Shown: positions 1 through 64,000 of the stretch, piece after piece
How positions within the stretch are numbered: the stretch's first letter is position 1
How the letters are laid out: the number at the start of each line of letters is the position of its first letter
Assembly: GCF_026151205.1 (NCBI RefSeq)
Contig: NC_087083.1
Coordinates: 7,604,460 to 7,668,459, forward strand
From: Bolinopsis microptera
Lineage: Eukaryota; Ctenophora; Tentaculata; Lobata; Bolinopsidae
Direction: 5' to 3'
Length of the DNA stretch: 64,000 nucleotides
Position numbers and translations under genes: made by a program
Notes under the pieces: generated by a model
The model's input: the letters and a program-made list of their open reading frames with translations, nothing else
Database searches by the model: none
Told to the model about the DNA's origin: nothing

Positions 1-300
1 GCACAAGTTTTTCACAGACATAATTATTCACACTTATGACCGCCCAAAAATTTCCAAACAATTGTGAACATTTTTGGTGATTTTTGAATAAGTGTTTTAC
101 TCTTTTTCTGAACTTAACTCTAGAACTCTGAGGAGTGATTATATTTGTCCTAGTATATACTAATAAGCTAATATAGTAATCGGCTACACACGTATCTACG
201 CATAATGCATATGTAGGCCGTAGGGACACGCACACTAAAATTAATGGAAATAATTACCGGACTTTATTATTCACGGACCTTAATGCCACAGACATTATTT

Positions 301-354
301 TCACGGACTTAAATATTCACGCTAAGGTTTTCAGCGTGAAAGTAATGTCCGTGA
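301..354. repeat. Nested inverted repeat (foldback-like)
   Basis: An inner pair TTCACGCT (316-323) / AGCGTGAA (333-340) and an outer pair TCACGGAC (301-308) / GTCCGTGA (347-354) are both perfect. Related TCACGGAC-like motifs occur at 271-278 and, diverged, near position 10, so this may be the remnant of a small foldback or MITE element. No target duplication was found. Confidence 0.45.
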
Positions 355-1170
355 CAATTATGTCCGATAGAGTATTCATTTTGTAGCAAACATCCGGATT
401 TCAAACGTGCTAAAATGTTGAGGTGTAACTTCAAAGTAAGTTAGTATATCCGATAACCACCTTTCTGGTGATAATTAGAGTGAGTAAAATAATATTTTTT
501 TATGGCCGCTCCGGTTAAGTTTATTTTACAAAGAAATTATAGAAGAGAAAGGGAAAACTTCGAATAATATTTGAAGGATGGTCATTGACTCATTTTTCTT
601 CCGATTCAATCATTTCTTCGATCTCTCACTTGAATTGTGTTATATATATATTTATTTTATGACTTTGATTAAATATCGATCTCACTCAACAGCATTTTCA
701 ATGTTTTAGTGACTCTCAGTCTCAACTGACTCTAGCTAAAAGTATGAAACATTAATAATTTCTCAATAATTTTTCATTGCTTTATAGAAAAAATTCCTGC
801 TATAACATATCCAAATTTTACCCATAAGTGAACAATTTTCACATCACATAACGATACATGTGTTTGGTACCTGACAGATTGCTGACGGAGGCAGTAAATC
901 TCCGGCCGTCTGCAGTAAATCACAGGGTAAAATCAAGGTGAAATCAGGGTAAAATCCTTGTACAACACATTTTACTTTAACAATATATCTCCTCTACAGT
1001 ACAACCTATACAGTCCCTGAATATATCCACACTTCTAATTAAAATAGTATAAGTAATGCAGTACATCACATAATATTAATATATACGATGTATAATTGTG
1101 ACGGGTTCTCTCTAGAGTGACATTCCAACGGCGAGTGTGCTGATGTTATGTGTCCAATAGTTATGCAAAA

Positions 1171-1190
1171 GCTTATAAAGCTTTATAAGC
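1171..1190. repeat. Perfect 20-bp palindrome
   Basis: GCTTATAAAG followed by its exact reverse complement CTTTATAAGC. It resembles the GCTTATAAGC core repeated throughout the foldback element at 15.2-20.3 kb, but nothing else of that element is visible here. Confidence 0.6.
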
Positions 1191-2125
1191 TCGCTGTAAG
1201 AAACCTTAATACTGTATTGGTGATATTGTGGTATAATTACAATGTTCCTTTTCGTATATTTATCCACTTGTATCATCTAAATTTTATATTAAATCAAGCA
1301 ATTTTTGTTCGAAGAACTTTTTCGTATCACTAAGTGTACTGATAAGTGGGTAGAGAGGAAAAGAATACAAAACTGAAGAATTATTTAGTATGCTCTAATT
1401 AAAGTAATTCTTTATTATTGAACGGAAGTATAAACAGGAATATAATAAATATCTACCTGCTGTTTAAGATACTGAAGTCTTCACTATCTAAGCCCGTTAA
1501 ATATCTCCGCAAAGAAACTCAAATCACAAATGTAGAAACGGGGTCTAAAGCAAGCTAAAAATGTGCATAGTGTAACAAAATAGTGATATGAGAAACAGCG
1601 AGTGTGCTGGTTAACAGCAGACAGATGCAGGGATCACGTGCCTCGCGCCGCGCGGTCACGTGACCTCTGCGGTAATTGGCAAAAAATTTAGGAGAGGCGC
1701 GCAAGACATGAACATTTGGAGAGAAAAGCTATAAATACCACAGTTAGATTGCTCCCAAAATGGAGCATTTATTATTACCTTTTAATGGGATGGTGTGGAA
1801 AATTGTGGGTTCCACTGTGCTATAATTACGAAAATGATCGGGTGTTAAGAATGAATTTGCTAAGTAGTGTGAAAGACAATGTGACGACCAACAAGACGAC
1901 AACCTGCACTAAATGACCTATTCCAAAGCAGTTATGTAGCAAGTAAAATACGTGTACCGGTCAAAATATAATGGGGTGAAACCCCCCAAGTGTTATAGAC
2001 CAACAAGATTGAAGAACGAGAAAAGTACCCGTCCTGCAAAGCAACTATCAGACACGCTACACACGTGCAGAGCTGTGGGGAAGCCTTAACTGTCAGCGAA
2101 AACTTACGAAAAACGCTAAAGTTTT

Positions 2126-2365
2126 ATGAAATTACACTTTAACAATCTATCAATCGGCATCCCTCAGCTACCCCCTCTCTTTCTCTCCCCTCACTTATAT
2201 TTCCCTCTTCTTTCATTTTTCAATCCACCTCACTCTCCTCCATTTCTCTTTTCCTATATCTTTCCCATCCCTCTCCCCCTCCTTCTCTCCCCCTCCTTCT
2301 CTCCGCCTCCGTCTCATTCTTCCTCTCTCCTTCTCTCTATCCCTCACTCATACCCCTCTGGCTGA
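2126..2365. repeat. Pyrimidine-rich low-complexity tract
   Basis: The plus strand is dominated by C and T (CTCCCCCTCCTTCTCTCC-like runs). The open frame across it is the expected result of this composition, not evidence of a gene. The next 380 bases to the (CT)n array hold nothing recognisable. Confidence 0.6.
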
Positions 2366-2747
2366 CTAGTACACTAACCAAGCCGCTATCCAAACTGTAT
2401 AACATGTGCTTAATTAACAGCATGATGTAAAATGTTGTGCGATGGAAAGACAGTTTCCTTAATTTCCTCTAATTACTAATCTCCCTTACTGAGTTTATAC
2501 AGAGAAGCAATGAATATTAGACATTCTTTAGCATCGAACTAATTGATTCCACACGAAGCATATCTAAAGCCATAATATTTCCCTGCAGTAACAAATCTTT
2601 AACACACTCAAAACTGCAACACAAACTATAACAGGACCCAGCGATCTCGGCTCAGCTAGTGCCGGGAATCACTACACTTCAATACAAATATAGTATACTG
2701 GATTACATTGCGAGTATGCTGAGAGTACATTTCAACTTGTTGACGTA

Positions 2748-3214
<467 letters not shown>

Positions 3215-3423
3215 GAGTTTGAATATAATATATAGAGCTAAATTAGATCTACTTCGCACTGCTTGGCGTGGGTTTTCTAACACCACTTCCTATTTGCGTG
3301 ATCATGATGTAATACAGCTCTGCCTCAACATTATACTTGCGTTAAGTACAGTTTGCTGCTACCTTGTAGTTAGCCTTTGCGTGAGTACTTGTACATTACT
3401 ATACAAGTACACTATGTAGGATG

Positions 3424-4195
3424 CAATGAATTTGACCCGATCTCAGGAGAAAATTCGTGAGTTTGATAAAAAAGTAAAAAGACTCTGTCATACTGGCTTC
3501 TCTATGCAGTTGACCTCGTTCGACGGCAGAGTAACCACTTACCAGGTGAGCATCATGATGGAGACCATTGAGTGCTTCAAGTCGGAAGCGCTAGCAGACA
3601 AAAAAAATTGATTGGGCTACAGGGCCAGTTGCTGGTGCACACTGCACAAGGATGAACAACTCAAGTTGCTTAAGACTGCAGTTGAGGAGACAGTGCAGAC
3701 AACAGTGGAGTCAGGGATTTAGAGCTACAGTGCAGTTGTACAAAAGAACAGCGCAAGTGGTACGGTCTCCACTCTCCAACAGTAAAACGTTGAAGAAGGT
3801 GATGAAGAGTGTGGCTGCAGAGGGAGACAGGAGCAAGAACCTGATTGTGTTTGGGTTAAAAGAAGAACAACAACAACAACTGCCAGCTAAGTTCTGGAGG
3901 AGATCGGGGTGAAACAACATTTCGAAGCGACAAGAGTTGGCTGGAAGAGTACGGCTATCCGACCAGTCAAGATCACTGTCCCCAGTTATACAGCAGTTCG
4001 TCAGATTCTGATGAAAACAGGGAGACTGAGGCTAGCTGAGGCACACAAAGATGTATGAATTTGTCCTGATAGATCCAGTGAAGAGCGTGCAGCAAGGAGC
4101 GTGACCTGAAGAAGAAGAAGATGGATGAACAGTCTCATCTCGACCACGACATCCGGTACGGGAAGGTGTACAGCCGCGTTAAGAAGACAACATGA
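3424..4195 (+). pseudogene. LINE ORF1-like protein, broken
   Basis: Reading across at least three frames recovers a protein of the ORF1 type found in invertebrate LINEs. In order: an N-terminal segment (3426-3611); a stretch with SYSAVVQKN (about 3720-3755); DRSKNLIVFGLKEE (about 3826-3870), the usual start of the conserved core; FEATRVG and IRPVKITVPS (about 3920-3985); RLRLAEAHKDV; and ICPDRSSEERAARS (about 4060-4105), matching the family's conserved 'SPDR..EER' box. A terminal RYGKVYSRVKKTT then reaches a stop at 4193-4195. Several frameshifts and stops make it non-functional. I rely on memory of the family pattern, not a search. No ORF2 follows: the purine-rich tract begins about 370 bp downstream. 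Confidence 0.7.
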
Positions 4196-4562
4196 AGTAA
4201 TTCGTGTATCTAGGACGCTGATGAGTATATGTAAGAGTTTTCGGACAATATCTGTATCTTAGAGACAATTATATTTACTTATTAGATTCTTTGATTGTTT
4301 TCACGTGCGTCTGCCGTCTTGTCATTTTTCTTTATTTGTTCCTAGGTGGAAGTGATGTTATTGAGACTTTGGGCGGCCATAAAGCATTTGTTTTGAAAGT
4401 TTTCCTCTGTACTTGTATCACTGACCCGTGCTTCTTAGCATATTATATACATTTCGGCCCATTTTATATGTTTATTCGATTTGCTGTACATTTGTATATT
4501 TGCTATTTTGTAAAAGTTTCAAATCAAATCAGGTATTTGTGTTATAGCTATTGGTCGATTAT
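4196..4562. other. Sequence downstream of LINE ORF1 relic
   Basis: AT-rich, possibly the inter-ORF or 3' part of the same LINE. The 92-codon frame at 4291-4569 shows no reverse transcriptase or endonuclease motif. It ends at the purine-rich tract. Confidence 0.3.
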
Positions 4563-7500
4563 ACATTGATAAGCAGGAGGAGATGGAGGAGGAGGAACAG
4601 GATGAGGAGGAGTAGCATGAGGAGCATGAGGAGCAGAAAGAGCAGGAGTAGAAGGAGCAAGAGGAGGGGAGCAGGAGGGGAACAGGAGGAGCATGTGGAG
4701 CCAGTGGAGGAGTACCAGCAGGAGGATCAGGAGCAGGAGGAGGAGGAGGAAAAGAAGCAGGAGGAAGAGGAGGAGGAGGAGAAGGATGAGGAGGAGTAGC
4801 ATGAGGAGCATGAGAAACAGAAAGAGCAGGAGTAGAAGGAGCAGAAGGAGCAGAAAGAGCAGAAGAAGGAGGAGCAAGAGGAGGGGAGCAGGAGGATCAG
4901 GAGGAGGAAGAGAAGCAGGAGGAAGAGGAAGAGGAGGAGGAGCATGTGGAGGGGCAGCAGCAGGAGGATGTGGAGCAGAAACAGGAGCAGGAGCAGGAGG
5001 AGCAGGAGGAGCAGAAGGAGCAGCAGGAGTAGCAGCAGGAGGAGCATGATGAGGAAGAGCGGGAGAAGCAGGAGCAGAAGGAAAAGGAGGAGCGTAATGA
5101 GGAGAAGCGGGAGGAGCAGGAGGAGCAGGAGGAGGGGTAGCAGAAGGAGGAGGAATAGCAGAAGGAGGATCAGGAGCAGGAGGTGCAGGAGGAGGGGGAG
5201 GAGGAGGAGGAGAGGGAGGAGGAGCAAGAGCAAGAGGAGGGGGAGGAGGAGCAGGAGGAGCATGAGCAGGAGGAGGAGGAAAAGGAGGAGAGAATTTGTC
5301 CACTATGTCTGTCACGCTAAGATAAAATGAGTCAAAGTATCCTCCTCGTTAATAAGACCATTTCGGGCACTGGCCAATAAAGTGGTTCATTGTCTCCTCC
5401 TCCATGAGACAGTGTGGACAAATTTTTGTCCACACTGCAGGACGATCAGGAGGAGGAGGAGGAGGAGGAGGAAAAGGAGGAGAAGCAGAAGGAAGAGGAG
5501 GAGGATGAGGAGGAGCATGCAAAGGAGTAACAGCAGGAGGAGCAGAAAGAGCAGAAGAAGGAGGAGCAAGTGGAGGGGAGGAGGAGCAGGAGCAAGAGCA
5601 ATAGGAGGAGGAGGAGGAGAAGGAGCAAGAGGAGCATGAGGAGTAGGAGCAGGAGGAGGAGGAGGAGCAGGAGCAGGAGGGGCAGGAGGAGGGGAGGAGG
5701 AGCGGGAGGAAGGGAGGAGGAGGAGGAGGAGTATCAGCAGAAGGAGAGGTGGAGGAGCAAGAGAAGGGAGGACGAGGAGAAGTAGTAGCAGGAGCAGAAA
5801 GAGCAGGAGAAGGAGGAGCAAGAGCAAGAACATGAGCATGAATAACAGGAGCAGGAGGAGGAGGAGGATCGAGGAGGAGGAGAAGGAGGAGGAGGAGGAG
5901 GAGGAGGAGGAGGAGGAGGAGGAGGATGATGAGTAGTAGCAGGAGGAGCCTGTGGAGGAGTAACAGCAGGAGGATCAGGAGGAGGAGGAGAAGGAGCAGG
6001 GAGAGGAGGAGTTATAAGTAGGACAAAGAGGAGAAGGAGGAGCAAGGAAAAAGAGGAGGAACAGGAGGAGGACTAGGAGTAGGAGCAGGAGGAACAGGAT
6101 GAGGAGGAGTAGCATGAGGAGCATGTGGAGGAGCAGCAGCAGGAGGATGTGGTGCAGAAACAGGAGCAGGAGCAGAAAGAGCAGAAGGAGGAGCATGATG
6201 AGGAGGAGCGGGAGGAGCAGGAGCATAAGGAGCATGAGGAGGAGTAGCAGCAGGAGGATCATGATGAGGAGGAGCGGGAGGAGCATGAGCAGAAGGAGAA
6301 GGAGGAGCATAAGGAGGAGAAGTGGGAGGAGCAGGAGGAGCATGAGGAGGGGTAGCAGAAGGAGGAGGAATAGCAGGAGGATCAGGAGCAGGAGGTGCAG
6401 GAGGAGGGAGGAGGAGGAGCAAGAGGAGGGGGAGAGGAGCAGGAGGAGCATGAGCAGGAGGAGGAGGAGGAAAAGGGGGGGGGCAGGAGCAGGAGGAGCA
6501 TGTGGAGGAGTACCAGCAGGAGGATCAGGAGCAGGATGAAGAGGAGGAGAAGGATGAGGAGGAGTAGCATGAGGAGCATGAGAAACAGAAAGAGCAGGAG
6601 TAGAAGAAGCAGAAGGAGCAGAAAGAGCAGAAGAAGGAGGAGCAAGAGGAGGGGAGCAGGAAGAGCATGTGGAGGAGTAGCAGCAGGAGGAAAAGAAGCA
6701 GGAGGAAGAGGAGGAGGAGGATGAGGAGGATGAGTAGTAGCAGGAGGAGCATGTGGAGGGGCAGCAGCAGGAGGTTGTGGAGCAGAAACAGGAGCAGGAG
6801 CAGAAGGAGCAAAAAGAGCAGAAGGAGGAGCATGATGAGAAAGAGCGGGAGGAGCAGGAGCAGAAGGAGGAGCATAAGGAGGAGAAGCGGGAGGAGCAGG
6901 AGGAGCATGAGGAGGGGTAGCAGAAGGAGGAGGAATAGCAGGAGGAACAGGAGCAGGAGGTGCAGGAGGAGGGAGGAGGAGGAGCAAGAGGAGGGGGAAG
7001 AGGAGCAGGATGAGCAGGAGGAGGAGGAGGAAAAGGAGGGGCAAGAGCATGAGGAGCATGTGGAGGAGTACCAGCAGGAGGATCAGGAGCAGGATGAAGA
7101 GGAGGAGAAGGATGAGGAGGAGTAGCATGAGGAGCATGAGAAACAGAAAGAGCAGGAGTAGAAGAAGCAGAAGGAGCAGAAAGAGCAGAAGAAGGAGGAG
7201 CAAGAGGAGGGGAGCAGGAAGAGCATGTGGAGGAGTAGCAGCAGGAGGAAAAGAAGCAGGAGGAAGAGGAGGAGGAGGATGAGGAGGATGAGTAGTAGCA
7301 GGAGGAGCATGTGGAGGGGCAGCAGCAGGAGGTTGTGGAGCAGAAACAGGAGCAGGAGCAGAAGGAGCAGGAGGAGCAAAAAGAGCAGAAGGAGGAGCAT
7401 GATGAGAAAGAGCGGGAGGAGCAGGAGCGGGAGGAGGAGCATAAGGAGGAGAAGCGGGAGGAGCAGGAGGAGCATGAGGAGGGGTAGTAGAAGGAGGAGG

Positions 7501-8672
7501 AATAGCAGGAGGATCAGGTGCAGGAGGTTGAGGAGGAGGGAGGAGGAGGAGCAAGAGGAGGGGGAAGAGGAGCAGGAGGAGCATGAGCAGGAGGAGGAGG
7601 AGGAAAATGAGGGGCAAGAGCATGAGGAGCATGTGGAGGAGTAGCAGCAGGACGATCAGGAGCAGGAAGAGGAGGAGGAGCAGGATGAGCATGATGAGGA
7701 GTATTAGAAGGAGGAGGAGCAAGAAGAGGGAGGAGTAGTACTAGTAGCAGGAGCAGAAATAGCAGGAGAAGGAGGAGCAAGAGCAGGAGCATGAGGAGGG
7801 GGAGTAGCAGGAGGAGCAGGAGCAGGAGCAAGAAGAGGGAGGAGGAGTAGTAGCAGGAGCAGAAATAGCAGGAGAAGGAGGAGCAAGAGCAAGAGGGGGA
7901 TGAGGAAGAGGAGTAGTAGCAGGAGCATGAGCAAGCGGAGAGGGAGGAGGAGCAGGAGTAGAACGAGCAGGAGGAGCAGAAAGAGGAGAAGAAGGAGGAG
8001 CAAGAGAAGAGGAGGAGCAGGATGAGGAGGAACAGGAGCAGGAGGAGCAAGAGCAAGAAAGAGAGCAAGAGGAGGAGGAGGAGGAGGTACAGGAGCAGGA
8101 GGAACAGGAGCAGGAGGAACAGGAGCAGGAGGAGGAGAAGCAGGAGCAAGAGGAGCATGAAGAAGGAGGAGCATGGGGAGGAGAGGAAGAGTAGGAGAAT
8201 AAGCAGGAAGAGCAGGAGGAGGAGCAGGGGGAGGGAGGAGTAGTAGCAGGAGCAGAAAGAGCAGGAGAAGGAAGAGCAAGAGCAGCAGGAGCAGGAGCAG
8301 GAGCAGGAGCAAGAAGAGGGAGGAGGAGGAGGAGTAGTAGCAGGAGCAGAAAGAGCAGAAGAAGGAGGAGCAAGAGCAGGAGCAAGAGGTGGAGGAGGAA
8401 AAGGAGTAGTAGCAGGAGTATGAGCAAGCGGAGAGGGAGGAGGAGCAGGAGCAGAACGAGCAGGAGGAGCAGAAAGAGCAGAAGAAGGAGGAGCAAGAGG
8501 AGAGGAGGAGCAGGATGAGGAGAAGCAGGAAGAGGAGCCGGAGGAGCATGAGGAGTAGGAGTAGGAGGAGGGGAGGAGGAGCAGGAGCAAAATGAGGGAG
8601 GATGAGGAGCAGGAGGAGGAGTAGCAGGATCAGGATCAGGAGGAGGAGGGGAGGAGGAGAGGGAGGAGGAGG
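4563..8672. repeat. 4.1-kb purine-rich (GGA/GCA) tract
   Basis: The plus strand is built almost only of GGA, GCA, GAA and GTA-like triplets (GGAGGAGCA, GAGCATGAGGAG and so on). It is interrupted by a mixed-sequence island at about 5292-5445. Within it a unit of about 558 bp is tandemly duplicated: the block starting TGTGGAGGAGTACCAGCAGG at 6501 recurs at 7059 with near identity, and related, more diverged blocks occur earlier. Minus-strand frames of 255, 446 and 358 codons (4548-5315, 6382-7722, 7514-8590) encode Pro/Ala/Leu-rich sequence because the complementary CTCC repeats lack stops. I do not regard these as genes. Confidence 0.85.
5410..5437. repeat. Hairpin in the purine-tract island
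   Basis: Perfect 13-nt arms CAGTGTGGACAAA / TTTGTCCACACTG separated by TT. It sits in the only mixed-sequence island of the purine tract and could mark the edge of a small insertion, although no target duplication was identified. Confidence 0.6.
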
Positions 8673-8683
8673 AGTAAGACTTT

Positions 8684-8771
8684 ACGGTGTAAGACTCTAA
8701 CCCTAACCCTAACCCTAACCCTAACCTTAACCCTAACAGTAACCCTAACCCGCCGTAGAGTCTTACGCCGT
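8684..8771. repeat. Interstitial telomere-like repeat inside an inverted repeat
   Basis: About nine CCCTAA-type units, some degenerate, lie at about 8697-8751. They are flanked by ACGGTGTAAGACTCTA (8684-8699) and TAGAGTCTTACGCCGT (8756-8771), which are reverse complements except for one base. A further related copy (TAGAGTATTACGCC) follows on the right. The arrangement suggests a small inverted-repeat element carrying telomere-like repeats rather than a chromosome end. Confidence 0.8.
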
Positions 8772-9292
8772 AGAGTATTACGCCTTAAAGTCTGGACCCC
8801 GAGGAGGAGCAGGAGGAGGTCACAATGTATGCTTTACTAGTTTTAAAAATTTGATACAACCCGCGAACCTACTGCTTAGGGCTTTGGGACGGACTCAAAG
8901 CCGCGCATTCCGTCAATTTTTTAAATGTTAAGTCAAATGTGCATTGCATAGTATAAGTAATCAATGATTAATTAGATTTTGATGGTTTTCCATTTTATGC
9001 ACACTAGCGATATCAAAAATTAAAAACATTGCGGTTAATAACTTGATATTGATAAAATTAAAATATTTTCCACGTCTTTCTAGAGTTTTAAGGCAAGCGG
9101 GGTAAACGTATACGGGTTTTTAGAAGGCAAGGTCTGTTTAAAAAATTAAATTCCGTTAGTTCTCAAAAAATTGATAGGCTCGTAATTGTCACGGCGAAGC
9201 GATCACTTCTTTTAAAAAGAGAAAGTTTTTCATTTTGCTGAGTGGGCGTGGCGAACGCCGATGTTTTTTGTACTATTTGCCGCGGCAAAGCA
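8772..9292. other. AT-rich stretch without recognised genes
   Basis: No supported ORF or strong repeat apart from a short GGAGGAGCAGGAGGAGG remnant at about 8801-8818. Confidence 0.4.
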
Positions 9293-9562
9293 GGAAAATC
9301 ATGTAGGGAGAGAACTAATTGAATTGTTTTTGAGCTCTTGAATTTACCGATTTTTATAAATCAAAAGGTAAATTATTATCAGGTGTTCGATGGAATGTGA
9401 TTTTTACACATGTTAAACACAATATGCTATCATTTTGCAGTAGATTAGATAAAAAATAGGCCGTTGCACTACATAATCTGTAACTGTGGGGCTAAAATGC
9501 GATATGTAAGCAAAATGAGTAATATCACGAGGGAAAGATTTTCTCTCCCTACCTGATTTTCC
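9293..9562. mobile_element. MITE-like element with 21-bp TIRs
   Basis: The left end GGAAAATCATGTAGGGAGAGA (9293-9313) pairs with the reverse complement of the right end (9542-9562), with one mismatch in 21. The element is 270 bp, AT-rich inside and has no coding capacity. No clear target duplication was identified, so the superfamily is undetermined. The same terminal motif borders the (CT)n arrays at 2752-3079 and 9627-9713. Confidence 0.65.
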
Positions 9563-9606
9563 TTAGTGATATCACATGACAGATCATTCACAATAATTAC
9601 GGACCA

Positions 9607-9624
9607 GGAAAATCATGTAGGGAT

Positions 9625-9713
<89 letters not shown>
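9607..9713. repeat. MITE-end motif followed by (CT)n
   Basis: GGAAAATCATGTAGGGA at 9607-9623 is identical to the first 17 bp of the neighbouring MITE-like element. It is followed after three bases by a pure (CT)n run at 9627-9713. Confidence 0.85.
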
Positions 9714-9715
<2 letters not shown>

Positions 9716-12252
9716 GAAAGTCTTGCAAAGTCAGCTATAACGACACTTAATTTATTCCGTTGTCCGTGATACGTACAGTTTGCTATATCGTTACATGAAA
9801 TAAACACACTGTGGACGTGTGAAGGACGTGTGTCCTGTCAACTGTCCTAATAGCACGGGGTTTTCAGGTAGATTGTTACTGACAGATGGGGTAAATGAAA
9901 TGCAACTGCGAGAGTTATTAAATAGTTATATATTTGTACGGGGAATAAAACAGGCAACAGTATAAATAAAACAGGGAATATTACAAGCTCTGGTATAATA
10001 GTTGACACGTTTAAGTGACTGAATATGTCGTGGGCGAGAGCGTTGTAATGGAGTGAGACCAATTCAACCTCTCGTCGATGAACCGGCCGTTGTGTCAACC
10101 GTGCTAACTTTCATAGGCTATAACGGTTGTAACTAACAAACTACTGTTACTGGATTTGTCAAATAGAGAGGAAAACATTCCGCCGGGTCCCTGGATTTGA
10201 TTGATGTCGCGGAATGAAAGGTAAAAAACCCGGTAAACTTGCGGAGTTTCCATTGGTCAAACTAGTGCGGTGCGAGTTGAACAAATCAAAGGGGTGTTTG
10301 GTTAATCGTTGAGAGAAGCAGTAGGAATTATCATTCATGCTAATAAACCAAGCTTATATAATCCTTACATATACTTAGCTTAATTTATGTGATTCTAACG
10401 TATACTTAGCTTAACTCATATCATGATTCTAACTTAATACATAATAAGTTGATGAAACATCCGGATAGTTGCATTATTTATGAGTTGCATTGTTGTAATG
10501 TTTAGAGTTCAAAAATTCTGAAGATTCCGTATATACGACCAAGGGAAATTGATCTTTTCAGGCAAAGATAACTGTTCAATGTTTCGAGGTAATTGAAAAG
10601 ATTTTAATCAAAAATTCGGATAGTCTAATAAGTCAATCTATAAGCTTAAAAATAAGATAAAAAGATGAGATCGTAAACAAATGAGTTCATTATCAAAAAT
10701 TAAAATGAACATTAGAGCATTAGACGACAAACTTTTTTGAAGAATATGCAATACAACCTTAAATAAGTACAAAAATAACGTCGCCTTTGCGCCTTTGCGG
10801 TATCATCAGATATTTTGAATTCTAAACATATTAAGGTAACTTATGCAATTTTTGCATATACTTAGCTTAATTACTAAGACTTTTACATAACATATACTTA
10901 GCTTGACTTATATTATTCTTACATACACTTAGCTCGTGCAAGTACTCGCATTAATTACAGCTCATAAAAATAATTAAGCAATTTAAATTACAGTTATGAT
11001 AAGCGATTAAAGCGGACAAATCAGCTACACAACCCCCGAAACATTAAAATACTGAACATTAGTTTAACTAAGCGTACATTAAGAGCTCCCGGAAAGGACA
11101 TTATAAATACAAGTTACTGCAGTCTGCGAATTAACCTAACTAGAAGCCAGTCACTGCAGTCTACAATTTACCGCAGTCTACAATTTACTGCAGTCTACAA
11201 TTTACATTTTAATGACTGTCCGCTACTAATTATAATTTCAACAAATACACTTTCAACACTTCCATACAACAAATAATTTGAGGTATATCAAGCCGGCGAG
11301 AGTTGTTGGGAATGTGATAAGCTAAAGAAGCCGCCCTTAAATTAATACATGGTATGAAAATTCCTATATTTAACTATACAACAGATACTACAAACTATTT
11401 TACAAATAATTTGGGCGAGAGTTGGGACTGTGGTATTAACAAAGGTACCCAAATAATTTCGGGTATAATTTGTGTAACAACACATAATTTGAAGTATATC
11501 AAGGGAGATAAACAATAGGACTACGACCTGTAAAATAGGTGCTGGGCATGTTAAAATAGGACAGTGATATTAATAGAAGCCACCTATTATAATAGGAACA
11601 AAAGTTAATGATCACTAGTCAGGGGATTTGGTAACCTGAAACAAACTTGATGGCGTGTCGGACTTAGGAACAGTACATTACATTAAAAAATGTCAGGTAA
11701 AACGAACACCGAACTAAGCTATGAATATCATTAAAAGGAAATGTATCGAACTCTATAAGCTCTGGAGCTACTTATAGCTGTGAGGGAATTACGTATTATC
11801 AGGACACACGGTTTCATTTTACATTTTCTCATGGAGTTGCTAACTTAAGGGATTGTTCACTTATTAATGGAGCCGATTTGGAGAAGCTAGTGTAATTTCT
11901 ACACAATAGCTATGTGTAGAGTAGCTTAAGTAATATGTGGACGATCGTTAACGAATGCGGAAAGCACGATCAATTCAATAAATTTTGTATTTTCCATTTC
12001 AAGCGGACATTTCCCAGCTCAATTTCACATTTGGTGCACACTTACCTTGTCAACGATGAATGAATGAATTCATCGGCATCATCCCCAGGCCAGTATGAAA
12101 TACATCACAATGATACGCATACAAATAAATTCATATTATAACTTTAATACTGGTCAGGGCTGGCGAGCTCTCCTATATAGCTTCAACAATTGTCTTACTG
12201 AGTTGATGGTAATTTATTCATAGAAACTCAAATCTTCGGCCCTGGGTAGGCC
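9714..12252. other. AT-rich stretch with a dispersed CATATACTTAGCTTAA motif
   Basis: No supported gene. The motif CATATACTTAGCTTAA or close variants occurs about five times, near 10367, 10399, 10853, 10888 and 10920. A three-copy 18-bp repeat (CTGCAGTCTACAATTTAC) lies at 11154-11207. The 83-codon minus-strand frame at 9847-10098 begins with TTG and has no recognisable domain. Confidence 0.45.
11154..11207. repeat. 18-bp tandem repeat, 3 copies
   Basis: CTGCAGTCTACAATTTAC is repeated three times with one or two changes. A fourth, degenerate CTGCAGTCT occurs at about 11118. Confidence 0.8.
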
Positions 12253-12506
12253 AGTAGTGAAATACTAATTAAGTAATAGTGAAATACTAATTAAGTAATA
12301 GTGAAATACTAATTAATTAATAGTGAATTAATGATGAAGTAATAGTGAAATACTAATTAAGTAATGGTGAAATACTAATTAAGTAATAGTGAAATACTAA
12401 TTAAGTCATAGTGAAATACTAATTAAGTAATAGTGAAATACTAATTAAGTAATAGTGAAATACTAATTAAGTAATAATGAAATACTAATTAAGTAATAGT
12501 GAAATT
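12253..12506. repeat. 22-bp minisatellite, about 11 copies
   Basis: The unit is AGTGAAATACTAATTAAGTAAT with a few substitutions and one rearranged unit near 12320-12345. Non-coding. Confidence 0.9.
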
Positions 12507-12995
12507 GGTCTCACGTGAAAATATTTTAAAACTCAGCTAATTTAGCTCACCATCCGCGGTATAAGCACGATTCTATTCAGCGGTCATTTTGTAATGTGAC
12601 TGATTAAAAACGATTTTTTAAATGTTCGGTGTTTTACATAACAAAACTGTGCGTTACCGTTCAAGAATTGTTAATTTGTTAAAACCAACAATTTTGCATA
12701 CACTGTATTGTAAGCTTGCTTTTTAAACCGCTTGGAGCATTTAAAAATTATTTCTAATTACCTGATAAATTCCATATAAAATGTATAAAATGTATTTGTG
12801 TACAAATGTACGATACATTGACGAAATCAAGGCTGAAATTCAAGTGGTTTACTACTGTTTTGAAAAATTCTCCACCTTTATTACTGATATGAATTGACGT
12901 TTTTAGCAGTTTAACGACAGTACGATCTATGGTCAACAGAAAATGGTTATAAAATTATGATATTAAGATTTTATAGCCGTATAATATACAAAGCT

Positions 12996-13269
12996 AAATA
13001 AAATCGCTCCTACTAAATCGCTCGCCCAAATTTTAAGAAAATTCTTGTGAAAAGGTCACGTGACAGGCTAGTAAAATACGAATTCGATTGTTTAGGGCTC
13101 GTGTTAGGGTTAGGGTTGTGGTAAGGGTGATGGTTAGCTTCGGGGTTATGGTTAGGGTTAGGGTTGGGATAAGGGTTTATGTAAAACCGTTTTGTACGGC
13201 TGCAAAACCATAAAAACCAAAGTCACGTGAAATTTTTGGGCGAGCGAATTAGTGAGAGCCAAATAAAAT
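12996..13269. mobile_element. MITE carrying TTAGGG-like repeats, with 9-bp target duplication
   Basis: The element spans 13005-13260. Its ends are imperfect inverted repeats sharing ACTAA[A/T]TCGCTCGCCCAAA (left) and the complementary TTTGGGCGAGCGAATTAGT (right). It is flanked on both sides by the exact 9-mer AAATAAAAT (12996-13004 and 13261-13269), the expected target-site duplication. The interior contains TTAGGG and degenerate TTAGGG-like repeats (about 13100-13180). Related copies in opposite orientation occur at 17761-18132 and as an end fragment at 16969-17060. TSD length fits an hAT- or Mutator-like mover; this is inference only. Confidence 0.8.
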
Positions 13270-13292
13270 ACTAAGTTGTTTGGGCGACTTAC

Positions 13293-13380
13293 CTGTGTGA
13301 CAATGACTCAAATCACTAAAATAGGTCTTGAAAATGGCAGAGAAAGTCCATGGTACGAAACTAGGACACCAGTCGAACAT
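13293..13380 (-). CDS. Putative alternative first exon (E1)
   Basis: On the minus strand an ATG at 13380 opens 29 codons beginning MFDWCPSFVPWTF. The frame runs without a stop to CACACAG|GTAAGT, a strong 5' splice site with the G at 13293. The exon is 88 nt, so one base of the next codon is left (phase 1), like nine other candidates up to 39.2 kb. The peptide is rich in Trp, Phe and Cys and matches no family I recognise. It begins only 33 bp outside the MITE at 13005-13260. A plus-strand frame at 13276-13560 overlaps it but has no splice or domain support. Function unknown; expression must be tested. Confidence 0.5.
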
Positions 13381-13560
13381 ATTGGGATGCTGCTCACACT
13401 AATAGATACTGGGAAATGTATAAACTTTCTCGTAGAGAAATGGTGCTGGGCTTTTGCTCAGCTTCAACAGAATTTTCACACGGAAATTTACCGACACAAT
13501 AGCTGGGTTGGAAGGATTGAAATGTCACACAAAATGTATCATCACAATACGAATAACTGA

Positions 13561-14024
13561 AGTTGCAGACTATTGATTAGTTCCAATGTGAGAAAAAGCA
13601 CACCACATACATCAACTTATAGCTTTATAAGTTTATAGAGATCGAATATTTCGGTTTTCTTTGCATTAATAAGAGACAATATAGACAATTATCCCGTTTG
13701 AAAGTTTGAAGAAGAAGCATTTATAGAATTCAAGACGTCTGGGCGGTTTAAGATAATACGTAGTTTCTCAACCTATAGATCACTTTCTTAGTTCAGATAC
13801 TTCAGTGATGAGGTAAGGTATGTGGAACTAGGGGAAGTGTCGCATTAAGCTACAGATACCTTCAAGGTATGTGGTCCTAAGTGCAGGAATTAAGAACTAA
13901 GGACCTGGTATGTGATCTCAGAAAAGCTCTTTTGTATAATGATAAGAGCGATACGTGCGACAGTATTACTAATATGTTGATTGTTCTAGGTAAACTGAGA
14001 GTCTGGTTAACAAAGGACAAGCAT
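13561..14024. other. No recognised feature
   Basis: AT-rich sequence without a supported ORF, leading into the 25-bp minisatellite. Confidence 0.4.
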
Positions 14025-14499
14025 AGGTCATGTTCATTGTTCATTATTTAGGTCATGTTCATTGTTCATTATTTAGGTCATGTTCATTGTTCATTATTTA
14101 GATCATGTCCATTGTTCATTATTTAGGTCATGTTCATTGTTCATTATTTAGGTCATGTTCATTGTTCATTATTTAGGTCATGTTCATTGTTCATTATTTA
14201 GGTCATGTTCATTGTTCATTATTTAGGTCATGTTCATTGTTCATTATTTAGGTCATGTTCATTGTTCATTATTTAGGTCATGTTCATTGTTCATTATTTA
14301 GGTCATGTTCATTGTTCATTATTTAGGTCATGTTCATTGTTCATTATTTAGGTCATGTTCATTGTTCATTATTTAGGTCATGTTCATTGTACATTATTTA
14401 GGTCATGTGCATTGTTCATTATTTAGGTCATGTTCATTGTTCATTATTTAGGTCATGTTCATTGTTCATTATTTAGGTCATGTTCATTGTTCATTATTC
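14025..14499. repeat. 25-bp minisatellite, 19 copies
   Basis: The unit AGGTCATGTTCATTGTTCATTATTT (written here as AGGTCATGTTCATTG plus TTCATTATTT) repeats 19 times in exactly 475 bp. Only a few point differences occur, for example at 14101, 14391 and 14409. The high homogeneity suggests recent expansion. Confidence 0.95.
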
Positions 14500-15183
14500 A
14501 GGGTAGTAGTGGTTGAGAGGTCTGACATTTTGCAGACTGCAGTGCTTATAGACAATGACATGATTGACCAAATCGACTGGTAACGAAGTTTGCAATTAAG
14601 GCAGATTGGGCGGTTTTCGGTTTCCCAGAACCCCTGTTATTAGAAAAAATTTCGTGTTCTAACAACTAAACAAGTAAATTAATCCATTTAAAGGTTCTTG
14701 TTTGAAGATTCTCTAATGTATAACTGTGTGATTGAGTAGGGCGCCAGACAAGATAAAAATGAAAATCTCTGCGACGATAAAATGGTCGAGAACAATTTGT
14801 TACTTTCTTTTACCGTTATTGGCAGGACTTTGAGTAAATTCTGTCGCATAAAATAATCCAAATTAGCTAACGCGTTATTACGAATTTTATAATTTCCCGG
14901 TATATACACAATATAAAATGATCTGGGGTTAAATGCCTTGACAGTAAAGCAATCTACCAACTTACTAAATAGAAGTCTTTTACCCTAATATATTCTTCAC
15001 TAATCCGAACGAATTAAAGTAAAAATTCATAGGCGGAACTCAACAGTCATAGTGTAAATAGATAAATAATCATACAAACCAGTAATCTAATTTGTGAAAG
15101 CGATAAACATCAAGTATATGAAGAAGTAAATTTGCCGATAAATAATTGATCTGGAGAAAACAGGGATCAAAGGGTAAATGGAA
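14500..15183. other. AT-rich flank of the foldback element
   Basis: No supported gene. The 90-codon minus-strand frame at 14688-14960 begins with TTG and has no recognised domain. The last bases (CAAAGGGTAAATGGAAAATA) belong to the pre-insertion sequence of the foldback element, a related copy of which lies uninterrupted at about 20681-20730. Confidence 0.4.
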
Positions 15184-15191
15184 AATAAAAC

Positions 15192-16968
15192 GGCAAGTTT
15201 CCATAAACGATATTTTATGATCGTCGCCGATAATCGCTTATTGAGCGCTTTTTCGGCGCTTTTTTTAAAAAAAAAACCGTTTACAATCGCTTTTTTTACG
15301 ATTATAAACGGTTCAAAAAAAATCGCTTATAATCGACTATAATTGGTGTCATAATTCAAAAAAGCGCTTTTTTGAATTTAAAAGCGCTTATAAGCGCTTT
15401 TAAGCGCTTACTAGCGTCGCTGAGCGATTTGAAAGCGGTTTTCCAGTAGGATTGGCGCCAAAAACGGGTGGATAAGCGGTTGGCCGGATAAGCGATTCGT
15501 AGGCGCTTTTTTGGACCATTTATAAGCGATTATAAGCGCTTATAATTGGGGTGCAATTTAGCTGTTTGTAAAGCGCAAATAAAGCGCTTATAAGCGCTTT
15601 TAAAATTGAGTCAGGAAAAAGCTATATTACATCTTATAACCGCTTATAATCGATTATAAGCGTTTTTTTAGAAATCGCTTATTACGGCTAATTCATCGCT
15701 ATTTCACCGCTTTTACCGCTTTTCCTATCATCCATGGCAAGGTGGGCAGGAATTAAAAAGCGCTTATAAGCGCTTTTTCGATGCTGCCCCTAGCCTGGTC
15801 GGAACGGGGTAGTGCCCAAAATTTAAAAGCGCTTATAAGCGATTTCTCAATTCCCCTTAACCTGGTCGGAACTTGCATGTGCTTTTCTGAGCAACCTGGG
15901 GTGCACCGGCAGAGTCAGGATTTAAAAGCGCTTATAGGCGCTTATGATCGCTTTTCTACCACTTTTCCTATCACCCATGGCATGGGTTGGCAAGGATTAT
16001 AAAGCGCTTATAAGCGTTTTTCAATGCTGTACCTTAGCTGGTCGGAACGGGGGAGTGCCCGGAATTTAAAAGCGCTTATAAGCGCTTTTTCAATGCCGCC
16101 CCTAACCTGGTCGGAACGGGGTGGTGCCCGGAATTTAAAAGCGCTTATAAGCGATTTCTCAATTCCCCTTAACCTGGTCGGAACTGGAGAGTGCCCACTT
16201 GCATGTGCTTTTCTGAGCAACCTGGGGTGCACCGGCAGAGTCAGGATTTAAAAGCGCTTATAGGCGCTTATGATCGCTTTTCTACCGCTTTTTCTATCAC
16301 CCATGGCCTGGTTGGCAAGAATTATAAAGCGCTTATAAGCGTTTTTTCAATGCTGCCCCTAACCTGTTCGGAACAGGGGAGTGCCCGGAATTAAAAAGCG
16401 CTCATTAGCATTTTTTAATGCTGCGCTTATAAGCGAGTTCTCAATTCCCCTTAACCTGGTCAGAACTGGAAATCAGTGTGCCCGCTTATAGTTATAAGTG
16501 CTGGTCGGAACGGGGGAGTGCCCGGAATTAAAAAGCGCTCATAAGCGCTTTTTAAATGCTGCCCCTAACCTGGTCGGAACTGGAAATCAGAGTGCCCGCT
16601 TATAAGTGCTTTTCTGAGCAACCTGGGGTACACGGCAGAGTCAGGATTTAAAAGCGCTTATGATCGCTTTTCTACCGCTTTTCCTATCACCCATGGCCTG
16701 GTTGGCAAGAATTAGAAAGCGCTTATAAGCGCTTTTTCAATGCTGCCACTAACCTGGTCGGAACGGGGGAGTGCCCGGAATTAAAAAGCGCTCATTAGCG
16801 CTTTTTTAATGCTGCGCTTATAAGCGATTTCTCAATTCCCCTTAACCTGGTCAGAACTGGAAATCAGTGTGCCCGCTTATAGTAATAAGTGCTTTTTTGT
16901 GCAACCTGGGGTCACCGGCAGAATCAGGATTTAAAAGCGCTTATAGGCGCTTATGATCGCTTTTCTAC
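15192..16968 (+). repeat. Left arm of the foldback element
   Basis: The outer 700 bp are unique-looking. From about 15760 inward the arm contains repeats with CTGGTCGGAACGGGG, AGTGCCCGGAATT and CACCGGCAGAGTCAGGATTT blocks, separated by AAAGCGCTTATAAGCGC palindromes. Equivalent blocks recur at 15910, 16236, 16636 and 16919, spaced 326, 400 and 283 bp. Confidence 0.85.
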
Positions 16969-18132
16969 CGCTTCTACTAAATCGCTCGCCCAAATTTTAA
17001 GGAAATTCTTGTGAAAAGGCCCTTTGGGGCATGAAAGTGATCTAAATCGATGGAGGGTTGGCGGCTAAATCAAAGCTCAACGGCTCTGGATTAGGGGTGG
17101 ACGATAAAATAAACTTGCTCAGATTTCAAAATTTTTTGTAACACTGTTTTCTAGAGACTGTGAGAATTTTCACAATACCAAATTTGTCATACCTTTTTGG
17201 AAAGATCAGTGAGTTTCGCCTCACTAGCTGGGTGCCATTTGCTCTATCCAGAGCCCTTGCGCTTGCAGTAGCGCGCGCCCACTCACTTCTTGACGTACTT
17301 GTGAAACAAGCGCGCCCGAAGTGGCGCGAAAGCACACGGTTAGGTGAAGGGTGCCATATTTGATGGTGCGCGGCTTTTGGAGCAAAAGTAGATGTAAAAG
17401 TCGCGTAATTTGACCAAATTCGTTGATTTTTGTCGTATTATTTCGGACACTTTGCTCGTAAGTCTATGAGTACAGAGTGAGCTCACCAATTTTTGTTGCA
17501 ATCGGAGGTCGGGAAGGATACTCAATATCTATTTATTTGAAGAAAATTGTGCTGGCCGAAATTAGCGCTAAAAAACTATCCTACTATACAGTCGGCACGC
17601 GCGGCTCACTGTCGATGGCGCACTACCTATCTGGATAGAGCAACGGCAGCACGAAGGCACATGGTTAAGTTAAGTGCAAAATAATCGAACATGCAGAAAT
17701 TCTTAGCTTTATTGCATTGTATATCATGTGTATGCTTATTTTTGTATAAAAACCGCGACCGGCTTTTGCTAATTCGCTCGCCCAAAAATTTCACGTGACC
17801 TTGGTTTTTATGGTTTTGCAGCCGTACAAAACAGTTTTACATAAACCCTAATATAATCCCAACCATATACATAACCCCGAAGCTATCCATAACCCGCGTA
17901 CCTTAACCCAAACCCTAACATGAGCCCTAAATAATCGAAATCATGTTTTACTAGCCTGTCACGTGACTAAAACGGTTTTTGCCCACTCTCCAGGGAAATA
18001 TTTTTACCCTACGTCATGGCGGGTGATTCGGGATCAGCGTCCAAAAAAATACACCGATTTAGATCAATGTCATACCCAAAGGCCTTTTCACAAAATTTTT
18101 TTTTAATTTGGGCGAGCGATTTCGTAGGAGCG
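16969..18132. mobile_element. Inverted MITE ends in the foldback centre
   Basis: The left end CTACTAAATCGCTCGCCCAA (16975-16994) and the right end TTGGGCGAGCGATTTCGTAG (18109-18128) are imperfect inverted repeats. The similarity continues inward about 80-90 bp on each side. The right part (17761-18132) is an opposite-orientation relative of the MITE at 13005-13260, including degenerate CCCTAA-type repeats at 17850-17930, but carries about 115 bp that the other copy lacks. No target duplication is visible. I read this as one or two related MITE insertions inside the spacer of the foldback element. Confidence 0.6.
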
Positions 18133-18776
18133 ATTCAATTTAAACGCGCAATCTGGCGCGGTTTATTTGTTGCAGTTTTACTATCTAATAACCAAATTTT
18201 ACAAGTTATCTCAGCACGCCTGCACGCGCACGGCTTTACTAGCGTATATATACATTACTTTTTTCCTATTGGTACTCAGCGTGCACTTGTTTTTATGTCC
18301 ACGATTGATTATGAACAAGTACGTGAATGCTGGTCACGCACACACTAACTTTCAATGAGCACCGCACTTTTTTCAGACGTCGTGATTCGCTCAGCCCGAC
18401 TAGAGATTCCTTGGAATGACATAAACAGGCCTGTCATACTCGTTGACAGACTGAGCGTGGCCCAGCGCAATAATTTAATTTCATATACTAACTATATTTT
18501 TCTTTTGCAAGTTCTGAATGTGAAGTGTGTATGACTGATGACGCAGCGCGCATCGACCGCCACCGGCACCAGGACAACCACCACCATTAACAACATATAA
18601 ATAAACGCTTGCAAGCGCTATACAATTTCTGACAATTATTGTCGGAGAACTTTGCCGCGCCGTGCACTTAGCCTTCTTGCTTGGCTTCTAGATCGCCAGT
18701 CAAACAACTATGTTTAAATCCATGTTGATGAATGATAGATAAATCGGTAAAAACCAGCAATAAAAAGTGATTGTAA

Positions 18777-20305
18777 TCGCTTATAACTTATAACCGCTTT
18801 TCAAATCCTTAGGGGCAGCATTAAAAAAGCGCTTTTAAATCCTGACTCTGCCGGTGCACCCCAGTTTGCTCAGAAAAGCACATACGAGTGGGCACTCTCC
18901 AATTCCGACCAGGTTGAAGGGAATTGAGAAATCGCTTATAACTATAAGCGCTTTTAAATTCCGGGCACTCCCCCGTTCCGACCAGGTTAGGGGCAGCATT
19001 GAAAAAGTGCTTATAAGCGCCTTTTAATTCCGGGCACTCCCCCGTTGCGACCAGGTTAGTGGCAGCATTGAAAAAGCGCTTATAAGCGCTTTCTAATTCC
19101 TGCCAACCAGGCCATGGCCGATAGGAAAAGCGGTAGATAAGCCATCATATTCATAAGCGCCTATAAGCGCTTTTAAATCCTGACTCTGCCGGTGCACCCC
19201 AGTTTGCTCAGAAAAGCACATACGAGTGGGCACTCTCCAGTTCCGACCAGGTTGAAGGGAATTGAGAAATCGCTTATAACTATAAGCGCTTTTAAATTCC
19301 GGGCACTCCCCCGTTCCGACCAGGTTAGGGGCAGCATTGAAAAAGTGCTTATAAGCGCCTTTTAATTCCGGGCACTCCCCCGTTGCGACCAGGTTAGTGG
19401 CAGCATTTAAAAAGCGCTTATGAGCGCTTTTTTATTCCGGGCACTCCCCCGTTCCGACCAGGTAAGGGGCAGCATTGAAAAACGCTTATAAGCGCTTTAT
19501 AATTCTTGCCAACCCATGCCATGGGTGATAGGAAAAGTGGTAGAAAAGCGATCATAAGCGCCTATAAGCGCTTTTAAATCCTGACTCTGCCGGTGCACCC
19601 CAGGTTACTCAGAAAAGCACATGAAAGTTCCAACCAGGTTAAGGGGAATTGAGAAATCGCTTATAAGCGCTTTTAAATTTTGGGCACTACCCCGTTCCGA
19701 CCAGGCTAGGGGCAGCATCGAAAAAGCGCTTATAAGCGCTTTTTAATTCCTGCCCACCTTGCCATGGATGATAGGAAAAGCGGTAAAAGCGGTGAAATAG
19801 CGATGAATTAGCCGTAATAAGCGATTTCTAAAAAAACGCTTATAATCGATTATAAGCGGTTATAAGATGTAATATAGCTTTTTCCTGACTCAATTTTAAA
19901 AGCGCTTATAAGCGCTTTATTTGCGCTTTACAAACAGCTAAATTGCACCCCAATTATAAGCGCTTATAATCGCTTATAAATGGTTCAAAAAAGCGCCTAC
20001 GAATCGCTTATCCGGCCAACCGCTTATCCACCCGTTTTTGGCGCCAATCCTACTGGAAAACCACTTTCAAATCGCTCAGCGACGCTAGTAAGCGCTTAAA
20101 AGCGCTTATAAGCGCTTTTAAATTCAAAAAATCGCTTTTTTGAATTATGACACCAATTATAGTCGATTATAAGCGATTTTTTTTGAACCGTTTATAATCG
20201 TAAAAAAAGCGATTGTAAACGGTTTTTTTTAAAAAAAGCGCCGAAAAAGCGCTCAATAAGCGATTATCGGCGACGATCATAAAATATCGTTTATGGAAAC
20301 TTGCC
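18777..20305 (-). repeat. Right arm of the foldback element
   Basis: Reverse complement of the left arm, with a different number and order of internal repeat units. CCTGACTCTG blocks recur at 18841, 19179 and 19580, spaced 338 and 401 bp. The outermost 700 bp differ from the left arm by only a few bases, pointing to a young insertion or ongoing homogenisation of the arms. Confidence 0.85.
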
Positions 20306-20313
20306 AATAAAAC

Positions 20314-21092
20314 GGGCATACTCTCATGATTAAAATGGTAATTGCAACATGCAAAAGATCGAGGCAATGCACCGGAATACATTTGACTAAGGTGCCCACC
20401 GATCGGAGAATCAAATTAATATATAATCTATGTTGGAGAGACGAATGCTATCCTTTCTGAGACTTTGTTTTTTTTTTAAAGAATTATTTATAACCATTTA
20501 TACTCTTTATTTATAACTATTTTTAATTTTACCTTCTGTCGAAACTTTTATTTTTCTGATATAAACCTTCCTTGCACGGACGTCAATGCTGTTTCACCTA
20601 AGGCCACAAAATCAAACCATAGATCAATGTTTAAAGAGTATCTTGCGTAACCAGATACTTTCCAAGCAAAGAAAACAACAATCAAAGAGTAAATGGAAAA
20701 GGAAACTGACATTCTCGCATGAATAAATTATAAAATGGTCATTAGAGAGTTTTCTGCAACATGTAAAACGTTTAACGGAGAAAAAGTTCAAAAATATCGA
20801 GGCACCGCCATGATGAACTGATGTTTGATTTTTTTAATCTTGTCGAAGCAATAAAGCCGGATTTGGATGGCTCAGGAGACCAACGATTGGATAATCAAAT
20901 TTTGCACTGACGAATGTTATTTGTTGGTGATGGGAAATTTGTTGAAAAATCATTTATACGTTTACTTTAACTATTTTACCTTTTGTCGAAACCTTCATTT
21001 TCCCGATAATCTTTCCTTGTACGGACGTTAATGTTGCTTCATCAAAGGCCACAAAAGTAAACCATAGAATATAGATCAATGTTTAAAGAGAG
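20314..21092. repeat. Diverged direct duplication flanking the foldback insertion
   Basis: The segment at about 20318-20646 and that at about 20708-21092 are related. They share TTACCTT[C/T]TGTCGAAAC, TTCCTTG[C/T]ACGGACGT, AGGCCACAAAA and AGATCAATGTTTAAAGAG in the same order. The second copy, with its left flank at 20681-20708, shows the sequence that the foldback element interrupts in the first. Confidence 0.75.
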
Positions 21093-22107
21093 TCTTCCAT
21101 AATAGCACCAAATTTAGACGAAGTCAATGGCCAACCGTTAAATAAAAGTTACTGTGATATAACGGTATGGAAGCATAATGAAATTTAAATGAATCCCGTT
21201 TGTAAAATCAAAAGTAACTCAAGCGATATGCAGTGCTGGCCGCAATTGTTTCCTTTCATGGCAAAATATCTAAGTTCCTCAACATTTCTTAAGCTTAATC
21301 CTTTGGAATTAAGGTCAGGCTTTAGTACTTTAGTACATCAAATAAATTACTTTGATGTCGACCTTTACTATAGTCATATTGATTAATGTCGAGAAGCCTC
21401 ATCATCCACAAAGCTATGAATAGGAAGTGCAGCCCAATTTATATTCGGAAACAAGTTCGTTATTTAATCGCTGGTTAGTATAGTTTTATAGTACTAGTTG
21501 CGAATATAAGTTAGTTACATAGTTTTAAACTAATTACACTACAAATTTATAAACTTTATTAGATACTGATACTTTCAAAGCTATAAAGATGTAGTTTACT
21601 GACAATTTGAGAGTGGCACCACCAGTTTAACCACTATTTAATATTGAATAAGCTAAGGGAACTGATAGTACTGCTCTAGTTATACTACTGTTTAAACAGA
21701 TAAACGAGTTCGGCTTCTTGCTGATCAACGGTATTAAACATTTTAAGCGGGATTGCTATAATTTGGTTAAATGTGCCACCCTTTTGGTAGCGACAGTTGA
21801 AATCGTTTTGTAACAGTTCATTACTTATTTCCTGTGTCATTAAACCATTGATGAACTTACTGGTTTTCGAAGACCATATTACTATATTAATGTATTAAAG
21901 TTGTTCGGAATCAAAATTGTTGATAGCACTGGTTAGTTGGTCACAGCTCTTTATACTTTTATAGACCACTTTCTGTTAAACTTAAAGGCGGTTCACTTTA
22001 AACGTTATTATATCTATGGAATATCATTTACCTCGTAAAATTAAATAAGTTTAACTAATCATTAATAATTGTTCTATAGATTATGGAACGTAAAATATCT
22101 CACTCAC
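21093..22107. other. AT-rich stretch, no recognised feature
   Basis: No ORF with domain or splice support; the 65-codon frame at 21189-21386 looks random. Confidence 0.4.
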
Positions 22108-22147
22108 CAGTCCGCAGATACGCGATGTACTTCTTTGGAGTAATCAT
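22108..22147 (-). CDS. Putative alternative first exon (E2)
   Basis: An ATG at 22147 on the minus strand encodes MITPKKYIAYLRT and runs into GACTG|GTGAGTGAG, a near-consensus 5' splice site with the last exon base at 22108. The 40-nt exon ends in phase 1. It lies about 300 bp downstream, in the transcribed direction, of candidate E3. Too short for domain recognition; the case rests on the donor and the shared phase. Confidence 0.45.
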
Positions 22148-22454
22148 TACGCGTGGGTTAAGACAGACACAGAAACTCAAGAGTTCTCGTGCTTACATCG
22201 CAAGCTGACTTGACCACAAGTGACGATTATTCGAATAAAAAATAATAATTTTAAAAAATTACGGTTTTCAAAAGTAGGTAGGTTTTCAGTTTGTATTAAA
22301 AGTACGATTTCAAGCATTTTAACATAATTTTTCAGTGAAAACTCTACTCTACTTTATCATTTCTTGCCTCGATAACAATCATTCACGATATATCTAAAAC
22401 CAAGCAAGCTACAAACATTTCCACCCTCAAAGCTCGCCAACATGCTCAACTCAC

Positions 22455-22515
22455 GTTTAACGTATTTAAACGAACTTAACAAATATATAAATTGTACAGG
22501 AGATTCTGAGCGCAT
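22455..22515 (-). CDS. Putative alternative first exon (E3)
   Basis: An ATG at 22515 on the minus strand encodes MRSESPVQFIYLLSSFKYVK and ends at AAAC|GTGAGT. The 61-nt exon ends in phase 1 at 22455. The ATG lies at the edge of a locally GC-richer patch (about 22505-22580), which might be a promoter region. No family resemblance recognised. Confidence 0.4.
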
Positions 22516-23007
22516 ACAGCGCAGAGATTATTGTTGTGCGTACTTTGCTCGCGTCAGGCGGGCACGCTGTTTAAGCTAACGTTAATAAGTTCACCGTGCA
22601 GTTGTTGACTAGTTCACTAGCTGACCGTGTTTCTGCTATATTAATATAGTACTAGACCACACATGTTTAGCTTGATATTAAAATCCTCTGACGATAGTGA
22701 AAACACGTGTAATATTATGTTTTATTGATTATCGTGAGTGTTTTAAATGTGTGAGTATTTTTTCTGGAATATGTTGTTGAAGTCAGTGTCGGGTTATTTC
22801 ATGGTATTTCAAATCGGCACTTTCAGTATATGACCAGGGAATCTGGCCGTATAATTTCATTACTGAGGCTTCCTCACAATCTGTGCGCATACCCTTTAAG
22901 CAGCCAAATATTACTTACTGACTGATATTATATTATTTACTTTAGTCAAGTTAATTAGTCAGGTCGTTGAGAGAGACTGCTGATCATGAACAGCTGGCAC
23001 TTATGAA

Positions 23008-23072
23008 TTTATAATAAATACTATAATAAATACTATAATAAATACTATAATAAATACTATAATAAATACTAT
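23008..23072. repeat. 12-bp tandem repeat
   Basis: TATAATAAATAC is repeated about five times. Confidence 0.85.
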
Positions 23073-23693
23073 AAGAGTGTCTGAAATTATACTATAAAAA
23101 TACTATACTTATGCTATAATTCATAGCACTTATTGGAGTCGTGCCGGTTCTGTTTAATTTCAGAATTGTCCGTCAACTGCATAATATTTCTACGTTATTC
23201 CTGACTTTGATATAAACTGTACCTTGAATGGTTGACATTATGACAATTTCCACGTTTGGAATATTTCCTAAAAATTGTGCTATCTTACTATATTTCATCC
23301 CCAAACGTAAAACAAACCTAACAAAACTGTAAAATAGTATCATTTAAGAATTACCTAAATAACCTACAGAGACTGACCAACGATTAAAATTAACACGTTA
23401 AACGCTAACTGTAAACTACTAATCTACACAGTCACTTGTACAGCAACCGTTAAAATGATGATCTACAAGCTGTTTCATTATATCTCTAGTTTTGTGTGTG
23501 AGCACAAAGGCCGGTGCTACCCCCCTGTCCGGTTAATTACATGGTGTCTAGCAAATCCAACACAGCGTCTTGCAGGTGTCTTGTCAGAACTAGTAGTTTA
23601 CTAGTGTTAAGTAGTGTTAAAGAGACGTGTTTCAATGTGTGGTAGGAGTGGCGAGACTTTTATTTGTTTAATAGAAAATAATCGTGTAATTAC

Positions 23694-23727
23694 TAACTGC
23701 TGAAAAAGCTGTGGGAGAAGAACTCAT
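23694..23727 (-). CDS. Possible short first exon (weak)
   Basis: An ATG at 23727 on the minus strand encodes MSSSPTAFSAV and reaches TTA|GTAATT in phase 1. The donor is only moderate and an overlapping phase-0 donor (GCA|GTTAGT) also exists, so this is a weak member of the series. Confidence 0.2.
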
Positions 23728-23963
23728 GGGAATGGTTTCTGGGAAGTTGGAGATGGTTTCGGTGAAAATAGGTTGCCGGGTTGCGTTTCTTGTGGTACTT
23801 TTCATTCGTTAGGATGGCATTAGAGTAATAATATGAGCATATAATTTATGATTGGTCATTTGTCTTATAACTATATTCACTGCAAGTATATGATATTTTG
23901 GATTTGTACTGTGTTAGTGTACACTAATAATATGGTAACATGTTTTATACACACTGTGTGTAT

Positions 23964-24075
23964 ATTTCAGAGATTAATTACCATTTCAGAGATTTAATTA
24001 CCATTTCAGAGATTAATTACCATTTCAGAGATTTGATTACCATTTCAGAGATTAATTACCATTTCAGAGATTTAA
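23964..24075. repeat. 19-20-bp minisatellite, about 6 copies
   Basis: Units TTTCAGAGATTAATTACCA and TTTCAGAGATTTAATTACCA largely alternate, giving a 39-bp higher-order period. Confidence 0.9.
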
Positions 24076-24292
24076 ATATCATTTGTTCAAACATTTGCCG
24101 TACTGAGCTATATCCCTTGTAAGTATATAATTATCTCTGAATTATAATTTATACAGTTACTGAACGGGAATCGAGCCATTGTTAAGCTTTAAGGGCTGTA
24201 CGTGACTGATACGTAAATATAATTTACAGAATAAACACTATGTTAATTAATTCACATTTCAATTATAACTCCCAATGTTCATCCACATTTAC

Positions 24293-24698
24293 CTTCAACA
24301 CTGATGATCGTCTTTCCATTAACTCGTTCCTCTGATCCCATCCCTTTACTCTCCGTCACCACAACAGGTTCACAATATATCACACCACACGACGACGTAA
24401 TAACAGGAAGATTTGATAACTTTGATGACGTCACACGGGTGATTGATGACGTCTGCATGCGCGTTATTGAAGACGTCCGATTAAGTGACGTCCGAGAGGA
24501 AGTTGATGACGTCACACGTGTCGTAGTATGGAGGGGTACAAGATCAGGTTCTGCGAACGACACAAGAACCTTCTTATTTACAACATGAGGGGAGGATGCC
24601 CGACGTGGGGTTCGGAGGGAGGATCTGCTTGTGGCGATCTGTTGGCTGAATTTACTGGTACGGTATGTGGTGTCCAAAATCACTGAATTTGAATCCAT
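24293..24698 (-). CDS. Putative first exon, Ser/Thr-rich N-terminus (E5)
   Basis: The longest of the series: an ATG at 24698 on the minus strand opens 135 codons and ends at GTTGAAG|GTAAAT, last exon base 24293, phase 1 (406 nt). The protein starts MDSNSVILDTTYRTSKFSQQ. It has an Arg/Ser-rich region (residues about 24-36, SRSSLRTPRRASS) and a central run of repeats of the type R[V/M]TSS or RTSS (about residues 60-92). It then becomes acidic toward the splice site (SEERVNGKTIISVEG). It looks disordered and phosphorylatable, as in N-terminal extensions of cytoskeletal or signalling proteins, but no domain is recognisable. The internal repeats place two TGACGTCA palindromes in the coding DNA. 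If no splicing occurs the frame stops four codons further on. Confidence 0.6.
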
Positions 24699-24813
24699 GC
24701 AGTTTCTAGGACCTATCTGTCAGAGATATATAACCATTCAAATCGGGGTGAATAGATTCAAGCAGAAACTCTGCATACTGGCTTCCAAAACTACTAAGCA
24801 ACAACAGTGTTAA

Positions 24814-27800
24814 AGTTACAACTGGATAGTTCTTAGAGATAAAGTCATAAGAGAAAAGCAAGTATCGTACGTCTTCAAGAAATCATCAATTTCTACTTTC
24901 CGAGGAATATTACCATCCGATGTAAGTCAATTTACTGAATAAAATAAACCTTTTTGAAGAGCATTAACGATCAAACGGTATCAACTCATCAAATCTAACA
25001 ACTTAAATGCAGTTTAAGTTGTTAAATGTTGTAGAGCACTCGATGTAATACCACGAATACCACGAATACCAGGAAAACATTCCTTCGTTAAACGCCACTC
25101 TTTTATAATATGTCAATGTAGATCCATTTCAGCCACAACAACGAACACGTTCTTAATCAGAACATTAAGCAGGCTGTAAATACCAATTAGGGAAGTGATT
25201 AACAATCAACTAGAAGATGTGGTTATTGAGAGGTGCTAATACTATCCCAGCACCAAAACAACCTTAGTCCACTGATCAGTCAGCATGGAGATCTGATGAA
25301 ACTCAAAAATTTAAACTGTCAAATGTTTGGAGCTGCAATTTGGAGAGCAGTCATATAATTGGCATAATTATCAAACTATTTTCCTAACATTTCCTAACTG
25401 TTCAGTTATAAACCAACCAAGAAACAAATCACAACCTTACCTACACCTCCATGTTTAGGTAATCGGCATGAGATGCACAGTGCAGAAAGTTGGGAGGAGT
25501 AGATGATTTGTTGAAGAAACCACTAATCGGTGTTTTAGCGACCAGAATTCACAAATCTTTACCAGTAAACTTCTCAGAAACATGAGAGAATCGCAGCATA
25601 GGAATTGTAGATGATGTTTGATTTATGCTGATCAGTTGATGCAGTCATTATGCAGTCATTATGCAGTCATTATGCAGTCATTATGCAGTCATTATGCAGT
25701 CATTGCTGGTTATGTTCCAAGCATAAAACTTTAGATATAGATTATAGCGTGATAAATATAAGTCCTGAATGAGTTTACAACACTACCGGCCTATTTCCCA
25801 CGAAAGTTCGATTCCGATAACAGGCTGTAACTCAAAAGATAACCGAGTCATCACCATAAATGCCATTTTCTCAAAAGATACTCACCTAATAGTATTAACG
25901 GTATGATAATTGCATGGTCGAAACCATTAAAATATGACCCAGATAAAATTGTTAATGGACGATGACTAAAATGAAAGACTCCATTATCAAAAATGATGAC
26001 AACTTTAACTCCAAATTAACAATCTAAATTTCCAACATCACTCGCTTTACTTAACAATGCCAAAAGATGAGTTCAGTGAACATTATGGTATATAGCCGAG
26101 ATTACACTCATAAGCAACCGAAACAGATAACAACAACCACACTCTTGCACATTTTATGATGAAGTAATAGCTGATAACCGTTCATAGATAAGAACTATTA
26201 TGTTTCTTCTAATAAGAGCTACGACGTGTCACTTAAAAAGGCTATTTTTTATAAAAAGGCTAGTTTTTTATAAAACTAAATGAGCAATACAAGAAACCGT
26301 TAATCAGCAAATCTTATTCGACAGCTTGAAATGTCAGCTAAAACACAAGTGTTATCCGTGAGGGTTTGCCAGACCTGTTTAGTTAAATTGGGAGAGTAGT
26401 GACCCGGCGACGAAGGAAAGTTTCTAAACATGAAACTGCACATTTGCCGGTAGGAGCTGTTGTCAAATTCCTTTCCGCAGAATCAATTTGCAATTTGCAT
26501 CGGGTGAGCGAATACGATAACTGATGCTCGATCTTAGAACTGTAGAAAAGACACAACCAATGCTAGAAACTTCTTTAAGATACTAAACAATGGAAGCTAA
26601 AAATAAGAGGAGTAAAGCAAAGAAAGAATGAAAAGGAGTTACTGACGAATCTATATTGAAGAAGGGATGAAAATCACTCATTTAAGTTTAGGAGCTGTCG
26701 CTGAGCGGGATAATGGGCATAATGAGACGATTATTGGTTCTGAAATGTCGAGGAAAAGTGTCTTCTCCTGCCTAAAGATAACAAGGATTACAAATATTTA
26801 GTCGTAATACGACGAGTGATAATGTTTTTTTTAACAAAACGTGTTTTTGTGGTATTAGTTCAGACACAATTTGTTTCAGTGGTATTATTACAAAGTCACT
26901 ACGAAGTCACTACAAACTGACTTGCTTCAGCATGATCTTATCGCACAATCTTGATATTGGTACGCCACAAGTATTTGAATAACACTAATATTGTACGCAT
27001 AATCAATATTGTACATGTAATTATCATGATAATGCTCAACTAACCGACAATGTCACACTACGATTAAGTATAAGTACACGTCTTACAGTGAGTACAATGA
27101 ATGCAGTGAGTACAGTTAGTATAGTGAGTACTGAGTATAACAGTTAGTACAGTGGTAAGGTTAAAGGGAGCAGCGTGATTAATTATATATCTACTTGATA
27201 ATTATAATATTTGATATTATACACATAATGCTAAACTAAACGACAATGCCACACTGTAAGTAAACTAACACTGGGACTAAGTAAGTTCAGTGAGTAGGAG
27301 CGATCTTCAGAAGATAGTTTGATTAATCATGCGCCCCTAAATATCTTAATCACAAGAGAATGTATATAATTTTAGATACCAGATGAGGGCTGAGCAGACC
27401 GAAGGGACAATGTAGACCGCGCACCCTGCAGTCCTACTCTATATTGAGGAGAGTTGAGGAGGGCTGAGCAGACTGAAGGGACAATGTAGACCGCGCACGA
27501 TGGGGGCAGACTGGCTGTTTGCGGAGGACGATGGGGCAGACTGGTGTCTTGTTAACAGACCCCTACATCATAATGAAAAGTTAATTATTCAAGTGTTAAA
27601 GGAGTTTGTCTGCGGAGGACTATGGGACAGCAGGGGGGAGTCTTGTTAACATATCTCATCTCATTATACCCTCCCACATGATCACACAAATGGTTCACCG
27701 CATTTAGTACATTCTAACCAGACGTTAGAGTCATGAGCAATGAGCAGAATATATGCATGATGGGTTATTATAAGGGTCTATAATAATGGACTGTAAGGAC

Positions 27801-28158
27801 CCAGGGTATAATGTAAAAGTGTAAAGGTACAGGGTCTAATAGGGTCTATTGTTCAGGGTTCAGGGTTCCTGGATATCCAATTATAAGAGAATGTGTAGCG
27901 CGTTTAAATTAGTGGTATCCGAGTGTTCCTATAATATCTTAGCACCTAGCCTGGACTCTTATAGACGTCCTGTCATCTTGGATTTAGGTGGTAAGCATTA
28001 TTTCAACCAATTAGCTGAATAAAATTATAAACAGGAATTAAACATGAAATATAAGTGTCGAGTATTAGATTTACTGGATCAAGTGGTCCCAGTAAAACTT
28101 CGCATGTACTTGTGAAAATGCTACCTAAATTACTGTCGTGTGACCTGCCTTATCTTTC
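24814..28158. other. AT-rich presumed intron, no confident exon
   Basis: No supported coding region. It contains an 11-bp tandem repeat at 25639-25704 and a partial duplication at about 27382-27438 and 27457-27500 (shared GGGCTGAGCAGAC and ACAATGTAGACCGCGCAC). If the first-exon model is right this is intronic on the minus strand. Confidence 0.4.
25639..25704. repeat. 11-bp tandem repeat, 6 copies
   Basis: ATGCAGTCATT is repeated six times without change. Confidence 0.95.
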
Positions 28159-28188
28159 ATACTTACGCTTTAAAACAAGCGTAAGTAT
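28159..28188. repeat. Perfect 12-bp hairpin
   Basis: Arms ATACTTACGCTT and AAGCGTAAGTAT are perfect reverse complements around the 6-nt loop TAAAAC. Each arm contains a GTAAGT-type donor on one strand, so the structure could mask a splice-site-like sequence in RNA. Confidence 0.75.
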
Positions 28189-28647
28189 AAAGTTAGGCCT
28201 TGATATTTAAGGAACATCAGTTATCAGATAAGGTGTAGCAAAACATATCAAATATTTGTCGGCTCATGTTCTGGAAAAATATAATTTGTACGATAAATAT
28301 TTTGATCCAGAAGCTTCCAAAAATTATGTTATTAGTGATTACCAGCTCCATCTGTTGACTGTTGGTGAAGTGCAACAAATTTAGAACATTCTTGACTCTG
28401 TTTGGGAGGTGGATCAGAGGGTCAGGCTTTTGAAATCCTTAATCTAAATTTTAGGAGAACTTAGAAAATTGTTACATTGACTCACCTTCAGCCAACTGAG
28501 AGAGAGCTTTAGAAACGAGGGCAATACAACACAAAATAAATTATGCAGCAAGTGCAAATAAAAATATCTAAATCAGTAGGTATAACAGGCTCTGAGAAGT
28601 GCCAAATTTCACTGCACTTATCAGAGGATTTGAGAATATTAACTCAC

Positions 28648-28717
28648 CTTCTGCGGGTGCTTTCTCCTTCTTCTTATTAGCGTACTTCTTGGAGTACGCG
28701 TAAGAGCCGCTTGCCAT
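28648..28717 (-). CDS. Putative first exon, lysine-rich (E6)
   Basis: An ATG at 28717 on the minus strand encodes 23 codons, MASGSYAYSKKYANKKKEKA followed by PAE. It ends at GCAGAAG|GTGAGTT, an excellent 5' splice site, last exon base 28648, 70 nt, phase 1. The start context GACATGGC has a purine at -3 and G at +4, a good metazoan initiation context. The Lys-rich stretch could be a targeting or membrane/nucleic-acid-binding tail, but no family is recognised. A second strong donor of the same form (GCTGAAG|GTGAGTC) lies downstream at about 28485 after a pyrimidine-rich AG. A 21-nt phase-1 cassette exon there (acceptor TCTAAAG) is conceivable but unproven. Confidence 0.6.
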
Positions 28718-30351
28718 GTCAACGGGTGATTGTCTTTTTCAGCTCCTTACTTTTAATCCTGACTATAAGTTCGCCACTTCTATCTATTTTAAAACTGATG
28801 ATTGTAGAGGTAGCACAAGCAACGGAATAAACTAAAAACACGAATGACCAGAACTGGATCACCTAACTCTCAACCAAAATACTGTAAGAAGTGCTATAAA
28901 GCTATAGGAATAACTACAGAGTATGAATCGCAAGGTTTTCCTGCATCATAAATGATGAAGGGAGACTATATGATGCAACAACTGTCCACTTATAATATGC
29001 AAATGATCGTTATAATATGCGAATGATCGCTCACATGCTACTATAAAGAGCCGACATCGGTTTGGGATTGTTCACATATTATGTAAGCTAGCTTAAAGGG
29101 TTGGAGTTTGAAATTTGTGTAATTTCTACACAATGGTAAAGTGGCTTACGGCGAGGGAGGGGCCGCCGTCTAAAATGATCCAAATCTGGCTTAAAAGATA
29201 ATATTTGAATATTCCATTGATATTCCACTGCAAAGAGGCTTGTGAACTGGTCGATTATGGGAGGTCTCGCCGCAAATGAGTTGGATAAATTAGGTACTTA
29301 TATATATTATGTAAGATTTGAAAATATTAAGTTAAGTTTGGTTAAAATGGGAGTTGTGTTTAGCAAAACGAAACCTAAGCGTGTACGTGACCAAATATAA
29401 GGACGCTATAAGCTGTTCAGTATATATATATATATTGACATCCTTCGGAGAGACACGGGGCTTGACGACAGCAAGGAGATAAACAAACTCATGCTGGATA
29501 GACAGATTTGGAAAAAACTATTTCTGTTCGGACGTTGAAGCCGCCCTAAGTCGAGTCGAGTCGAGTATAGTGACCAGCTATATATGTGGATATTATTTGC
29601 ACTGTATACTAGTATACCAGTATTGCAAGATTTGAGTAGTAGTATTGTCAATGGTGTTTGGTTTCAAATTAAGGAACGTCGTATTACGTGTCATACAGTA
29701 TCAATAGCTGTGGTTAGGCGGGTAAATCACGCGGTATCACAAGTAAACACAAGCAAATATTTTGAAAGTTCACTAAGACTAAACGCTGAAGGACCAGTAT
29801 CAAATGCGTCAAAGCAATAAGTACAGAACACGATGTGATTGAAAACGTGTGTCAATGTGTCACAATCTAATATCAATAACATGTCAATTGTGAGTTGTGA
29901 AGCATGAACAATCCACCGAGTGTGCTACAAACATCATGTGTTTATTGTGCATATTGTGTCATCTGAGCAGGGAAATAAAGGCAACATACTTACTACTATT
30001 CACGTAGTGTATCAATGTTCATGTGTTTATTCAGATGTAAGCGCGGCAGCAATGTACGTGCAAAAATGAGATGATAATCAACTCAACATTCATCAAGTGT
30101 TCCAGTTTTTGATTAATCAGTGTAATGAGACCATCTTAAGCAGAAGTATAGATCTGATGACTGTTATCTGAAACATTGGGCGCGCTTGCCAGCACCGTGA
30201 TCCAATGCTGCTATAACTCTATAAGTAGAGACTATAACGTGTAAATATTGCATATTCTTGCTGCATAGAGTGTGCGCAATTGGTACTAATTACTTACTCA
30301 GGACTTTAGGAAGTGTTCAAGGAGTGGGTTAGAGGCATTTTCCGGATATGA
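28718..30351. other. AT-rich stretch, no confident exon
   Basis: Frames at 29406-29651 (minus, TTG start) and 29584-29820 (plus) show no domain. Short simple repeats occur: (TA)n at about 29421-29436 and TCGAG repeats at about 29551-29566. Confidence 0.4.
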
Positions 30352-30408
30352 GTATTGAGTTAAATAATATAGGTATTGAGTTAAATAATATAGGTATTGA
30401 GTTAAATG
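30352..30408. repeat. 21-bp tandem repeat, about 3 copies
   Basis: TATTGAGTTAAATAATATAGG is repeated, with the last copy partial. Confidence 0.85.
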
Positions 30409-30525
30409 ATGTTCTGCAAGGTTCCAGTACTCCTTGCGTTAAACTGTAGAGTTATAATAATAGATGGAAACATTTAAGTTCTCCAAAATAAAAGGGAATT
30501 GAAGATGATAAAGTAAAGAACTTAC

Positions 30526-30607
30526 TGAATCTGCCTTGGTATTTCCTTTGGGGGACGTCCCTCATTGGGACACGGTTCTTTTCAAGATGGTAAAAATCAG
30601 ATGTCAT
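30526..30607 (-). CDS. Putative alternative first exon (E7)
   Basis: An ATG at 30607 on the minus strand encodes 27 codons beginning MTSDFYHLEKNRVPMRDVPQ. It ends at AGATTCA|GTAAGTTC, a strong donor, last exon base 30526, 82 nt, phase 1. The frame is also open upstream to about 30772 with earlier Met codons, so the start is uncertain. I chose this ATG because the upstream part is hydrophobic and AT-driven while this part is charged and protein-like. Function not recognised. Confidence 0.5.
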
Positions 30608-30959
30608 TTTGAAAAAGTATTGAAATGTAAAAGAATTTCGGAGAAAAGAAAATCGGTAAATTGTAATAGTGTGATCCCAGTGAATTACTATAGACATAGT
30701 TGGAGAATGTAAGCTTATTTTACAATTAATGTTTTTTAGGGAAATTAATATGTTGCTCAAAAACATAAACATAGGATTTAAAAGAAACAGGTTTTACTTT
30801 TATTAAATGGTCAACTATTCCCATCATGAACTATAACAGTATTTCAAATAATACAAATATAAAACAAAATAAACAAGATATATCGTATTTATTTTGTTTA
30901 TTTTGTTTATTTATTTAATTTATATATAAATTTAAAATGTTTCAGTAACGTAAACCCAC

Positions 30960-31080
30960 CTTTCAGTTTCACTAACCGCCATTCTTCATCATCTACTACC
31001 CACTGGTCTTCAGTTGACATTTTATTGTATCCAGAGCAGTAGCATTGTCTCCTGTACGAACAACCCGTAGTTCGGTACAT
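30960..31080 (-). CDS. Putative alternative first exon (E8)
   Basis: An ATG at 31080 on the minus strand opens 40 codons (MYRTTGCSYRRQCYCSGYNK, then MSTEDQWVVDDEEWRLVKLK). It ends at CTGAAAG|GTGGGT, an acceptable donor, last exon base 30960, 121 nt, phase 1. The second Met (31020) begins a compact acidic/aromatic segment and may be the true start; it gives the same phase. No domain recognised. It lies only 350 bp upstream of E7. Confidence 0.45.
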
Positions 31081-31113
31081 AAACTTTGGGGTTATTTCCG
31101 CTTTTGGGAACAA

Positions 31114-32126
31114 GATTTGGCTTTGTGAAACGGTTTAAAAAGTGGAAAGGAGCCGATCCTTTCCGTTAGAGATACGACGGATCGAATTTAATTAAGGCAT
31201 GATTTTAAAAAGTAGATGAGTTGCCAATTAATCGTCGATTTCAAGTTCGGACAACTTCGCCTCTTTATTGGCGTGAAACTCAAAATTAGTAACCCGAATA
31301 TGATATGTGCTCATCGATAGAATAAGAAAACAACCAGTCGAAAATTGAAACTGACTCAGATTCAAACATATTATAAGAACCCTGTAACTTGGGCGGGCTA
31401 CATATTCTAGGAATTAACGAAGACTATTATATTAATGGTCGTCATTAATTTCTTTTCATAACAACTCTAACGCAAAGTTTACCATAGTGATTGTTCGTGG
31501 AGATTTAAAATCAATCTATTTCGACTAAGTGTTTTCTACCGATGAGTTTTACATCCGGGTATAACTACATAAAACACATTACCGATGATAATTAGCATGG
31601 TAAATTTATACCATACTAAGCAGTTTATTTGTTCTACCACGGCCATGAAAAGCTGGCCTCTAAATTCCTAACTTTCAAAGCATTACTATTACAATTTAAG
31701 GCCTTTAGCGACAAGCTTTTCACGGCCAACTTTTCTTGGCCGTCAAAACGATTTCAACTTACAACTTACAAGAAACATTGGACTTTGAATCAATAGCCGC
31801 TGGTAAATTACGTCAAGTAAACGATATTTTCTCATTATGAGGTTTGAAAAGTCTTTATGCGACTAAAATACGTCTTTATGTGGGTTTGTTGATGGAGATT
31901 TCCGATAGGTTCTAAGAGTCAGACTTTTACAGTGATTAACTAGATATTCTGGCCAACTGGCTCTAAATTTTCATGTCTACTAAATACTCGATGACCCAAA
32001 CCCTTAACCTGATAGTGTCTCAGAAGCTCCGGGAATGCTCGAATATCATTAAACGTTGAAGAATAGAATACTGCTTATACCTTAAATAATGGTTGCCAAT
32101 GCCGACGGAACTCAATTGCATATATT
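31114..32126. other. AT-rich stretch, no recognised feature
   Basis: No supported ORF or repeat. Confidence 0.4.
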
Positions 32127-32408
32127 GGAGATAAGAGGAGATAAGAGGAGATAAGAGGAGATAAGAGGAGATAAGAGGATATACGCGGAGATAAGCGGAG
32201 ATAAGACTAAAAGAGGAGATAAGATGAGATCAGAGGAGATAAGAGGAGATAAGAGGAGATAAGAGGAGATAAGAGGAGATAAGAGGAGATAAGAGGAGAT
32301 AAGAGGAGATAAGAGGAGATAAGAGGAGATACGAGGAGATAAGAGGAGATAAGAGGAGATAAGAGGAGATAAGAGGAGATAAGAGGAGATAAGAGGAGAT
32401 AAGAGGAG
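32127..32408. repeat. 10-bp minisatellite, about 28 copies
   Basis: The unit GGAGATAAGA is mostly perfect, with variant units near 32181-32235. The ISSYLLLSPL-like frames are repeat artefacts, since ten is not a multiple of three. Confidence 0.95.
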
Positions 32409-32964
32409 CAAGCTACAAAATATGATTCACTCATATTATACTGGGAGTGATTATATCCGATAACCACTGCTCTTTTTACGCGACACAGCACAAGAAATCG
32501 CTAACACGATCTGAACAACGTTACATAGGAAGTGGGAGAAACTAAACCGTGCAACCATTTTCAACCCGGCTTGTTGGAAAAACTATTAATAGTATGTAAG
32601 CATTATGACGTAATTCTAATGGTCATACATTTAACTATTCATTTAACTATTCATCAATTTAACTATTCATCAATTTAACTTTTCATCATTAACAATTTTG
32701 TCCCGTATTTTGTACTATTTGTCTCAAGTACGCTGTACTCGATTACATTTACTGATTTAGTATTTTCGTTTCTGAAATTGAGCATTGTAGCTGCTCGTGC
32801 CTGATGATCAATAATTTAAAAACTTCCCCCTCTGTATGTTCAAAATAGTTTTTCCGGACTGCACCGGCCATGATCTACACTCCACTAATGACCAGATTTG
32901 TGAGTTTTATACAACATCTCAATATAATAATCTAATGAAAGTCTCTCAGTAAAACTCCACTAAC
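32409..32964. other. AT-rich stretch, no recognised feature
   Basis: Contains a short repeat of TTTAACTATTCATCAA at about 32630-32690; no supported gene. Confidence 0.4.
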
Positions 32965-33115
32965 CTTGTTGAACGAGATCTGACTCTTCAAAATGCTCTT
33001 GCTCCTCCTCAGTTGAATTGGCAGTGTGGTGAGGCGTTGGCGAGACAGCACGGCTATCCCTTGTTGCTTTACTGGATTTCAGATACAGTGCCATTGGCAC
33101 AGTCCTTCGAGGCAT
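32965..33115 (-). CDS. Putative first exon, 50 codons (E9)
   Basis: An ATG at 33115 on the minus strand opens 50 codons starting MPRRTVPMALYLKSSKATRD. A Ser/Pro/Thr region and a strongly acidic stretch (STEEEQEHFEESD) follow. It ends LVQQ at CAACAAG|GTTAGT, last exon base 32965, 151 nt, phase 1. An in-frame TAG lies nine codons upstream of the ATG, supporting this start. Composition is clearly protein-like against an AT-rich background. No domain recognised; the basic-then-acidic layout suggests a disordered N-terminal extension. Confidence 0.6.
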
Positions 33116-33415
33116 TTCTGCTGCAGCACCTCCCCCTTTCTAAATCCTTCTAGAAACTTTTAGAAAAACTGCAAACACTTTGTCTTCCTCTTCAGATGAA
33201 ACTCCCGGATGTGATTTATGTTCGCTGAGTATCTGATCCTGATAGCCGCCGGTCACCGTGAATATTATCAACAAAAAGTTACAACTCTCCGCTGAGCCGA
33301 TCACAACAAATAATAATAACGCTAACTCCAAACTTGACACAGTATCAGTATAAAAGTATAAATATACTCTTCGTCTCTCGAGCCCGGCAATACTCCTCCA
33401 ACAACTCTCCTGCAA

Positions 33416-34111
33416 TTACATATATCTCCTCCTCCGTCCTTAATCTCTTAAACACGCCAGCTAGCACAAGGAAAAACTATTGATAACTCAACCGGATCGA
33501 ATGCAGGTATTCACTCCGCAAACTTTCCTTATAATTATGAAGCTGGTAGTTCTGAACGACCGCATTTCCTAACCACTTTTACTGAATCCACACGCACACA
33601 CGCACACACGCACACACATTTGTACTAATCTCCCGTTGAAATGAGCCGGAAACTATTGCTACCAGTGTAATTTTTGACTCTTAGTAATTGTTATTGGATC
33701 AGGGTTATCGGAGTTTGCAGCAGTGTTTCCAATACATACACTGTCTGCGGGTAATCGATCTGACCCGCTGTCGCTCTGCAGGCGTTCCTAATATGCTTCG
33801 CAAGCGTTCCTAATATACTCCGCAAACGTTCCTAATATACTCCGCAAACGTTTCAAGCTATCAAGTTCACTTCAATTAAAACTAAGCGGTATGATTTGGG
33901 TGGGAGGGTTGGTGAAATTGGTATTATTACACCACATTATCCCTTGTGAGAGGTGATTAGAAGATAAGGTGGTAGTCGTGGCTTTTAGTATTCTCAACTT
34001 AAACTGTACTGGTAATTGTGGATAATGATCAGGTAATTGTGGATAATGATCTGCAGACATCAGATCATGAGATCATCAGGTGGATAATGCAAACGATTTA
34101 CTCTAGGTTAT
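33416..34111. other. Short repeats, one unsupported ORF
   Basis: A 23-bp repeat (GCGTTCCTAATATACTCCGCAAA type, three copies) lies at 33781-33851 and CA-rich DNA at 33593-33619. A 62-codon ATG frame on the minus strand (33872-34060) contains DHYPQLP twice and no good donor; I do not call it a gene. Confidence 0.4.
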
Positions 34112-34605
34112 CATGAAATTACCAAGCTTTAAGTTTAATGTTACCAAACTTTAATGTTACCAAACTTTAATGTTACCAAACTTTAATGACACCAAACTTT
34201 AATGTTACCAAGATTTATTGTTACCAAGATTTAATGTTGCCAAGATTTTATAATGTTACCAAGATTTGATGTTACCTAGATTTAATGTTACCAAGATTGC
34301 ATGGTTACCAGGTTATCATGTTACCAGGTCACCAGGTTACCAGGTTACCAGGTCACCAGGTCACCAGGTTACCAGGTTATCATGTTACCAGGTTACCAGG
34401 TTACCAGGTCACCAGGTCACCAGGTTACCAGGTTACCAGGTCACCAGGTCACCAGGTCACCAGGTTACCAGGTTACCAGGTCACCAGGTGACCAGGTTAC
34501 CAGGTTATCATGTTATCAGGTTACCAGGTTACCAGTTTACCAGGTTACTGCAGTTTATCAGATTAACAGGTTACAAGGTTGACATGTTACTAGGTTAACA
34601 TGTTG
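34112..34605. repeat. 16-bp repeat passing into (CAGGTTAC)n
   Basis: 34112-34312 holds about ten degenerate copies of TTTAATGTTACCAAAC. From 34313 the sequence becomes an 8-bp array of CAGGTTAC with CAGGTCAC variants up to about 34605. The shared GTTACCA core suggests that one array arose from the other. Confidence 0.9.
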
Positions 34606-35520
34606 TCTTGTGAACGCTGGACAAAATTGTTGTCTCTTATGTATTTTTTGTAACTCGAAGGGGACTGTTCTGTCTTAACTGTGCGTGAAACTGTAGAGGT
34701 TACAATGTTACGAGCTGCATGGGCGAGAATTACAATGTTGTGATGTCAATGGTTTTAACATGAGACTGAATATCTAAATTTTTAAAACGCAGTCTAGAGT
34801 AGAACTTAGTCAAAGGAGTATATTTCAAGGTTTACGACAGTGTGCTTATTACTTAGCCAATTTCAATTTTTGTTCGAAGTTGGAAAGAGACAAAAAACTA
34901 TCGAGACAATAAATCAGGAATCCATAAACTCCCGGGAGAATTACACTGTAAATATTTTGGTTTAGTAACTTAACTATAATTGTCATGTTATTGACAAATG
35001 TGAATTTGTAAATTCGATGGGCAGTCCTGGTAATGAATATCTGTCTCGTTAAATAAGAGTTAAAAGCATAATATTCTCAATACTTCAATAAAGCAAATAT
35101 TCTTATGGCGATCCAATGATTATATAAATTTTCGTTAAACCAATCGGTCATCACCTTTCAAATTTAAAGGCTCGCAGTACTAAATCAATGTTGAATTAAC
35201 TTACTATGTTATGACAACTGTGAAGGCAAAATGAAAGCAATTTTCAAATACAATTTGCCTCCTTTTTTAAATTCCAGCTTAGAATGAAAGAAATCATTTA
35301 TTTCTACTTTTAGACACCCTTAGTCAAACTGGATCTTTAACACGGATAAGCATTTTTACTGGTTGCTACAATTGAAGAAACTGGTTCAACAAACCAGCTA
35401 AAATCATATCGGCCCAATGAAAAAATTTTGCTACCGAATAACTGTTACTGACCCATTTGTGAAAAATGTAAGGTGAAAGACCTCAAATCACCTCAGAAAG
35501 TGACTTAATGAGCAGATTGG
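34606..35520. other. AT-rich stretch between arrays
   Basis: No recognised gene or repeat. Confidence 0.4.
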
Positions 35521-36121
35521 TAGGTTACTAGGTTACCAGGTAACTATGTTATTAGGTTACCAGGTTACCAGGTTACCAGGTTACCAGGTTACCAGGTTAC
35601 CAGGTTACCAGGTTACCAGGTTACCAGGTTACCAGGTTACCAGGTTACCAGGTTACCAGGTTACCAGGTTACCAGGTTACCAGGTTACCAGGTTACCAGG
35701 TTACCAGGTTACCAGGTTACCAGGTTACCAGGTTACCAGGTTACCAGGTTACCAGGTTACCAGGTTACCAGGTTACCAGGTTACCAGGTTACCAGGTTAC
35801 CAGGTTACCAGGTTACCAGGTTACCAGGTTACCAGGTTACTATGGTATTAGGTTACCAGGTTACCAGGTTACCAGGTTACCAGGTTACCAGGTTACCAGG
35901 TTACCAGGTTACCAGGTTACCAGGTTACCAGGTTACCAGGTTACCAGGTTACCAGGTTACCAGGTTACCAGGTTACCAGGTTACCAGGTTACCAGGTTAC
36001 CAGGTTACCAGGTTACCAGGTTACCAGGTTACCAGGTTACCAGGTTACCAGGTTACCAGGTTATCAGGTTACCAGGTTACCAGGTTGCCAGGTTACCAGG
36101 TTATCAGGTTACCAGGTTACC
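35521..36121. repeat. (CAGGTTAC)n array, about 75 units
   Basis: A nearly perfect 8-bp satellite with one interruption at about 35840. Because eight is not a multiple of three, all frames read the same GYQVTRLP peptide; this is not a gene. On the minus strand each unit reads CCTGGTAA and so contains a weak donor-like CTG|GTAACC. The array begins about 50 bp past the donor of exon E10. Confidence 0.95.
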
Positions 36122-36171
36122 CTGATAAACCCTGAGTAACCCTGAGATTTAAGTGAAAGACTTCCACTTAC

Positions 36172-36280
36172 TGATATCCAGGACCTCTGACAGAGACTTG
36201 GAGAGTCTTTCTATCTTCCGTCTTTTCTCTTGGATCACCACGCTGTGTTGGGCGGCGAACGAACCAACTTGCATCGCCAT
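36172..36280 (-). CDS. Putative first exon, coiled-coil-like (E10)
   Basis: An ATG at 36280 on the minus strand opens 36 codons, MAMQVGSFAAQHSVVIQEKR continuing into RKIERLSKSLSEVLDI. It ends at GATATCA|GTAAGT, a consensus donor, last exon base 36172, 109 nt, phase 1. The second half is charged with leucines/isoleucines spaced like an amphipathic helix, which could form a short coiled coil; this is inference. A second in-frame Met at codon 3 could also start. The 600-bp (CAGGTTAC)n array lies immediately downstream in the presumed intron. Confidence 0.6.
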
Positions 36281-37795
36281 TCTTTTCAGTGATCATGTCA
36301 GTCACAAAACTTTTAACTCCTCGTTTATAATCAATCTAACTCACTTTTATCACAAAAGATTCAAATTATTTGCAGTGATCCTTTGTAAAGCTTTGAATGG
36401 TTTAAATTATTAAGTTTACAGTGTAAAATGAAAAAGGTTTTAAAAGAAAAACAAGCTGATTTTGTTTGAACTAACATCAAAGGTAGGATTAAGATACTGA
36501 AGAAAATTTCAAAGAGATTATCGTACGGTGACTGCTTGCAACAATTTGAAGGAAATTTACTGTACGTGAATATTTTCCCCAAATAATCATGACACGCGTG
36601 TCATTTCGATTACTCGGTTGTGAGTCGTGACAAGTTGACAAGTCATGTTTTAAAATGTCCATGAAAAACTAACGTCAAAATAACGCAGTGCGTATAACTA
36701 TAATTAAGAATACGCCTAGACTTAATTGGTTATTAAGAATAAGAAACTAAAATCTGTGGATTCATTGTCCAGTGGATTTGAGATAAATGTTTTCTAGGGT
36801 TACTTTATGGTTGTTACCACCTAGCTGCTGGAGCCACGGTGAACGCTTTAGGGTTGGTAATTTAATTCCGGAACACTCCTATCTTTAATCATCCCCTATT
36901 TAAGTCTTTAAAATTAAAGCTATGCTGGATTACTACGAGGACATGGGTAAACGGAAAAAAAATTTTTAATAACTTTCTGTAGAATGGTTTATCAAATCTC
37001 CCTTTTATGAATTTTTCGAATTGATGGTCTGGAAGCAAAGCAATGGTAAAATTGTCAAGGCTAGAATTAAAAGCGAAGCACACGTGCGAGTGGTCCAGCT
37101 TATAATTGTAAATACTTTGCAGAAGATAATTTTGTTTGACGTCAAGATTGTCGTAAAACATTCATATATTATGCCACAGTGAAACTATATTCAGTTTTGT
37201 TAGGAGCATATTTTCGCGCGAGAATTTTTCAAAAAGTTTTTCAAAGTGTATAACTATAACGTGTTATTGCTGCCTGTGAGACTGAAAATAACTAAATTTC
37301 ATTATCAGATAAATTCGCAAGACCCTCTTTAGAGAAACTACAATAAAGATATGTGCTGTGGCGACGGAACAAATCGCTGTACTAAACGGATTTGACAAAA
37401 ATAGTTCTATCAAGCTGTTCCAATTTTAATTCCTGCGCTTCAAATTTCAACCGACCAACAAAGCAAATCAGTCCACAAATTAAGCAGAAAACGAGAACGT
37501 TTATACGGACCTAATTAGTAACCATCTGCAATGAAGGCAAAATTGTTGCTCACTACCTCCTCTACCGAAAGAAAACCAGCATTCTTGTGATAATACTTTG
37601 ACTTTTATGCCACATTACAGCTCAAATTGGTGTGACAAATGGATAAAGTCGCAGATTTCAAAGGGGTTCTGAGAGGTAAATGACGGTTGCAATTAACCAA
37701 GGCAATTTCATCCACTTTAGATGGATCATGTCAGAGCGAGGACTGAAGAGTATCTGATTATGTGGTAAAATGTGGTTTAGTCGGTGATTCCAGAG
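36281..37795. other. AT-rich stretch with one unsupported ORF
   Basis: A minus-strand ATG frame at 36889-37161 (90 codons, starting MFYDNLDVKQNYLLQSIYN) has a fairly protein-like composition but no recognised domain. A weak phase-1 donor (CAAA|GTATTT) occurs after 15 codons. It may be chance; listed so it can be checked against transcripts. Confidence 0.25.
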
Positions 37796-38072
37796 CAGGT
37801 TACCAGATTACAAGATTACCAGATTACCATATTACCAGATTACCAGATTACTAGATTACCAGATTACCAGGTTACCAGGTTACCAGGTTATCAGGTTATC
37901 AGGTTACCAGGCTACCATGTTACCAGGTTACCAGGTTACCAGATTACCAGGTTACAAGGTTACCAGGTTACCAGATTACCAGATTACCAGATTACCAGGT
38001 TACCAGTTTATCAGGTTACCAGGTTACCGGGTTACCGGGTAACTAGGGTATTAGGATTTAGGTTACCAGTTT
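37796..38072. repeat. Degenerate (CAGGTTAC / CAGATTAC)n array
   Basis: The third array of the same 8-bp family, with mixed CAGGTTAC and CAGATTAC units. It is the most diverged of the three. Confidence 0.9.
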
Positions 38073-39029
38073 AGTTTTACCAGTTGCAGTATTCGGTGGT
38101 TTCTTTGCAGGTGTTGAACTATTTCAACTATTTTTATTCAACTATTTTAGGTTAATTTCTGTGGATCTGACGATGATGATGGATGATAAGACAGCAAACT
38201 TCGAAATTTTCGATTCTATGACGAGTGACGACTGACGACAGCTAATTAGTGATTGATGACATAATAGTTCAACCCTGACTGCAAATCTTCAGTCGTGATT
38301 TCAGCTTCTTCTCAACATGATCAGGGATTGTTGTCAACGGGAAACAATGATATATTTTGTTAAAAATTTCTGACCAGTCTATTGGGATTAATTCTATTAT
38401 TCCTTTTTCAGCATAAGTGAAATATCCTGTACAGAACTATAATCCAAATAATAACTGCATCGTTAAAAGCAACCCAGATGAACCTACTTTCGAACTTGAT
38501 TGGTTAATTCGGTTCGTGGGTTAACAGTCGGTGGTATAAAAAGGGGGGGGGGGGGTAAAATCCACCATGATTCACACAGCTTACACCAGACACCTCTTTG
38601 TAATAAAAGTGGAACGTGAAGGCAGTTCATGATAATATGTTAGAGTTAAAATGTGCCATGAAGTGTGTGACAACAAGGTGTTAATTACAAATTGGAAGAA
38701 GTTTTAGAAAATCTGAACGTATGTGGTGAAAGTCTGCAGCTCTGCGACAAGTCTAATAGTTTTGCCTACGTTTGTCTTGAATTATAAATTCAAGAGCTTG
38801 TTTATTCAGAAAAAATTTATAGAATTTGCATTTGAGAAACGGTAAAATGTAATATTCGATCCCTTAATGTACTTTTGAGAGTTATGTCACAGTTATACTA
38901 AAAATCACTAAAAATAAATGATTAAATCAATGGGAAGGAAAAAATAGTTATGAAAAACTGATACAAGGTCAACCAATCTCTCATGACAAAATATAAACTG
39001 AAAATGTTTATTCCTGAAATGAAACTGAC
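38073..39029. other. AT-rich stretch with a G13 run
   Basis: Contains a homopolymer of 13 G at 38543-38555. No supported gene. Confidence 0.4.
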
Positions 39030-39192
39030 CTGATATCTGTAGCGAATGGTCCAACTGCTGTCTAATATCCCCGACTCTATCTTGATCGCTTTCCCCGTGC
39101 GTTATCACTAGACATTTTGAATTACCACCGTGACTGCCGTGACGTTTGTTGAGTTTTGGAGTTTCTGATCGCCTTCTGAAGTGGGAGTTCAT
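39030..39192 (-). CDS. Putative first exon, 54 codons (E11)
   Basis: An ATG at 39192 on the minus strand opens 54 codons beginning MNSHFRRRSETPKLNKRHGS, with a polar middle and a helical end (DIRQQLDHSLQIS). It ends at ATATCAG|GTCAGT, last exon base 39030, 163 nt, phase 1. The basic Arg/Lys/His-rich start followed by a possible helix echoes E10 in layout but not in sequence. Without splicing the frame would continue to about 38908. No domain recognised. The 338-bp (CT)n block lies 75 bp upstream in the transcribed direction. Confidence 0.6.
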
Positions 39193-39264
39193 TTAGAAAC
39201 TTGATTTAGTTTTTGATTCGCGTACTTTCTGCTTTATTGTAAAGCATGATTATCATGTGACCCG

Positions 39265-39607
<343 letters not shown>

Positions 39608-39920
39608 AAGGTCAACAGACGCTGGCCTCCTGCGGTAAGCGGTAAGCCTTCTAACCGTGCCCACAGAGTGCAACCCGATCAATTGACTGCTTATCTTTTA
39701 TGTGCGGCCTGTAGGCCTGTAGGCCTTCGATGCCCTCAAATTATTGATCTGAACCGGTTAAGAGCCGGAATGAAGCCGACTTGCTAACCGTTAATTGTTT
39801 TTCATCTCCGTCGGAAGTGGGAATTGTATAAAACCGGCTGAGAATCGGTTGAGAACCAGATTTTAAATAATAACTGGTTAAGCGTGCCGACTGAGCTTGC
39901 AGGCTGAAATCATAAAATAT

Positions 39921-40672
39921 TTAACCTGGGGTATCTGTTACAAACCTGGGGTGTTTATTACAAACCTGGGGTGGTTATTATAAACATGGGGTGGTTATTA
40001 TTAACCCGGGGTGTTTATTACAAACCTGGGGTGGTTATTACAAACCTGGGGTGGTTATTACAAACCTGGGGTGGTTATTACAAACCTGGGGTGGTTATTA
40101 CAAACCTGGGGTGTTTATTACAAACCTGGGGTGGTTATTATAAACCATAGGTGTTTATTACAAACCTGGGGTGGTTATTACAAACCTGGGGTGGTTATTA
40201 CAAACCTGGGGTGTTTATTATAAACCTGGGGTGTTTATTACAAACCTGGGGTGGTTATTATAAACCATGGGTGTTTATTACAAACCTGGGGTGTTTATTA
40301 CAAACCTGGGGTGTTTATTACAAACCTGGGGTGTTTATTACAAACCTGGGGTGGTTATTACAAACCTGGGGTGTTTATTACAAACCTGGGGTATTTATTA
40401 CAAACCTGGGGTGTTTATTACAAACCTGGGGTGTTTATTACAAACCTGGGGTGTTTATTACAAACCTGGGGTGTTTATTACAAACCTGGGGCGGTTACTA
40501 CAAACCTGGGGTGTTTATTACAAACCTGGGGTATTTATTACAAACCTGGGGTGGTTATTACAAACCTGGGGTGGTTATTACAAACCTGGGGTGTTTATTA
40601 CAAACCTGGGGTGTTTATTACAAACCTGGGGTGTTTATTACAAACCTGGGGTGTTTATTACAAACCTGGGGT
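39921..40672. repeat. 20-bp minisatellite, about 37 copies
   Basis: The unit is CAAACCTGGGGTGTTTATTA with frequent G/T variation (GTGG or GTGT) at one position and a few other substitutions. The overlapping frames (QTWGVYYKPG and similar) are artefacts of a 20-bp unit. Confidence 0.95.
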
Positions 40673-43485
40673 CTGGTGTCTTGCTTCCTCTGATGCCCTC
40701 ATTAGGTGGGTGACTACCCCGTCTAACAGGGTCAGGTGTTTTAGCTTTAAGTTTGGGGTTTGGCGTGGATCCTCGTCTCGTAGACCGGTATCTTACGGTC
40801 AGCATTGGCATTTCACATTTGTATTAGTCCATATTCTGTATTTTAGCTATATAGATTGTAATTAATTAATTGTTGGTTGTAAAGAAAACGCTAAGTGTAT
40901 TAGTCCATCTTCTGTATCTTAGCTATAAAGATTGTGATTGATTGTTTATTAAATAAAAGTTCCAAACAAGGGATAGTTAAAAATAACGCCCAAGTCTAAT
41001 CTTTCCCTAAAACAAATAACTAAATATCAAAACTTCATTGTAATTTCTGCCAATATCTCTTGTCATAAGCTAAATTACGGAGATAATACAGCTATAGATT
41101 GTAATTAATTATTTTTTGGTTATAAATAAAACGTGGATATTTGTGAACAATCTTTTATAATACATTATTGTAATCATTTAGTCGTGTTAGGTTATAATAA
41201 AATGATTAATTAATGAAATAAATATGATCATCATGAATTATTTTAGAATTTCTGAGTATAAATCAACATAAATCTATTTATCAAGATTCGACTTTTAAAA
41301 CAACACAACTAAAAGGAACACACTACATCGCAAAATCAAAGCTCAAACTCTGTACCACTTAAAACTTTAATGGCGGTCTACCAACGTCCACCGAACACTA
41401 TTTTAAACGCTTGTGAGTAATTTTAGAAATGGTTACCACAGACCTTAAATTATAAATTAGGAGCACTGGTCAAATTAGCCGCGTAGTAGTCGATAGATAA
41501 ATATTAAATAGACCGCATGAATGTATGGATATATTGTGCATATTTATTGTCCAAGAGCCAAGTCAACATGACAGTGACTGGGCCAATATGAGGATATGGG
41601 GAATATGGGGAACCGAATAAACAGAATAAACTGCACCCTGTTAAAAGTTAACATTGTACCTCTGTTTGCCGTGAGTTAGTCAGTATGACGGAGCCCCATT
41701 ATGACCCTTATGCGGATACTTCAAGTTAAAGTTGGCATTTGGCAGATTGCGAGAGGCAAAGGATCGTCCAATGCCAGCGACTGATAAGAAAATGTACCAT
41801 ATGTATTATGACCTTCCTCGCCTGATGCTTCACTGCACCTTTAACACAATCTAATTTAGCTCAAACTGACATTCAACAACCTCTGCAAAACTATGTTTTG
41901 CTGCAATTTAAATATAAAAGGTTTAAAAGAACTCTATACTGCCAGCTCCTGTAAAAGGTGGGCAAACTTCTTTATACTGATTACCTGGCCACTAATTTGC
42001 TAATCATGACTATTTAGTGTTTAGTTACGCCACTTTAAATACCCCTGAAACCATGACCAAATATTTATCTCTGTTTTGTTGGCATATCTACTACTAATTA
42101 GGATGGTAAATACATAATATGATGAACCAAAGGAAGCACATACAATATCAATATGGCGACCACTCTCTTGCAGCTTAGGACGTCTTATCTTAACATATAG
42201 TTAGTGATAGTTACGATGATGGTTGTAGGTTTACAATCTCCACTGACCTACAGATCACTGACCTACAGATCATTGCACAGAGTTGTACAGATCCTCGTAT
42301 CCGGTGACGCACGGTTCCGCAATCCGACATTTCTGATAAATATCTGACATATATTTGCTATAGGCTTAATACGCCTATAATACTGCAATAAGAGGCAAAC
42401 GGAGTCCTATTGCCTCGGCGTCTTACCTCATAGCTTACTATCGTGCGAGTCAACACTCAACATATCAAAGTCTGATAAGCAGATTCGCAAATCGAGATAA
42501 GCTTTATCCACCGTCTTAGTTAGCCACATGCAGGTGATATTTGATAAGGACAACAGGTCAGACAATCAAATAGATCTGGTAGACCATCTCGCCCGCAAGT
42601 CTATCTAGATACACAAATACTGTAGCTCGAGACGTAAGATAAGACATCGGTGTGCTTTAGCTTTGTGCCCTATTCTTTCGTGTAACTAGGAAAGCAATCA
42701 TGCAATAGATTTAGATCAAGAGTCGCCCAACAATCGGCCGCAAGTCTGTCTGGATAAGAGAGTACCATATTGCTTGAGATACAGGATCCCGGAGCTCCAA
42801 GTCCGGAGAAATGCAAAGTTTTAGTTCCTGCAGTTTGGAAAGCATCCAAGGAAAATATTTAGATCGAGCATCACTCAATTATTTAAGGTAAATGGATACA
42901 TAACGATAAAGTAAAATGCTGTGAAGCACTAAGATTGGAGGATCCGCGGAGACTATTTATATTTTGAAATCATCATACTGCGATCCGCCAAGAACAAAAA
43001 GCAATTATAAAAATATAATCGCTTTGAAGGGGTGTTTATATTAATTTGTTTATACCAATTTAGATCAAACGGCCCAAAAATAGAAACAGACACAACAACA
43101 AAACGGTCTCCACCCAAAATCTTGATTTAAGCAATCCGTCTAGGACGTCAGCAAAGAAATTCAACGTGACAGCTTTTCGAATTTCTTTGAATAATATTTA
43201 TAAACCACACATAGTTGCCACGACATGTCTAGTGCAAGGCAGGTTAGCCGAATTCATCCGTCAACTATATAGACTACAAACAGAAAAATAGCAATTGTTG
43301 TCGAGTACTCAGGTTAGTGATTAAAAACGTACAAATACAATGGTGAATATCAAGAGAAGAAGGGAATGAAGTATGATCGACCGTAAAAACAGATTCTAGA
43401 AGCCGCGCCTAACTGCAAAGAAATTTACGTAAGTGTGAGCATACAATTTTCATCACTTGAGAATATGGTGTAATAATCCTTTTTC
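40673..43485. other. AT-rich stretch, diverged duplication, no confident gene
   Basis: No supported coding region. A diverged tandem duplication lies at about 42580-42880 (shared GCCGCAAGTCTGTCTGGATA-like blocks). A tiny minus-strand frame at 42439-42463 (MLSVDSHD, donor GATA|GTAAGC, phase 1) could be a further first exon but is too short to trust. Confidence 0.4.
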
Positions 43486-43565
43486 ATCCAGGACATTCGA
43501 AAGGAAAGAAAAAAAGGAACTTTATTAATAATTCCTTTTCTTCTTTCCTTTCGAATGTCCTGGAT
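43486..43565. repeat. 34-bp-arm hairpin (foldback or small-RNA precursor-like)
   Basis: Left arm 43486-43519 and right arm 43532-43565 are complementary at 33 of 34 positions around a 12-nt AT-rich loop. Pairing extends a few bases further outward. Key sequence: ATCCAGGACATTCGAAAGG in the left arm. It has no coding capacity and no clear target duplication. It could be a very small foldback MITE or a hairpin RNA source. Confidence 0.9.
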
Positions 43566-43662
43566 CAAAAATTCTTCATAATGTACAATCGGTACAAAGA
43601 CATAAATTCTTCCTGACAGGGTAAATGTTTCAGTTGGTGGATCAGTAAAAACTCTCTATACC

Positions 43663-43933
43663 TAGTGGCGTAACGTTGTATATAATTAGCGTGCCCCCCC
43701 CCCCCCCCCCCCCTCCTCCTCCGTATTCCAACACCAAATTGTAAGACCCAAGACTAAGTGCTAAAATAATAATACCGTTAGAATAATTATCATAATGAGG
43801 GAAATAAACACGTTTTTACCTGGGGACCCCAGGCTATTATGTTTATAAACATAGAGATTCGGTGGAACGACAGGCTGAGCGCCACCTAGTAAACACGTTA
43901 TAGCGTCCTCCCCCCCTGGAAATTATACCACTA
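43663..43933. mobile_element. Possible hAT-type MITE with C-tract
   Basis: The left end TAGTGGCGTAACG resembles the CAGTGGCGTAACG terminus of the MITE at 51000, and the right end ATACCACTA is partly complementary. The interior has a C20 run at 43694-43713. No target duplication was found, so this is tentative. Confidence 0.4.
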
Positions 43934-44100
43934 GGTCCATGGTGTTATAGGTGTTACTATCTTTCCTTATCTGGTATTAATTCATTAACACATATAATAC
44001 ATGTTGTGTTTAACTTAACAACATATGGAAGGAAAGAAACGTTGACATTAACAACAAACAAGATATCATTATCCGATTTTAACAGCTATATATTTTACAG

Positions 44101-44152
44101 AGAGTCATCCAGAGTCATCCAGAGTCACCCAGAGTCCTCCAGAGTCACCCAG
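44101..44152. repeat. 12-bp tandem repeat, about 4-5 copies
   Basis: AGAGTCATCCAG and variants (AGAGTCACCCAG, AGAGTCCTCCAG). Confidence 0.85.
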
Positions 44153-47100
44153 TCAGCACATACGTAAGTGAAGCTTCTGGAGAACACACCTGAAGGGCCG
44201 GCAGTCACTTCCTAAAACATTTAATCAGGAACGGTTCCGAGGCAGGGCGAGAGTGACATGGCCGGAGGGTCAAGAATTAAGTCGTCTTAAAAACGGCCAC
44301 TTTGCCGGTTGCCCATTTGCCCAACCCTAATATGATTAGTTCGAGAGGGTGCGGTCTTGCCAGTAAAATGCCAAAGAAAAGCTTCACTTAAAATTTTCCC
44401 ATCGGAAATCCAAACGAAATGATTAATGAGCAATCGCGTTAGAAAGCTGCCATAGGAACAGCTTTCTGAATATTTCCCGATTAGATTTTGGAAACCAAAG
44501 TGTAACTAAAAATGTACGGCTACGTTCCTAGACTTCCATAGAAACAGCTTCCTCGCTATTACCCCGATTGGAAGCCCAAGTCTGATGATTAATGAACGGT
44601 AAAATCATAGACAAATGCAGTTTATAGTTTAAATGATGGTAATATGGAGGTTACTGACATGACCTCGCCTAGAAGTGGAGTTACGGTTGTTAGTATAACT
44701 AGTTATGTGACTGAAGTGAGTTCAGTGAAGCTGGGTATGTGACTCAATCTGGGTATGTGACTGAAGTTTTGAGAGATCTAAGTCAGAGATGTACTACTTA
44801 ATAGCATCGTTAACATAGACTAACATTTAATTGGTTGCCGGCCTCGCCAAGATATGGAAGAAAACGAGGTTTATTTACTGCTACTTTACTATACTAAATG
44901 ATCCCTTGAATCTGAAGTCGATTAATAGTTTGAAGAAAAACTGCACAATACTCAGAAAAGAGCGTAGACAAAAGAAATTTTGACTGAGTTTTGTTTAAAA
45001 ATTCGTACTTTTTCTACTATTCGATAGGTTGAGGAAGATTGGAAGTGGACGTAACTTAAGTTTTAATAGCAGATCAATATAAAGCTGACAAGCTAGACTG
45101 TATTTTATTTTATTAAGCTTAGTAAGCCCTGAATTTAAGTTCAGCTCTGTAAATACTTTCAATGACAAAAACCTTAGTGATTTATTAACAGTCTCCACAT
45201 CAAACCAAATGTTAATATCAAGCAGGACTGGTCTAGTCCTAAATATCAGTCAATCTGCGAACGGAAATAAATCACTATATTTGGTAATTTAAAAAATGCA
45301 ACGCGAATTCCCTAAATCAATCATCGTGACACGAAATCCCAAATTAGCACTATATAACCACATTTTTAACTGTAATTTTACCTCAATCCTTAAGTCTGTA
45401 ATTATAGACAGATGATATTGCAGCCCACGAAAAATGTCGCTGTGGTATCTATCATACCCAGAATTATAAAATATGCGTCGCGAATAAACTCCGACAAAGA
45501 TAATTAACTAAAATTGTGTACTAAAAAGAAATTTCATCATCGAGCTAACCTTTTCTTCAGAAAAGTCGTAGCACAAAGAAAAATCAAAATTAGATAGCCA
45601 GATACAACATTTAAGTCTAATCACTAAGAGACTCAGAGACACTACTGGCAGACTCAGCATGGTTTTGGGAGCAAGATTGAAGATTAATGGTATTGAACTT
45701 GTTGAGCTTCTTCCTTAGGTCTCCTACTAGCGTGGTTCACAGGTACATTAATAGGAATCTACCAACTGTATACTGTCGTAAACTAAATGAAGTCTGCGGA
45801 TATCTGTTCAATATGTGCAGTGGTTGAGTTAAACTAATAAGTTAATAAATTACTTGTCTAGATTTGTTTTATCCGACAAGTCGATTCTGAACAGACTCAA
45901 GTAAATGGTTTTCATTGTGAACCATTCCTGTAATTTTTGAAAGAAAAGTGCACACTTTAAACTGACAGAAATAAGCAAAACTGCCACACAAGTGAGGTGA
46001 ATTTTTAAAAGTCAGCCTCTTTTTTATGCGGTCGTGAAAGCTCCCCTAACAGCTCCCCTAACAGCTCAGCTCAGTGTTGATAATTTGATTGTGCCGCATC
46101 CTATGCTAAAATTGGATGAAATATTCTTATAACAAGTATAAAGACGGTCCTCAATAAAGTGAGACAGCAGATTTGATATTAAATCATGAAAAAGTGTGCA
46201 CGACCTGCCAGCAATACAAATGTATACCTACTCATCGACCAAAAACGGATCGTGAGAGTAAAAACATAGCTTCGACTGAGTGAGTGAGTTGGTCACCTCC
46301 ACATATCCAACAACGGCAAAAACCCCACTAAAAATGGAAAATCTCAAATAAAATACAATATGACGACTCTTATATAGAATTCAAAATATTCGACTAACTG
46401 GTGTTCAGAGTAAGTACACCCAGGAACGCGGAAAGGTAGAACATGAAAAACATACCGGCCGTCGCAGCTGGCAGTTGCACAATGTTAGTATACTTTGGGT
46501 GAATAGTAGTGAAGTCGTGTAGTTTTAAGTTGAAGGTATTCTGAACGCTGTTATTCACTATGTGGATACGTTGGATACTCTAGTATAGGCCTTACATAGA
46601 TAAAGGTCAGGGTATTATTAAACGACACAAAACGTATGCCACTGGCAGTTGACAGAGGCGGGGATAATTCCAGGGACACTAACCCTATAACAGGACTACA
46701 GTAGTTTAAAGAGCACTAGAGGGTTGTGAAGTTATCCGAAACTTTCCAGAAGGCCGAAGGGTCAGAATGAGAAGCCATACATCGTACGCGACACGCGTAC
46801 TTGAAGTGTATATATAATTATATAAACAATAAGATTTGGTACCCAAAAACACATTGCACAGCGAGCTTTTGCCGAATTCCCGGCGTGAAGTACATACCAG
46901 CACTTTAAACTACGAGGTGATACTATTTGGCTGGTTTATGAATTGCTTCAGTCGCGGCTTACTAATTTCAGCTCTCAACACACCGGCATATGTTTCTTTT
47001 TTGTTTCTAGAAGGACTGATCCATAAACATTCCTAACTTGATAAAACTACTTAGTAAAAGTGAACCTATTATTGTTGTACGCCGTACGGGGAAGTTAAAG

Positions 47101-47291
47101 TTAAACTATTGTGCATATTAGGCCACACACGTACTGATACCTACGCGTGACTGTCTTAATGCACCAATAGTTTAACTAACCCGTAAAATATCTTGGCATT
47201 TCTAAAAGTAGATACAAGTCGTATCTTGTAGCAAGGTGTTCCACCTCTACAGTGTTACAAATAAGGACACTTCACATGATATGTCCTAACA
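44153..47291. other. AT-rich stretch, no confident gene
   Basis: Frames at 44995-45198 and 46706-46903 (both minus, GTG starts) have no domain or good splice support. Confidence 0.4.
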
Positions 47292-47355
47292 TGCCCAAAT
47301 ATGGTCATCACGTGTCAAGTTATATGCCCAAACATGGTCATCACGTGTCAAGTTA
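47292..47355. repeat. Short tandem duplication, 2 copies
   Basis: ATGCCCAAAYATGGTCATCA plus CGTGTCAAGTTA occurs twice. Confidence 0.8.
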
Positions 47356-49068
47356 AACTACCTGCTCACCAAATTTCAGACCCTGTTAAACCAAGGGATG
47401 ATTCAAGGAATATTCTGGAAGGTTCTAATACATAGCTTCCTGACAGGAGGGTCCCATAGATACCAAGGATCGGAAATTCTCTACTGAGTGAAGAGAAAGT
47501 GCAGGCAGCAGGCTTAGAGGCGATTTATTAAAACAACTTGTAAACTTTAAAGCTTAACAATAACTCAGTTAAGGCTAATAAAAGGGGTGATCACAACAAC
47601 TGACCCCTCACTATACGCACATCCTTTAAACCGCAAGGATTGTAGAAGGAGGTGGACTAAAAAGTGAAGAGTAGATAAGTGCAGACGTAGAGGTAAGGTA
47701 TTTTTATAATTATTAAAAGAACCAAGATGATGTTAAACTTACGCGCAATTACGTTATAGTTAGCTTCTCTAATCTTTCTTGATACACTGAAACTGTTTAC
47801 TGTTCGCAGATGAAACTGTTCACTCTTCCTTAACTGAACTCGATGGTTTAATACATGGTGTTGATGATAAAGTTCCAATCTGTTTAAAACTGCTTTGTTA
47901 ACATGAATGATTGTGCTTAGAGAACAAAAGGAATGGATAATGCATCAGATGAATAATAGATTTAATATACCCGCTGATCATCAGTCGAATCTATTACTAA
48001 ACACCTGTTAAACCACAAGCTTACAAGGTTCTTCAAGACAGTTCCCGACTAAGACTTGCAAGCAAATATATCGGTCTTCTTAATTACAAACTAATTATAA
48101 AATTTTAAAGTTTAATGTCTGTGATTACAATTAGTATTAACCCAATTGAGAGAAGGAAATATCAAAACAAAACACAACTCCTCGTCTGTTTCCCCAGCAA
48201 CATGATCTCTACAACAACCAGCGCAAGCCAGATACTCGAAATAGTAAAGATAAGAAATAACAAAGATAAACATTAAAATCTCCCTCTCTTTAAACTATCT
48301 GTCTAATGAGGAATTTAGCCTCCCCCAGGAATTTACCCTGGACCTACAGACGGTTTCGACAATTCTCCTTCGTCAGAACAAGCCTTGGTTGGATATGCAT
48401 GCACATCCCGGAAATATGGACTCTAATCCCTAATAGGTTGTAAACAGCGACTCTAGTTGGAAGCCGGTGCAGGTGACTTAGCCAAAAATATGGTTAGTTC
48501 CCGTTCTGGGAGATTAGATATAGTTAGGGATGAAGACATCGACAAGTGGACTCCAAGAGTCAGAGATACTGATCAGTAGTCACGTGGGCTCAAGAGTTGT
48601 CGCGTGGGCTCAATCTAAACAGATCAAAATTTCACCTGTAATTTGGAGTAATTTGGTCTTAAAATAGATACGCTCATTGTAATTATTTGAGCGTTGGCGG
48701 GAAAATCAGAATTTTAAGTGATGTGGTTCAAATTTAATTTAAGCCGTTCAACTGGTTAAACTCTTTATTCTTCTTCGTAGACATATGATCAGGGTAGAAA
48801 CCTGACTACAATAATGCATTTCCTGGATACAACAGGCCGGCTTCTGTTAACCACATTTCTTCTGTTATCAAAATTTAAACCACATTAATTTCTTTTAAAC
48901 ATCAACTTTTAACTAAACATAAGAATTATAAACTCAATCTCAAAATATTAACAAACGTCTGAAAACTATGTTAAACTAACTAACGTCCGCGCAAAACGTG
49001 TTCAACAAAGTCAGAACTTGAAGTGTGTGTGGTCAGATAATCGGTTAATGCGGTGAAGGTCACGCACA
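47356..49068. other. AT-rich stretch, one possible internal exon
   Basis: On the minus strand an open frame ends at GCGC|GTAAGT (47743), a strong phase-1 donor. It has no ATG but is preceded by a pyrimidine-rich acceptor-like CTCTAAG at about 47913, so it could be an internal or non-coding exon. Otherwise nothing recognised. Confidence 0.25.
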
Positions 49069-49180
49069 TTATGACAGTTTGTATGCCTTTATTATGACAG
49101 TTTGTATGCCTTTATTACGACAGTTTGTATGCCTTTATAATAACAGTTTATATGCCTTTATAATAACAGTTTATGCCTTC
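49069..49180. repeat. 24-bp minisatellite, about 5 copies
   Basis: TTATGACAGTTTGTATGCCT-type units drifting to AATAACAGTTTATATGCCTT. Confidence 0.9.
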
Positions 49181-49782
49181 ATGACTGTTAGGTCACACTC
49201 CTCTTAATACATAATTCCCCTGATGAAATCAAAATATGCGTCTATTGTGCCTGCGTTAAAGGTCCCCATAGCTTTAATCAAAGGGGTGATCCCAATTAAT
49301 AAAACCTCGTATGAGTACCGGAGTACGAGACGCATTTATAAAACCACAATGGGTTATTGGGCAGTCGAGGGAGGTGGATTTTAATCCATACGCACCTTTT
49401 GTTAGTACTTAAATCAGAAAAATAATGATAACAATCACTTTACTTAACTGCAATAGTGCACTATTACAGTTAAGTAAAATACGGCAGCAATCACTATTAA
49501 CGTCAAACTTTACTTACAAACGAACTGAAGATATAACATAAAATGTCTACTGTTGGTAAAAGCAGGCTCATATTACAGCTTAGTAACTTGAAGTTGAACT
49601 GTTGAACTTGTGTTGAAAGGTTATTGGTAGTCCCCACTTTAAAACAAAATACACGAAACATCTCGAACACATTATCACCGCATCCCAGCAGCTGCAACTT
49701 GTGTATTCTAGAAATAGCTAGAGAGAGAGAAGTCGTAGCAAGTCAAGAAGTTCACTGTCAGCTAACTCGCAAGTACCAGTAG

Positions 49783-50420
49783 GTTTCCTTAGTTGTTCTG
49801 GTGAACTTTTGTGGGTTATTGTAAAGGTATTCCTATGGTCTGTAGAAATTGTCTAGGAAGCCATTCATTTACTTTCTGGCCAGTTTGGATGTCATGGCCA
49901 GAGACTGGTGAAGACGCGGGTGAAAAGCAGTAACTTTCCAATAAATATGCGAAGAGCGACTAAAAAGAATTGATGGAAAGCTCAATTAATAAAACAGTTA
50001 ACCATATTTACGGCAGTCGGCACTTTCAAACAAAAGAAACTCGCGGAGGACATGAGCAGTCTGGCTTAAGCGTAGAGAGAGTGGAGAGAATTAACTATAA
50101 TGGATTTGGGCCTGATATAAGGACGGTCAGCGAGGACTGAAAGTGTTATGTAGTGTAGTTTAAGGGTAAGACTCCGTTAGAGACGGTTAACGATGGTTAA
50201 CCGTGATAGGTGAACGTAGAGTAAGGGCGTGTGTTTTACAACTTAGATGTAGGGCGGTATAAGTCAGAGTAATTAGGAAGTGTATTTTGTAAGTAATTGA
50301 ATTGTTAATCATTTTGTTTCTTACCCTTTTTACCATCATTATTACTTTCGTTTTTGTTGTTCGTAACCTAAATTACTACAAATAATCTACGAATCTGAAG
50401 CAAGTGATGACTGCTTACAA
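49783..50420. repeat. Duplicated block, order X-Y
   Basis: X (about 49783-50040, starting GTTTCCTTAGTTGTTCTGGT) is followed directly by Y (about 50041-50420, starting GCGGAGGACATGAGCAGTCT). The same two segments recur at 53956-54711 in the opposite order, Y then X, with few differences and one extra insert inside Y. That is a circular permutation. Confidence 0.85.
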
Positions 50421-50718
50421 ATGGCGCGAACGGTAGGATCCTATTTTATTATAGGATAGATTGTTTGTAGTTTAATTAAGGTAGGGAGGAGATTACTTCT
50501 TATTCAAGAGTGAATTGACAGGTGTGAGGAGTATAGTTACGTTATGTTGTAACAGTGTTGCCAGGTACCGTTGTCAGATTAGTGCAGTGCAAGAGCAGTA
50601 AATGAAGGCACGGTTAAGTGTGAAGTTTAAATGATATTTTTGGGTTTCTTTCATCATGGAGGGGAAGGGAGGTTAGATACCGGAGGGGCACAGGTTAGGA
50701 GGGGCTGAGGAGATATTT

Positions 50719-50935
50719 TGAGCGTGGTGAGAGGTGACAATAGTGGAATTACTATTGGAGCATGGCGAGAGGTGACAATAGTAGAATTACTATTGGAGCA
50801 TGGTGAGAGGTGATAAATAGTGGAATTACTATTGGAGCATGGTGAGGGGTAATAAGTAGTGGAATTACTATTGGAGCATGGTAAGAGGTGATAAATAGTG
50901 GAAATACTATTGGAGCATGGTGATTGGTGACGGGT
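50719..50935. repeat. About 42-bp minisatellite, 5 copies
   Basis: Units share GAATTACTATTGGAGCATGG and GAGAGGTGA blocks. The His/Pro/Ser-rich minus-strand frames are repeat artefacts. Confidence 0.85.
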
Positions 50936-50991
50936 GAGAGTGGTATTAGAAATAGACACATCGAGGCACTAGGAGATATTGCGGTGGCGAT

Positions 50992-51295
50992 ACTAGTGGC
51001 AGTGGCGTAACGAAGGGCCCTGCTGACCCCGCTGTGCAGGGGGGCGCCGTCTTAGGGGGGCGCCAAATCGTCGTTTGAATGTGGGACAATTTCGAAAACT
51101 TAACTAAAGTACTAGCAAAAATGCGCGTTTTGCTCTAGATACACACTTTTTTAGAGATTTTTACCGGCGTATCTTCTAAAATCACCTAATTTGTTCAATT
51201 TTAGGGAGGGGCACCAAAAGGGGAGGGGCGCCAACAGGGGGGCGCCTTTTCGGCAGGGGGGCGCCAACAGGCAACGTTACGCCACTGACTAGTGG
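50992..51295. mobile_element. hAT-type MITE with 8-bp target duplication
   Basis: The element 51000-51287 (288 bp) begins CAGTGGCGTAACG and ends with the perfect reverse complement CGTTACGCCACTG. It is flanked by exact ACTAGTGG on both sides (50992-50999 and 51288-51295). CAGTGGCG termini with an 8-bp TSD are typical of hAT non-autonomous elements. The interior has several GGGGCGCC blocks and no ORF. Confidence 0.92.
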
Positions 51296-51455
51296 TAATT
51301 ATAAAGGTGCTGTTGGACCTTGGTGAGTACTGATATTGGAAGGAGACACGTCAATCCACTTGGAGATATCGCAGTGGCAATACTAGTGGTAAATAGTGGA
51401 AATAATATAGGAACATGGTGAGTGGCGACAAGAAGCATGGTGAGTGGTGACCAGA

Positions 51456-52135
51456 AGCATGGATCGGAGACATATTGGAGGACACATGAATTGAAGGTCA
51501 CATAGAAACATGGATCGGAGACTGATTGGATGACAGATGAATTGGAGGTCACATAGAAGCGTGGATCGGAGACAGATTGGAGGACACATGAATTGGAGGT
51601 CACATAGAAACGTGGATCGGAGACTGATTTGATGACAGATGAATTGGAGGTCACGAAGAAGACACATGGAGACCTGTGAAGGAGACACGTAAGCACATTG
51701 GAAGAAGACACATGGAGACCTGTGAAGGAGACACGTGAGCACATTGGAAGAAGACACATGGAGACATTGGAAGAAGACACATGGCATTGGGAAGAGACAT
51801 ATGAAAACATTGGGAGGAGACACGTGGAGACCTGTGAAGGAGACACGTGAACATATTGGAAAAAGACACATGAAGACATTGGAAAAAGACACATGGAGAC
51901 ATTGGAAGGAGACACGTGAACACATTGGAAGAAGACACATGGAGAAATTGGAAGAAGACACATGGCATTGGAAAGAGACATATGAAAACATTGGGAGGAA
52001 ACCTGTGAAGGAGACATGTGAATTGTGAACACATTGGAAGAAGACACATGTAGACATTGGATGTAGACACATGGAGACATTGGGAAGAGACACGTGAAAC
52101 ATTAGAAGGAGACACGTGAAACATTAGAAGAAGAC
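51456..52135. repeat. Two composite minisatellites
   Basis: 51456-51645 has about 56-bp units (GGATCGGAGACTGATTGGAT plus ATGAATTGGAGGTCACATAG). 51650-52135 has about 24-bp units around GGAAGAAGACACATGGAGAC. The long minus-strand frames (239-263 codons) follow from the repeat and are not supported as a gene. Confidence 0.85.
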
Positions 52136-52351
52136 ACAGATATGGAAAGCTGGAGGGAAGAACAGTACGATAATACAGGGGACTGTCCAAAATGTTGGAA
52201 AACGAGTGGAAGACGGAGACATGGTGTGAGAAGAAGAGAGAGACGCAGAGAGGTTGATAATTAAGAGGAACACCAGTGGAACAAGAGAGATACACAGTAA
52301 AAGAAACAATGGAACGATGTTTGGAGGAGACTCGGAGACTTGGAGACTTAC

Positions 52352-52367
52352 CAGGTTGTAAATACAT
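52352..52367 (-). CDS. Possible very short first exon
   Basis: ATG at 52367 encodes MYLQP and meets CCTG|GTAAGT, a strong donor in phase 1. At 16 nt the coding part is too short to exclude chance. Confidence 0.2.
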
Positions 52368-52583
52368 TCTAGTAGGAGCAGTTGAATCCAAATGGTTTTA
52401 CGCTATTCTTCCAACCTAAAAACGAAAAGATTTGATAGATGTGGAAGAGTAATGAATTTATAAAGTAAACTTAGACTGGATTGAATAACTATGGGGGATT
52501 ATCATCCCCCAGGGGCGGTGGAGAAAAGCTGATCAATACATAGGAAGCGAATCTAATCATCCGGAGAGGAGCTGCTCACCATA

Positions 52584-52772
52584 TCATTTTGGATAGGAGG
52601 ACTTGGAGTCGGAGTCGGAGCTGTCGGGGCAACAAGTGGAGTGGGGAAAAGTACCCGACATAAAGTACAAAGTGACACGAGGAGGAGGAGCAGGGGGATC
52701 GTCAGAAGAACTGATTTCGCCATGTTGTACAGAGTCAGACATAATTAAGACGGAGTGAAGTAAGTCAAGCAT
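52584..52772 (-). CDS. Small Ser/Pro-rich ORF, possible first exon
   Basis: A minus-strand ATG frame of 62 codons (52772 to a stop at 52584). A second Met at 52742 begins MSDSVQHGEISSSDDPPAPP with PPR following, and a Ser/Asp-rich end (PDSSDSDSKSS) precedes the stop. Unlike most frames here its composition is strongly protein-like. The DDPPAPPPR segment resembles an SH3-ligand proline motif such as that near the N-terminus of p21-activated kinases; a motif resemblance only. If spliced, CCTC|GTGTCA (52679) and TCGG|GTACTT would both give phase 1, but both donors are weak. It may be a short gene, a first exon, or chance. Confidence 0.35.
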   Translation of the reverse strand: MLDLLHSVLIMSDSVQHGEISSSDDPPAPPPRVTLYFMSGTFPHSTCCPDSSDSDSKSSYPK

Positions 52773-52908
52773 TATACTTATATAGACAATAGAACATAAT
52801 ATGAAGATGAACAGTGAATAGATGACCCGTCATGGTGTTCAAAAAGGAACAATTTTATTTGGTTCTGGGACAGAGTAATGACTGAGTTGAAGATAGTCTT
52901 GGAACGAT

Positions 52909-53345
52909 AGTCTGTAGTACGAGATTTTCTATAAAGTTATTATATGCACTATCATAGTAAAGTTATAAAAAAGCTCAGATTTTGTAAAGTTGTGTAAGCC
53001 GTGAATATTTAGTGATTAGGAGCAAGCATGGAATAGAGTCTGTAGTACGAGATTTTCTATTAAATTATTATACTATTATAGTAAAGTTCTAAAAAAGATC
53101 AGATTTTGTAAAGTTGTGTAAGCTGTGAATATTGAGCGAATAGAAGCTGATATGGAATATAGTCTGTAGTACGAGATGTTCTATTAAATTATTATACTAC
53201 ATATTATAGTAAAGTTCTAAAAAAGATCATATTTTGTAAAGTTGTGTAAGCCGTGATTATTTGATCTAGATTATTTGATAGATTTTAGATAGTATTGTGT
53301 AATAAGGCAGTATTGTGTAATAAGGCAGTATTGTGTAATAAGGCA
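52909..53345. repeat. About 125-bp tandem repeat (3 copies) and 18-bp repeat
   Basis: GTCTGTAGTACGAGATTTTC starts copies at about 52909, 53039 and 53161, each followed by AGATTTTGTAAAGTTGTGTA. At about 53290-53345 AGTATTGTGTAATAAGGC is repeated three times. Confidence 0.85.
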
Positions 53346-53828
53346 GTGGAAGTGGAACATCCAGTTCTGGTCTGTGGTTAGGGAAAGTTAGAGAAAGAGA
53401 ATACAATGGAGATTGTGGGTTGGACCTCACCTGGGCAGGCGAGAAATATATCACCCTCTAGAGGAGAGACAATGAATTTAGGAAACCTCAGACGTAAAGC
53501 CTTTGTGTAGATAGAGAGTCAAAGATAGCTCCTAGAAGATGTGAGTTCTAACAAACTATGGATTCAGAGGTCATCAGACAGGAAGCTTTGGTAAAAAGAT
53601 GAATAGTCGTAACACCTGGACAGTGGACTCGGGACAATGAAGCTTTAGTGGGAGATAAGACCAGCTGCCAAAGGTGTGAGCAGGGGCACGTGAGTCTGGT
53701 TAGAGAGGTCGGGTGAAAAACCACGGACAGGACATTATATAAGGTCCGGTGAAAAGGTTAGAAAGGAGATAGAGTTTGCCCGATTCGAGGGCCATTGATG
53801 TAGGTTACTTTGGAGCCAGGACCTGTTA

Positions 53829-53982
53829 CGTCAGGGTCCTGGAGAGAGCATTATGGGGGTCTGTAGTTAGTGGAACTGTGCGGAGGACATGAGCACTCTG
53901 GCTTACGTTAGGGTCCTGGAGAGAGCATTATCGTGGTCTGTAGTTAGTGGAACTGTGCGGAGGACATGAGCAGTCTGGCTTA
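53829..53982. repeat. 77-bp direct tandem duplication
   Basis: CGTCAGGGTCCTGGAGAGAG (53829) recurs at 53906 with a few changes. The second copy overlaps the start of block Y of the permuted duplication. Confidence 0.85.
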
Positions 53983-54711
53983 AGCGTAGGGAGAGTCAAC
54001 ATTGGTTAACTCAGGAGAGCAGGAATAGGCTGTGTTGTAGCCAGGGTTAACACGGGTTAATCCAACACGAGTGGGTTCGTGTCAACAACAATCGGGCTCA
54101 GGTAGAGCGAGAATGAACTATAGTGGATTTGGGCCTGATATAAGGACGGTCAGCGAGGGCTAAAAGTGAAAGTGTTATGTAAGTGCAGTTTAAGGGTAAG
54201 ACTCCGTTAGAGACGGTTAACGATGGTTAACCGTGATAGGTAAAGGTAGAGTAAGGACGTGTGTTTTACAACTTAGATGTAGGGCGTTATAAGTCAGACT
54301 AATTAGGAAGTGTATTTTGTAAGTAATTGAAATGTTAATCATTTTGTTTTTTACCCTTTTTACCATCATTATTACTTTCGTTTTTGTTGTTCGTAACCTA
54401 AATTACTACAAATAATCTACGAATCTGAAGCAAGTAGTGACTGCTTACAGGTTTCCTTAGTTGTTCTGGTGAACTTTTGTGGGTTATTGTAAAGGTATTC
54501 CTATGGTCTGTAGAAATTGTCTAGGAAGCCATTCATTTACTTTCTGGCCAGTTTGGATGTCATGGCCAGAGACTGGTGAAGACGCGGGTGAAAAGCAGTA
54601 ACTTTCCAATAAATATGCGAAGAGCGACTAAAAAGAATTGATGGAAAGCTCAATTAATAAAACAGTTAACCATATTTACGGCAGTCGGCACTTTCAAACA
54701 AAAGAAACTCA
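53956..54711. repeat. Duplicated block, order Y-X
   Basis: Y (about 53956-54448) is joined to X (54449-54711). See the X-Y block at 49783-50420. Y here contains about 110 extra bases, at about 53994-54103, absent from the other copy. Both copies are followed by AAATGG, at different junctions. Confidence 0.85.
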
Positions 54712-55879
54712 AATGGATATCGAATAAACTATGCGGCAAATTCCGATATATAATGATAAATAAATATAATAATAAGTAATAAATATAATAAATAGTAATA
54801 AATATAATAATAAGTAATAGATCTTTAGTTAAGATATTTCAGTCAGTATAAGAGTCCTATCATAGAGTCCTATCATAGGATGGTGACAAGTACTACCGAA
54901 GGAGCTTATTTGATACTGCCGTGAGCCTGGCACCTCGCCCACAGGACGTCAATAAAGCAATAACACTATTTACCTAAACTAATTTAATTAACTAAAAAGT
55001 AAGAATAAAACTAAAAAACGCCTACATGTGTCTGCTGACTCAGTAGATATAGATTCAAGTTTTGTTAAATTTTTGAGGGGAAATCAGTAGATTTGGCTTC
55101 GATACGGTCGCCATATGGCCACCAAACAATCACCATATAGCCGCTATTTATATACAAACAAATGCCTTAATTTGTTAATTTAACTATGTTAATTAAATTG
55201 CAACAGTCTGGATCGAATTTGAATAGTTTCATTTATCATATTGTAATACTATTAATATAATCAATTCTCACGATTAAAATATTTTCCTAATTGGTTTGAG
55301 GCTGTACCTGAACCATGAACACAGCTTCAAGCCAAGAAAAAACGGAAGAATTTTTTCAACTGTAGATCTAAAATAATTGCTCATGAGCCAAAATTGGATT
55401 ACGAAGAGAGATATATCCTGTAGTGCATACAAATGTATACTTATATAGTTTTGCATGGTTCAGTTGCATAGTAGTGTCCGAATTGCACTGATTCTAGCCC
55501 GAGTAGTGTTCGAAAGGGCGCCCTGTTTTGACATACCTCCTGAGCCGGTACTCATTTCCTCTCTGAGCTAGCTAGTGTATATCAGTTTCTTGTTGGTGTT
55601 TTGTCTGTGTTTGTTTGTCCGTAGTAGGAATTTACTGTAACTTTGGAGACTGGGCGCAGTAATGTCCCAGAGGGTTTGTAACATCATGGATGCTGACTAA
55701 GCTTACCTGATCCTCTCCAACTTGTATTAGTACACTACTTCATTCACACCAGTCATTTCACTACATTAAACTGATTGAGGTTATGCCCTTTGTACATGCT
55801 GAAGCGATATGCTATGATGAGTGGAATATGAGTTAGGATCAGTTTGGTCCGTTTCATGGCAAAAACATTTATTGACAAA
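54712..55879. other. AT-rich stretch, no confident gene
   Basis: Contains AATAAATATAATA simple repeats (about 54755-54825). A 60-codon minus-strand ATG frame (55274-55456) has no domain. A good minus-strand donor GATCAG|GTAAGC at about 55708 has no ATG-initiated frame. Confidence 0.4.
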
Positions 55880-56430
55880 TTAAACAAAGTAAATGGTTAT
55901 TTAGTACTACATTACGCTTGAGTTAGTTACATACTAGTAAATTATACTTACATAATAGTAAATTATACTTATCAAAGCACACAAAAGAAACATTAATATA
56001 TAACTTAAGTTATCTGACGCGGAAACTGGTATCATAACACAGGCAGGAGGTGATTACTATGGTGGAGTATTAAATTATGGTTCGGTTATTAATTAGTACT
56101 ATGTACATATAATTATGTTAGTTATTTAATACTACTGAAGTAAATTTGACATGCCGCAATTCTCACAAAGAAACATCAAAGCCACACCTACCTGACCCAG
56201 AAATTCTTATCATAACCCACACTATTACACTTCTGGTTTCAGAGAAAGATTACCAGAAGAACAAAACAAATGGTTAACTCTAAGTAAGTAAGTAACTTTA
56301 ACTATTAAATGGCGGTTGAGTTAGTTACATAATAATAAATGCAACACAAAGAGATAGTAATAACTGAGTAAAGGCCACAAGTGTAACGACCTGGCGCAGA
56401 AACCGATAACATAAAACATACCGCAACCCC
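55880..56430. repeat. About 190-bp diverged tandem triplication
   Basis: Three related segments end in GACGCGGAAACTGGTATCAT (about 56018), GACCCAGAAATTCTTATCAT (about 56194) and GGCGCAGAAACCGATAACAT (about 56392). On the minus strand each holds an ATG followed by seven codons and a G: MIPVSAS, MIRISGS and MLSVSAP. Only the middle copy has a GT donor of reasonable quality (TCAG|GTAGGT, exon 56192-56213, phase 1). Confidence 0.55.
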
Positions 56431-56529
56431 TAACAGCCGCCTTTAGTTTGAGTATAAGTGACTTTTAGCATGAGTATGACGTGGGACTACGTAGTTACAT
56501 GAGTCGTGACTACTTCTTTTTTTTCTTAC

Positions 56530-57147
56530 CAGTAGCACCTAACGTAACACCTACGTAACACCTGAGTAACACCTGAGTAACATCTGAGTAACACCTGAGA
56601 AACACCTGAGTAACATCTGAGTAACACCTGAGTAACACCTTAGTAACACCTGAGTAACACCTGAGTAACACCTGAGTAACACCTGAGTAACACCTGAGTA
56701 ACACCTGAGTAACGCCTGAGTAACACCTGAGTAACACCTGAGTAACACCTGAGTAACACCTGAGTAACACCTGAGTAACACCTGAGTAGCACCTAACGTA
56801 GCACCTAACGTAACACCTGAGTAACACCTGAGTAGCACCTAACGTAACACCTACGTAACGCCTGAGTAACGCCTGAGTAACGCCTGAGTAACACCTGAGT
56901 AACACCTGAGTAACACCTGAGTAACACCTGAGTAACACCTGAGTAACACCTGAGTAACACCTGAGTAACACCTGAGTAACACCTGAGTAACACCTGAGTA
57001 ACACCTGAGTAACACCTGAGTAACACCTGAGTAACACCTGAGTAACACCTGAGTAACACCTGAGTAACACCTGAGTAACACCTGAGTAACACCTGAGTAA
57101 CACCTGAGTAACACCTGAGTAACACCTGAGTAACACCTGAGAAACAC
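56530..57147. repeat. 11-bp minisatellite, about 55 copies
   Basis: The unit is CACCTGAGTAA with variants clustering at about 56790-56880. All minus-strand frames read LLRCYSGVTQV because 11 is not a multiple of three. The array's left edge on the minus strand is a donor-like ACTG|GTAAGA. Confidence 0.95.
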
Positions 57148-58215
<1,068 letters not shown>

Positions 58216-58319
58216 TATCTACTTGTTAAAGTCTACCTTGTGCCGTAATGTCATGCTGCTCTATATACTGTAAGTTATGAGAATGTAAGGAGTAAGATCA
58301 AAAGATCACCCTGGACTCA

Positions 58320-58430
58320 GTACACGTACTCTATAGTTCGACACGTACTGTAGTTCGAGCTCGAAAAACCCTAAAATTCGACCCTGTCGGACTTTAGAGT
58401 GCGTGTCGAAACTCGAACTAGAGTACCGGA
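58320..58430. repeat. Imperfect inverted repeat
   Basis: CGTACTCTATAGTTCGACAC on the left and, in reverse complement, GTACTCTAGTTCGAGTTTCG on the right enclose TTCGA-rich sequence. It may be a decayed small inverted-repeat element. Confidence 0.45.
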
Positions 58431-58731
58431 ATCCCTGGCCACAACTCACAACGAGCGATTTCCAAGTGGTTGAGTCTCCAGTCTCCACATCCTAGTAATG
58501 GTCAGTTTTGTAGTTTTATGATAAGTGGGATTCTGGTGGGGATGTGAGGTATAAGTTTTTGACGCCTGACAGATAAAACCAATCAGCTTTGACTATAATT
58601 ATTGACCAATCGAACCCCAGAATAACTGTCATATGTCTAAAAAATTATCAGTTTTGTAGTTTTGTATTTCTTGACTTCTGAGTGACAACAAGCTTACAAA
58701 TAGCACAAGGTTCATTCCCAAAATCACCTGT

Positions 58732-58906
58732 GCTCTCATTACAGGGACAAAAGGAAATCGCGGCATGTGCGGAATCGCGATTTTTCCCATTATTTGCGAC
58801 AAATTTTATGTATAGTCTTATGTATAGTTTGTTAAAAATCGCGGTATCGCGACTTTTGGGCAAACTAATCTGAATCACGATTTTTATTTGTCCCTGGCTC
58901 TCAATA
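58732..58906. mobile_element. hAT-type MITE (CAGGGACAAA family), copy 1
   Basis: The element 58742-58896 (155 bp) begins CAGGGACAAAAGG and ends TTTGTCCCTG. The interior GGAAATCGCGGCATGT and ATTATTTGCGACAAATTTTA match the copy at 63326. Flanks GCTCTCATTA and GCTCTCAATA are a 10-bp near-duplication rather than an exact 8-bp TSD. Confidence 0.75.
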
Positions 58907-59294
58907 AATAAATCATGCTTACCAAAGTAAACCGTGGGTTTGCAAAAGGATGGTTAATTGAAGAGATTTATAAGAGTTGAGTGTGCACTGTGAAGGCTTG
59001 ACCCTAATAAATTATGTCTATTACTTCTAGACTACGCTCACAACATAAAAGAGTAAAAGGGCTGGGCTAATAATTAGGATACTGTAGAGTCGTCCAGGTT
59101 TTCAGGCTCTACAGTTAGTGGGAGTGGTGGACCAGTTGATCCTAGCTGCCGCAATTGTGAAACTGTGCCTATGGAATCTACAGGAATGTGAAGCACATGT
59201 AGTGTGCACTGTCTCCCCCGCAAACATTTCTAGACGGCGCGCAAAACCGACATGATAACCACGGCATTTTAAATTTCATATGTTTCCAGACTTT
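58907..59294. other. No recognised feature
   Basis: AT-rich flank of the LINE insertion. Confidence 0.4.
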
Positions 59295-61644
59295 AAAAAT
59301 CAAAAATTCTTTTCCTCCTAGTGTCCCAGGTACTTAGTAATAAGCTACAGTATAACCCTTATATTAAAGGCCTCAGCATTAATGGTATCGACATACTCAT
59401 GAGTCTGTTTGCTGATGACACGGATCTGTACCTGGATCCCTCCCAGGCTTGCGTAGATGCAGTTATCCTAGAGCTCAACCTGTTCGGTCAGCACTCAGGC
59501 TGTAAGCCCAACATCAGTAAAACTAAGTGAATACCTTTAGGAGCTACCAGAGACAACACTAGTCTTCGAAATTACCTTACCAGTACATACGGGGAAGACA
59601 TGGTAGCTAACGAGTTTACAGCATTAGGAGTCAAGTTCGACAACACGTCTAGTGGAGCTGATCTCTGCAAAATGAACTACCACAGTAAACTTAGTAACGC
59701 CAGCTCCGCTATCAACACCTGGAGTAAGAGAGACTTAACTCTGATAGGAAAGTGCACAATTATTAAATCTCTTATTCTTTCCCAGTTCACTTACCTTATC
59801 ATACCACTAGAAACTCCTGATACTAACACCATCAGTAAAATAGACACTATGATTTTTCACTTCTTGTGGGGTTGTAAGAGGGATAAGTTGAAACGTGATA
59901 TTGTTACTTCTCCTCGTGAATGTGGGGGTCTAGGTCTCTTCTATACTATCGATTTTATTATAGGTTTAAAAGTGTCACTTATAGGAAAAGTTATCGATCC
60001 TAATTTCCAACATGCCTGGAAAAATATTATCATCAATCAGCTTTTACACCCAAATATACCAACTGTGTGTATAGAAAACTGTCTCACATTAAAGAATACT
60101 GGTTTTACCTTTAACCTACTTCGCCATTATAAGCTTTGGAAGTCTATTTCTTCACAGTCAAGTAACAGTACAGTCAACCACTGTGTGTGGGGAAGCGACG
60201 TAATAACGGACATTGGCTCCAAGCTCTGGAACGATATTCTTATTGATAGAAATATCATCTATCTTTCTGATTTCGTTTCAGAGGAAGGTAACCTCTTAAG
60301 TTTCCAGCAATTTCTGAGAAAGTGGGGCCAAACAAGTAGTATAATCTCTTCGACTCAATATGCGAGTATAAAATTGGGAATACGTCGATTTAATAATACC
60401 GATACGTTTACAAGTAACATTACATTTATCGATACCCAACTTTCACTTCGCTTTTGGAGAGGTAGGAATACCCCCAACTCTAGAGATACTCCTCTCACTA
60501 TCAAAGGTAGAAACATTAGAGATACCATGTCTAAGCGTCTAGATCCCAGCACCCTTCCTCCAATGAGGAACTGGAGTGCTAACCTCTCCTTAACGGATAT
60601 TGATTGGATTAGTATTTTTACGGATATTTTTACTTCTTTCTCAAATAACTTCAAACTTATTCAGTACCAATATAAGCTCCTTCACCGGATTAGTACTTGT
60701 CGGTACATGAGATATAAAATGAAGATTGAAAAAGATAGTCCAAATTGCTCGTTATGTAATCACAACCTCGAAACTATCTCTCACATATTTATTGACTGTC
60801 CAGCCACAAGCTCTTTCCTACAGGGAGTAAATCTGTTTATTAGATCGAATATTGACGCAAATTATGACGACCCATATCGCCACTATTTGATTTGCTTAAA
60901 TCACAGAGATAAAAGTGTTAACTTCATAAATTCGGTTTGCTGTTGGTTTATTGGAAGGAGTTTCCAGAACAAGGAACCCCTATTCTGGGAGCGATATCTT
61001 AAACATCTTAAGCTTTTCTTATTAGGTGAAAAACCGGATATTATACGGTGCCTTAAAGACGTTATACCTTGATGACCATTTTATACCCAAAGTTCTGGAT
61101 CCACTATACACTCTTGTTTATTTATTTTCTCGAAAATTCAGCCGTGCCTTACCTTTACCATTTATTTCACAAGTTGTAGCTAGTGGAGTTATCTCCACTA
61201 CTAGTATTGATATAGAGTCACATTTAAAACCAGTAGTATCTCTCCTTTTTCTCTCCATCTTATGTGCAATTTATTACTCTATATCCACTGACTTTATTCG
61301 ACGTATTATCTAAAAGAATAAAAAAAATGTGTGCGTGTGTTTTTATATTTATTTTGCTACGGCGCATGTGAAACCCCAGGGCATCCAGCACCGGAGAAGC
61401 TGAAATGACACTCTCTGAACCCTTGGTGCCGCTCAGATTTTGCCTCTTGGCTGGTAAGCCGAGTCATGATCGATTAACTCAGCTTCTTCGGTACAACACA
61501 GACCGGAGGGTACTATTAGCCGCTTTGCCGGTGGTATCCTCCTGGTGTCCTGGGGTTTGGCAGGTTCCTCATTTTTAAAAAAAAATAAAAAAATTTTTAA
61601 AAAAAATTAAAAAAAATAAAAAAAATCAAAAAATCAAAAATTCT
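59295..61644 (+). mobile_element. 5'-truncated LINE with 16-bp target duplication
   Basis: The insertion spans about 59311-61628. AAAAATCAAAAATTCT occurs exactly at both edges (59295-59310 and 61629-61644). The element keeps the 3' part of ORF2, an untranslated region (61073-61570) and an A-rich tail (about 61571-61628). A truncated 5' end, A-rich 3' tail and long TSD together are the hallmark of target-primed reverse transcription. Confidence 0.88.
59321..61072 (+). pseudogene. LINE ORF2 reverse transcriptase, 3' part, one stop
   Basis: One frame runs from 59321 to a stop at 61070-61072, interrupted only by TGA at 59528-59530. It starts inside the reverse transcriptase palm: LFADDTDLYLDPS carries the catalytic FADD box, and a SGCKPNISKTK segment follows. 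After the TGA the thumb region continues (NEFTALGVKF, LTLIGKCTIIKSLILSQFTY, FLWGCKRDKLKRD, PRECGGLGL). The C-terminus has a zinc-knuckle-like motif, CSLCNHNLETISHIFIDCP, typical of many invertebrate LINEs. Endonuclease and N-terminal RT are missing through 5' truncation. A single stop in 584 codons suggests a fairly recent insertion. Probably L1/Tx1-like, from memory of the family. No ORF1 relic adjoins it. Confidence 0.85.
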
Positions 61645-63325
61645 CCATTGTCACGAGGAAGATTGCATTTACTAAATGCTTAAATGGCAGACATGAAATA
61701 AAGCTGAGACATCATTGTACTGTAACGTCAACTGTGCATAATATTAATTATAGAGGTTGCATTGTATGAAAGCATTTCCACTGCTCAAATTGAAACTACT
61801 TCGCCCACACTGATTAACGAGTATTTATACTCGTTTATAAGCGAATAATCTAGAATTTATGGAGCTATATCAAATATAATGAGATGAACGGAACAGGTTG
61901 TAAAATGACAACTTAAAACATCATATTTTAGAACTGTCCTGGTTGTCATACAAACTATCAAAATCATAGCTAATATTTAAAATCGGACGACCAAATTTTT
62001 TCACGAACAAGTATCGGTTCAGATAAACAATTCATAAAATAACCGGGATATGCGCAAAACTTGAAACAATAACCATGACCGTGATTGAACTTCCCACGAC
62101 GTTGGTAAAAAGAGGAACAATTTTTGACGGAAAAGATTGTGAGTGAGAAAATTTTGGGAAGAGTCAGTGCCAGGGCACGGTTTTAATGTTTCGTCCACCA
62201 CATAATACTGTGACGTTAACGGTTAAGGCAAATGATATCACCATCATTTTCTTATATCATTGGCCTCAGGATATACAGTTTTAAATGATAAAATTAAGCA
62301 AGTTTAATAACAGAATGGTCGCCGTGAAATTGTTTTGAAAATCATTAAAGCGTTTGTGAAACCCAAATTCAGTACTCACGCACGGACAGTGTACACTGAA
62401 TAGTCTTGCGTTGATTCTAATTACGATCTAAATAACAACTAAGGACAAGCTAAATCTGCATATTCAGACGAAGATCTTGGTCTGAGAAATATGTCAAATT
62501 ATGTTTCTTTAGTCTTTGCTCATGGAATATGAGAAAACAAAAAACCACAAGCTGATTGATTTAGTTAATATACGTAATTTTAGTTAATTGACCTTATTTC
62601 AGATCAACAAAGTTTTAAGGCGTCTCAATTCTTTAACAACAGCTATCAAAGACTTACCAGTTGTCTTGATATCATCGTAGTATAAATAAACATGGTTGTA
62701 TAAATACAACCATACAAAATGGTTGAAGCAAGGAGTTTTCGATTTTTGTTCAGCAAACTTTTTGTGGGTTACATTTTTAACAAATAAATAAAATAGGGGT
62801 TAGCAACAAGACAGTCAGCTCATGGCAGACTTTGATGCGTAACTCGTTATCGGGTGAGCGTTATTGGCCGTTAACAAATTCTGCTGCAAAGCTTTTCATC
62901 TATAGAGCTTGACTTTATGACTTAGACAAATAATCAAGAAACTGTGATTGTAGCTAGATAAAACACTTAACTTGGCAAGGCACCAAGCCAAGATTTAGGC
63001 TAGCAAAAAAGCTGTCTTAACCATTTGTATCGCCTAACCATCTCTTTATATTTTGCTGGCGTTGATCAACAAATTGTTAACGATACTCCACAACATATAG
63101 ATAAGGGCATCCCTCGCCTTTAGACCTTTCGACCCGAATTGCAACTCAAATTAGGTTTTGAGGTCTAAGTTATAGATCTTTAAGGGCTAGAACTGAGTTG
63201 TAGGCTTGAACCTAAACTTTGGGATATGTTAAGGCTTTGAAGCTACTGATCAGATTCAAGTATGAAGAGAAAAATGGAAAATTCAAAACTTGTACAAAGG
63301 AAGGAACTATAACAAAAACTGGTTA
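61645..63325. other. AT-rich stretch, no recognised gene
   Basis: The 60-codon minus-strand frame at 62019-62201 begins with GTG and shows no domain. An inverted repeat ATGGTTGTATAAATACAACCAT lies at about 62692-62713. Confidence 0.4.
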
Positions 63326-63461
63326 CAGGGACAAAAGGAAATCGCGGCATGTACGGAATCGCGATTTTTCCCATTATTTGCGACAAATTTTATGTATAGT
63401 TTAATGTATAGCCTGTTAGTGTTAAAAATTATCGCGAAATCCTTTTGTCCCTGACTGGTTA
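63318..63461. mobile_element. hAT-type MITE (CAGGGACAAA family), copy 2
   Basis: The element 63326-63453 (128 bp) begins CAGGGACAAAAGGA and ends with the perfect complement TCCTTTTGTCCCTG. It is flanked by exact ACTGGTTA on both sides (63318-63325 and 63454-63461). The CAGGG terminus and 8-bp TSD indicate hAT. It shares most of its interior with copy 1. The 61-codon frame across it is not a gene. Confidence 0.93.
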
Positions 63462-64000
63462 TGATCATGGTTGTAGCATGATGTAGATTGTAGACTATAG
63501 AAGTGTAGACAGTTATAGCTACACGTCGTATACCTCTTATCTTTCCTTAAAAGGCCGCCGTGCGCTTCACGCACTAAAAGGAGTTGCAACGTGTGTCAAG
63601 ACAGTTATAGCATTAGCAAGTAGCTAGAGGCTTTTGATGAGGTTGAAGGGGACTAGACTACATCCTTCAGGAACGGGAACCCTCTATACTTATAGTCTAT
63701 AAAAACTCTCGAAGTGGCATTTGGTCACTACACACCACGCTACAATATCTACAAGTCTGAGCTGGAGCTTATATTGTGACGTGATTATAATGAATCACAG
63801 TCTTCTAATGCTGCCCTTATATTATTACTACAATGGGAAGGCTGTAATTTTGTCGCTGTGTAATCGAGAACAGTTCATTGTACTCATTAATTAGACTGTC
63901 ACAGCACATGTTATGCTCCTTCGTAATACACCTCATTTTAGGATAACAGTGGGTGTTTAATATTAATAAGTGTTTTATGCGCGGCATTACTGTTCATCAC
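63462..64000. other. No recognised feature to the window end
   Basis: AT-rich, without supported ORF or repeat. Confidence 0.4.

Follow-up and report, generated by a model that had tools for sequence, protein, structure and literature searches.

The arrangement of variable first exons is already known from plectin and UGT1. The variable first exons of plectin share phase 1. Those of the UGT1 and protocadherin clusters are homologous copies of each other. In the dystrophin, spectraplakin, ankyrin, and PKA catalytic subunit genes, alternative phase-1 first exons precede a conserved second exon. As described in the cited passages, plectin (PLEC) has about a dozen variable first exons that are joined to one common exon 2, and its isoforms differ in short N-terminal heads (PMC8391331, PMC8468861). 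For UGT1 and the protocadherin clusters, the cited passages describe tandem variable first exons that feed one common exon set, each variable first exon of UGT1 having its own promoter (PMC1885805, PMC3325998).

Here, we analyzed a window of 64,000 nt (the whole stretch of DNA under study), in which a first-pass annotation had proposed ten minus-strand first exons of one gene with many alternative promoters and N-termini. A phase skew and several frames that are plausible as coding first exons partly support this proposal; the full set of ten does not stand, and no shared exon was found in the window. We regard it as an even call that 4 to 7 of the frames serve one minus-strand gene as alternative first coding exons, with the body of that gene located left of the window. 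The likely members end at donors 28648, 32965, 30960, 24293, and 36172, and perhaps at 30526 and 22108.

Sequence analysis

All coordinates are positions in the window, and all candidate exons are on the minus strand. With tandem repeats masked, frames of 13 or more codons running from an ATG to a donor of at least 5 bits were scanned on the minus strand between 13.0 and 39.25 kb. The null model consisted of 1000 local dinucleotide shuffles. An additional scan test was carried out on the masked window with span and strand floating and phases randomly drawn. Over the whole window, frames were ranked by donor, start context, and protein-like composition, either with disordered-protein composition only (single-model ranking, 80 frames) or with both disordered-protein and average-protein composition, the latter with local background (two-model ranking). 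Pfam searches covered 1–4.5, 9–39, and 39.6–64 kb of the minus strand and 1–4.5, 9–38.8, and 49.6–64 kb of the plus strand.

Results

A GT and an open phase-1 ATG frame of 13 to 135 codons are indeed present at each of the ten donors listed in the first-pass annotation (Table 1), and in all ten frames in-frame stops lie 0 to 18 codons upstream of the ATG chosen there. The donors had also been called good 5′ splice sites; 30526 and 36172 are weak on the exon side. The peptides are unrelated, as claimed, with no mutual match among the ten (blastp, E up to 1). About 10 or more GC points over the flanks were found for six of the ten listed frames, versus 10 of 57 other unmasked frames (donors of at least 5.5 bits).

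Table 1. Features of the window; lengths of first-exon candidates are given from the ATG to the donor
Feature	Positions	Strand	Length and phase	Donor	Remarks
Best first-exon candidate	28648..28717	-	23 codons + 1 base	AAG/GTGAGT, 12.3 bits	MASGSYAYSKKYANKKKEKAPAE
First-exon candidate	32965..33115	-	50 codons + 1 base (43 from inner ATG 33094)	7.9 bits	MPRRTVPMALYLKSSKATRDSRAVSPTPHHTANSTEEEQEHFEESDLVQQ
First-exon candidate	30960..31020	-	20 codons + 1 base	9.7 bits	MSTEDQWVVDDEEWRLVKLK; from inner ATG
Long candidate	24293..24698	-	135 codons + 1 base	9.0 bits	
Possible internal exon, alternative for 24293	24550-24293	-	258 nt, phase 1 in, phase 1 out		
First-exon candidate, ambiguous	36172..36280	-	36 codons + 1 base	TCA/GTAAGT, 5.7 bits	MAMQVGSFAAQHSVVIQEKRRKIERLSKSLSEVLDI
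Competing phase-2 frame, donor 36172	starts 36296	-	41 codons		overlaps phase-1 frame
Weaker candidate	30526..30607	-	27 codons + 1 base	TCA/GTAAGT, 5.7 bits	from inner ATG
Weaker candidate	22108..22147	-	13 codons + 1 base	10.3 bits	
Uncertain candidate	39030..39192	-	54 codons + 1 base	8.5 bits	in-frame stop immediately 5′ of ATG
Hydrophobic frame at strong donor	13293..13380	-	29 codons	12.7 bits	repeat copy 13143-13260 adjoins
Chance-like frame	22455..22515	-	20 codons	AAC/GTGAGT, 7.5 bits	
Possible microexon	28486..28506	-	21 nt, phase 1 in and out	AAG/GTGAGT	ALSQLAE; read by eye; weak acceptor CTAAAG
Internal-exon candidate	12926-12762	-	165 nt, 1-1		peptide unremarkable; the sole minus-strand candidate to the left of 13.3 kb
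Foldback element	15192-20305				

In the masked, unbiased scan, 20 frames were obtained, distributed over phases 0/1/2 as 2/15/3, and with donors of at least 8 bits the distribution was 0/6/0. Five phase-1 frames (20598, 21351, 22197, 23289, and 23436) had been absent from the first list, and another five frames in the same span are not in phase 1 (14984, 15412, 31770, 38488, and the second frame at 36172). Using the same setting, the distributions were 11/5/7 on the plus strand of this span and, between 39.7 and 64 kb, 7/2/3 on the minus and 4/9/3 on the plus strand. The scan of all phases on both strands that the first-pass annotation had asked for thus finds phase 1 dominant on the minus strand at 13.0–39.25 kb and milder skews elsewhere. 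The claim that all ten frames end in phase 1 is therefore partly supported: a skew outlives the unbiased scan in weakened form, while ten of ten describes a selected list. Below 13 codons, with donors of 5 bits, there is no phase-1 skew (2/3/7 for 3–7 codons, 3/1/1 for 8–12 codons).

The number of frames does not exceed that in shuffled sequence (17 versus about 17 at 5.5 bits, P = 0.51) and is also ordinary at 7 and 8 bits (P = 0.34 and 0.17). Phases 0 and 2 are consequently underrepresented, which accounts for part of the skew and counts against first exons, as real exons would not have such an effect. The probability that any phase is as full in shuffles as the observed one was 0.011, 0.013, and 0.004 at 5.5, 7, and 8 bits, and the observed dominance was matched by none of 1000 shuffles at each of these thresholds. 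With span and strand floating, P values of 0.0025, 0.007, 0.0225, 0.047, and 0.0175 were obtained at 5, 5.5, 6, 7, and 8 bits, all taking as given the 13-codon minimum, which was adopted from the first list.

Some frames have a protein-like composition. Four frames scored above 15 in the single-model ranking (three in minus phase 1 and the phase-2 frame at 36172), compared with 0.24 expected from 200 shuffles for all six strand-phase classes together, the disorder composition having been picked after the peptides of the first list had been seen. Average-protein composition yields no significant excess of high-scoring frames (P = 0.10–0.17, cut-offs 8–14). Under this model, minus phase 1, one of six classes, accounts for 8 of the 12 top frames; seven of these are at listed donors and the eighth is at 61153. 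Only one other of these 12 frames is on the minus strand, and it (58728) overlaps a dispersed repeat. Frames at 30960, 24293, 22108, 36172, and 30526 are within the top 12 under both models, three of these five donors ranking from a later ATG than the one originally chosen. The hydrophobic, unlikely frames 20598, 22197, 23289, and 13293 are likewise in phase 1.

Among the individual candidates, 28648 (start context GACATGG) occupies rank 1 of 80 in the single-model ranking and rank 1 under both models of the two-model ranking. The possible microexon, which is under the cut-offs of the internal-exon scan, sits just downstream of this exon. The frame at 32965, with a GC content 11 points over its flanks, is second of 80 with disordered-protein composition and eighth, from 33094, with average-protein composition. 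Rank 4 in the single-model ranking and rank 6 under both models were found for 30960, for which the first-pass annotation had placed the ATG at 31080. At 36172, a strong start context (AGAATGG) precedes the phase-1 frame. With disordered-protein composition the phase-2 frame outscores it; with average-protein composition the phase-1 frame ranks 11 and the phase-2 frame is outside the top 14. The 135-codon frame at 24293 has slightly negative composition scores, and this donor reaches a good rank only when the frame is started at the inner ATG 24341 (16 codons). As it contains a strong acceptor (24550, 99th percentile of AG sites), 24293 may be an internal exon. Base-by-codon-position counts of this frame were set aside because an open frame by itself biases them.

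Started from 30607, the frame at 30526 ranks third under both models and 14th in the single-model ranking; the 82-codon frame from 30772 to the same donor, with its strongly negative composition, looks non-coding. For 22108, ranks 12 and 7 were obtained in the two models, its composition being otherwise scored negative, and 39030 is 11th in the single-model ranking and outside the top 14 in the two-model ranking. Two frames are probably due to chance: 13293, with a strongly negative composition, and 22455, with a negative composition, a GC content lower than that of its flanks, and a position outside the top 14 in the two-model ranking. With two or three members resembling chance and a rival phase-2 frame at 36172, ten of ten overstates the pattern.

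No shared exon was identified within the window. Five second-exon motifs of plakin, dystrophin, ankyrin, and PKA found no convincing match in six frames of the whole window. Between 1 and 40 kb, the scan for internal exons with a frame open from entry phase 1 gave two candidates on the minus and nine on the plus strand; the minus-strand candidates are 12926-12762 and 24550-24293. In the minus-strand stretches scanned with Pfam, nothing reached the curated cut-off, which would place the gene body outside the window. Sub-cut-off matches on this strand were DUF3915, Atrophin-1, PFF1_TM, ODV-E18, RPN7, and Gb3_synth. No actin-binding calponin-homology domain was matched in the scanned stretches, but its exon would in any case be predicted to lie beyond the window. 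On the plus strand, Uroplakin II scored above the cut-off and was dismissed as GGTTACCA arrays read as protein.

Protein searches covered two of the ten peptides: the 136-residue peptide of 24293 found nothing among proteins of similar length and long proteins, nor did that of 32965 among long proteins (E up to 10). Six of the ten frames were searched against solved structures, with no match for 32965, 39030, and 28648, one match for 36172 (E = 6.8), and designed repeat proteins for the 21-residue peptide of 30960 (E = 0.019–0.17). Two viral spike constructs resembling the Ser/Thr-rich 24293 frame (E = 0.13 and 0.77) were taken as composition artefacts. Rfam gave no match.

Discussion

If the frames are alternative first exons, each would have its own promoter, and a transcript begun at one of these promoters would leave out all other first exons. 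One shared exon, opening with two bases that complete a codon, would receive every first exon, and each of these must then end after one codon base. The products would carry different, mostly hydrophilic heads on a common protein body. We infer the existence of this gene, its transcription, the separate promoters, and the splicing to one acceptor, a reading favored by the phase 1 of 15 among the 20 frames, the six of six at donors of at least 8 bits, the P values of 0.0025–0.047 in the floating scan, the concentration of top ranks in minus phase 1, and the raised GC content of six listed frames. It is weakened by the unlikely frames that share phase 1, the nonsignificant average-protein excess, the phase-2 rival at 36172, the lack of a homologue for the two exons searched and of a second-exon motif in the window, and the two minus-strand versus nine plus-strand internal exons.

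A doubtful but still serious alternative is that most of the frames are ATG frames that happen to adjoin donor-like sequences within introns or intergenic DNA, with at most one or two real first exons (28648, 32965) and a common phase owed to luck and perfected by selection. This agrees with a frame total equal to the shuffle expectation, the omission of five other-phase frames from the first list, the modest P values once span and strand are free, the phase 1 of weak frames, the average-protein test, and the milder skews of other strand-spans. Luck of this kind, however, reached the observed dominance in 0 of 1000 shuffles and would have to place 8 of the 12 top-scoring frames in one of six classes. 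We consider it quite unlikely that the frames are cassette exons of phase 1-1 from the interior of a minus-strand gene, with internal methionines as ATGs. Inclusion or skipping of phase 1-1 exons leaves the reading frame unchanged, and both the good entry-phase-1 acceptor 24550 at 24293 and the possible microexon would fit; yet the other nine frames offer a single entry-phase-1 acceptor at or above the 95th percentile (36186), which leaves a 15-nt exon, and the in-frame stops ahead of the originally chosen ATGs speak against this reading. Very improbable is an origin of the frames in transposable or satellite DNA. The window does contain, besides the foldback element, a LINE-like fragment and many arrays, and repeats come within about 50 bases of 13293 and of 36172, but a blastn comparison within the window (E up to 1e-3) showed no second copy of any of the ten exon bodies.

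Should the first-exon reading be true, one protein would receive different heads from a row of promoters, as plectin does, and the heads could be recognized from genomic sequence through their common phase. It would also suggest a cheap genome-wide screen, counting ATG-to-donor frames per phase versus the opposite strand. If it is not true, the locus illustrates how free choice of donors and span turns 15 of 20 into "ten of ten". It is rather unlikely that this is a gene, non-vertebrate as its composition may suggest, with 8 to 15 unrelated alternative N-terminal heads, all in phase 1, spread across more than 25 kb, or as much as about 48 kb should the phase-1 frame 61153 be a member; as part of that equally unlikely reading, such a many-headed array would be of plectin size, in a gene not known for one.

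In comparison with the known systems, the dystrophin, spectraplakin, ankyrin, and PKA genes differ in that their motifs are without a convincing match in the window. The variable exons of UGT1 and protocadherin are homologous, whereas at this locus there are 0 matches among the ten peptides and no second exon copies. The parallel with plectin drawn in the first-pass annotation fits the architecture, although nothing links the locus to a plakin: the two are alike in the proposed architecture, and neither a common exon nor an actin-binding domain was seen here.

Methods

All ATG-to-donor frames of at least 13 codons, a minimum taken over from the first-pass annotation, were collected in every phase with tandem repeats masked. 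Because strand and span had been picked after the fact, both were left floating in the scan test. For ranking, 80 frames (masked window, donors of at least 5 bits, both strands, all phases) were scored on donor, start context and amino-acid composition, the last modelled on disordered or average proteins. A stricter local background of about 200 bases was combined with 100 shuffles in 200-base blocks.

Results

Ten minus-strand ATG frames ending at 5' splice donors had been proposed as alternative first coding exons of one gene, all leaving one base of the next codon (phase 1). All ten donors and frames are present in the sequence and, when compared, their peptides gave no match to one another. 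The unanimity of phase, on the other hand, reflected a selected list: on the same strand between about 13.0 and 39.25 kb, the all-phase scan gives phase 1 in 15 of 20 frames at ≥5 bits, 8/9 at 7 bits and 6/6 at 8 bits. At 5 bits, phases 0/1/2 number 11/5/7 on the plus strand of this span and, further right, 7/2/3 on the minus and 4/9/3 on the plus strand, so that milder skews, differing in phase, occur elsewhere too. Frames shorter than 13 codons lack the phase-1 skew. The number of frames equals that in shuffled DNA; the dominance of a single phase goes beyond what shuffling yields. With strand and span floating, P ranges from 0.0025 to 0.047 across five cut-offs, which is suggestive, not overwhelming.

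With disordered-protein composition and a broad background, the frame at donor 28648 ranks first, followed by 32965 and by a phase-2 frame at donor 36172, which is longer than the phase-1 frame there and starts upstream; 30960 and 24293 come next, from ATGs inside those proposed. Four frames score above 15, against 0.24 in shuffles. Under the local background, 28648 remains first, 32965 is second (disordered-protein model) or eighth (average-protein model), and minus-strand phase 1 supplies 8 of the 12 best frames with either model. The total excess of high-scoring frames is significant only with the disordered-protein model, picked after the peptides had been seen: at cut-off 16 two frames stand where shuffling yields 0.05, and at cut-off 14 two where it yields 0.2, a number that none of the 100 shuffles attained; P is 0.02-0.03 at cut-offs 8-12, compared with 0.10-0.17 at cut-offs 8-14 for average composition. 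Six of the ten proposed frames exceed their flanks by at least about 10 G+C points, against 10 of 57 others.

A later ATG improves the score of 30526, 30960 and 24293. An acceptor inside the 24293 frame lies at the 99th percentile; if used, it would make 24293 an internal 258-nt exon, phase 1 on both sides. Repeats in this frame, with CRE-like cores, could be regulatory instead of coding. The 61153-61258 frame might belong to the same array.

The window (39% G+C, many simple and tandem arrays) reads as animal-like nuclear DNA, and an Rfam search of it gave no match. The 490-codon plus-strand frame is, judging by its domain match, LINE-like: a reverse-transcriptase zinc-binding family match (Pfam, E 1.4e-5) falls just below cut-off (26.1 against 27.5 bits). 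In the stretches scanned, no match reached its Pfam cut-off apart from Uroplakin II, whose matches are false and produced by the GGTTACCA-unit arrays (34303-38040).

Features of the window
Feature	Position	Strand	Remarks
Proposed donors	13293, 22108, 22455, 24293, 28648, 30526, 30960, 32965, 36172, 39030	minus	phase 1
Further phase-1 ATG frame	61153-61258	minus	donor 11.5 bits; top 12 in both composition models (local background); outside proposed span
LINE-like frame	59600-61072	plus	490 codons
Repeats in 24293 frame	24415-24520		several ACGTCATCAA-like, TGACGTCA cores; by eye
Microexon candidate	just past 28648		21 nt; enters and leaves in phase 1; by eye
Foldback element	15192-20305		G+C 0.445 in 16001-20000; 0.347 and 0.339 in adjacent blocks
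Foldback arms	15262-16163 / 19336-20237		902 nt, 97% complementary
Foldback outer ends	15192-15274 / 20223-20305		83 nt, fully complementary
Degenerate trinucleotide-like array	4575-8671		4.1 kb; units AGG, GGAGCAGGA; source of long spurious ORFs on both strands
8-base-unit arrays	34303-34597, 35522-36121, 37796-38040		GGTTACCA and rotations
Two direct-repeat pairs	49781-50419, 54182-54710		near-identical (262 nt, 100%; 268 nt, 96%); order exchanged; spacing 4.0 and 4.7 kb

Discussion

The feature appears partly real, the phase skew modestly surviving correction and being carried, perhaps, by four to seven credible candidate first exons. The stronger proposal, that all ten are first exons, is not upheld, as 13293 and 22455 look like chance and 39030 is uncertain.

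Each first exon would join one common downstream acceptor, which would force the same phase on all; if several are real, their shared phase would follow from this. Two of the ten frames were searched for homologues, and no match turned up in a protein collection that may not cover the right animals; since N-terminal heads also diverge fast, this null result is weak evidence either way. A phase-1 junction follows the variable first exons of dystrophin, spectraplakins, ankyrins and PKA catalytic subunits, and phase 1 is thus not diagnostic of plakins. Five motifs of plakin, dystrophin, ankyrin and PKA proteins had no convincing match within the window, as expected if the common part is situated further left. 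Plectin is the type case of an array of variable first exons: according to two reports, about a dozen of them are spliced to one common exon 2 (PMC8391331; PMC8468861). The array, if real, would be a further case of this known arrangement.
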